A stretch of 34,159 bases of DNA from Pelagicoccus sp. GTDB taxonomy: Bacteria > Verrucomicrobiota > Verrucomicrobiia > Opitutales > Opitutaceae. The DNA lies in NCBI GenBank assembly GCA_028284635.1, contig JANQRJ010000041.1:1-34159 (forward strand), written 5' to 3'. A program made the translations under genes and the position numbers. The first letter of the stretch is position 1; each line of letters opens with the position of its first letter. This document shows positions 1-34,159 of the stretch, piece after piece. A model generated the notes under the pieces. The model worked only from the letters and a program-made list of their open reading frames with translations. It made no database searches and was not told the DNA's origin.

Positions 1-2
1 AT

Positions 3-59
3 GCTCCGTCATTGCCGCGGAGCCTACAGAGGGAACAACCGGTGCGGCAACGACGGAGC
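3..59. repeat. Inverted repeat, 16-nt arms, GTAG tetranucleotide in loop side
   Basis: Arms at 3-18 and 44-59 are reverse complements with one mismatch (GCTCCGTCATTGCCGC against GCGGCAACGACGGAGC). CTAC at 24-27 means the minus strand reads GTAG followed by GCTCCG...CGGAGC, itself a small hairpin. This matches the layout of the other GTAG-headed palindromes in the window. Confidence 0.7.
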
Positions 60-174
60 GTTGCCCTCCAAAGGATGCTTCTTACGTTAAGTTGACGCCA
101 ATGTGCAGAGCGGGACCGCGTCCGTCGCTAGCCCTGAGCTTGTCGAAGGGCAGTGCAGGATCCAACTGATGCGG

Positions 175-198
175 ACGCTGGCTGAAGCTCCGCGCTAC
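175..198 (-). repeat. GTAG-headed REP-like half element
   Basis: On the minus strand this reads GTAGCGCGGAGCTTCAGCC and then AGCGT. The first 14 bases are identical to the arms of the inverted repeat at 29308-29446, and the following bases differ at a few positions. Here only one copy is visible, without an inverted partner. Confidence 0.65.
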
Positions 199-240
199 GG
201 ATGAGGTTTCCTAGAACTCCCAGATCCTTTCGATACGGCG

Positions 241-2481
241 CTATTTTAAGGAGACGGCTTCGTCGGAGTATTCGATGCTTTCATTTGCGTTGAGGCTGAT
301 CTGAAGCTGAATCCAACCGTCCTTTTCCGTCATTTCGTATTCGCTTAGTTGCGATGCTTCCAGTCTCTCCTTGTCTGCCGCTTTTAGGTGAAGCGTCAGA
401 TTGCGAGTTTGCGTCGATGTGATCTTGAATGAGCTTAGGTGGCCTTCCTTCATCTGGGCGCTCACGATAAAGCCTCCTTCCGCTCGCAGGTTTTCGAAGC
501 TAGCGTCTTTCCACGAATCGGGTGTTCCTGGGAAAAGGCGAATTGCGTAGCGGGTTAGGTCTTGGCCAGAGCTTTGCAGGAGCATCTCATGAACAATAGC
601 GGCGGCAGAGAAGGGCGTCTCGATAACCGGTCCACTCTCTACATAGAAAGTGTTTGGAGTGCCGTAGTCTTCGAAATAGATGCGCATCTGTTCGTAAGCT
701 GTCTCTGGATCTCCAAGGAGAATATACATAGCAGCGGCCCCGGTACGGCTATAGCCTTTGTAACTCCAGTTGTTGATGATCTCCTGGTTGATCCAGTGGT
801 CGACGCTCTTCCTGTAAAGCGACTTCTGCTCTGGATCTTCAAGGTCGACCAGTTGCAAAGGGTAGAGGCTGACCAAGTGAGAGTAGTGTCTGTGAGCTTG
901 CTCTATCTTGACGTCTTTTCCCAGCATGATTCCCGTCTCGGGATCGACATGAAGTGGAGCGAGACTGTCGAGAGCCTCTTGGTAGCGAGCGGCGTCTGGA
1001 TCTTCCAGCTGAAAGGTCTGATCGATGAGAATAGCGGTTTGAAGGCCCCAGTGCAGGAATCCCAGGTTGTAGGCGGTGTCGATAGTAAAAACCTCTTCGC
1101 CGTTCCATTTGTATTCCGGAGAAATGTCCCTTGGCGTGTGGAGGATGCCTTCGCTATCTACCAAGCAATGATGGAGAAGGAAATTTATGCCACGTTTCAG
1201 CATGGGATAGAATTTCTCCTGCATGCGTTCGGAATCTGGATACACGTTTAGGAAGTGCCAATAGTTGTGCAGTATCCAAAGGAAGTTTCCGTATTCGTTT
1301 TTGAAGCTTCCGGGCGCATAGGGACTGAAGCTGCGGCCGGATGTCGCGGAATCCTTGCGCAGCGATTCGTCGGGGACCGTTTGGATGAAAAGGCTCTGGT
1401 TTTCGTCTATGAAGTCGGTGAGCGTCGAGGCGATTTCCGGCTTGTTGGCGACGGACATCGGGAGATAAGTGAGCTGGATATTGAGATTGGCCCAGATCCT
1501 TCCCCAGCTTGTGGCCCGAAACCAGGGGCCCATAAGATCGATCGGCAGATTTCCTTTGCGAGTCGCGGCAGCCATTTTGTATATTTGCCACTTGTAGTAT
1601 GCCTCCATTTTCTTGTCCGGAATCGATATATTCGATTCTTCGTAGTAGGTCTGCCACCAGAGGCGATGTCGCTCTCGATGCTCTTCGTAGCCCTGTTCGG
1701 CGAGGCGATTGAGGATCTCGAGCTCCTGCTTGACCATGCGTTTCTGGTCTGCTACACTCAGGTTTGAGCGACTGTATTCGGTGCGCCATGCGAGCAAGTG
1801 GCTTCCGTTGCCAAGGTCCTCCAGTCTCCAAACGAGAGTGTAGGCCTTTCCCTCGCTCAAAGGCACAAGTCTAGCGTGGGTATCTTTGTTTTGAATGCTG
1901 ATTTCCGTTGGCAGATTTTCCGCTTTCCTGATGGATTCTATTGCGGACTGATATTCAGGTCTGCTGTAGTCTATGATGCTTTCGTGCCTGACTTGGATGA
2001 TTTCGGCGATCGCCCTTCGCAGCTTTCGAGTTTGAATGCCGGGGATTGAGAAGTGGCTGATGTCTATCGATTCGCCTCCTGTCGTTTGGAATAGAACCAG
2101 ATTCAGATTTTCATCCGACACGGTGATCGCTTGAAAGGCGATTTCGCCTTGGTCTGTCTGAATAGTTCCGGTGGCCTCTGCGTTTTGCATCGAGAGTCGC
2201 ATTGAAAAGGCCTGAGGCTGACCGTTCGCGTGCAGGACGAACTTGCCGATCGGCAGGCGATTGTTGTCATCATAGATACGAGTGTCGCCGATATCGAAGT
2301 GGAGGATCTCCCCTTCGCTAGCCCAGATGTTCGTGCCTTGCTCGCCATTGCCTAGAAAGGCGCCTTCCTGATAAGCGCTTGGCGCTTCGTTCCACGTGAG
2401 ATCGAAGAATTCGTCTGCCGCAAGATTTAGGGAGTGTAGGGAAAGCATGGCGATTGCGATGATGTGCTGGATTCGTTTCAT
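241..2481 (-). CDS. Secreted GH95-family-like glycoside hydrolase (putative alpha-L-fucosidase)
   Basis: A 746-residue protein with an N-terminal signal peptide (about residues 1-22, cleavage after NLAA). The early segment with GNGEQGTNIWASEG (about 44-57) matches the opening of GH95 enzymes, where a conserved GNG..GA.V motif is found. The catalytic (alpha/alpha)6 barrel carries NLNIQ (N332 and N334, equivalent to the paired catalytic asparagines), SPEY (454-457, the region of the catalytic acid), and HRHYSH (530-535). GH95 enzymes release L-fucose or L-galactose from plant, algal or host glycans, usually in the periplasm or outside the cell. Length is typical. The ATG at 2481 leads directly into the signal peptide; no clear Shine-Dalgarno is present. 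It lies 73 bp downstream of the SLC13 transporter on the same strand, so co-transcription is possible. Family assignment is fairly secure; substrate is inferred. Confidence 0.8.
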   Translation of the reverse strand: MKRIQHIIAIAMLSLHSLNLAADEFFDLTWNEAPSAYQEGAFLGNGEQGTNIWASEGEILHFDIGDTRIYDDNNRLPIGKFVLHANGQPQAFSMRLSMQNAEATGTIQTDQGEIAFQAITVSDENLNLVLFQTTGGESIDISHFSIPGIQTRKLRRAIAEIIQVRHESIIDYSRPEYQSAIESIRKAENLPTEISIQNKDTHARLVPLSEGKAYTLVWRLEDLGNGSHLLAWRTEYSRSNLSVADQKRMVKQELEILNRLAEQGYEEHRERHRLWWQTYYEESNISIPDKKMEAYYKWQIYKMAAATRKGNLPIDLMGPWFRATSWGRIWANLNIQLTYLPMSVANKPEIASTLTDFIDENQSLFIQTVPDESLRKDSATSGRSFSPYAPGSFKNEYGNFLWILHNYWHFLNVYPDSERMQEKFYPMLKRGINFLLHHCLVDSEGILHTPRDISPEYKWNGEEVFTIDTAYNLGFLHWGLQTAILIDQTFQLEDPDAARYQEALDSLAPLHVDPETGIMLGKDVKIEQAHRHYSHLVSLYPLQLVDLEDPEQKSLYRKSVDHWINQEIINNWSYKGYSRTGAAAMYILLGDPETAYEQMRIYFEDYGTPNTFYVESGPVIETPFSAAAIVHEMLLQSSGQDLTRYAIRLFPGTPDSWKDASFENLRAEGGFIVSAQMKEGHLSSFKITSTQTRNLTLHLKAADKERLEASQLSEYEMTEKDGWIQLQISLNANESIEYSDEAVSLK

Positions 2482-2554
2482 TGAGTTTTATTCGTGCGAT
2501 AGTTCGGATTGAGTGGTCATTCGAAACGCGTATAGCGCAAGGGGAAAGGCTCTC

Positions 2555-4351
2555 TCAGAAGTCCCAGATCATGGGAATTATAACCACGCTGGCGGTAAAG
2601 CAGGTCAGGTTGAGCGGCAGACCGAATTTCAGGAAGTCGGAGAAGCGGTAGCCGCCGGCGCCGTAGACGTAGGTGTTGGTCTGATACCCGATGGGCGTGG
2701 CGAAGCTGGCGGAGGCGGCGATGGCGACGGCGAAGATGAAGGGGCGCACTTCCACCCCTAGAGTATGGGCGATGCCGATGGCCAGGGTGGCCATGAGTAC
2801 GGCGGCGGCGTTGTTGGAGAGCACTTCAGTCAGAATATTGGTCAGCAAGTAAACGCAGGCGAGCATGACGTAGGGGCGCCAGGCCTCGCTGGTGAAGTGG
2901 GTCACGCCGCCTATGAGCTGGTTGGCGAGCCAGTCGGAGGCCCCGGTCTTGGACATGGCCATACCGAGGCTGAGCATGCCAAAGATGATGAACAGGATGT
3001 TCCATTGCACTGCGGCGTATCCGTCTTTTGGGCGCAGGCAATTTGTCGCGAAGAGAAATATGCAGCCAACCACGGCTGCTACCTCGATGCGGACCACTCC
3101 GGTAGCGGCGCAGGCGACTACGGCGCCGATGGTGGCGATGACCGAGATGCTTTTGCGCTTTTCGATCTTGGAGGGGACGGCTCGATCTTCCATGAGGATG
3201 ATGTCCTCGCTGCCGCTGGTGTTGGCGATGGCCTGTTCGGTGCCGAGCAGCAGGAGGGTATCGCCGAATGCCAGGCGGAGGGTGCCAAGCTGGTCGCGCA
3301 GGTTTCGTCCGTTGCGGTGGATGGCGAGCACGGCGAGGCGATAGCGTTGGTGGAAGTTCACCTCCTCGAGCGTCTTTCCGAGAATCTGGGAATTGGGGCC
3401 TAGGATGCCTTCGACGATGAGGCCCTCGCTAGCGTTGATGTGCTCGAGGCCGAGTTTGCGTTCCGCTTCGAAGTTGATGCCCTCGATGCTGCGGGCCTTG
3501 GCGAGTCCCGAGGCGCGACAGGCGAGGAAGAGGCGGTCGCCAGCCTGGAGTCTCAGCTCGTGCATGCGGCCTTGCAGAGACACTCCGGAGCGAATCAGAT
3601 CCGTCACGCGCATGCCGCTGGCCTTTTTGAAGCCTGCTTCCTTGAGGGTCTTCCCGATGGCGTTGGAGCCAACGTTTACGAAGGCTTCCGCGATATACTC
3701 TCGGCGCTCGTCCTCGCTGAGAATGGAGGTCAAGGTTTCGCGAGTCGGCAGCAGTCTGTTTCCAAACAGAGTTATATAGAGGAGACCTGCGAGGAAAACG
3801 GGCAGGCCGACGAAGGCGAATTCGAACATGCCGAGAGGCGGCTCGCCGGCGGTTTCGGCTATGCCGCTCACGATGATATTGGTGCTGGTGCCGAGCAGGG
3901 TACAGGTGCCGCCGAGGATGGAGGCGTAGGAGAGGGGGATGAGTACCTTCGAGCCGGCTATTCCCATCTTGCTCGCCAGGGTGAGCACGATAGGCAGCAT
4001 GACGACCACGACGGGGGTATTGTTGATGAAGCCGGAGACGACTCCCGCGATGACCATGATGAGCAGGAGGAAGGGGCGGTAGCTGAAGCGGCTGAGGCCT
4101 TGCAAGGAGCCGGCGAGGACGTTGATGACGCCGACCTTTTCCAATGCGGCGCTGAGAATGAACATGGCCCCGACGGTGATCGGCGCGGGATTGGCGAAGA
4201 CGGAGAAGGCTTCCCGGGAGTCGAGGATGCCGGTAGCGAGCAGAAGAGCGAAGACGCACAGTGCGGTGACGTCGGGAGACACCTTTTCCCAAACGAAGCT
4301 GGCTAGAGCCAGTATTAGAAGGGTGAATACGAATGCGATTTCCCAGGTCAT
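2555..4351 (-). CDS. SLC13/DASS-family anion permease with two RCK_C (TrkA-C) domains
   Basis: A 598-residue inner-membrane transporter. Two hydrophobic halves (about 1-200 and 400-598) flank a soluble insert of about 200 residues holding two RCK_C-like regulatory domains (about 215-300 and 305-385). The DASS signature occurs twice: NNTPVVVVMLP (110-120) with GTSTN (154-158) in the first half, and SNNAAAV (512-518) with PIGYQTN (553-559) in the second. Family members import sulfate, dicarboxylates or other anions, often with sodium. Proteins with this insert are commonly annotated as sulfate or unspecified anion permeases, so the substrate cannot be fixed from sequence. The start at 4351 begins the first transmembrane helix directly. 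The gene lies upstream of the GH95-like gene on the same strand, so a role in handling products of glycan breakdown (for example sulfate) is possible but unproven. Confidence 0.85.
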   Translation of the reverse strand: MTWEIAFVFTLLILALASFVWEKVSPDVTALCVFALLLATGILDSREAFSVFANPAPITVGAMFILSAALEKVGVINVLAGSLQGLSRFSYRPFLLLIMVIAGVVSGFINNTPVVVVMLPIVLTLASKMGIAGSKVLIPLSYASILGGTCTLLGTSTNIIVSGIAETAGEPPLGMFEFAFVGLPVFLAGLLYITLFGNRLLPTRETLTSILSEDERREYIAEAFVNVGSNAIGKTLKEAGFKKASGMRVTDLIRSGVSLQGRMHELRLQAGDRLFLACRASGLAKARSIEGINFEAERKLGLEHINASEGLIVEGILGPNSQILGKTLEEVNFHQRYRLAVLAIHRNGRNLRDQLGTLRLAFGDTLLLLGTEQAIANTSGSEDIILMEDRAVPSKIEKRKSISVIATIGAVVACAATGVVRIEVAAVVGCIFLFATNCLRPKDGYAAVQWNILFIIFGMLSLGMAMSKTGASDWLANQLIGGVTHFTSEAWRPYVMLACVYLLTNILTEVLSNNAAAVLMATLAIGIAHTLGVEVRPFIFAVAIAASASFATPIGYQTNTYVYGAGGYRFSDFLKFGLPLNLTCFTASVVIIPMIWDF

Positions 4352-4454
4352 GAGGAGAAGCGAAAAGCTAAGAGCTAAGAGTGAAAAGCGGGGATGGGGG
4401 GAGTGGCACGGGGTTTGGGCCCGCGTTTTTGGGGAGTGGATCTTGAGCGAAGGT

Positions 4455-4484
4455 CGCGGTCCCGCTACGCGGGATCCGCGCTAC
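4455..4484 (-). repeat. GTAG-headed REP-like hairpin overlapping a stop codon
   Basis: The minus strand reads GTAGCGCGGATCCCGC, then GTAGCGGGACCGCG. The core forms the hairpin CGCGGTCCCGC-TAC-GCGGGATCCGCG with two internal mismatches. The TAG inside GTAG (complement of 4481-4483) is the stop codon of the DUF420 gene. Near-identical units occur at 13228 and 13373. The rest of the 4352-4480 gap shows no further gene. Confidence 0.75.
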
Positions 4485-4915
4485 GTGGCTGGCGGGTACC
4501 AGACGTAGAGGAACTGGTACACGAGCACGCCGGTGATCGATACGTAAAGCCAGATTGGATAGGTGAAGCGGGCCCATTTCTTGTGCTGTTCGCGTCGATA
4601 CTTTATCCCGAGGTAGGCGGTACGCAAGACTAGGGGCACGATGGCCATGGCGAGCAGGACGTGGGTGATCAGCATTATGTAGTAGACCCATGCTGCCAGT
4701 CCCTCGCCGCTGAAGGGTGTGTTTTCCCAGTTCTTGAGGTACTTGTGCGTGACGTAGCCGACGAGGAAGATGGCGGAAGCGACGAGCGAAGCGATCATGA
4801 AAAAGCGGTGAGCCTTCTCCTTGCCCATCTTGATGGCGACGAGGCCGGATATTATGAGCGTGGTGGCGAGGGCGTTGAGGCAGGCGTTGAGGGCGGGGAT
4901 GTCGTTGACCGTCAT
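4481..4915 (-). CDS. DUF420 membrane protein, CtaM-like cytochrome oxidase assembly factor
   Basis: A 144-residue protein with four predicted transmembrane helices (about 10-28, 38-56, 75-97, 118-139). It carries the family pattern: N-terminal PALNACLNALATTLIISG, AHRFFM (35-40), H57, ITHVLLA (83-89), and HKKWARFTYPIWLYVSITGV (111-130). DUF420 proteins include Bacillus CtaM, which is needed for assembly of haem-copper oxidases. The neighbours ctaB and ctaA support that role. The ATG at 4913-4915 overlaps the TGA of the preceding 50-codon ORF as ATGA, suggesting translational coupling. The stop codon lies within a GTAG-headed repeat. Family call is strong; the exact function is by analogy. Confidence 0.87.
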   Translation of the reverse strand: MTVNDIPALNACLNALATTLIISGLVAIKMGKEKAHRFFMIASLVASAIFLVGYVTHKYLKNWENTPFSGEGLAAWVYYIMLITHVLLAMAIVPLVLRTAYLGIKYRREQHKKWARFTYPIWLYVSITGVLVYQFLYVWYPPAT

Positions 4916-5064
4916 GATGCGAGTTGCTTTGTCAGGATCCCGCTTCGCAGGAGGTAGGCGACGCTTTGCGTCGGAAGGGTTTTCATATATCTTGATGAAC
5001 CTTTCGTCGCCTCGGCGACGCCTATTTGAAGCGAGGCTTCAACCTGATGAATTGTCTTCGTCAT
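4912..5064 (-). CDS. Possible 50-residue protein coupled between ctaB and DUF420 gene
   Basis: This short reading frame begins with MTKTIHQVEASLQ and ends ILTKQLAS. Its ATG (5062-5064) overlaps the ctaB stop as ATGA, and its TGA (4912-4914) overlaps the DUF420 start codon as ATGA. The frame therefore exactly tiles the gap, the arrangement of translationally coupled genes. Against it, the DNA contains three small hairpins (TTGAAGC-GAG-GCTTCAA, GTCGCC-TC-GGCGAC, CGACGC-TTT-GCGTCG), so it could be a repeat insertion that happens to stay open. There is no signal peptide, membrane segment or recognised domain. It might be a coupling leader for DUF420 translation, a small protein, or repeat-derived read-through. 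Confidence 0.42.
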   Translation of the reverse strand: MTKTIHQVEASLQIGVAEATKGSSRYMKTLPTQSVAYLLRSGILTKQLAS

Positions 5065-5999
5065 GATGCAAGCAGCCAACGGTCGATCACGAGGGAGAAG
5101 AGCACTGCTGGCAGGTAGAGGATCGAATTGAAGAAGAGCTTGCGGGCCGGCTGATCGCGGTTGTCGGCTCGGGCGAAGGCGATCGAGCGGACGAGAATCC
5201 AGATTCCGAATACGGTAGCAATGGTGGCGTAGAGCCAGGAGCTGTGGCCGAGCGCGACGGGCAGGAGGCTGACGATTAGCAGGGCGACGGCGTTGAGGGC
5301 GGCCCAGATGCCGGCTTGGCGGCCGGTGGGATCGACGACGGTCAGCATGGGGAAGCCGGCGGAGGCGTAATCCTGGCGAAAAGTCCAGGCGATGGCCATG
5401 AAGTGCGGGATTTGCCAGAAGGCGAGCACGCCGAAGAGAATCCAGCCGAGAACGGAGATCTGTCCCTCGGCGGCGGCCCAACCGATGAGTGGGGGCAAGG
5501 CTCCGGGGACGGCTCCGATCTCGGTCGCCCAGCGAGTCTTGAGCTTGAGCGGCGTGTAGACGAGCACGTAGGTGAGGATGGTGGCGAGACCGAGCATGCC
5601 GGCCAGTAGATTGGCTCCCAGGGAGAGCTGGGCGATGCCGGCGATGCTGAGGGCGATGCCCAGGAGCAGGGCGGTTGCCGAGGTGACCTGGCCGGCGGGC
5701 AGAGGCCGCTCGCGGGTCCTCTTCATGATGGCGTCAGTTTCCTTTTCGTACCACTGGTTTAGGGTGGCGGCGCCGGCGGCGCAGAGCGCGGTGCCCATGA
5801 TGAAGTTGAGCAGCAGCCACGGGTCTTGCCCTGGCTGGGCGGCGAGATAGCCGACCAGGGCGGTGATCACGGATAGCAGGCTGAGTCTTGGCTTGGTGAG
5901 CTCGTAGTAGGCGGACCAGGCGATAGCCTTGCTTGCGTTGTCGGTAGCCAAAGGGGTCGTGGTGGGGATGCCGAGGCGGTCTGTCTGCTTCAGATTCAC
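5061..5999 (-). CDS. ctaB: Protohaem IX farnesyltransferase (haem O synthase)
   Basis: A 312-residue UbiA-superfamily prenyltransferase with about eight or nine transmembrane helices. It transfers a farnesyl group from farnesyl diphosphate to protohaem to give haem O, the step before CtaA. Visible motifs are YYELTKPRLS (31-40), NQWYEKETDAIMKRT (81-95, the prenyl-diphosphate binding motif, with Glu replacing the first Asp), YTPLKLKT (148-155) with PGALPPLIGW (165-174), and the second Asp region FRQDYASAGFPML (207-219). A much longer frame exists upstream, but the best start is GTG at 5999: it overlaps the ctaA stop as GTGA and leaves the normal family length. The stop overlaps the next small ORF as ATGA. 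Gene order ctaA-ctaB indicates a haem A operon read on the minus strand. Confidence 0.93.
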   Translation of the reverse strand: MNLKQTDRLGIPTTTPLATDNASKAIAWSAYYELTKPRLSLLSVITALVGYLAAQPGQDPWLLLNFIMGTALCAAGAATLNQWYEKETDAIMKRTRERPLPAGQVTSATALLLGIALSIAGIAQLSLGANLLAGMLGLATILTYVLVYTPLKLKTRWATEIGAVPGALPPLIGWAAAEGQISVLGWILFGVLAFWQIPHFMAIAWTFRQDYASAGFPMLTVVDPTGRQAGIWAALNAVALLIVSLLPVALGHSSWLYATIATVFGIWILVRSIAFARADNRDQPARKLFFNSILYLPAVLFSLVIDRWLLAS

Positions 6000-7045
6000 G
6001 CTTCTTGAATGGCCCCGATGCTGGAAGCCTTTTCTTCTTTGCCGGCGACTTGAGGACGCGTAGCGGGAGAGCGGGCTAGTTGGAATTTGAGGCTGCGGAA
6101 GGTCATGGACCAGCAGAGGGCGAGCGTGAAGGCTCCGTTGAGCATATGTAGAGTGGTGACGTGTTCGTTGCGTACCTTCCAGATGACGAGCGCTCCAAGC
6201 AGGCTCTGTACAAACAGGAGAACGAGAAGCATGGCGGCGGACTTGCCTAGAGCTTTGCGGCTGGCGGTCTCGCGCCAGATGCGGATGCAGTAGGCGACCA
6301 GCGCGATGGTGACGACGACGGCGCCGACGCGATGGGCGAAATGGATGCCGACCTGGAAATTGAAGGCGGGTGGAATGAGAGTGCCGTAGGGAGTGAGCGG
6401 GAAGGTGGGAATGGCGAGCCCTGCGTGGGCGTGACGCATAACGGCTCCGATGACGAGCTGTAGAACGATCGTGGAGCAGGCGACCATTCCCCAACGCGAG
6501 AGATTGCTGGCTGGACGGCTGGGAAAACCGGCGTCGCGTTCGATCCAGGAACGGCTGCAGGAAATGACGAAGGCGACGAGGAGGCAGAAGTAGAGCTGGC
6601 CGAGGGTGGCGTGGGCGACCGCGAAGCTCTGGGCGTAGAGGTTGTGGTCGATGTCGAGATTGAGGGCGTCGAGCTTCACGCGCAGCCCGCCGAGCAGGCC
6701 TTGCACGATGACGCTGACGACTAGCCAGACGCCCATCTTGCGTTGCAGGGGAGTGGTCTTGGCCACGAAAGCTGCGATGCAGAGGGCGATGGAGACCAGG
6801 CCCATGACGGTCGCGAGGAGGCGATGCGAGTGTTCGGCCGCCATTTCGCGGTCGCTGAGCCAGCCCTCGGGATTGATCGACCCGTTGGAGAGCGGCCAGT
6901 CTAGAAAAGCCATGCCGGCTCGGATGGTTGTCGTGAAGCCGCCCGCGTAAAGCAGCAGAGTAACCCAGACGAGGGCGCCGAAACTCGACCAGAAGAGGGC
7001 TGGAAGGTAACGGTTTCCCGATGGACTGTCGGCTTTTACTGGCAT
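5996..7045 (-). CDS. ctaA: Haem A synthase (COX15/CtaA family)
   Basis: A 349-residue integral membrane protein with about eight helices arranged as two four-helix halves. It oxidises the C8 methyl group of haem O to the formyl group of haem A for cytochrome aa3-type oxidases. The histidines typical of the family are visible: EHSHR (H72, H74), AHATLGQ (H145), HFAHRVG (H235, H238) and HVTTLH (H295, H300). The early GGFTTTIRAGMAFLDWP stretch (35-51) matches the family hallmark around the catalytic Glu/Asp region. It is the first gene of the minus-strand assembly operon, overlapping ctaB by 4 nt. Only 32 bp separate its start from the divergent SCO gene, so their promoters must overlap or lie within the neighbouring coding sequence. 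Confidence 0.93.
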   Translation of the reverse strand: MPVKADSPSGNRYLPALFWSSFGALVWVTLLLYAGGFTTTIRAGMAFLDWPLSNGSINPEGWLSDREMAAEHSHRLLATVMGLVSIALCIAAFVAKTTPLQRKMGVWLVVSVIVQGLLGGLRVKLDALNLDIDHNLYAQSFAVAHATLGQLYFCLLVAFVISCSRSWIERDAGFPSRPASNLSRWGMVACSTIVLQLVIGAVMRHAHAGLAIPTFPLTPYGTLIPPAFNFQVGIHFAHRVGAVVVTIALVAYCIRIWRETASRKALGKSAAMLLVLLFVQSLLGALVIWKVRNEHVTTLHMLNGAFTLALCWSMTFRSLKFQLARSPATRPQVAGKEEKASSIGAIQEA

Positions 7046-7077
7046 CTTTGAATCAGAGTGTTTTTAACCGAGACGTC

Positions 7078-8013
7078 ATGGAAAACCGTCTCTTCGCTCG
7101 TCGCTTTGCGAGACCTGCGTGCCGCGTCAAAGCGGCTCCTTTCCTACTATTGCTGGGCCTCGGGGCGATAGCAGGGCTATTGGGATGCGCCCAGAAAAAC
7201 GAAAGTCAAGCAGATGACAGTGAAGAGGGATATGCTCTATTAGGAGTGGTGGAAGCGGTCGATGCGGAGGCTAATCAACTGACGGTCGCCCACGAGGAAA
7301 TCCCCGGCTTTATGGAACCGATGACCATGGTGTTCCGAGTTGGTCCTGGGGATGTGAAAGTGGTCAAGAAAGGCGATCGCATTCGGGCTCGCTTGGTTCG
7401 AGACGAGGATGGCGGATTTCGTCTCATCAAGATCTGGCCCATCGACGAGCAGGCCGCAGCCGAAATGCGCAAAGTCAACAAGAGGCTGGCCAAACGCGTG
7501 GCCGAGCTGGAGCAAGGCTACTACATAGGGCCGGGCGAGGCCTTCCCGGACTTCGCTCTGCTCGACCAGTATGCGGAGCCGATCACGCCCGAGAGACTCG
7601 AGGGCAAGGCCTTCGTGCTGAACTTCATTTTCACTCGCTGTCAGGAGGCCAACATGTGCCCGCTCTCCACTTCCAAGATGTCTCAGCTTCAGCGTATGGC
7701 GGCTCAGAAGGGGATCGAGGACCTCGCCTTCGTCTCCGTGACCCTCGATCCGAAGTACGACACGCCTGGCGTCTTGAGGACCTATGCGGAGACCTATGGA
7801 ATCGACGGCTCGAACTTCCATTTCGTCACTGGCGAAAAGGCGGCGGTACATCAGATGATTCGCAGCATGGGGATCACCGCTATTGAGGACGGCGAGAATG
7901 TGATCCACAGCCTCGCCACTACGCTGATCGGCCCAGACCGCCAGATCGTCAAGCGCGTGGAAGGCTCCCAGTGGAAGCCGGAAGCGTTTCTCGAAGCCAT
8001 CGAGCAGCTCTAG
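7078..8013 (+). CDS. SCO1/SenC-family copper lipoprotein with N-terminal CusF-like copper-binding domain
   Basis: A 311-residue exported lipoprotein: the signal segment FLLLLGLGAIAGLLGC ends in a lipobox with C37 as the lipidated residue. Residues about 52-122 form a CusF-like copper-binding domain (HEEIPGFMEPMTMVFRV, with the Met-rich and His elements), and about 150-311 form the thioredoxin-fold SCO domain. The copper-binding cysteines are C188 and C194 (CQEANMCP) with H277 downstream. Spacing between cysteines is five residues, not the three of classical CxxxCP. SCO proteins deliver copper to the CuA centre of cytochrome oxidase. An in-frame ATG at 7021 would overlap ctaA and displace the signal peptide, so 7078 is preferred. 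It is divergent from ctaA. Confidence 0.88.
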   Translation: MENRLFARRFARPACRVKAAPFLLLLGLGAIAGLLGCAQKNESQADDSEEGYALLGVVEAVDAEANQLTVAHEEIPGFMEPMTMVFRVGPGDVKVVKKGDRIRARLVRDEDGGFRLIKIWPIDEQAAAEMRKVNKRLAKRVAELEQGYYIGPGEAFPDFALLDQYAEPITPERLEGKAFVLNFIFTRCQEANMCPLSTSKMSQLQRMAAQKGIEDLAFVSVTLDPKYDTPGVLRTYAETYGIDGSNFHFVTGEKAAVHQMIRSMGITAIEDGENVIHSLATTLIGPDRQIVKRVEGSQWKPEAFLEAIEQL

Positions 8014-8025
8014 CTGTTCGCCTTC

Positions 8026-8193
8026 GTAGGGCCGGCGCCGGCCGCCGTTCCGCATCATCGCTTCTCCTTATCCTTATCCTCTTCCTCATCTTCATCCTCA
8101 TCCCGGGATAAAGATGAGGATGAAGATGAGGATGAAGATGAGGAAGAGAAGAAACCATGTGCTCGCGGTCCTGCCTAACGGGTTCCGCGCTAC
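8026..8193. repeat. Composite GTAG-headed repeat with GATRAR hexanucleotide inverted core
   Basis: The left end is GTAG at 8026 followed by GGCCGGCGCCGGCCGCCG; the right end is CTAC at 8190-8193, where the minus strand reads GTAGCGCGGAACCCG. Between them, perfect 23-nt arms at 8079-8101 and 8126-8148 are built from YTYATC and GATRAR hexamers, with extra GATGAG/GATGAA units at 8113-8125. The left GTAG unit matches the one at 34105, and the right one resembles those at 4484 and 13373. The two outer units belong to different subfamilies. The rest of the 8014-8393 gap shows no gene. Confidence 0.82.
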
Positions 8194-8393
8194 GGCGCAA
8201 CCAGTCCGAATCTAGAAGCGCTCCATCGCCTAAACAGATCCTTTACGAGCGATTTGCCAAGGCGGTCGCATGAATGGCTCTCCCTTGGGGTTTAGGCTAT
8301 TTCCGATTCAAGTCTAAGTAAAAGGGACCGATTTGGAGAGGAGCTTAGTAGCCCCTAGTCTAATTTTTTTCATACGTACTCCACGAAACAACG

Positions 8394-8798
8394 ATGACCG
8401 CCGCCATACACCGCCGCCTCTCTGTCGCCATCGCATGCGCTTGCGCTTGGACGGGACTTTTGGCGGACGACGAATCGACTGAGCCAGCCGAATCGATTGG
8501 CAATCCTCAGTCGGTAGATGCCTATGCCAGGTGGGATGTTCGGCCCGTGGACAAGTCCTCGCTTCAGCCGATCGTATCGCTGCGCTTCCGCGAGGCCCAA
8601 TTCTCAGGAGCAGTCAACGTCGATATCGCCCTTGTCGAACCGGGCTTGTTCGTCGGTCGGCATCTTGAAGTAGGGGCCTTGGCTCGACTTGCGAAACCCA
8701 GCGCCACGACTTCCCCGCACGACTCACTCGAGCAGGCCTCGCCCAAGTCGCCTGCAGCTCCCGACTCTCCCGCCACCAAGGCAAAACCCTCTAGCTAG
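8394..8798 (+). CDS. Hypothetical small secreted protein
   Basis: A 134-residue protein not recognised. It starts with a basic and hydrophobic segment (HRRLSVAIACACAWTGLLAD) that looks like a signal peptide cleaved near residue 24. A short conserved-looking core follows (WDVRPVDKSSLQPIVSLRFREAQFSG..., about 47-97), and the C-terminal 35 residues are a Pro/Ala/Ser/Lys-rich low-complexity tail. Upstream is an AT-rich stretch (about 8361-8375) that could hold a promoter. It lies 81 bp before the chemoreceptor gene on the same strand and may share its transcript. No function is proposed. Confidence 0.55.
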   Translation: MTAAIHRRLSVAIACACAWTGLLADDESTEPAESIGNPQSVDAYARWDVRPVDKSSLQPIVSLRFREAQFSGAVNVDIALVEPGLFVGRHLEVGALARLAKPSATTSPHDSLEQASPKSPAAPDSPATKAKPSS

Positions 8799-8879
8799 CG
8801 AAACCCCCATCGGGTGTCGGGAACCCGCTCCTAAAGCAAACATCGATTCAACGTCTCCCAGCCATCTCTCCCACTTACC

Positions 8880-10826
8880 ATGAGCACATTATCACTCGCT
8901 AAAAAGATAGGACTCACTTTGGCGCTCTCCCTCACGTTCTTCGTGGTGCTTGCCAGCGTCTCCTACATCGCCGTCTCCAAACTCAACTCGTCGTTCGAAG
9001 AGTTCGCTCTAAACGTCGAGGAAGGCAACGCAGCCTCGGACAAGGTCTCGCTCGCCTTCTCCATGCGAGCGAACATAGCGGAGTACCTCGCCACCAGCGA
9101 TCCGCAGAAGGTAGTCGAGCACGAGAAGATGTTCGCCAGTCTCGAGAAAGGCTTTGCCGACACCTCGAGCTCTCTCCACAATCAGGAAGGCCGCCGCGCC
9201 ATGGCCGAAGCCAAGGCCCTTATGACCGGCTACAACCAGGCCTTCGAAAAGATCGTCGCCCTGAAAGGGGAGCAGGCCCGCCTCATCGACACGATCGTCA
9301 AGCCCGGAGCCAACGAGATAAAGGACAACCTAAAGGAGATGCTCGCCGCCGACCAGGGCCGGGGAGACATCGCGGGCGCTTTCGCAGCCTCTTCCGCCTT
9401 GCAGAGCATGTTCGAAGCCGACTCCGCAGTGAATCGCGTGATCGTCAAGTACAACGAGGAAGAAATGGCCGTCGCTAGCGACATGGTCGTCGAACTCGGC
9501 ACCAAGATTGACGCGATGAGGGACGACTACCAGATGAACGTCGACTTCGACGAAAGCCTCAAGGACGAGCTCAAGGAACGCGTGCTCCCTCGCAGCAAAG
9601 AAGTCCACGGAACCTTTTCGACAGGCGTGGCCGATCTCGCCTCCACGCTCAAGCAGATTACCGAGATCAACGAGCGCGACCTCATGCCAGTAGGTCCGAA
9701 GTTCGTCGCAAAGATGGAGCTCTTCCAAAAGGGCATCGCCAACACCCAGCAAGAGCTTCGCGACGACGCCAAGTCTCTTCAGGCTACCGTCAACACTTCG
9801 GTCGTCATCATTAGCCTAGTAGGCCTGATCATTGGCGTTGCCGGAGGATGGTTCGTGGTTCGCGGCATCACTCGCAGCATTGACGCTATCGTCCGTCGCC
9901 TCGAAGCCGCCGCCAGCGAGACCCTCAATGCCTCGGAACAGGTTTCCTCCAGCAGCGATGCCCTCGCCCGCGATTCCTCCGAGCAGGCAGCCTCTATCGA
10001 AGAAACCAGCTCCTCGCTCGAAGAGGTCAACGCCATGACTGCGAAAAACGCCGAAAACGCGGAGAGCGCCAAGAAGCTCGCTTCCGAAGCCCGCGTCGCC
10101 GCCGAGTCCGGCGCCGAGTCGATGAAGGACATGATCACCGCGATGCAGGACATCAAGGAGTCCAGCGACAACATCGCCAATATCATCAAGACCATCGACG
10201 AAATCGCTTTCCAGACCAATATCCTCGCTCTCAACGCCGCAGTCGAAGCCGCCCGAGCAGGCGAGTCCGGCGCCGGTTTCGCCGTAGTTGCCGACGAGGT
10301 GCGCAACCTCGCTCATCGCTCGGCCGAAGCGGCATCCATTACCGCCGAGAAGATCGAGAACTCCGTGCACAAGTCCGAGCGCGGCGTCGAGCTCAACCAG
10401 CGCGTGGCCGAAAATCTCCAGACCATCGTGGAGCACACCCAGAAGATGGACGACCTCGTCGCCCAGATCTCCGGAGCTTCCGCCGAACAGAATCGCGGCG
10501 TAGGCCTTATTCAGAGCTCCATCTCTCAGATGGACAGCGTCACTCAGCGCAATGCCGCTGCAGCCGAGGAAACGGCTTCCTCTTCACGCGTTTTGCTCGA
10601 TCAATCCAGCAGCATGCAGAACACCATCCGAGACCTCGTATCCGTGGTCAACGGCGGTCACCAAAGTACTCACCATCGCCACACTCCCGCTCCCACTGCC
10701 GCGCCTGCCCGTCCTGCCGAGCAGTCGTTCGACATGCCCGCTCCAGCCTCCCGTTCGGCTGGGCCTCAGCAGCCCGCAGCGGCTCCCGCCAGCAAAGACG
10801 GCTTTACGGACATGTGGGACAACTAG
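8880..10826 (+). CDS. Methyl-accepting chemotaxis protein, HAMP-less, with C-terminal linker tail
   Basis: A 648-residue chemoreceptor. Helix TM1 (about 9-32) and TM2 (about 306-328) bracket a helical periplasmic sensor of about 270 residues. After TM2 the protein runs almost directly into the signalling coiled coil, without a recognisable full HAMP domain. The highly conserved hairpin tip is present at about 440-481 ([20 protein letters not shown] and following GEGG-type region, here [18 protein letters not shown]), which contacts CheA and CheW. Glu/Gln-rich helices at about 365-385 and 555-565 would hold methylation sites. Beyond residue 592 a Pro/Ala-rich linker ends in FTDMWDN, which could tether an adaptation enzyme, though it does not match the classical NWETF peptide closely. 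No other chemotaxis genes are nearby. The ligand is unknown. Confidence 0.92.
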
Positions 10827-10859
10827 GATCGGCATAGAAAGTCCGCTACCAATTTCACC

Positions 10860-10889
10860 AGGCGCGCCCCGCAAGGAGCGCGCCTTTCC
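10860..10889 (+). terminator. Rho-independent-type terminator after the chemoreceptor gene
   Basis: Stem AGGCGCGC (10860-10867) pairs with GCGCGCCT (10878-10885) around a 10-nt loop, followed by a short T-rich run TTTCCTT. It lies 34 bp after the chemoreceptor stop codon and before the peptidase start at 10907. Confidence 0.7.
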
Positions 10890-10906
10890 TTCGAAAGCCA
10901 CTTCAC

Positions 10907-11995
10907 ATGAAACGAATAGCCCTGCTCGCCCTCGCTCTTAGCTGCGCCTCTCTTCCCGCTGCGGATTTCTATCCTGAACTCCAAGTGGGGACCGAGCGCT
11001 ACGAGAATGTTCACGTTCTCTCCTCCAACGCCTCCTCGCTCTCCATTCGCCATGCCCGAGGCATCGCTCAAGTCCCGCTCTCCCAGCTCAGCGAAGAGCT
11101 GCAATTGAAATACGGATACAGCTCGGAGGCGGCTCTCGCTCGCGAAGCCGAGCTCGAAAAACTGCGAGCCCAGCAAGTCCAGGAGGGGAAGGTCCGTCTG
11201 GCCAAGCGGATCGAAACCGCTGCCGTTCAAGCCAAGACCCGTTCGGCGCCCAAAGGGCTGGACGGCGCTTTCAGCTCCTTCGGCGAGGCTCCGGAGCTGC
11301 GGCGCGAGCTCGACCTGCGCCCCACCTTTCGTAGCCATGGCATCGGCGTTCGTCGGCAGAGAGGAGCCAGCTGCGCGGTCCACGCCATCGTCGCCGCCCT
11401 CGAGTTCCAGTATGCCGTCAAGAGCGGCAAGCAAGTCGACCTCTCCGAGAACCATCTCGTCGGAGCTACCTGCAAGACCCTGGGCCGCAAGCCGCGAAAC
11501 ATCGTCGGTTCCCATGACCAGAACATTCCTGTGGTGGAAGAAGGCTTCACTCTCGAGCAGGTCTTTCAGGCCATCCGAGGCTTCGGTCTCCGTCCGGAAG
11601 CGAGCAGCGATTCGGCTGAAGCCAAGGGTTCCAACGACTCCTTGCAGGACGTGAATTTCGGCAGCTTTCAGGTGCCCGGCTCTCCTGGTCCGATCGCCAT
11701 CGGCAACATCGTGCACGTGCTCAATGCCGGAATGCCTGTGGTCATCGGAATTGGCTGGCCAGCTGATTGGCGTATCCGAAATACCAACACGCTTTCCGCT
11801 CAGCCGCCGCTTTCCGGCGCAGGCCATGCCGTTACGCTTGTGGGCTATCGCTGCGAAACCGGTCGACTCGAGGATACGCGCTTCATCTTTCGAAATTCAT
11901 GGGGAACCAGTTGGGGCGCCGGCGGCTACGGTTTCGTCACCTACAAGTACCTCGCCGAAAACCTCTTCAGCAGCTACGTCGTAGAACTCCGCTAG
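10907..11995 (+). CDS. Secreted papain-like (C1 family) cysteine peptidase
   Basis: A 362-residue protein with signal peptide MKRIALLALALSCASLPAAD. Residues about 20-70 form a small beta-rich N-terminal domain, then a charged helical linker (about 75-110) leads to the peptidase domain. The C1 catalytic set is complete: oxyanion Q151 and nucleophile C156 (QRGASCAVHA), H307 (GHAVTLVGY) and N330 in RNSWGTSWGAGGYGFV. This implies an active periplasmic or extracellular endopeptidase, or one acting on peptides at the surface. There is no long propeptide of the eukaryotic inhibitor type, though the N-terminal domain could play that role. The gene stands alone between a terminator and an inverted repeat. 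Specificity cannot be read from the sequence. Confidence 0.87.
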   Translation: MKRIALLALALSCASLPAADFYPELQVGTERYENVHVLSSNASSLSIRHARGIAQVPLSQLSEELQLKYGYSSEAALAREAELEKLRAQQVQEGKVRLAKRIETAAVQAKTRSAPKGLDGAFSSFGEAPELRRELDLRPTFRSHGIGVRRQRGASCAVHAIVAALEFQYAVKSGKQVDLSENHLVGATCKTLGRKPRNIVGSHDQNIPVVEEGFTLEQVFQAIRGFGLRPEASSDSAEAKGSNDSLQDVNFGSFQVPGSPGPIAIGNIVHVLNAGMPVVIGIGWPADWRIRNTNTLSAQPPLSGAGHAVTLVGYRCETGRLEDTRFIFRNSWGTSWGAGGYGFVTYKYLAENLFSSYVVELR

Positions 11996-12000
11996 CCAAA

Positions 12001-12077
12001 ATAATCTTCATCTGCTTCTACTTCTTCTCCTCGGATTTTTTGAAGCGGATGAAGAAGTAGAAGCAGAAGAAGATTAT
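12001..12077. repeat. Inverted repeat of TTC/ATC triplets between convergent genes
   Basis: Arms at 12001-12027 and 12051-12077 are 27 nt long with one mismatch. They read ATAATCTTCATCTGCTTCTA and onward on the left. The loop contains a run of six T residues, so the hairpin could terminate both converging transcripts. The stop codon of the minus-strand glycosyltransferase (TAA, complement of 12074-12076) lies inside the right arm. A related element with the same CCCATAATCTTC end is at 17345-17442. Confidence 0.85.
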
Positions 12078-13210
12078 GGGGTGGCGAGCATTCGCTCGAA
12101 TTCCCGGTCGTAGCGCTCGATCATCTCTCGCCAGTCGTAGCGGGCCGCCTTCTCTCTCAGCGGACTGGGTTGTTTCCACCCCTCGTTGGCGATGAGTTCG
12201 GCCAGACGCTCGACAGCCTCATCTTCGCTCTCGTAGTAGGAAATTGGATATTCGTTGACGTCGAAATGATTTGGATACGCCAACCGCTTGGGCAATAGGG
12301 GGTGGCAGCCGCAGTAGACCGCCTCTACCACGCTGCCGCCGAAGAAATCCTGCTCCGAGGTGACGGGCAGGATGTCCGCTCTCCAGAGCCAGGCTGCGTA
12401 ATCCTCGAAACTGTCCGCCGTTCCGTATGCCGCCACGCGTTCGCCCCAGCGCTCTCTCGCCTTGGCGAAGTAGGGCGGCTCTGCCGAGGGCTGTTGCCCG
12501 AGCAGGGCCACTTGAAATTCCAGTCCCCGCTCCAGTAGAGCGTCCAGCAGTCGGCAAAAGGCGACTGGCCCCTTGTCGTACTCCCAACGATGGTTCCAGA
12601 GCAGCAGCGGCACGTCGCCCGCTTCTTCCGTTTGTTGCCAATACGGGTCGAACGCCGTCAGATCCAGTCCGAGCGGCAGGGTTGCGCTCTTAGCTTCGAT
12701 CGCAGCTACGGTGCCCTTGTTTTCGAAATCCGGATAGGCGTCTAGAAACTCCGGAAGGGCAGCCAGAAAGGTTTCGCGGTGGTAGTTGGAATTGAAATAC
12801 ACGCGATCCGCTGCCAGACTGCTCGTGTAGTTGATGAAGACGTAGTGCCGGTCTCGCTGCCGCTTCGCATCCATATCGCCCGGCGACCAAGGATAGCAGA
12901 GCTGGTTTTCGTGAAAGTAGATCGCCACCGGCGTTCTCGCGTAGCGGCGCCTGATCAAGCTGGTGAATACGGCTACGTCCAGCATGTCGGTGGTCAAAAT
13001 GAGATCGTACTCAGAGTTTTGTGACAAAAGTCGCTCTGCTAGAGTGATCGCCGCGCCGTGCATACGCCATTTCCAGTGGCGTCCTGGCAGGGTCAGGAGT
13101 TCGATGCGATGCCGCGACCGCTCGGCGAGCTCTTCCGCCCAACGCCGATGCGAACCGCTGAAAAACGGCTCGACCAGACAGATGTGAAGCGATGCGGAGC
13201 TCTCAGTCAT
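12074..13210 (-). CDS. tRNA-queuosine alpha-mannosyltransferase-like glycosyltransferase (DUF3524/GTDC1 type)
   Basis: A 378-residue GT-B fold glycosyltransferase of the family that contains vertebrate GTDC1/QTMAN, which adds mannose to queuosine in tRNA-Asp. The hallmarks are visible: N-terminal LVEPFFSGSHRRWAEEL (about 11-27), LTLPGRHWKWRMHGAAI (38-54), FHENQLCYPW (about 97-106), FINYTSS, FNSNYHRETFL, LWNHRWEYDKGP (about 189-200), LLGQ, and PVTSEQDFFGGSVVEAVYCGCHPLLP in the donor-binding half. A longer in-frame extension reaches 13354 but is repeat-derived poly-Ser; the start is ATG at 13210. The product is probably cytoplasmic. Its stop codon lies in the intergenic inverted repeat. The bacterial substrate is inferred from family only. 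Confidence 0.85.
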   Translation of the reverse strand: MTESSASLHICLVEPFFSGSHRRWAEELAERSRHRIELLTLPGRHWKWRMHGAAITLAERLLSQNSEYDLILTTDMLDVAVFTSLIRRRYARTPVAIYFHENQLCYPWSPGDMDAKRQRDRHYVFINYTSSLAADRVYFNSNYHRETFLAALPEFLDAYPDFENKGTVAAIEAKSATLPLGLDLTAFDPYWQQTEEAGDVPLLLWNHRWEYDKGPVAFCRLLDALLERGLEFQVALLGQQPSAEPPYFAKARERWGERVAAYGTADSFEDYAAWLWRADILPVTSEQDFFGGSVVEAVYCGCHPLLPKRLAYPNHFDVNEYPISYYESEDEAVERLAELIANEGWKQPSPLREKAARYDWREMIERYDREFERMLATP

Positions 13211-13227
13211 TCGCTGGTTCGAAACCC

Positions 13228-13373
13228 GTAGCGCGGATCCCGCAGGGCGGGACCGCGACCGCAACAATCCCGCATCGTCTTCCTCATCCTCATCTTTATC
13301 ATGGGATAAGGATGAAGAGGACGATGAGGAGGAAGCTGACGGAAGCGGTCCCACTCTGCGGGATCCGCGCTAC
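13228..13373. repeat. Composite GTAG-headed inverted repeat with GATRAR core
   Basis: Outer arms at 13228-13256 and 13345-13373 (29 nt, two mismatches) begin GTAGCGCGGATCCCGCAG on each strand. The two mismatches fall in the arm middle (GGGC against GAGT). Inside are YTYATC-type units (about 13275-13300) and GATRAR-type units (about 13305-13330), forming an imperfect inner hairpin. It separates two co-directional minus-strand genes, upstream of the glycosyltransferase start, so it is not simply an end-of-operon terminator for converging genes. Confidence 0.83.
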
Positions 13374-13381
13374 GGATGCCA

Positions 13382-13612
13382 CTAGTTGTGACAACCGCAT
13401 CCGCCTCCACCACAACAGCTTTGAGACGTGGCAGCTGGCGCGCTGCTGCCGCCTACCGAAAAACCATAGCCTCCCGATATGACGCGCCGCACTGGCTTAC
13501 CGGTCTCAGGATGGGTGGTCAACGCGTCGTCCTTCATGCTCTGCTGGATTTCGAATCGTTCCGGCTTCTCGTCGGGAGATGCGGGAATGGTCTCGTAAAC
13601 GTAGGTAGCCAT
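13382..13612 (-). CDS. FmdB-like small protein lacking zinc-ribbon cysteines, with Cys-rich tail
   Basis: A 76-residue protein matching the FmdB/CxxC-CxxC-SSSS family in its frame: MATYVYE at the start, FEIQQSMKDDALT (20-32) and PVRRVISGGYGF (40-51). In the usual family two CxxC pairs form a zinc ribbon before and after the QSM motif. Here those positions read TIPASPDEKP and THPETGKP, with no cysteine. Instead C66, C67, C72 and C74 cluster in a glycine-rich tail (CCGGGGCGCHN). The ATG at 13612 is chosen because the family starts M-x-T-Y. Function is unknown even for standard members. The gene sits between tyrS and the glycosyltransferase. Confidence 0.72.
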   Translation of the reverse strand: MATYVYETIPASPDEKPERFEIQQSMKDDALTTHPETGKPVRRVISGGYGFSVGGSSAPAATSQSCCGGGGCGCHN

Positions 13613-13670
13613 GAGTCGAAGGTTCGGAAAGGCCGTCGAAGGAGTCAAGCAGGGTAGACCTCCCCCTCGA

Positions 13671-13710
13671 CCGACACTTTATTTTCCAACGTTGGAAAAT
13701 AAAGTGTCGG
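13671..13710. terminator. Perfect 40-bp palindrome, likely terminator after tyrS
   Basis: CCGACACTTTATTTTCCAAC (13671-13690) is followed at once by its exact reverse complement (13691-13710), giving 20-bp arms with no spacer. It begins 10 bp after the tyrS stop on the minus strand. There is no T-run next to it, so it may be a protein-binding or repeat site as well as a terminator. Confidence 0.75.
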
Positions 13711-13719
13711 GCAGGGGTG

Positions 13720-15006
13720 CTAGGTCACGACGAGCGCGGCGTAGTTTTTCTTTCCTCTCCGCAGCAGGATGTACTTGCCGAAGTGGATGTCGGCTTGGTT
13801 GAGGGTTCGTCCAACCTCTTGTACGCGCTCGTTGTTCACGTTTACGCCGCCGCCTTGGATGTCCTTCTTGGCCTGGCCGCGGGAGGCGCTCAGTCCAGCT
13901 GCGACGAGAGCGTCTAGCAGGGGATAGCCTTCTTCGGAAGATAGGGCCTCGGCAGGAGCATTGGCGTTTGGAATCTCGCTGGCGACTTCGCGCAAGGCGT
14001 TTTCGGTAATGCCTTCGAGACCGCCGCCGAAGAGGATCTTCGAGGCGTTGATGGCGTCCTCGGTGGCCTGTTCGCCGTGGACGAGGGTAGTCATTGCGCG
14101 AGCAAGCGCCCGATGGGCCTCGCGGGCTCCGGGGTTTTCCATATGAGCGGTTTCGAGCGCCGAGACCTCCTCTTGGCTCAGGAAGGTGAAGAGCTTGAGG
14201 TAGCGGACCACGTCGCGGTCGTCGATGTTGATGAAGTATTGGTAAAACCGATACACGCTGGTGCGAGCGGGGTCGAGCCAGACGGCGCCTTTCTCGCTTT
14301 TGCCGAACTTCGAGCCGTCGCTGTTTGTAATGAGGGGCAGGGTGAGGCCGTAGACCGTCTGGCCGGCCTTCTTGCGGGTGAGTTCCGTGCCGACGGTGAT
14401 GTTGCCCCACTGGTCGGAGCCGCCGATCTGCAGTTCGCAGTCCATCGTCTGGTTGAGATGGTAGAAGTCGTAGCCTTGCAGCAGCATGTAGGAGAACTCG
14501 GTGAAGCTGATGCCGGCTTCCTTGTCGCTCATACGGGCCTTGACGCTCTCCTTGGCCATCATGGAATTGACGGTGATGTGCTTGCCCACGTCGCGCAGGA
14601 AGTCGAGAAAGCTGATGGACGTGGTCCAGGACGCGTTGTCGACGAGTTTGGCTGGATTGGGCAGCTCTTCGGAGAAGTCTAGCAGGCGGGCGAGCTGGAC
14701 TTTTACCTGGGCGATATTGTGGTTGAGGTCTTCCTTGCTCAGAAGCTTGCGCTCGGACTTCTTGCCGGAGGGATCGCCGATGGATCCAGTTGCGCCTCCC
14801 GCTAGGGTGATTGGCTTGTGTCCGTAGTTCTGGAAGCGGCGCAGAGCGAGCAAGGGCACAAGGTTGCCCACGTGGAGGCTGTCGGCCGTCGGGTCGAAAC
14901 CGCCGTAGACGGTGATGGGGCCTTCTTCGAGGCGCTTGGCCAGCTCTTCCGGAGCGGTACAGTCGCTGATCAGACCCCGCCATTTCAGTTCTTCCAGAAT
15001 AGTCAT
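13720..15006 (-). CDS. tyrS: Tyrosyl-tRNA synthetase
   Basis: A 428-residue class I aminoacyl-tRNA synthetase that charges tRNA-Tyr in the cytoplasm. The active-site pocket is seen in YGGFDPTADSLHVGN (34-48), where HVGN is the HIGH motif. ITLAGGATGSIGDPSGK (66-82), QIGGSDQWGN (193-202) and the KMSKS equivalent KFGKS (233-237) follow. An S4 RNA-binding domain covers about 365-425 (LDALVAAGLSASRGQAKKDI...). Length is normal for the TyrS1 type. The start MTILEELKWRG is typical of the family. It faces galE divergently across 230 bp that contain a GTAG-headed inverted repeat. Confidence 0.97.
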   Translation of the reverse strand: MTILEELKWRGLISDCTAPEELAKRLEEGPITVYGGFDPTADSLHVGNLVPLLALRRFQNYGHKPITLAGGATGSIGDPSGKKSERKLLSKEDLNHNIAQVKVQLARLLDFSEELPNPAKLVDNASWTTSISFLDFLRDVGKHITVNSMMAKESVKARMSDKEAGISFTEFSYMLLQGYDFYHLNQTMDCELQIGGSDQWGNITVGTELTRKKAGQTVYGLTLPLITNSDGSKFGKSEKGAVWLDPARTSVYRFYQYFINIDDRDVVRYLKLFTFLSQEEVSALETAHMENPGAREAHRALARAMTTLVHGEQATEDAINASKILFGGGLEGITENALREVASEIPNANAPAEALSSEEGYPLLDALVAAGLSASRGQAKKDIQGGGVNVNNERVQEVGRTLNQADIHFGKYILLRRGKKNYAALVVT

Positions 15007-15102
15007 AGAGCGATGGGTTCTGAGAGCAAAGCGACTCGCTGTCCATTTTGAAATCCGGCGTTGTGTGGCAGAGGGCCAGATTCGAGGTGAGGATCCCGTG
15101 AG

Positions 15103-15160
15103 GTAGCCGAACTCGATAGAGTTTGGTCTTCCGGATCCAGACTCTATCGAGTTCGGCTAC
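15103..15160. repeat. GTAG-headed inverted repeat in the tyrS-galE divergent region
   Basis: Perfect 20-nt arms at 15103-15122 and 15141-15160 read GTAGCCGAACTCGATAGAGT. Pairing continues four more positions inward if one G-U is allowed. The match stops exactly outside the GTAG on both sides. The element lies between two genes transcribed away from each other, where a transcription terminator would not be expected. Confidence 0.85.
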
Positions 15161-15236
15161 GAATGTGTTTCAGGAAATGCGCTTGGCGCGTTGGCCTGGG
15201 CCGTCTAGATCGACGACTCCTTTTCGAAGAGACGTT

Positions 15237-16208
15237 ATGAAGATACTTGTTACAGGGGGTGCCGGCTATATCGGCAGCGTGGCTACGGAGGTGCTTGTCG
15301 AGCAGGGACACGATGTTCTGGTCTTCGACAACTTGCAATTGGGCCATCGGGAGGCGGTGGCCGAGGGCGCGGCCTTCGTGCAGGGCGACTTGGCGAATCC
15401 GGCGGATATCGAGTCGGCGATTGCCGGTTTCAAGCCAGAGGCCGTGATGCATTTCGCGGCCAACTCCCTGGTGGGCGAGTCGATGACGGATCCTTTCAAA
15501 TACCTGAACGACAACGTGGTCAACGCCCTGAATCTGCTGCGAGCGATGGACGATCACGATGTCGGCAAGATCATTTTTTCCTCCACGGCGAACCTTTTTG
15601 CGGATCCCGAGAAGATGCCTATCGACGAGGGCGAGCGCATCGTGCCAGGCAGCCCGTACGGCGAATCGAAGGGCATCATCGAACGCTTCCTGCATTGGCT
15701 CTCCGTGACGAAGGGTCTGCGTTTCGCTTGTCTGCGCTACTTCAACGCGGCGGGCGCCACCGAGGTTCATGGCGAGGACCACAATCCGGAGCTGCATCTC
15801 ATCCCTATCGTTTTGCAGGTGGCTCTTGGCCAGCGTGAGAGCGTATCCATTTTTGGAGACGACTATCCTACGCCGGACGGCACTTGCGTGCGCGACTACA
15901 TTCATGTGCGGGATTTGATCGACGCCCACGTGCTTGCCTTGAAGTCCTTGGACGAGGGCAACCGGACCTACAATCTCGGCAATGGCAAGGGGTTCTCTGT
16001 ACTCGAGGTTATCGAGGCCGCTCGCAAGATCACCGGCCATGAGATTCCGGTCGTCATGGCTCCTCGCCGCCCTGGGGATCCGGCGACGCTTGTCGCATCC
16101 AGCGAACGGATACGCGAGGAACTCGGTTGGGATCCGAAGTACGCCGAGATCGAGCAGATCATCGAGACTGCCTGGGCCTGGCACTCGAAGCATCCGAAAG
16201 GGTATTGA
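15237..16208 (+). CDS. galE: UDP-glucose 4-epimerase
   Basis: A 323-residue short-chain dehydrogenase/reductase of the extended type. It interconverts UDP-glucose and UDP-galactose with tightly bound NAD in the cytoplasm, feeding galactose catabolism or envelope glycan synthesis. The NAD motif GGAGYIG (7-13), [10 protein letters not shown] (73-82), FSSTANLF (114-121) and catalytic Y141-x3-K145 ([10 protein letters not shown]) are present. LRYFNAAGA (166-174), [13 protein letters not shown] (215-227) and [13 protein letters not shown] (246-258) also match GalE. An in-frame extension upstream to 15123 encodes repeat-derived sequence, so the ATG at 15237 is used. The reading frame ends 3 bp before a GTAG-headed element. 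It is convergent with the formylglycine-generating enzyme gene. Confidence 0.94.
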
Positions 16209-16211
16209 GCC

Positions 16212-16330
16212 GTAGCGGCCGGCTTGTTAGGCCGCCCTCCCACTCCTCATCCTCATCTTTATCCTCATCCCAAAACCGGACGAGAAAGGATGGGATTAAG
16301 ATGAGGATAAAGATGAGGATGAGGAGTGGG
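16212..16330. repeat. GTAG-headed element with perfect 30-nt GATRAR arms entering a gene
   Basis: GTAG at 16212-16215 heads a short hairpin (GCGGCC...GGCCGC). Then perfect 30-nt arms at 16239-16268 and 16301-16330 follow, composed of YTYATC and GATRAR units ending in CCCACTCC/GGAGTGGG. Further pairing ATCCCA/TGGGAT lies inside. The right arm is within the coding end of the formylglycine-generating enzyme gene. No CTAC partner is found on the right. Confidence 0.87.
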
Positions 16331-17303
16331 ATTCCACATCGGCGACGCAGCGGAAGCCTAGGTGGCCGCTTGAGGAGTCGGGCGTATTCGAGGTGCGGGC
16401 TCCCACTCGGTAGCGATTGCAGTAGCTGAGGTGGCAGAGATAGGAGCCGCCTTTCATGACCTTGTTGGCTCCGGTTTCGGGGCCAGTCGGGTTTTCGCGC
16501 CTGCCGCTTGCCCGCCAGGTCGGGCTGAACCAATCGCTGCACCATTCCCAGGTGTTGCCCGAGAGATTGAACAAGCCGTATCCGTTGGCTTTGAAACTTC
16601 GGGCGGGGGCTAGGCCCTTGTATCCGTCTTCGCCGGTGTCTTCCTTCGGAAACGCGCCTTGCCAAATATTGCACATGTGCTTGCCGCCTGGGGTGAGTTC
16701 GTCGCCCCAGGGGTACTTCTTTTGTTCCAGGCCGCCGCGTGCCGCGTACTCCCATTCCGCTTCGGTAGGAAGGCGCTTGCCCGCCCAGCGGCAATAGGCC
16801 TGGGCGTCGGTCCAGGATACGTGAACGACCGGGTTGCCCATGCGTTTCTTGATGTTCGATCCTGGGCCTTCCGGCTTGCGCCAGGTGGCGCCTTCAATCC
16901 CGTACCACCACTCCAGGCCCTGTACGCGACGGTCCTCGTTTTTCTTGCGTAGGCTGCGACTGAGCTGGCTGTGGTGCACGTAGCTCCAGCCGAATCCTTC
17001 TGCCTCCGTCTTGTATCCAGTTTCGGATACAAAGTTGGAAAATTGCTCGTTAGTTACGGCAGTGATATCGATGTAGAAAGGTCGTAAGGTCACCCGGCAA
17101 ACAGGTCCTTCGCCGTCGGCGGGCCAGGCCTCGTTGTCTTCGTTGCCCATGAGAAAGGTTTCGCCGGGCAGGAGTTTCATGCCTTCGGTCGAAACGGGCT
17201 TGGTGGAACGCTCCGTGGTTCCGCAGCATGTTCCCGCGTTCGGAACGAGTTCGGAGCTGGTGGCTGGGCGTGAGGGGCTGCAACAGGATTTTCCTTCGGA
17301 CAT
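16296..17303 (-). CDS. Formylglycine-generating enzyme (SUMF1/FGE-sulfatase family)
   Basis: A 335-residue protein with the FGE-sulfatase fold. It oxidises a cysteine in Cys-type sulfatases to C-alpha-formylglycine, the catalytic residue of those enzymes. The catalytic cysteine pair is present as C290 and C295 in GGSYLCHLSYCNRYR, almost identical to the human enzyme, so this is a true FGE and not one of the many domain relatives lacking it. WTDAQAYCRWAGKRLPTEAEWEYAARGG (164-191) and NLSGNTWEWCSDW (246-258) are family hallmarks. The N-terminus carries CCSPSR, common in bacterial FGEs. The last ten residues (SSSSSLSSS and flanks) are encoded by the intergenic repeat. Copper likely acts as cofactor, as in the family. 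No sulfatase gene is in the window. Confidence 0.9.
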   Translation of the reverse strand: MSEGKSCCSPSRPATSSELVPNAGTCCGTTERSTKPVSTEGMKLLPGETFLMGNEDNEAWPADGEGPVCRVTLRPFYIDITAVTNEQFSNFVSETGYKTEAEGFGWSYVHHSQLSRSLRKKNEDRRVQGLEWWYGIEGATWRKPEGPGSNIKKRMGNPVVHVSWTDAQAYCRWAGKRLPTEAEWEYAARGGLEQKKYPWGDELTPGGKHMCNIWQGAFPKEDTGEDGYKGLAPARSFKANGYGLFNLSGNTWEWCSDWFSPTWRASGRRENPTGPETGANKVMKGGSYLCHLSYCNRYRVGARTSNTPDSSSGHLGFRCVADVESHSSSSSLSSS

Positions 17304-17344
17304 AGGCGAGGCTAAGTGTCTTCAGCGGCTTGCTCGGGATCAAG

Positions 17345-17442
17345 GCTCATCCTCATCTTCATCTTCTTCTTCATCCTCTTCTCGATCCTTATCCAGCTTT
17401 TTGAAGTAGATGAAGAAGTAGAAGAAGATGAAGATTATGGGG
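17345..17442. repeat. Imperfect inverted repeat of TTC/ATC triplets in a divergent promoter region
   Basis: The left side (17345-17396) is CTCATC/TTCATC-rich and the right side (17404-17442) is GAAGAAG/GATGAAG-rich; a 14-nt perfect match pairs 17357-17370 with 17420-17433. The right end AGATTATGGGG and the central CTTTTTGAAG resemble the 12001-12077 element, suggesting one subtype. It lies between the divergent FGE and gspE genes. Confidence 0.75.
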
Positions 17443-17497
17443 GGAGGTACTGAGGGTTTATTTCAGTTGATCTGGCTGGAGGCGTGGGGGTAGCGTT

Positions 17498-19204
17498 TTG
17501 GACCTTAGTTGCTTGATGTACGCCGCCCACAACCAGACCGTTTTCGATCTTTGCCTGGCCCACGAACTCGTGGATGCCGTTGAGCTGGAAGCGATTCGCG
17601 ATGCGGTTTCGGCAGGAGGGGGTTCCTTGGCTTCGGCAGTGATTGATCAGGGGAAGATTTCTCGTTCGAAATTCTTGGATACGGTGGCTTTTTCTCTCGG
17701 TTTGGCCCGATTGAAGGACGCTCCCTACGAAATCGCGCCCGAGGTGCTATCGCTTGTCGAGCCGGGCTTGGCCCGCATGCACGAGGTGGTGCCGATCGAG
17801 GCGGACGAGCGTCGGCTGGTAGTGGCGTGTACCGATCCCTTCAATACGGGCATTGTGGACGATATCGCTTTTGCGACCCACCGGGACGTGCGGATGCTGG
17901 TGCTCGATCCGGTGGTGGTGGAAGAATTGCTGGACGTCTACTACCGCCCGAAGAACGTGGACTACACGGGCGTTTTGGAGGAGATCGATCTCTCGGCTGT
18001 TGCCAGCGAAGAAGATCTCACGGCGGACGACCTGCTCAGCATGGCGGGCGAGACGCCGATCATCCGCTTTGTCAATCTGGTCCTGGCTCAGGCGATCAAG
18101 GACAAGGCCTCGGACATTCACTTCGAACCGTTCGAAAAGGACTTTAAGATTCGCTACCGTATTGATGGAGCGCTTTACGAGATGTCTCCGCCGCCGCGCG
18201 AGTTGGCGGTTCCGATCATCTCGCGGGTGAAGGTGATCGGCAGTCTCAATATCGCGGAGCGCCGCGTCCCGCAGGACGGCAAAGTCCGGCTTGTGGTGGC
18301 GGGAAGGCATGTCGACCTGCGCATCTCGACTCTGCCTACGCAGTTCGGTGAGAGCGTGGTGTTGCGCGTGCTCGACCAGAGCGCGACTTCGCTGGAGCTG
18401 GATAGTCTCGGTATGCCCGACGACGTGCGAGAGGTTATCGAGGCGGCGATTGCTCGACCGAATGGGATTTTCATCTCCACTGGCCCGACTGGATCTGGCA
18501 AGACCACCACTTTGTATAGCTGCTTGAAGCGCCTGAACAAGGTCGGCTCCAAGCTGATGACGGCCGAGGACCCTATCGAGTACGAGATTGACGGAATTAT
18601 GCAGGTTGGGGTCAATTCGCTCATTGGCCTTACCTTTGCCAGCGCCTTGAAGGCCTTTCTTCGCCAGGATCCGGACATAATCATGGTAGGCGAGATTCGC
18701 GACACGGACACGGCTCAGATCGCGATCCAAGCTTCGCTTACCGGTCACCTGGTGCTCTCCACGCTGCATACGAACGACGCGGCTGGCGCGGTGACTCGGC
18801 TGATGGATATGGGGATCGAGCCCTTTCTGATTTCCTCTTCTCTGGAGGCTGTGCTCGCCCAGCGTTTGCTTCGCCGCATCTGCTCGGAATGCCGCAAGGC
18901 CTATTTGCCGGATCCTGCCTTGCTCGCCCAGCTTGCCTTGGATGGCAGCATCCTGCACCGCAAGGAATTCTTTCGGGGCACTGGCTGTAGCGCCTGCGCG
19001 AATACAGGCTACTCGGGCCGCCTCGGTATCTTCGAGATGCTGAAGGTCTCGGAGGCCGTTCGGGAACTGATCAGCGAGGGCAAGCCCACTATGGCCATTC
19101 GCGAGCAGGCGACTCAAGAGGGCATGCGAACGCTGCGCGAGGACGGTCTGCGCAACATCTTCACCGGTGTCACTTCGGTGGAAGAAGTGATACGGTACTC
19201 GTAG
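17498..19204 (+). CDS. gspE: Type II secretion / type IV pilus assembly ATPase (GspE/PilB family)
   Basis: A 568-residue secretion ATPase. The N-terminal MshEN-like domain (about 10-150) is followed by the ASDIHFEP motif (204-211), Walker A GPTGSGKTTT (329-338), the Asp box and Walker B DPDIIMVGEIRD (391-402), and HLVLSTLHTNDA (417-428). A tetracysteine zinc site (C462, C465, C497, C500) is typical of GspE/PilB. It powers assembly of pilin or pseudopilin fibres at the inner membrane. The TTG at 17498 has a G-rich Shine-Dalgarno-like run close upstream; ATG at 17516 is an alternative start. It is followed 18 bp later by a methyltransferase gene and then gspF. Whether it is secretion or pilus cannot be decided without pilins or a secretin, which are absent here. 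Confidence 0.92.
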   Translation: MDLSCLMYAAHNQTVFDLCLAHELVDAVELEAIRDAVSAGGGSLASAVIDQGKISRSKFLDTVAFSLGLARLKDAPYEIAPEVLSLVEPGLARMHEVVPIEADERRLVVACTDPFNTGIVDDIAFATHRDVRMLVLDPVVVEELLDVYYRPKNVDYTGVLEEIDLSAVASEEDLTADDLLSMAGETPIIRFVNLVLAQAIKDKASDIHFEPFEKDFKIRYRIDGALYEMSPPPRELAVPIISRVKVIGSLNIAERRVPQDGKVRLVVAGRHVDLRISTLPTQFGESVVLRVLDQSATSLELDSLGMPDDVREVIEAAIARPNGIFISTGPTGSGKTTTLYSCLKRLNKVGSKLMTAEDPIEYEIDGIMQVGVNSLIGLTFASALKAFLRQDPDIIMVGEIRDTDTAQIAIQASLTGHLVLSTLHTNDAAGAVTRLMDMGIEPFLISSSLEAVLAQRLLRRICSECRKAYLPDPALLAQLALDGSILHRKEFFRGTGCSACANTGYSGRLGIFEMLKVSEAVRELISEGKPTMAIREQATQEGMRTLREDGLRNIFTGVTSVEEVIRYS

Positions 19205-19222
19205 CGGCATCTCGCAAAGTCG

Positions 19223-20002
19223 ATGGACATACTCAGCTATAACAGGGAAGCGTGGAACAGGCAGTCTTTGGCGGGCAGTGAATGGTGCGATCCCGTGAGC
19301 TCCGACACCATCGCGAATGCTCGGAAGTCGGAGTGGGACGTTAGGCTCACTCCGAACAAAAGCGTTCCTAAAAGCTGGTTTGGCGATCTGGAAGGTCGAA
19401 GTGTCTTGTGCCTGGCTTCCGGTGGTGGTCAGCAAGCTCCGATTCTCGCGGCTGCGGGAGCGAAGGTGACGAGTTTCGACAATTCCGACGAACAGCTTGC
19501 GAAGGACTGCTTGGTAGCGAAGCGCGATTCTTTGCGGATCGACGCGGTTAGAGGCGATATGGCCGATCTCTCCGCGTTCGAGGATGAGTCGTTCGATATT
19601 GTCTTCCACCCGGTATCGAATGTGTTTTGCGAGAATATAATTCCGGTATGGAAGGAGTGCTTTCGCGTGTTGAAAGGGAAGGGGCGTCTTCTTTCCGGCT
19701 TTATGAACCCGGCATTTTTCCTCTTCGATCACGAGGATGCGGAGAAGACCGGCGTTTTGCAGGTCAGGTATTCCCTGCCGTTTTCCGATATCGAGGATCT
19801 GAGCGAAGACAAGTTGGCGAAAATCGTCGACGAGGGATTGGCCTATGAGTTCGGCCACACGCTCCAGGATCAAATAGGCGGGCAGACTCGGGCCGGCTTC
19901 CTCATAGCTGACTTTTATGAAGACGATTGGAATGATGAAGCGACTCCGCTGAATCGCTTTGCCCCGATATACATTTCGACCTTAGCCAGGAAGTTCCAGT
20001 GA
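19223..20002 (+). CDS. Class I SAM-dependent methyltransferase between gspE and gspF
   Basis: A 259-residue Rossmann-fold methyltransferase of the Methyltransf_11/25 type. Motif I is VLCLASGGGQQAPILAAAGA (61-80). The acidic residue after strand two is in SFDNSDEQL (84-92), and VRGDMADLSAFEDESFDIVFHP (109-130) includes motifs II and III. The N-terminal NREAWNRQSLAGSEWCDPVS resembles methyltransferases acting on small molecules that start with N-x-x-AW. No transmembrane segments are visible. Its stop is one base before the gspF start (TGATATG), so it is firmly within the operon. Methyltransferases are not standard parts of gspE-gspF operons other than pilin N-methylating peptidases, which this is not. 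Substrate unknown. Confidence 0.82.
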   Translation: MDILSYNREAWNRQSLAGSEWCDPVSSDTIANARKSEWDVRLTPNKSVPKSWFGDLEGRSVLCLASGGGQQAPILAAAGAKVTSFDNSDEQLAKDCLVAKRDSLRIDAVRGDMADLSAFEDESFDIVFHPVSNVFCENIIPVWKECFRVLKGKGRLLSGFMNPAFFLFDHEDAEKTGVLQVRYSLPFSDIEDLSEDKLAKIVDEGLAYEFGHTLQDQIGGQTRAGFLIADFYEDDWNDEATPLNRFAPIYISTLARKFQ

Positions 20003-20003
20003 T

Positions 20004-21269
20004 ATGCCGAAATTCAAATTCATAGCGATTGACGAGAGCGGAAGGGAGCGGCGTGGCATGATCGAGGCCTCCTCCCGCTCCCAGGCTGACAAGCAGATTC
20101 GCAACTATGGCATGACTCCGGCCCGCGTCACGCCCGCCCGTATCGAGAGCACGGATACTTCTTCTGAATCGGGTGAGGGGACTAGGGTCAAGCCGATGAA
20201 GAAGCCGCTGTATTTCGGTTCTGCGGTAAACAAGAAGGCCCTGGCCGAGTTCACTCGCAAGCTGGCGACCTTGCTGCAAGCGGGCCTGACGCTTTTGCGT
20301 TCGCTCGAAGTGCTCGTCGATCAGGAGAAGAATCCGGTGTTTCGTTGGATTCTGATTCAGATTTGCGACAGTATCCAGTCTGGCAGTACGTTTTCTGACG
20401 CGCTCTCGAAGTTTCCCAAGGAGTTCGACTTTCTCTTCGTGAATATGGCGCGAGCAGGGGAAGCGAGCGGCATGCTCGAAGTGTCGCTTGCTCGCTTGGC
20501 CCTGTATTTGGAGAAGACGGAGCGAATGAAGGCGCGCTTGGCAGCCGCTATGACTTATCCCTCGGTGGTGATGGGCATTTCCACTTTGATCGTGATCGGC
20601 TTGCTCATCTTCGTGGTGCCGAGTTTCGAGGAGACGTTCGTCGATCAGCTTGGCCCGGCAGCCATGCCGCTTCTGACGGTCTATGTGCTCGGAGTGAGCG
20701 AGTACCTGCTCGAGAACTGGTACGTCGTTTTCGGATCTGTAGTTGGATTTGTAATACTGTCTAGGATCTTCGGAAAGACCCCAGTGGGCCGCAGCTTTTT
20801 CGATTGGCTGAAACTGCGTTTTCTCGGCTTTGGCGAGCTTTTCACCAAGATATACGTGGTGCGCTTCTGCCGAACCCTCGGCACTTTGATCGAAAGCGAG
20901 GTGCCGATCTTGGAAGCGCTGCGCATCACGAGGGAGGGTTGCGGCAATGTGCACGTAAGTGGAGCGGTCGACAAAGTGCGTCGCAAGGTGACTGACGGCG
21001 AGGGAATCGCGAGCACGCTGACTTCGACACGGATCTTCCCGACCATGGTTTCGAGCATGATCGAGGTCGGCGAAGAAACGGGAGACTTGCCCGATATGCT
21101 GAATCAAGTGGCCGACGTTTACGACGAGGAAGTGGAAAACTCGATCGCCTCTCTCACTTCGATTGTGCAGCCGTTGATGATCGTGCTGCTGGCCATTGTG
21201 GTCGTGCTCATCGTGCTGGCTCTGTTTCTGCCCTTCGTGGAGATAATCCGGAGTCTGGGCGCTGGTTGA
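20004..21269 (+). CDS. gspF: Type II secretion / type IV pilus inner-membrane platform protein (GspF/PilC family)
   Basis: A 421-residue polytopic protein with two T2SSF domains. Cytoplasmic repeats contain LATLLQAGLTLLRSLEVL (87-104) with GEASGMLEVSL (152-162), and LGTLIESEVPILEALRI (292-308) with GEETGDLPDMLNQVADVYDEEV (356-377). Transmembrane helices lie near 185-205, 238-254 and 389-412. The protein anchors the GspE ATPase and drives pseudopilus or pilus assembly. It lies one base after the methyltransferase gene and ends the operon. Beyond it is a 402-bp gap filled with inverted repeats. The matching secretin, pilin and prepilin peptidase genes are not in the window. Confidence 0.93.
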   Translation: MPKFKFIAIDESGRERRGMIEASSRSQADKQIRNYGMTPARVTPARIESTDTSSESGEGTRVKPMKKPLYFGSAVNKKALAEFTRKLATLLQAGLTLLRSLEVLVDQEKNPVFRWILIQICDSIQSGSTFSDALSKFPKEFDFLFVNMARAGEASGMLEVSLARLALYLEKTERMKARLAAAMTYPSVVMGISTLIVIGLLIFVVPSFEETFVDQLGPAAMPLLTVYVLGVSEYLLENWYVVFGSVVGFVILSRIFGKTPVGRSFFDWLKLRFLGFGELFTKIYVVRFCRTLGTLIESEVPILEALRITREGCGNVHVSGAVDKVRRKVTDGEGIASTLTSTRIFPTMVSSMIEVGEETGDLPDMLNQVADVYDEEVENSIASLTSIVQPLMIVLLAIVVVLIVLALFLPFVEIIRSLGAG

Positions 21270-21318
21270 TCCTTTTTTCGGCGCTTCAAGCCACGGGCCG
21301 TCGTCCAGGTCCTCTTTC

Positions 21319-21360
21319 CAGTCCAGTGAAAAGGTCAACCTTGACCTTTTCACTGGACTG
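21319..21360. terminator. Near-perfect palindrome after gspF, probable terminator
   Basis: Arms of 20 nt at 21319-21338 and 21341-21360 (CAGTCCAGTGAAAAGGTCAA and its reverse complement) are separated by only CC. Weaker pairing continues outward (TCTTT against AGGGG, with G-U pairs). It lies 49 bp after the gspF stop codon. No T-run follows. Confidence 0.75.
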
Positions 21361-21419
21361 AAGGGGTGAGCGGACCCTGCCTTTAAACGGAATTCCATGA
21401 CTTTGAATCGCGCCCTCCG

Positions 21420-21613
21420 CTACAGGGGTGCGATTGAAAGTGTTGGGATTCTCGGGGAGCGCACGCGTCTCGCGTGCCAGCTTGGGCGTCTCGCCCAAGC
21501 CAATTCGCCCTGAGTTTGATGTGTCTCGGGCGAGACGCCCAAGACTGCCTGCGAGACGCAGGCGCTCCCCGAAGCGAAAGACTTCCCATCGCTTTAAATC
21601 ACCCCCCTGCTAC
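21420..21613. repeat. Nested composite inverted repeat with four GCGTCTCGC cores
   Basis: The arms run from about 21423 to 21499 and back from about 21526 to 21611. Each half contains two hairpins with the core GCGTCTCGC (or its complement GCGAGACGC). The left outer hairpin is GCACGCG-TCT-CGCGTGC; its right counterpart, read on the minus strand, is GCCTGCG-TCT-CGCAGGC. The two differ by paired, compensating changes. Outer flanks carry CTAC at 21420 and 21610, i.e. minus-strand GTAGC units followed by similar GATTYAAAG sequence. With the 21319-21360 palindrome this fills most of the 21270-21671 gap; no gene is seen there. Confidence 0.75.
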
Positions 21614-21671
21614 AGTTAGTCCCAGCTAAAGCATTGTCGTTTTGCATGGCGTGGGTAAAGTACCCCTCGAA

Positions 21672-22706
21672 ATGAAAAAGTTGCGAGTAGGTGTGATTGG
21701 GGCTGGAGCGAATACGCGGCTGCGGCATATCCCAGGATTTCAGGCGATTGAGGGCGTGACGATCGACGTGGTTTGCAACCGCAGCGAGGTCTCTTCCCGC
21801 TCGGCTGCGGATGCCTTTGGCATTCCGAGAATAGCTCGGACTTGGCAGGAGGTTGTCGCGGATTCGGAAATCGACGCGATCTGCATAGGAACCTGGCCCT
21901 ACCTGCACGCTCCCATCACCATTGCCGCTCTCGCGGCGGGCAAGCATGTGTTGACCGAGGCCCGCATGGCGATGAATGCCGAACAGGCCGAGCAGATGCT
22001 GTCCGCCTCCCAAAACCGTCCCGACCTCGTGGCTCAGATAGTGCCTTCGCCTTTTACTCTGAAGTGGGACAAGACGGTGCAGAAGATTCTCGCTGCGGAA
22101 ACGCTTGGCGAACTCCGTGAGGTGTCGTTTTCCAAGTCGCTTGGCCTGAATGTAGACGCAGGCTCTCCTCTAAACTGGCGCCAGGATCGTTCGCTCAGCG
22201 GCAACAATACCATGATGCTCGGCATCTACTACGAGGTGGTGCAACGGTGGCTCCGCATCGAGCCGGAAAGGGTGATCGCTCACGGATCTGTATTCACGAA
22301 GCAACGACGTCGAAGCGATTCCGACGAGGAGGTAACTGTAGAGATCCCCGAAACCCTTGACGCAATCGCGGAATACGAGAACGGCTTGCGTCTGAGTTGT
22401 CGGATGACCGGTCTCGAGCTTGGCTCGGGTTTGGATCGAATCGTTCTTTCCGGCAGCAAAGGCTCGCTGCGTCTGGATCTGCTGGCGGGAGAGCTTTGGC
22501 TGGCGCTGCTTGGCGACAAGGAAGAGCTGGTCGAGCCCGAAGCGGCGGACGAAGGAAGCTGGCGGGTGGAGGCCGATTTCGTCGATAGCATCCGCAATGG
22601 TATGCCGGTGACGTTGACGAGCTTCGAAGACGGCCTAGCCTATATGCGTTTCACTGACGCAGTCGCGCGCTCGATCGAGTCGGACGCGAGCTGGCAGACG
22701 CTTTGA
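21672..22706 (+). CDS. Gfo/Idh/MocA-family oxidoreductase with EAR in place of EKP
   Basis: A 344-residue NAD(P)-dependent oxidoreductase. The Rossmann motif is VGVIGAGANTRLRHIPGF (6-23); CIGTWPYLHAPITIAALAAGKHVLTE (71-96) matches the conserved cofactor-binding region. The usual catalytic EKP motif is replaced by EARMAMN (96-102), so the lysine that normally aids hydride transfer is absent. The C-terminal alpha/beta domain extends from about 125 and includes SGNNTMMLGIYYEVVQRWL. Family members act on sugars or cyclitols. The ATG at 21672 begins the Rossmann fold directly; upstream in-frame codons to 21642 have no support. It is followed by the PIN protein gene after 53 bp. The substrate is not known, and altered or lost dehydrogenase chemistry is possible. 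Confidence 0.83.
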   Translation: MKKLRVGVIGAGANTRLRHIPGFQAIEGVTIDVVCNRSEVSSRSAADAFGIPRIARTWQEVVADSEIDAICIGTWPYLHAPITIAALAAGKHVLTEARMAMNAEQAEQMLSASQNRPDLVAQIVPSPFTLKWDKTVQKILAAETLGELREVSFSKSLGLNVDAGSPLNWRQDRSLSGNNTMMLGIYYEVVQRWLRIEPERVIAHGSVFTKQRRRSDSDEEVTVEIPETLDAIAEYENGLRLSCRMTGLELGSGLDRIVLSGSKGSLRLDLLAGELWLALLGDKEELVEPEAADEGSWRVEADFVDSIRNGMPVTLTSFEDGLAYMRFTDAVARSIESDASWQTL

Positions 22707-22759
22707 ACCATCGATTTCGACAGGCCACGACAGGCTAAGGCTCCTGACGCCAAGAGCCT

Positions 22760-23149
22760 ATGAAGCGCATCATGCTGGATACGGATGCTTGCATCGATAT
22801 CATTCGAGGTCGCTCCGAACCCTTGGAGAAGTATGGCGACTCTAGTTTTTGCATCTCTTCCATCACTCGATTCGAACTGCTTTCTGGAATCAGGAAGCGA
22901 AAAAGCCGAAAACTTGCGGCTCGAGGAAATCTCTTTCTGGGCGAGATCGATTGTCTTGTTTTCGACGAGGGAGCTTCAGAGGCAGTTGCGAAGGTCAGAG
23001 TGGACCTCGAAGCGAGAGGAGAGAAAATCGGATCTTACGATACGCTTATCGCAGGTCATTGTCTTGCTGCCAGATGCGAGCTTCTCACAGGCAACCTCAG
23101 GGAGTTCTCTCGAATCGGAGGTTTGAAGCTGCTTGGCTGGGGGGATTGA
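22760..23149 (+). CDS. PIN-domain ribonuclease, VapC-like, without visible antitoxin
   Basis: A 129-residue PIN-domain protein. Conserved acidic residues are D7 (MLDTDACIDII), E39 (TRFELLSGI) and D94 (GSYDTLIAGHC). The fourth site, usually an Asp or Asn in TxNxxEF, is N112 in TGNLREFSRIGGL. VapC toxins cleave tRNA or rRNA and normally pair with a VapB antitoxin encoded just upstream. Here the 53 bp before it hold no reading frame, and the upstream gene is an oxidoreductase. It may be an orphan, a non-toxin PIN protein, or a remnant. Its stop is 19 bp from the end of the converging minus-strand operon. Confidence 0.82.
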   Translation: MKRIMLDTDACIDIIRGRSEPLEKYGDSSFCISSITRFELLSGIRKRKSRKLAARGNLFLGEIDCLVFDEGASEAVAKVRVDLEARGEKIGSYDTLIAGHCLAARCELLTGNLREFSRIGGLKLLGWGD

Positions 23150-23168
23150 TCTCGCTGCCCGTCGGAAA

Positions 23169-23609
23169 CTACTCCTCGTTTTTCAGCTCGGGGCGTAGGT
23201 AGGGGTTGTCTTCGACGATGGCTTCGCCTCGAGGAGGAGAGCCGTCGAAATCGAAGCGGACGAGATCTATCTTGCTGCTGCTGAGAGTGGGGCTCTTGAG
23301 TACGGCGGAGAGACGGATTTCCTCGAGCAGCTTCTTTTGGCGACGGGCGTAGTCGAGATCCTCGATCGGGCCGTAGACGTAGGTGAGGAGCTCGTGACGG
23401 TAGCGCACGTACCAGCCTTCGTCGGTGAGTCCAAACTGGGTGGCGTCGATGCCGGGGTAGAGTTCGAGATAGGCCTCCCTGTTTAGCCGGGCGCTGTCGG
23501 CGATGGCTTCGACTGGGAAGACGACGACGCGCTCTTGTTGGGCTTGCAGAGCGTCGGTGAATGCTAGCGGGAGGATTGCGAGCGATAGGACACGGAGGAG
23601 GAGTTTCAT
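23169..23609 (-). CDS. Hypothetical small secreted protein (third gene of TPR operon)
   Basis: A 146-residue protein not recognised. A clear signal peptide (MKLLLRVLSLAILPLAFTDALQAQ) ends near residue 24. The mature part is charged, with Y/L-rich segments (YLELYPGIDATQFGLTDEGWYVRYRHELLTYVYGP, about 47-81, then YARRQKKLLEEIR). It has no cysteines, repeats or membrane segment beyond the signal. It begins 11 bp after the stop of the Gln/Ser-rich protein, so it is very likely co-transcribed with it. It should be periplasmic or outer-surface. No function is proposed. Confidence 0.62.
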   Translation of the reverse strand: MKLLLRVLSLAILPLAFTDALQAQQERVVVFPVEAIADSARLNREAYLELYPGIDATQFGLTDEGWYVRYRHELLTYVYGPIEDLDYARRQKKLLEEIRLSAVLKSPTLSSSKIDLVRFDFDGSPPRGEAIVEDNPYLRPELKNEE

Positions 23610-23620
23610 TGCGGACGTTT

Positions 23621-24553
23621 CTATAGATTGGACGGGACGGCTATGTCATCCACGGTGCCTCTGCCGCGCTGGCTGCCCGAGCTGCCGCCGATGTCCTTGG
23701 GCATCGCTTGGCCGTCGCCTTCGTTCTTGACGTTTTCGTTTGAGGCGGAGGTTTGTATGCGGCCTTCGGCGTTCGCGTTGGACGACTCGCCTCCGGCCTC
23801 GCCGGAATCGCCTCCAGAGGAAGATTGGCTGCTGGCTTGAGCGAGTTCGCCGTTGGGATCGATCTGGGCGGAAGCGTCGCCGATCTGCTGTTCTGGCGGC
23901 GGCGGCGGCATCTCGCCGTAGATTGGCGACTGGCCCTGCTGCCCGGCTTGGCCTTGTTGCCCGGACTGGGCTCCTTGAGCGGACTGCCCGCTTTGTTGTC
24001 CACCTTGTTGACCGGCTTGCTGTCCGCTTTGCTGCTGGGATTGAGGGCTGAGTCCGTCTTGCTGGCCGGGGGACTGGCCCGATTGGGACTGCCCGGATTG
24101 GGATTGGCCTTGTTGAGACGACTGCTGGGATGAAGATGACGAAGAGGATGAGGATTGGGATTGGGGGAAGGGGCTATTTTGGCTCTGACTTTGCTGACCT
24201 CCGCCTCCGCCCATTGGCGGCAGGCCGATCGAGCTGCTGCCTCCACCGCCCATGCCTCCACCGCTCATGGGTGGGAAGCCGATGCCTCCGGAACCGATTT
24301 GGCCGAGTCCGGGCAAATTGATTTCGAGCGGGGGGAGATTCGATTCGTTGACGACGGTGATGCTGCCGCCGAGGGGGCTGTTGACGAGCACGCCGGGCGA
24401 AATGCTGCCTCCTTGGGAGCCGGCTCCGTTTTTGGCTCCATCGAAGATGGCGGGATCGGGATCGAATTGGGCGCTGGCGGTCGCGGCAATGGCCAGAGCG
24501 GCTGCGGTGGCTAGGCTGCGCCTGGAGTTTCTTGCGATTGCTCGGTTTTCCAT
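23621..24553 (-). CDS. Gln/Ser/Gly-rich low-complexity secreted protein
   Basis: A 310-residue protein not recognised. The N-terminal region (SLATAAALAIAATASAQ, ending near residue 28) is a signal peptide. A short ordered-looking segment follows (SPGVLVNSPLGGSITVVNESNLPPLEINLPGLGQIG, about 52-88). The middle is glycine-rich (MSGGGMGGGGSSS), then a long Gln/Ser tract of about 100 residues contains repeats such as GQSQSGQSQSG and GQQGQAGQQGQ. The C-terminal section is Ser/Asn/Glu-rich and ends in VDDIAVPSNL. A poly-Ser run within the tract is encoded by GATGAG/GATGAA-like hexamers on the plus strand (24128-24157), the same units as the intergenic repeats. It lies between the TPR and small secreted genes with gaps of 23 and 11 bp. 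Such tracts often form flexible or adhesive surface regions. Confidence 0.68.
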   Translation of the reverse strand: MENRAIARNSRRSLATAAALAIAATASAQFDPDPAIFDGAKNGAGSQGGSISPGVLVNSPLGGSITVVNESNLPPLEINLPGLGQIGSGGIGFPPMSGGGMGGGGSSSIGLPPMGGGGGQQSQSQNSPFPQSQSSSSSSSSSQQSSQQGQSQSGQSQSGQSPGQQDGLSPQSQQQSGQQAGQQGGQQSGQSAQGAQSGQQGQAGQQGQSPIYGEMPPPPPEQQIGDASAQIDPNGELAQASSQSSSGGDSGEAGGESSNANAEGRIQTSASNENVKNEGDGQAMPKDIGGSSGSQRGRGTVDDIAVPSNL

Positions 24554-24576
24554 GGCGGGTGGGGTTGGACGGGGTT

Positions 24577-26316
24577 TCAGTAGTTGTTTCTGGTTTCGCA
24601 GATCACGGTGAGGGGCGTCTGGGCCATGCCTCCTCTTATCTGTAGACCGAAGCGGACGTCTTGGTAGCCTTTTCTACGGCCGATTACGAAGTACTTGCCG
24701 GGTAGAAGGTTGACGGTGCGCTCTTCGAATCTTTCGGGTTTGAGGGTGCTGGGTCCTTGTATGCTGACCCAGGTGGTGCCGTCCGAGGTGATTTGCACGG
24801 GGACGGGCTGGCTTTGCAGCTGGAGAAATTTGCGCAGGCGTTCGGCTTCATCGTCGAGCTGGACGTAGGTGGGCTTGGATTGCATGGCTTGATCGAAAGT
24901 GCGGATGGCGAGCTGGAACTCGGCGGACTGGGCTTCGCCTTTCGCGACCTCGAGCAGCTTCTCGTAGCGCAGGATGCTGCGGATCATGCGTCCGGTGCGC
25001 AGCAGGCCATCCTTGGCTTCCTGGAGATCTGGCTCCATGTTCACCAGCTCTTGATAGAGGTCTCGAGCTTGGGCCCACTCGTAGGCTCGCTCGTGATCGT
25101 AGGCGCGGGTGATGCGGGTGACGATGTCGTTCTGACGCTTGGCGGCGCGGGCCTTCTCGATGGCGGTTTCTATGTCGCTGCGGCTGGGGAAGATCTCAAG
25201 GGCGGCTCGATAGTTTTCGATGGCGTCTTCGAATCTGAGGCTTTCCTCGGCGGACTTGGCGGCGGCGAAGAAGTTGGTGAAGTCGCGTTCCTGAATCTTG
25301 CGACGCACGCGAGCTACGCCGGACTGGGCCTTTGCGGAGCCGGAGTCGATGGAGAAGGCTTCCTGAAAGGATGTGAGGGCGGATTCGAGGTCGCCGCCGT
25401 CTTCGCTGGTCTCGCCCGCCTGTAGGGCGAGAAAGGCGCGGTCGGCGACGCGGGCTCGTTCGAGAAGCCTGACGGCTTCTTCGTTGGCGGGATCGATTTC
25501 CAGCACGCGAGTGAAGGCTTCGATGGCTTCGGAGCTTTTGCCTTGGCTGATGAAACGCTGGCCGAGCGCGGCATTGGATCGAATGAAGTTGTTGATCGAG
25601 GTCTCGACGGCGTCGAGCTTGCTCTCGGCTTCCTCGAGTCGCTGCAGGGCTGGGGTGAAGCTGCCGGTATCGAGGAAGTTCTTGCCTTCGGAGGCGGCGA
25701 AGAAGGCGGTCTGGAAGTCTTCGGGGTTGAGGTGCTTGCCGCGTTCCAGGGCGCTGGATTTGACCAGGAAGTTGTTGTAGAGGCTTTGGGCGTTCTGCTT
25801 GTTTTCGACTTCGCTGGTGAATTCCTCGATGAGGCCGTCGACTCGGTTGTACTGCGCGATAGCCCTGGCGTAGGAGGAGCGTCGCATGTAGTCGTCTGCG
25901 TCGATTTTTTCCTTCTGGATGTTGATGAGCATCTGGCGGAGGACTTCGTTGCCGGTTATGGGCATCTGGGTAGCCGCTTCGAGCTTGCGCTCGATGTTGT
26001 CTCGTACGCCTTGAGCCCGCGAAACGCTCTCGAAGGCGCGGTTGAGACTGCTGCCTTCCAACTCCTCGTTGCTGCTGCTTTGGCCGATTTCGTCGGGGGC
26101 CTGGTAGACGAACAGAAAGTAGCCGCTGCCGAGTATGACGGCTACCAGCAAGGCCCCGAGGGCTCCACCGAGGTAGGCTTTGGCGGTGGAGGTCTTGCCT
26201 GGCTGGCCTTCTTCGTCCTCAGGATTCCAGTGTATGACTTTGTGCTTGCGGGCGGGTTGTTTTGGATCGCGCAGATCGGCCATTTCTTGTTCCTGATTGG
26301 TGGGATCGCTGCTCAT
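24577..26316 (-). CDS. Membrane-anchored TPR protein with C-terminal PEGA-like domain
   Basis: A 579-residue protein with a short charged cytoplasmic N-terminus, one transmembrane helix (about 46-70), and a long soluble region outside the inner membrane. Helical repeats resembling TPRs occur near 247-285, 300-330, 348-380, 402-435 and 455-490 (for example GKSSEAIEAFTRVLEIDPANEEAV). The C-terminal part (about 505-575) contains VSIQGPSTLKPERFEERTVN and LLPGKYFVIGRRKGYQDV, which looks like a PEGA-type surface-binding domain. ATG at 26316 gives the longest form; ATG at 26283 (MADLRDPKQ) has AGGA upstream at better spacing and may be the real start. It begins an operon with two secreted proteins. 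A scaffold role for an envelope assembly is suggested but not shown. Confidence 0.75.
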   Translation of the reverse strand: MSSDPTNQEQEMADLRDPKQPARKHKVIHWNPEDEEGQPGKTSTAKAYLGGALGALLVAVILGSGYFLFVYQAPDEIGQSSSNEELEGSSLNRAFESVSRAQGVRDNIERKLEAATQMPITGNEVLRQMLINIQKEKIDADDYMRRSSYARAIAQYNRVDGLIEEFTSEVENKQNAQSLYNNFLVKSSALERGKHLNPEDFQTAFFAASEGKNFLDTGSFTPALQRLEEAESKLDAVETSINNFIRSNAALGQRFISQGKSSEAIEAFTRVLEIDPANEEAVRLLERARVADRAFLALQAGETSEDGGDLESALTSFQEAFSIDSGSAKAQSGVARVRRKIQERDFTNFFAAAKSAEESLRFEDAIENYRAALEIFPSRSDIETAIEKARAAKRQNDIVTRITRAYDHERAYEWAQARDLYQELVNMEPDLQEAKDGLLRTGRMIRSILRYEKLLEVAKGEAQSAEFQLAIRTFDQAMQSKPTYVQLDDEAERLRKFLQLQSQPVPVQITSDGTTWVSIQGPSTLKPERFEERTVNLLPGKYFVIGRRKGYQDVRFGLQIRGGMAQTPLTVICETRNNY

Positions 26317-26623
26317 GTCTTGGCGTTGTGGGTCAAATGGAATTTTGGCAGGCTTAAAGGCTACGCTATAAATAGCATCTTGAAAAGCGTTGTTCGGGTA
26401 AATTACGAAAAGCTCACGCTTTCGGATTCAAAGGGAAGACAGCTCCTCGGACCCCGGATTGGAAATCGGCCCTTCGGGTCCCACCAGGAGAACCTGCGTC
26501 TGAAACGAAGAGCGCCTGCGGATAATCATTTGCATAATTGCGGCTGGCGGCTAGCTTGAATGAATCCGTTCGCGGTCTCGGATCGTACGCTTTGAAAGAA
26601 ACTTGGCACCTCGTTTTCCGCTC
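26317..26623. other. Divergent intergenic region between TPR operon and M48 protease gene
   Basis: About 307 bases with no convincing gene. It is more AT-rich near 26340-26420 and must hold promoters for both directions, but no clear -35/-10 pair was fixed. An imperfect stem GGACCC...GGGTCC lies around 26449-26481. No GTAG-headed or GATRAR repeat was seen. Confidence 0.5.
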
Positions 26624-27445
26624 ATGAAAAATCTAAGCACAGTCTCGGCGGTCCTTCTGCTGGTCGCCCTCCTTTCTTCCGCATGCACCACTGTCCCGGT
26701 GACCGGTCGCAAGCAGTTCAATACGCAATCGGACGTAAAGGTGGCGGAGATGAGCATCGCAGCCTTCGAGCAAATGAAGTCGCAGATCCCGATTTCCCAG
26801 GATGTCTACTACAACGAGATGCTGCGCAACGTTGGGGAACGCATTTCGCAGCAGGTCTTTGCGGATATGCCGCTGGCCGAATGGGAATTCGTGGTCTTCG
26901 ATCAGCAGGAGGTGAACGCCTTTGCTATGCCGGGTGGCAAGATTGGGGTTTTTCTTGGGCTTTTTCAGGTCGCGCAGACTGAGGACGAGCTTGCTTCGGT
27001 CGTGGCCCATGAGATTGCTCATGTCACGGCCCGCCACACGCACGAACGGCTCTCGCAGATGCATGCTGCTTCGGGCGTCGGCACCATTCTCGGAATCGGG
27101 GCGGCTATCGCGGGACCGGCTGTCATTGGAAACAGCGTATCGGTCAATGCTGGTTCCACGATCATGGGTCTTTATAACATTGGCGCCCAGGGCCAACTGA
27201 ACACATGGGATCAGGCCAAGGAGGCCGAGGCCGATCGCATCGGCATTATGTACATGGCGAGGGCGGGCTACGATCCGAATGCCGCCATCCGGGTGATGGA
27301 ACGCATGGTCGAAATGGAGATGTCGCTTCCGCAAAACAACTACAATTCCACCCACCCCTCCTCGGTGGAGCGTTTGAATGCGCTTCATGGCTACCTTGAC
27401 GAGGCGATGGTGGAGTACGAGAAAGCCAAGGAATTCTATTTCTGA
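26624..27445 (+). CDS. M48-family metallopeptidase lipoprotein (BepA/LoiP-like)
   Basis: A 273-residue exported lipoprotein: signal segment with lipobox LLSSAC, lipid-modified C21. The zinc site is HEIAH (129-133) with E200 as third ligand in KEAEADRIG, the M48 pattern. The preceding AFAMPGGKIGVFLGLF (99-114) is also typical. Downstream segments (GYDPNAAIRVMERM, STHPSSVERLNAL) match the family without a C-terminal TPR domain, so it is shorter than E. coli BepA and nearer LoiP in length. Such proteases survey outer-membrane proteins in the periplasm. ATG at 26624 begins the signal peptide; a TTG at 26603 is less likely. It is a single gene followed by a large inverted repeat. Confidence 0.9.
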   Translation: MKNLSTVSAVLLLVALLSSACTTVPVTGRKQFNTQSDVKVAEMSIAAFEQMKSQIPISQDVYYNEMLRNVGERISQQVFADMPLAEWEFVVFDQQEVNAFAMPGGKIGVFLGLFQVAQTEDELASVVAHEIAHVTARHTHERLSQMHAASGVGTILGIGAAIAGPAVIGNSVSVNAGSTIMGLYNIGAQGQLNTWDQAKEAEADRIGIMYMARAGYDPNAAIRVMERMVEMEMSLPQNNYNSTHPSSVERLNALHGYLDEAMVEYEKAKEFYF

Positions 27446-27453
27446 TCGATATT

Positions 27454-27532
27454 CTTCTGGGAACGCGGGCGGCTCGCCCGCATTTGGCCCGATCCTGTGC
27501 CGCTGCGGGCGAGCCGCCCGCGTTCCCAGAAG
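27454..27532. repeat. Perfect 29-nt-arm inverted repeat after the M48 protease gene
   Basis: Arms at 27454-27482 and 27504-27532 are exact reverse complements (starting CTTCTGGGAACGCGGGCGGC). The 21-nt loop is TTTGGCCCGATCCTGTGCCG-like. The stem is very stable and starts 8 bp after the protease stop codon. It could terminate that gene. No adjacent T-run is present and the gene after it is read in the same direction. Confidence 0.85.
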
Positions 27533-27666
27533 TTGGAGTCTTTGGAAATAAGTGACGATTCGGTGAATTGATCCGCCTGTTGCGAACCGGTTCTTGACTC
27601 GGCTATCGGTCCGCAATTGAAGAAATCGATTCACTCTTGACCCCCTGCAGCGTAATCGAACTCGCC

Positions 27667-28461
27667 ATGGCCCTTCGTTCGACAGACAGACGATCCCGTC
27701 TTGAACAATTCATCCCGCCGTCTCCAACTTCCGCATACAAAGTGAGGATGGCCATGGACGAGAGCGACGTGGCTAAGGCTCAGCGGCTGCGCTACGATGT
27801 TTTCAACCTGGAGATGGGAGAAGGACTTAGCGAGTCCGAGGCGACCGGCAAGGATGTGGATGCCTTCGATGTGGTCTGCGATCATCTGCTGGTAGAGCAC
27901 GTCAATGACGGCCGCATTATTGGCACGTACCGATTGCAGACCGGAACGACTGCCGCAGCCAATATCGGCTACTATAGCGAACAGGAGTTCGATTTCTCTA
28001 TCTTCGAGCCGATTCGTTCGGAGATCGTGGAGCTAGGTCGTGCCTGTATTGCGAAGGAGCACCGTAACATGGTGGTATTGGGTTTGCTTTGGAAAGGAAT
28101 CGCCCAGTACTCCAAGCTTTACGAAGCCCGCTATTTGATCGGCTGCAGCTCCTTGACTTCGACTGATCCGGCCGAAGGCTTGGCGGCCTCGCGTAAGCTG
28201 TCCCGCTATCAGGCGGCCTCCGAGTTCCTCACGCGCCCGACTCCCGCCTACGAGTGCGCCGTGCCTGTCGAGGAAATGTCTCGAGTGGATGAAGCTTTCG
28301 AGCGGGTGCAGATTCCCCGTCTGATGAGGGCTTACTTGACTCTGGGCGCTCGCATCTGCGGCGAACCTGCCTTGGATCTCGATTTCAAGACGATCGACTT
28401 CCTCACCCTGATCGATCTGCGCAGTCTGGCTCCGCAGGCCTTGATCAAGTTTCTGGGGTAG
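27667..28461 (+). CDS. olsB: Ornithine-acyl[ACP] N-acyltransferase (OlsB-like, GNAT fold)
   Basis: A 264-residue acyltransferase of the Acetyltransf_5 (OlsB) group. It would attach a 3-hydroxyacyl chain from acyl carrier protein to the alpha-amino group of ornithine, giving lyso-ornithine lipid. Family features include AQRLRYDVFNLEMGEG (38-53), DHLLVEH (72-78), IIGTYRLQ (84-91), SEIVELGRACIAKEHR (118-133) and the C-terminal GEPALDLDFKTIDFLTLIDL (232-251). The ATG at 27667 is used; a TTG at 27637 would add ten unsupported residues. The gene is followed 86 bp downstream by an acyltransferase that fits OlsA, the partner enzyme. Some OlsB relatives are annotated as haemolysin-like; the neighbour argues for lipid synthesis. 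Confidence 0.84.
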   Translation: MALRSTDRRSRLEQFIPPSPTSAYKVRMAMDESDVAKAQRLRYDVFNLEMGEGLSESEATGKDVDAFDVVCDHLLVEHVNDGRIIGTYRLQTGTTAAANIGYYSEQEFDFSIFEPIRSEIVELGRACIAKEHRNMVVLGLLWKGIAQYSKLYEARYLIGCSSLTSTDPAEGLAASRKLSRYQAASEFLTRPTPAYECAVPVEEMSRVDEAFERVQIPRLMRAYLTLGARICGEPALDLDFKTIDFLTLIDLRSLAPQALIKFLG

Positions 28462-28477
28462 GTCGTCGAGTTGGGTG

Positions 28478-28526
28478 GTTTGCCCGCAGATGACGCGGAT
28501 TTTCTCAGATCTGCGGGCAAACTTTT
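28478..28526 (+). terminator. Hairpin with T-run between olsB and olsA
   Basis: Arms GTTTGCCCGCAGAT (28478-28491) and ATCTGCGGGCAAAC (28509-28522) are exact complements with a 17-nt loop, followed by TTTT (28523-28526). It resembles a rho-independent terminator or attenuator 16 bp after the olsB stop. Confidence 0.65.
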
Positions 28527-28547
28527 CCACCGGACTTGTAAAGCGGC

Positions 28548-29324
28548 GTGGCGCCTTCTTTATCGGTGCGAGTGACTGCTTTGATCGCAACATTTCGCCA
28601 GTTGTGGCGTTTGCTTTTCGTCATTGGCGTATTCGTTCGCTCGGGGCTGGACTACCGTCTGCGGGGAGGGAAAGGGTGGTCCAAGTCGCGGCGAGCCGAG
28701 TGGCTGGGCAAGTGGAGCTCTGCGATGCTCAGAGGAGTCGGCTATGAGCTGAGGGTGGTGGGTTCGCCGCCGACTGGCGGCTTCGTCGCTCCAAACCATC
28801 TGGGCTATATCGATATTCTGGTTCTGGCTTCGGTGTCGCCTCAGGCCTTTCTTTCGAAGAGCGATGTGGCTGACTGGCCAGTGATCGGCTTGTACACGAA
28901 GATGGCGGGCACGCTGTATATCGATCGGGGGCGACGCAGCGATGTCGCCACAAAGGAGGAGGAGTTTGCCAAGGTGATCGAGGCTGGATTGAACATGACG
29001 TTTTTCCTGGAAGGCACGTCTACGGATGGGAATACGATCCTGCCCTTTCGTTCATCGCTTCTGGCTCCGGTGGTGAAGAACGGCTGGCTAATCACCCCGG
29101 CCTATCTGCAATACGAGTGCGCGCAGGGCGATCCGAGGATGGACGTTTGTTGGTGGGGCGATATGGGTTTCGGCAGTCACCTGCTCCGCATGCTGCGGGT
29201 GAAAAAGGTCTACGCGACCGTCGTATTCGGAAGTTCGCGACATCCCGGAGACGACCGCAAGCGGCTTGCGGTGGAACTGCAAGAGGATGTGGAGCGGCTG
29301 AGAAAATGTAGCGCGGAGCTTTAG
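28548..29324 (+). CDS. olsA: 1-acyl-glycerol-3-phosphate acyltransferase family (OlsA/PlsC-like)
   Basis: A 258-residue membrane-associated acyltransferase. An N-terminal hydrophobic helix (about 11-31) precedes the PlsC domain with the HX4D motif in NHLGYID (83-89; H84, D89) and motif III FLEGTSTDG (153-161). A glycine-rich MAGTLYIDRG (119-128) is also typical. Placed just after olsB, it most likely adds the second acyl chain to lyso-ornithine lipid (OlsA), though general phosphatidic acid synthesis (PlsC) is possible. The start is uncertain: only GTG codons are available (28548, 28566, 28572). The terminal residues Ser-Ala-Glu-Leu and the TAG stop (29322-29324) lie inside the arm of the 29308-29446 inverted repeat. 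Confidence 0.8.
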   Translation: MAPSLSVRVTALIATFRQLWRLLFVIGVFVRSGLDYRLRGGKGWSKSRRAEWLGKWSSAMLRGVGYELRVVGSPPTGGFVAPNHLGYIDILVLASVSPQAFLSKSDVADWPVIGLYTKMAGTLYIDRGRRSDVATKEEEFAKVIEAGLNMTFFLEGTSTDGNTILPFRSSLLAPVVKNGWLITPAYLQYECAQGDPRMDVCWWGDMGFGSHLLRMLRVKKVYATVVFGSSRHPGDDRKRLAVELQEDVERLRKCSAEL

Positions 29325-29446
29325 CCCGCGTTCGCGATTCGCCCTCATCATCCCCCTTCCTCATCCTCATCCCAGGATAAAGATGAGGATGAAGAAGAGG
29401 ATGAGGATGAGAAATGTAACGGACGCGGGCTAAAGCTCCGCGCTAC
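29308..29446. repeat. Composite GTAG-headed inverted repeat overlapping two convergent gene ends
   Basis: Perfect 24-nt outer arms at 29308-29331 and 29423-29446 read GTAGCGCGGAGCTTTAGCCC, continuing GCGT. Inside, CTCATC-type units (about 29344-29372) face GATRAR-type units (about 29380-29411). Pairing stops exactly outside the GTAG on both sides. The olsA stop codon lies in the left arm and the DUF4340 stop codon in the right arm, so both proteins end in the same four residues. Confidence 0.9.
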
Positions 29447-30509
29447 GTTCCTCTTCAGGCGCGTCCTCTAGGAGGGCGTCGATGGTTTCGGGGAGGCTGG
29501 TGTAGTTGAAGCTGGATACTTCGAAGGCGGTTATGGCCATGTATCCGTTTATTGGATCTTCGGAATCGGAGGATTCGATGAAAACGTAGACTGGGCCGGC
29601 TGGAGTCTCGACCTCGCTTCGCGTTTCGGTGGCGGGCTCGCCGTCTTCGCCTTCGATTTCGAATTCCTTTTCTACGGAAACTTCGGGTCGACGGCCGATG
29701 CGAATCTCGTAGGTCTTGCCACCTTCGAGCCCGATGCGGACCGTGTGGCTGTTTTCGCTGGCGGCGACTACGGCTGGGTCGTCGAGAGTAGCCAGGTCGC
29801 TGAAACTGAGATTCGTGAAGCGGCCGGCCAGACTGTCTACGGGGTTTTTCGCGAGGATCTTGCCTTCGGGCAGCTCTGTTTCGGCAGTCCATTCCGCCTC
29901 GGCGTCTTCTCGGGCAGCGGAGAGAGTGGCACCATCTTGCCAGGCGATCGCTACGCTCCGGACGTCATTTCGTTCGTAGCCGATCAGCTTCTTGTCGAGC
30001 CACTGCAGGGGATCGCCGTCCATGGCGATAGGAGAGTCGACGAGGAAGGCCTTTTGCTCTTCGCCGAAGCGGATGATCTGCTTGCCGGCGTCGGTCTCGC
30101 GGCCGATCTCGATGTTGGCGATCTCGTCGCCCGTGGCGTTGGAGAGGATGATGCGGTCTCCGGCGAAGCCGAGTTCGGCGATGCGTTCGGGCCGGGCGCT
30201 GACGAGCCGCTCGATGCTGGCCTCGGCGAGCGAGCTCACGGTATCGCCGAGCGTGGACATGTTGGCGGGCAGGTCGTGCTTTTCCGTCAGGCGCCAGGTC
30301 GAATTGTCGGGATCGGCTTGCAGGGTGATGGTTTGCTCGTCGCCAAGTAGTTGGATTTTGGTGACGTCTTTGAGCTGCTCCGTTTCGAGTAGCGGCTGGC
30401 CGACGCGGGGGTCTGCGGGCAGGCTGCTATCGGAGTTCTTTACGAAGTAGGTGATGGCGGCCAGGATAGCGAGGACGCCTGTGAGGGAGTAGAGCGTTTT
30501 CAGGTTCAT
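29430..30509 (-). CDS. DUF4340 domain-containing protein of Gld-like ABC operon
   Basis: A 359-residue protein with one N-terminal transmembrane anchor (YSLTGVLAILAAITYFV, about 7-23) and a long exported region. The DUF4340 pattern is visible: repeated beta-rich units (ITLQADPDNSTWRLTEKHDLPANMSTLGDTVSSLAEA, about 60-96; RIILSNATGDEIANIEIGRETDAGKQIIRFGEEQKAFLVDS, about 118-158) and a final region with ETPAGPVYVFIE. Function is unknown. The gene is the fourth and last of an operon with ABC ATPase, permease and GldG-like genes, an order common in several phyla. It begins 19 bp after the GldG-like stop. Its last residues (SAEL) come from the intergenic inverted repeat. Confidence 0.85.
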   Translation of the reverse strand: MNLKTLYSLTGVLAILAAITYFVKNSDSSLPADPRVGQPLLETEQLKDVTKIQLLGDEQTITLQADPDNSTWRLTEKHDLPANMSTLGDTVSSLAEASIERLVSARPERIAELGFAGDRIILSNATGDEIANIEIGRETDAGKQIIRFGEEQKAFLVDSPIAMDGDPLQWLDKKLIGYERNDVRSVAIAWQDGATLSAAREDAEAEWTAETELPEGKILAKNPVDSLAGRFTNLSFSDLATLDDPAVVAASENSHTVRIGLEGGKTYEIRIGRRPEVSVEKEFEIEGEDGEPATETRSEVETPAGPVYVFIESSDSEDPINGYMAITAFEVSSFNYTSLPETIDALLEDAPEEERSAEL

Positions 30510-30528
30510 CGTATTCGAGGAATGGATA

Positions 30529-32364
30529 TTACTTCCGTTTGCGGAGGCGGCTGAAATAGAGCCCGAAGGCGAGCAGGGCGAGGGGCGCCCAGACCAGGTT
30601 GATGGTGCCGATGGTGTGGCCGAGACTTTCGATGCCGCTGCGCAGTTCGCGACGAATCTTGCGCAGCTCGGCTCGCAGCTTGACCTGCTGGGCCTGGTTT
30701 TCCTCGATCACCTCCTGCATTTCGGGGGTGGCGTAGATCAGGCCGCTGCCTTGCTGCTGCTGTACGAGCTCGGAGAGGCGGGCGTTGATTTGCTCGAGCT
30801 GGGCTTCCACGGCGTCTGCTTGCGCTTGGAAATCCTTTTGGGCTTCGGCTTCCATGGCTTCGACGACATCGAAGGCGCGAGCGGTTCGTCCTTTGCTGCG
30901 GATGCCGATCAGGTCTTGGCTGCCGCCGAGGTATTCGGTGAAGTTGGCGGCGAGGGTGGTGTTGTCGTTCAAGGGTCGGATCTGCCGTATGCCGAGGAAG
31001 TTGATGCGTTCGATGGAGAAGTTGTCGAGCAGCCAGTCGGTGTCGGAGATTATGAATATGGTGGCTTCGCCTTCGCTCGCGGGCGTTGGGTTTTGGGTTT
31101 CGGGTTCTGGGGTTTCGTCGGCGGGTGGGCCGTCGGGGAAGGCGGTGGAGATTTGGCCGGTGAGCATGCCTGCCACCGTAGCGGCGGTTTCGAGGGGAGT
31201 GGATTGGCCCATGAGGGTGTCGGGGGCGGCGAATTGCAGGGAAGTGGCATGGATGGTGGCTGCTTCTTCGCTGGTGGTGAGGATGGGCTCCCAGCTTGCG
31301 GTGGCGTCTTCGGAGAGGGAGAGAGCGCCTGCTTCTGCGACTAGGACGTTGCCGAGTTCGGAGGAGGGGAGCAGGTCGCGGTTGATCTTCTCGTCTTGGA
31401 AGATCATCCAGGCGGGCTGCACGAAGTTGGGCTGAGCGATGGAGATGTTGGGGTCGAGCACGACTTTTGCGGGATCGTATTCGATGCCCCAGGCTGCGAG
31501 GAGCTTCGGCAGATCGCTCGGGGCGGTTGGACTCATGCCGCCCATCATCATGGCGCGTTGGGTCTGCTCGCGTTCGAGGGCGGAGGAGGGATCGAGGGCG
31601 AGGAAGGTGGGCTTGCCGGAGAGGGCGAACTGGTCGATGTGGAAGAGAAGGGCGTCTCCGATGTCCTTGGGATGGACGAGGGCGAGCAGGTCGAGATTCT
31701 CGGGAAGCTCTTCGTCGGAGGACTGTATGGTCACGACTTCGAAGTTGGCGGCGAGTTGCTCCACGAAGTATTGGTCCTCTTGTGGCGGCTGGCCGGGCAT
31801 GGTGGGACCGCCTGCGGCTTGCAGAGGCAGGCTGGTGAGCAGGCCAAGGCGTGGCTTGCTGATGAGCTGGGCTTCGTAGATGGCTCGGGAGATGTCGTAC
31901 TCGAGGGAAGTTTCGCGGTCCCAGTTGAAGAAGGGGATGGTTTTTTCGGCGTCGCCTTGGGAGACGACGAGGCCGAGGAAGACGCGGTCGCCGTTGGTGA
32001 TTTCCTGGCCGTTGAGGCCGGCTGCCAGGGCGCGGTCCTCTTCGGGGGAGTCGGGCTTCGGGTCGATGACGTTGAGCTCGAGGCTGCCGCCGGAGGCGCG
32101 TTCGTATTGCTCGAGCATCTGCTCGACGCGGTCGGCGAAGGTCTTGAACCAAGGGGGCAGGTCTCCGAGGGAGCGAGAGTTGTAGAAGTCGACGGTCACG
32201 GGGTCCTCGATCTTCTGGAGGATCTCCTTGGTGCCGTCGCTGAGGGTGTAGATGTTTTCCTGCGTGAGGTCGAAGCGTAGAGGGATCGAGGATACGATGT
32301 AGTGCAGGAGCAGGAAGTCTACGACGATGAGCAGGCAGGCGAATAGCTTGGTAGTGGGTTTCAT
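30529..32364 (-). CDS. GldG-family ABC-associated auxiliary protein
   Basis: A 611-residue protein with an N-terminal transmembrane helix (about 7-28) and another near the C-terminus (about 582-603), leaving a large periplasmic domain. The start of the soluble part (RFDLTQENIYTLSDGTKEILQKIEDPVTVDFYNSR, about 30-64) is the hallmark of the GldG/ABC-type uncharacterised transport family. A coiled-coil stretch (about 510-580; Gln/Glu-rich, QADAVEAQLEQINARLSEL) precedes the final helix. In Bacteroidetes GldA-GldF-GldG are linked to gliding motility, while similar sets elsewhere have no known motility role. It follows the permease gene by 22 bp. A Pro/Thr/Glu linker near residue 415 (PPADETPEPETQNPTPASEGE) divides the domain. 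Confidence 0.87.
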   Translation of the reverse strand: MKPTTKLFACLLIVVDFLLLHYIVSSIPLRFDLTQENIYTLSDGTKEILQKIEDPVTVDFYNSRSLGDLPPWFKTFADRVEQMLEQYERASGGSLELNVIDPKPDSPEEDRALAAGLNGQEITNGDRVFLGLVVSQGDAEKTIPFFNWDRETSLEYDISRAIYEAQLISKPRLGLLTSLPLQAAGGPTMPGQPPQEDQYFVEQLAANFEVVTIQSSDEELPENLDLLALVHPKDIGDALLFHIDQFALSGKPTFLALDPSSALEREQTQRAMMMGGMSPTAPSDLPKLLAAWGIEYDPAKVVLDPNISIAQPNFVQPAWMIFQDEKINRDLLPSSELGNVLVAEAGALSLSEDATASWEPILTTSEEAATIHATSLQFAAPDTLMGQSTPLETAATVAGMLTGQISTAFPDGPPADETPEPETQNPTPASEGEATIFIISDTDWLLDNFSIERINFLGIRQIRPLNDNTTLAANFTEYLGGSQDLIGIRSKGRTARAFDVVEAMEAEAQKDFQAQADAVEAQLEQINARLSELVQQQQGSGLIYATPEMQEVIEENQAQQVKLRAELRKIRRELRSGIESLGHTIGTINLVWAPLALLAFGLYFSRLRKRK

Positions 32365-32386
32365 GATGCGCGTCTTTCGTCTGTGT

Positions 32387-33106
32387 CTATTTTTCGAGTA
32401 CGATCATGTTGATGCCGAGACAGGCTAGGGTGAGACCGAGGTAGAGGGAGAGCGAGCTGATGTCGATGAGGCCCTTGGCCATAGTCTGGAAATGCTGTTC
32501 GAAGCTGAGCAGGCGAATGAATTCCACGATGCCGGTAGGCAGCAGGTCCGAGGCGAAGCGGGCGACCCAGCCGGAGCCGACGAGGGTGGCGAAGAGGCAG
32601 ATGGAGACGCTGATGACGAAGGTGATGACCTGGTTTTCGGTAAGGGAGGAGCAGACCGCAGTGATGGACAGGAAGGCGGAGGCGAGCAGTAGGGAGGCGA
32701 TGTATCCGGAGAAGATTACGCCCCAGTCGGGATTTCCCAGGTAGCCGGTGGTGATGGCGAGGGAGAAGGAGAGGGCCAGACCGATGCAGATGAAACTGAG
32801 GGCGGCGAGGAACTTGGCGAGCACTGCGGCTCGCGGCGAGATGGGCAGGGTGAAAAGGAGCTCGATACTGCCGGAGCGCTTCTCCTCGGACCAGAGCCGC
32901 ATGCCGGTGGCGGGGATGAAGACGACGAGTACCCAAGGCATGGTTTGCCAGACGGTGACGAGGCTGGCCTGGTTGCGCTGGTAGTAGCCACTGTAGAGGG
33001 CTAGGCCAATGACCATGAGGTGGAACACGGCTAGGATGACGTAGCCGACGGGCGAGCGGAAGTAGCCGAGGAGTTCCTTCTTATAGATGGGGCGTATCTG
33101 GTTCAT
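32387..33106 (-). CDS. ABC transporter permease (GldF/ABC2-type)
   Basis: A 239-residue membrane protein with six predicted helices and the ABC-2 permease layout. The short N-terminal MNQIRPIYKKELLGYFRSPVGYVILAVF (1-28), with KKEL..YF.SP.AY, is the signature of this permease type. The segment TGMRLWSEEKRSGSIELLFTLPIS (about 67-90) is the typical cytoplasmic coupling loop. It is the second gene of the Gld-like operon, starting one base after the ATPase stop codon. It would form the channel with the ATPase; the transported substrate is unknown. Confidence 0.88.
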   Translation of the reverse strand: MNQIRPIYKKELLGYFRSPVGYVILAVFHLMVIGLALYSGYYQRNQASLVTVWQTMPWVLVVFIPATGMRLWSEEKRSGSIELLFTLPISPRAAVLAKFLAALSFICIGLALSFSLAITTGYLGNPDWGVIFSGYIASLLLASAFLSITAVCSSLTENQVITFVISVSICLFATLVGSGWVARFASDLLPTGIVEFIRLLSFEQHFQTMAKGLIDISSLSLYLGLTLACLGINMIVLEK

Positions 33107-33107
33107 G

Positions 33108-33836
33108 CTAGGCTAGGATGTTCTTGTTGGTGATTTCGCGGAAGACTTCGTCGATGCTGGCACCGGGCTTGCGAGCCTTGAAGTCGGCTGGGGTCTCGTC
33201 TACAAGCACCTTGCCTTGGTCGATGATGATGACTCGGTTGCAGATGGCTTCGACTTCCTCCAGAATGTGGGTGGAGAGGATGATGGCCTTGTCGGCAGAC
33301 ATGGCTTGTATCAGCTTTCTCACTTCATGCTTCTGGTTCGGGTCGAGGCCGTCGGTGGGTTCGTCGAGGATGAGGACTTGCGGATCGTGGAGGATGGCTT
33401 GGGCGACGCCGACGCGCTGGCGATAGCCTTTGGAAAGGGTCTCGATGGCCTGGTTCTTGACCTGGTCCAGGTGGCATTTGGCAACGACGTCTGCGAGGCG
33501 GCTGTCGATTTCTTCGGAATCTCGGAAGCCGCGAGCTTCTGCGACGTAACGCAGGAATTCGATGACGGTCATTTCTGGATACGCGGCGATGCTTTCGGGC
33601 AGGTAGCCGATGCGCTTCTTGACTTCGATGGGTTGCTTGGCGACGTCGAATCCGTCGACGACGGCGGTGCCGGAGGTCGGCGTGAGAAAGCCGGTTATCA
33701 TCTTCATCGTGGTGGACTTGCCGGCTCCATTGGGCCCGAGGAAGCCGAGGATGTCTCCCTTGTTTATGGTGAAGGAGACGCCGTCGACGGCTCGCAAGTC
33801 TCCGTAGTCTTTGACTAGGTTGTCTACTGTTACCAT
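33108..33836 (-). CDS. ABC transporter ATP-binding protein (GldA-like)
   Basis: A 242-residue nucleotide-binding domain with complete motifs: Walker A GPNGAGKST (34-42), Q-loop region near YLPE (78-81), signature LSKGYRQRV (134-142), Walker B VLILDEP (154-160), D-loop GLDP (163-166) and H-loop STH (188-190). It drives the ABC-2 permease encoded next. It is the first gene of the minus-strand operon, so the operon promoter should lie in the 33837-34000 region. Proteins with this order (ATPase, permease, GldG-like, DUF4340) are widespread. ATP hydrolysis is expected to be functional. Confidence 0.93.
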   Translation of the reverse strand: MVTVDNLVKDYGDLRAVDGVSFTINKGDILGFLGPNGAGKSTTMKMITGFLTPTSGTAVVDGFDVAKQPIEVKKRIGYLPESIAAYPEMTVIEFLRYVAEARGFRDSEEIDSRLADVVAKCHLDQVKNQAIETLSKGYRQRVGVAQAILHDPQVLILDEPTDGLDPNQKHEVRKLIQAMSADKAIILSTHILEEVEAICNRVIIIDQGKVLVDETPADFKARKPGASIDEVFREITNKNILA

Positions 33837-34004
33837 GGGATTTGGAAGTGTGGGTTTTGGGCTGGAGCGCGCGGAGATTTTCCGTCCTTAGAAAACTTGA
33901 AGGCGAAGCCTTTAGTAAGGCCTTTGGGAGATTTCAAGCCTGAGTGGAAGTGTTTTTTCGGCGGCGCTATAGAGACTTCGTATCCAGGATGTGAGAACGT
34001 GGCG

Positions 34005-34037
34005 AAAAAAAGAAAGCCGCGTTCTTGCGAACGCGGC
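34005..34037 (-). terminator. Rho-independent terminator for a minus-strand transcript from the right
   Basis: On the minus strand the stem GCCGCGTTC (34037-34029) and GAACGCGGC (34024-34016), loop GCAA, is followed by TTTCTTTTTTT. This is the clearest canonical terminator in the window. It must end a transcript that enters from beyond the right edge. Confidence 0.85.
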
Positions 34038-34104
34038 TAAGGGGGAGTCTGGGGCACTTGCCTTGAACTTGCGGCCTAACTCTACTTAGTTAGCTGGTGG
34101 AAAT

Positions 34105-34132
34105 GTAGGGCCGGCGCTTGCCGCCGCGCCGC
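34105..34132 (+). repeat. GTAG-headed REP-like unit
   Basis: GTAGGGCCGGCGC at 34105 is followed by TTGCCGCCGCGCCGC. It matches the left unit of the 8026-8193 element (GTAGGGCCGGCGC, then CGGCCGCCGTTCCGC) at most positions. Its possible partner lies beyond the window edge. Confidence 0.7.
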
Positions 34133-34159
34133 AGAGAATGGATCAAAACGACGCGGCAC

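Follow-up and report, generated by a model that had tools for sequence, protein, structure and literature searches.

The GTAG-headed palindromes dispersed through this genome are very probably REPs, and their inverted pairs REPIN- or BIME-like non-autonomous mobile units, belonging to several RAYT systems within one verrucomicrobial (probably Opitutales) genome. In the 4.57-Mb assembly, exact searches, which overlook decayed copies of these 12-mer heads, returned 422 copies of GTAGCGCGGA versus 6 of the reversed word, 399 of GTAGCGCGGAKC versus 0, and 155 of GTAGCCGAACTC versus 3, and these controls rule out a chance origin of the palindromes. Bare GTAG was also in excess (229 observed versus 111 expected) in the window, the whole 34,159-nucleotide stretch analysed here; because the tetranucleotide is abundant there regardless, these counts say little about hairpins and were dropped, and the 10-12-nt heads carry the weight.

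The locations of the heads were determined in a 432 kb sample, a non-random set composed of the window and contig stretches known to hold heads or RAYTs. Here the heads of families C and D numbered 17 and 12 (reversed control, 3 and 0). Only 28 of 103 heads, leaving out family E, a subset of C1 that would otherwise be counted twice, lay wholly within naive ORFs (called by length and codon GC, with no gene finder), although such ORFs make up 84% of the sample; a second ORF caller gave 25 of 103. The original observation holds: the units are short palindromes following GTAG, in many dispersed copies, mainly intergenic and far above reversed-word controls. An Rfam scan of the window gave no match at gathering scores. 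The elements in the window are as follows.

171..198, minus strand: single REP of family A (GTAGCGCGGAGCTTCAGCC...), with an exact A1 head at 187-198.
4452..4484, minus strand: single REP of subtype A2 (GTAGCGCGGATCCCGC...), with an exact A2 head at 4473-4484.
8026..8193, unstranded: composite element in which unlike heads (GTAGGGCCGGCGCC left, GTAGCGCGGAACCCG right) enclose a triplet hairpin at 8061-8154; DNA fold z -6.5.
13228..13373, unstranded: REP pair of subtype A2 with a triplet-hairpin spacer and paired arms; DNA fold z -10.3.
15103..15160, unstranded: family-B REP pair facing outward (GTAGCCGAACTCGATAGAGTTTGG), with the same head as the C41 RAYT gene; DNA fold z -10.2.
16212..16331, unstranded: untyped GTAG hairpin GTAGCGGCCGGC adjoining a triplet hairpin at 16238-16331; fold z -9.7 (16212-16350).
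29308..29446, unstranded: family-A REP pair, AGCTTTAGCC on each arm, with a triplet-hairpin spacer; DNA fold z -12.5.
34105..34159, plus strand: GTAGGGCCGGCGCTTGCC... unit; the contig end probably truncates a pair here, leaving its first half, and a comparable complete pair occurs in L081.

Five regions (8026-8193, 13228-13373, 15103-15160, 16212-16350 and 29308-29446) were folded as single-stranded DNA, and all beat dinucleotide shuffles (z -6.5 to -12.5). The 24-nt arms of 15103-15160 are 96% complementary, and their pairing ends just outside GTAG/CTAC, as anticipated. The same exact border had been proposed for 29308-29446 (arms 29305-29334/29420-29449), where the base next to GTAG is indeed unpaired but two A-T pairs lie beyond it. 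This pair shares 89% identity with the full-length copy that served as a search query, and it provides the last codons and stop of ORF 28548-29324, whose product we take to be PlsC-like. At 13228/13373 the inverted pair is present, with arms that run 2 nt past GTAG (CCGTAG/CTACGG), whereas at 8026/8193 the two GTAG heads exist but are unlike, and most of the pairing falls within the inner triplet hairpin. Among units regarded as solo, the ones at 198, 4484 and 34105 carry repeated-family heads; the last ends with the contig at 34159, contig and window being identical in extent, and resembles the first half of the L081 11799-11874 pair. The unit at 16212 is a GTAG hairpin that belongs to no family typed here (its neighbouring triplet hairpin is 32 nt and 100% complementary), and the one at 27 (GTAGGCTCCGCGG) likewise fits none and is not retained.

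Neighbouring exact-head pairs up to 220 nt apart in the 432 kb sample comprised 27 outward, 5 inward and 4 tandem arrangements, in keeping with the predicted inverted pairs with GTAG outermost that are able to form one hairpin, as in REPINs and BIMEs. Family B (GTAGCCGAACTC) departs from this pattern, with 23 inward versus 5 outward close pairs (among 98 own-genome heads listed of 155). Across the 27 outward pairs, complementarity was 1.0 at GTAG, by construction of the pair selection, then 0.67, 0.59, 0.56 and 0.37 at positions -1 to -4 before reaching background; given this stepwise drop, the border of a REP pair is near GTAG, not always exactly there. Long pairs do not all carry the triplet core: the sample included 17 family-A pairs with exact heads, 5 with a triplet run (139-163 nt) and 12 with none (61-139 nt).

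The genome contains five RAYT-like genes (C65, C41, C4, C9 and C88), and their predicted flanking by the same units was borne out for four: these are flanked on either side by GTAG palindromes with a head that differs from gene to gene (C65, GTAGCGCGGAGCTTCAGCC; C41, GTAGCCGAACTCGACAGAG; C4, GTAGGGACCGATCGCC; C9, GTAGCCGCGTTCGTGAG), and two of these heads were named in the original prediction. Because the same heads are dispersed across the genome as families A, B, C and D, these four loci have the organization of REPtrons; C88, with a family-A head upstream only, does not. All five proteins and the RAYT of a same-genus genome, G004, share H122-x-H124 and Y184 in a six-sequence alignment. Of the two proteins compared with the NCBIfam profile NF047646 (REP_Tyr_transpos; cut-off 80), C65 passes at 88.7 bits and C88 falls below at 73.8, so that the HUH motif, the single catalytic tyrosine and a RAYT-type profile match are all found, the last in C65. 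The C65 protein matches a single PDB entry at E 0.01, the TnpA-REP of E. coli (4er8, E 0.0003). Four RAYT/REP pairings are thereby seen, with GTAGCGCGGA, GTAGCCGAACTC, GTAGGGACCG and GTAGCCGCGTTC. Subtype A2 (GTAGCGCGGATCCC) and GTAGGGCCGGCGC had no RAYT with an exactly matching head among the five loci.

The RAYT of G004 is 57% identical to its counterpart in our genome and adjoins GTAGCGCGGTGC heads, which differ by one base. The same change is seen genome-wide: GTAGCGCGGTGC is present in 86 copies in G004 (control 4) versus 2 in our genome, and GTAGCGCGGAKC in 19 versus 399. This natural one-base change between two species, at the RAYT locus and across the genome, offers a clean case for studying REP recognition by RAYTs. 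Another relative, G001, carries 46 GTAGCGCGGAKC heads but only a weak match to this RAYT (E 9e-7), whose gene lies beside other GTAGGG heads, so the number of heads and this RAYT are not strictly coupled. We also compared the gap holding 29308-29446 with its counterparts in two distant MAGs, after leaving out the four weaker matches (30-35%, in proteobacterial MAGs) among six related loci. No GTAG pair occupies the corresponding gap in an Opitutaceae MAG (L034), and a different GTAG pair occupies that in another verrucomicrobial MAG (L033), so at this one gap the pair is absent or replaced, as mobility would have it. Judged by eye, what stands in the L034 gap is a terminator-like hairpin. The two best named relatives agree with the verrucomicrobial host proposed earlier.

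These hairpins might instead be fixed and selected at gene ends, as bidirectional terminators, stabilisers of mRNA 3' ends or protein-binding sites, with the RAYTs incidental. The strong folding of all five regions, the hairpin in the L034 gap and the distribution of typed heads among gaps (16/60 convergent, 30/203 tandem and 1/45 divergent, by naive ORFs) fit such a role, but avoidance of promoter regions is equally expected of tolerated insertions. We consider fixed hairpins very improbable given four families each beside its own RAYT gene, the matched one-base head change in G004, the many copies within a single species, and the missing or different pair in the only gap compared. Together, the presence of RAYT genes and the great excess of GTAG heads over control support the REP/RAYT interpretation. 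Under it, each RAYT would be an HUH/Y1 enzyme whose substrate is most likely its own GTAG and adjoining hairpin in single-stranded form; it would cut next to GTAG and copy or move REP pairs into intergenic sites. Cleavage, transposition and present-day enzyme activity are inferred. One REP-pair subfamily of the GTAGCGCGGA system would have acquired a triplet-hairpin spacer and spread with it in the species.

The conserved spacer of that subfamily forms a hairpin of its own, built from degenerate triplets (CATCCTCATC...GATGAGGATG). Its exact core pattern has 124 overlapping matches per strand in our genome, and none in 37 relatives or the remaining 386 genomes of a phylum sample (two overlapping sets), although an exact pattern would overlook altered cores in other genomes. 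Of 26 elements picked by their core and nothing else, 20 are flanked by typed REPs on both sides and 4 on a single side; judged by eye, core boundaries in most copies fall at similar positions between the pair's CCGC and GCGG. Pairs at the C65 RAYT locus are without the triplet spacer. This triplet-cored REP-pair subfamily is a new part of the system, and we did not find its spacer described in the open-access literature.

The outer arms around the core match in subtype in 16 of 20 typed pairs, versus 8.05 expected (p 0.00045), and rare variants occur on both arms of individual elements (GGTGC at C26:63192; GGGACAGCG at C11:52210). A BLAST-type search with one element, for which 40 of 312 candidates were scored, was kept out of this test because it favours arms resembling the query. 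Such matching could arise if one arm were copied onto the other within the hairpin, by template switching or mismatch repair, and the shared rare variants point that way, as do cores that are not clearly closer to one another within an arm type (distance 24.5) than between types (25.5; p 0.23, n=16). However, whole-unit spread of a few subtypes would also yield matching arms; in 12 of 16 cases the nearest core shared the arm type, although the stretches compared took in a few arm bases, and an earlier strict-head test gave p 0.0075 with a core (n=19) versus 0.053 without one (n=23). Arm copying is therefore a possibility to which we give somewhat less than even weight.

A second family of triplet hairpins in our genome lacks GTAG, and its exact pattern had no match in the 37 relatives. 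Its two arms differ by 0.3 mismatches within a hairpin versus 0.99 for other pairings (9 nt, p 5e-5, n=20), and its loops differ between copies yet are slightly more alike than shuffled ones (5.49 versus 4.75). At 17349-17435 the window has a stretch resembling a hybrid of both triplet-hairpin kinds, and L166 has a second-family-like hairpin beside a family-A head. The existence of this family in our genome and in none of the 37 relatives, these two loci and the occurrence of the core with REP arms of different subtypes would suit a triplet hairpin that is an independent element, entering REP pairs or drawing REPs to its ends. Yet a typed REP borders 24 of 26 cores on one side or both, for which reason we rate independent mobility lower; none of 20 second-family hairpins has a typed REP within 110 nt, and core boundaries are similar in most copies, making this reading distinctly unlikely. 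A species-own process that makes and maintains (A/C/T)TC / GA(A/G/T) triplet hairpins, feeding both the triplet-cored subfamily and the GTAG-less family, is a tentative proposal that we also think rather unlikely; if true, copying between arms in the hairpin, combined with triplet slippage, would preserve their likeness as the loops diverge.

GTAG REPs and RAYTs have already been published for Verrucomicrobia (Di Nocera et al. 2013, PMC3733652), so the system described here is of a known kind. For Opitutus terrae and the further bacteria treated there, the excerpted text likewise describes REPs and REPtrons with GTAG-tagged palindromes, several families within a single verrucomicrobial genome, dimers, an intergenic preference and repeat-specific RAYT loci. 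Our analysis documents four RAYT/REP pairings within one verrucomicrobial genome. In the report of Di Nocera et al. spacers are 20-100 bp, some conserved or structured, and the excerpt makes no mention of a triplet-repeat spacer, which is present here. Of the RAYTs, the E. coli TnpA-REP (PDB 4ER8; biochemistry in PMC8266576) shares the HUH and Y residues kept in those here, whereas the C65 protein matches it weakly in sequence. The REPINs of Pseudomonas fluorescens SBW25, in the excerpted account of Bertels and Rainey (2011, PMC3116915), similarly consist of two inverted REPs and a spacer, which together probably move as one unit; each group has its associated RAYT, and compensatory changes between the two sides are reported as well. 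In our genome, the matched arms around a common core bear on how REP pairs keep both ends alike. The spacers of SBW25 REPINs are less conserved than their REPs, and an excerpt of PMC8049555 terms REPIN spacers short and highly diverse. In contrast, the triplet-cored pairs indicate that REP pairs can carry a long, conserved, structured hairpin spacer and become numerous within a single species.

The GTAG-headed units, proposed in the original prediction to be a REP/RAYT-type family, occur far above chance: genome-wide, GTAGCGCGGA is present in 422 copies (6 for its reversed control), GTAGCGCGGAKC in 399 (control, 0) and GTAGCCGAACTC in 155 (control, 3). The genome comprises 4.57 Mb in 104 contigs, the window (C74) being a complete contig of 34,159 bases. 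For one window protein, the two best relatives with a name are verrucomicrobial MAGs (55% and 51% identity, one labelled Opitutaceae), consistent with the predicted verrucomicrobial assignment; the same protein has four weaker matches (30-35%) in proteobacterial MAGs.

The three inverted pairs claimed from 13228, 15103 and 29308 were all borne out, and the pair claimed at 8026-8193 has GTAG at both ends, but its two heads are unlike. Among the predicted solo units, four stood, and the one at 27 found no support.

GTAG units in the window
Start 13228: inverted GTAG pair
Start 15103: inverted GTAG pair
Start 29308: inverted GTAG pair
198: head of a repeated family, single or cut
4484: head of a repeated family, single or cut
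34105: head of a repeated family, single or cut
16212: untyped GTAG hairpin, adjoining a perfect 32-nt triplet hairpin

A 432 kb sample (the window plus stretches of contigs known to hold heads or RAYTs) contained 103 exact heads (A1 45, B 20, C 17, D 12, A2 9). Neighboring heads ≤220 nt apart pointed outward in 27 cases, inward in 5 and in tandem in 4. In the genome-wide listing, family B favored inward pairs (23 vs 5 outward, among 98 heads listed of 155). Naive ORFs, which make up 84% of the sample, entirely enclosed 28 of the 103 heads, and those of a second caller enclosed 25. By the second caller, heads lay in 16/60 convergent, 30/203 tandem and 1/45 divergent gaps.

A Pfam Y1_Tnp search of the genome returned two loci, and the C65 protein used as query returned five: C65, C41, C88, C4 and C9. 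The HUH histidines and the tyrosine are kept in an alignment of all five proteins with a relative from G004, a genome of the same genus. In a scan of two of them, C65 scored above the cut-off of the REP-associated tyrosine transposase profile and C88 below it; in the PDB, the C65 protein matched E. coli TnpA-REP alone. Flanking by GTAG units, which the prediction proposed to look for, was seen at four of the five loci: C65, C41, C4 and C9 have GTAG palindromes immediately on either side, with four different heads, and C88 has a family-A head on its upstream side only. Two of the predicted heads, GTAGCGCGGA and GTAGCCGAACTC, are among these four; the third, GTAGGGCCGGCGC, is by eye nearest to that of C4. 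In several cases the palindromes overlap the reading frame. RAYT-like frames in sequence stretches L154, L155 and L158 stop at the TAG of a GTAG, which in L154 and L158 is the start of the flanking REP. Mobility of the units and activity of the enzymes are inferred from the family to which they belong.

In G004, a RAYT 55-57% identical is flanked on both sides by GTAGCGCGGTGC heads. In both genomes the gene ending before the RAYT is one we take to be succinyl-CoA ligase alpha-like, and the preceding genes look similar by eye. G004 contains 86 copies of GTAGCGCGGTGC (4 of its reversed control) and the window's genome 2, and for GTAGCGCGGAKC the counts are 19 and 399; thus, the head at the RAYT locus and the dispersed copies change together by one base. 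The genome G001 argues against a strict head-RAYT rule: it has 46 GTAGCGCGGAKC copies, its match to the C65-type RAYT is weak, and that gene adjoins other GTAGGG heads.

The element at 29308-29446 lies downstream of ORF 28548-29324. In L034 (an Opitutaceae MAG), which has the same next gene, the corresponding gap contains a terminator-like hairpin and no GTAG pair; in L033 (another verrucomicrobial MAG), likewise matching at the next gene, it holds a different GTAG pair (GTAGCGGGCGATC...). In L091 a 106-aa ORF is interposed, and the next gene was not found in the fetched stretch of the other six same-genus genomes. Presence at this gap therefore varies by lineage among the lineages compared, all of them distant.

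Of 17 exact-head family-A pairs in the sample, five (139-163 nt long, with 93-117 nt separating the 23-nt REPs) contain a run of degenerate triplets and 12 (61-139 nt) do not. This core folds as an inner hairpin (CATCTTCATCCTCATC, loop CCAGGATAAA, GATGAGGATGAAG). Its exact pattern gives 124 matches per strand in the window's genome, overlapping within elements. No match came from 37 relatives or from the remaining 386 genomes of a phylum sample (the two sets overlap). For contigs C3-C31, 26 core sites were listed; at the threshold applied, typed REPs flanked 20 of them on both sides and 4 on a single side, and the remaining 2 had none. The doubly typed cores were T/T (8), C/C (6), A2/A2 (2) or unlike (4), so arm subtypes matched in 16/20 vs 8.05 by shuffling (p = 0.00045). 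Matching arms may either have been copied from each other inside the hairpin or reflect a few subtypes spreading as whole units. Core similarity was not clearly greater within an arm type than between types (p = 0.23, n = 16), and the nearest core shared arm type in 12/16. Compensatory changes between the two sides of a REPIN are already described in PMC3116915. CCCTGAGCTTGTCGAAGGGC, seen at L079 2774-2877 and window 132-151, lies within a family-A pair's spacer, as if inserted.

A second triplet hairpin, AATCTTCATCTGCTTCTACTTCTTC-loop-GAAGAAGTAGAAGCAGATGAAGATT, lacks GTAG and has 20 exact-pattern loci in the window's genome; the exact pattern was absent from 37 relatives.

Triplet hairpins of the second family
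Window 12001-12077: exact pattern
Window 17349-17435: hybrid-like triplet hairpin, no exact match
L199-L217: second-family hairpins (AATCTTCATCTGCTTCTACTTCTTC...)

Over 9 nt, a hairpin's own arms differ by 0.3 mismatches vs 0.99 between copies (p = 5e-5), and arms are perfect in 14/20. Complementarity drops about 12 nt beyond the selected arms; loops vary between copies, yet are slightly more alike than shuffled loops. No typed GTAG head lay within 110 nt of any of the 20.

Other repeats were also observed. A dispersed GTAG-less palindrome family (CTGGGAACGCGGGCGGCTCGCCCGCA and inverse) occurs at window 27454-27532, L069 7097-7169, L076 4974-5050, L077 8527-8606 and L087 17392-17465. Near-perfect palindromes with 0-2-nt loops, four centered on AACGTT and some sharing arm sequence, occur at window 13664-13717 and 21319-21360, L069 17987-18038, L070 3101-3150, L079 9161-9208 and L074 8822-8883. 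Long perfect hairpins with arms of degenerate GAATAGTGA/TTCACTATTC repeats occupy L068 12052-12132 and L069 6477-6561. A longer repeat, TTAAGTTGACGCC...GCGCAGAGCGGGACCGCG, adjoins A2-type sequence at window 81-125 and in L074, L075 and L080. A2 heads lie within ~200 nt of the starts of contigs C4, C8, C12 and C21, so the assembly probably broke at repeats.

PMC3733652 already describes GTAG REPs, their dimers, multiple families in one genome and repeat-specific RAYT loci, with the verrucomicrobium O. terrae among the bacteria covered; the system described here is thus of a known kind. The conserved triplet-hairpin spacer is the variant, confined in the searches made to the window's genome.
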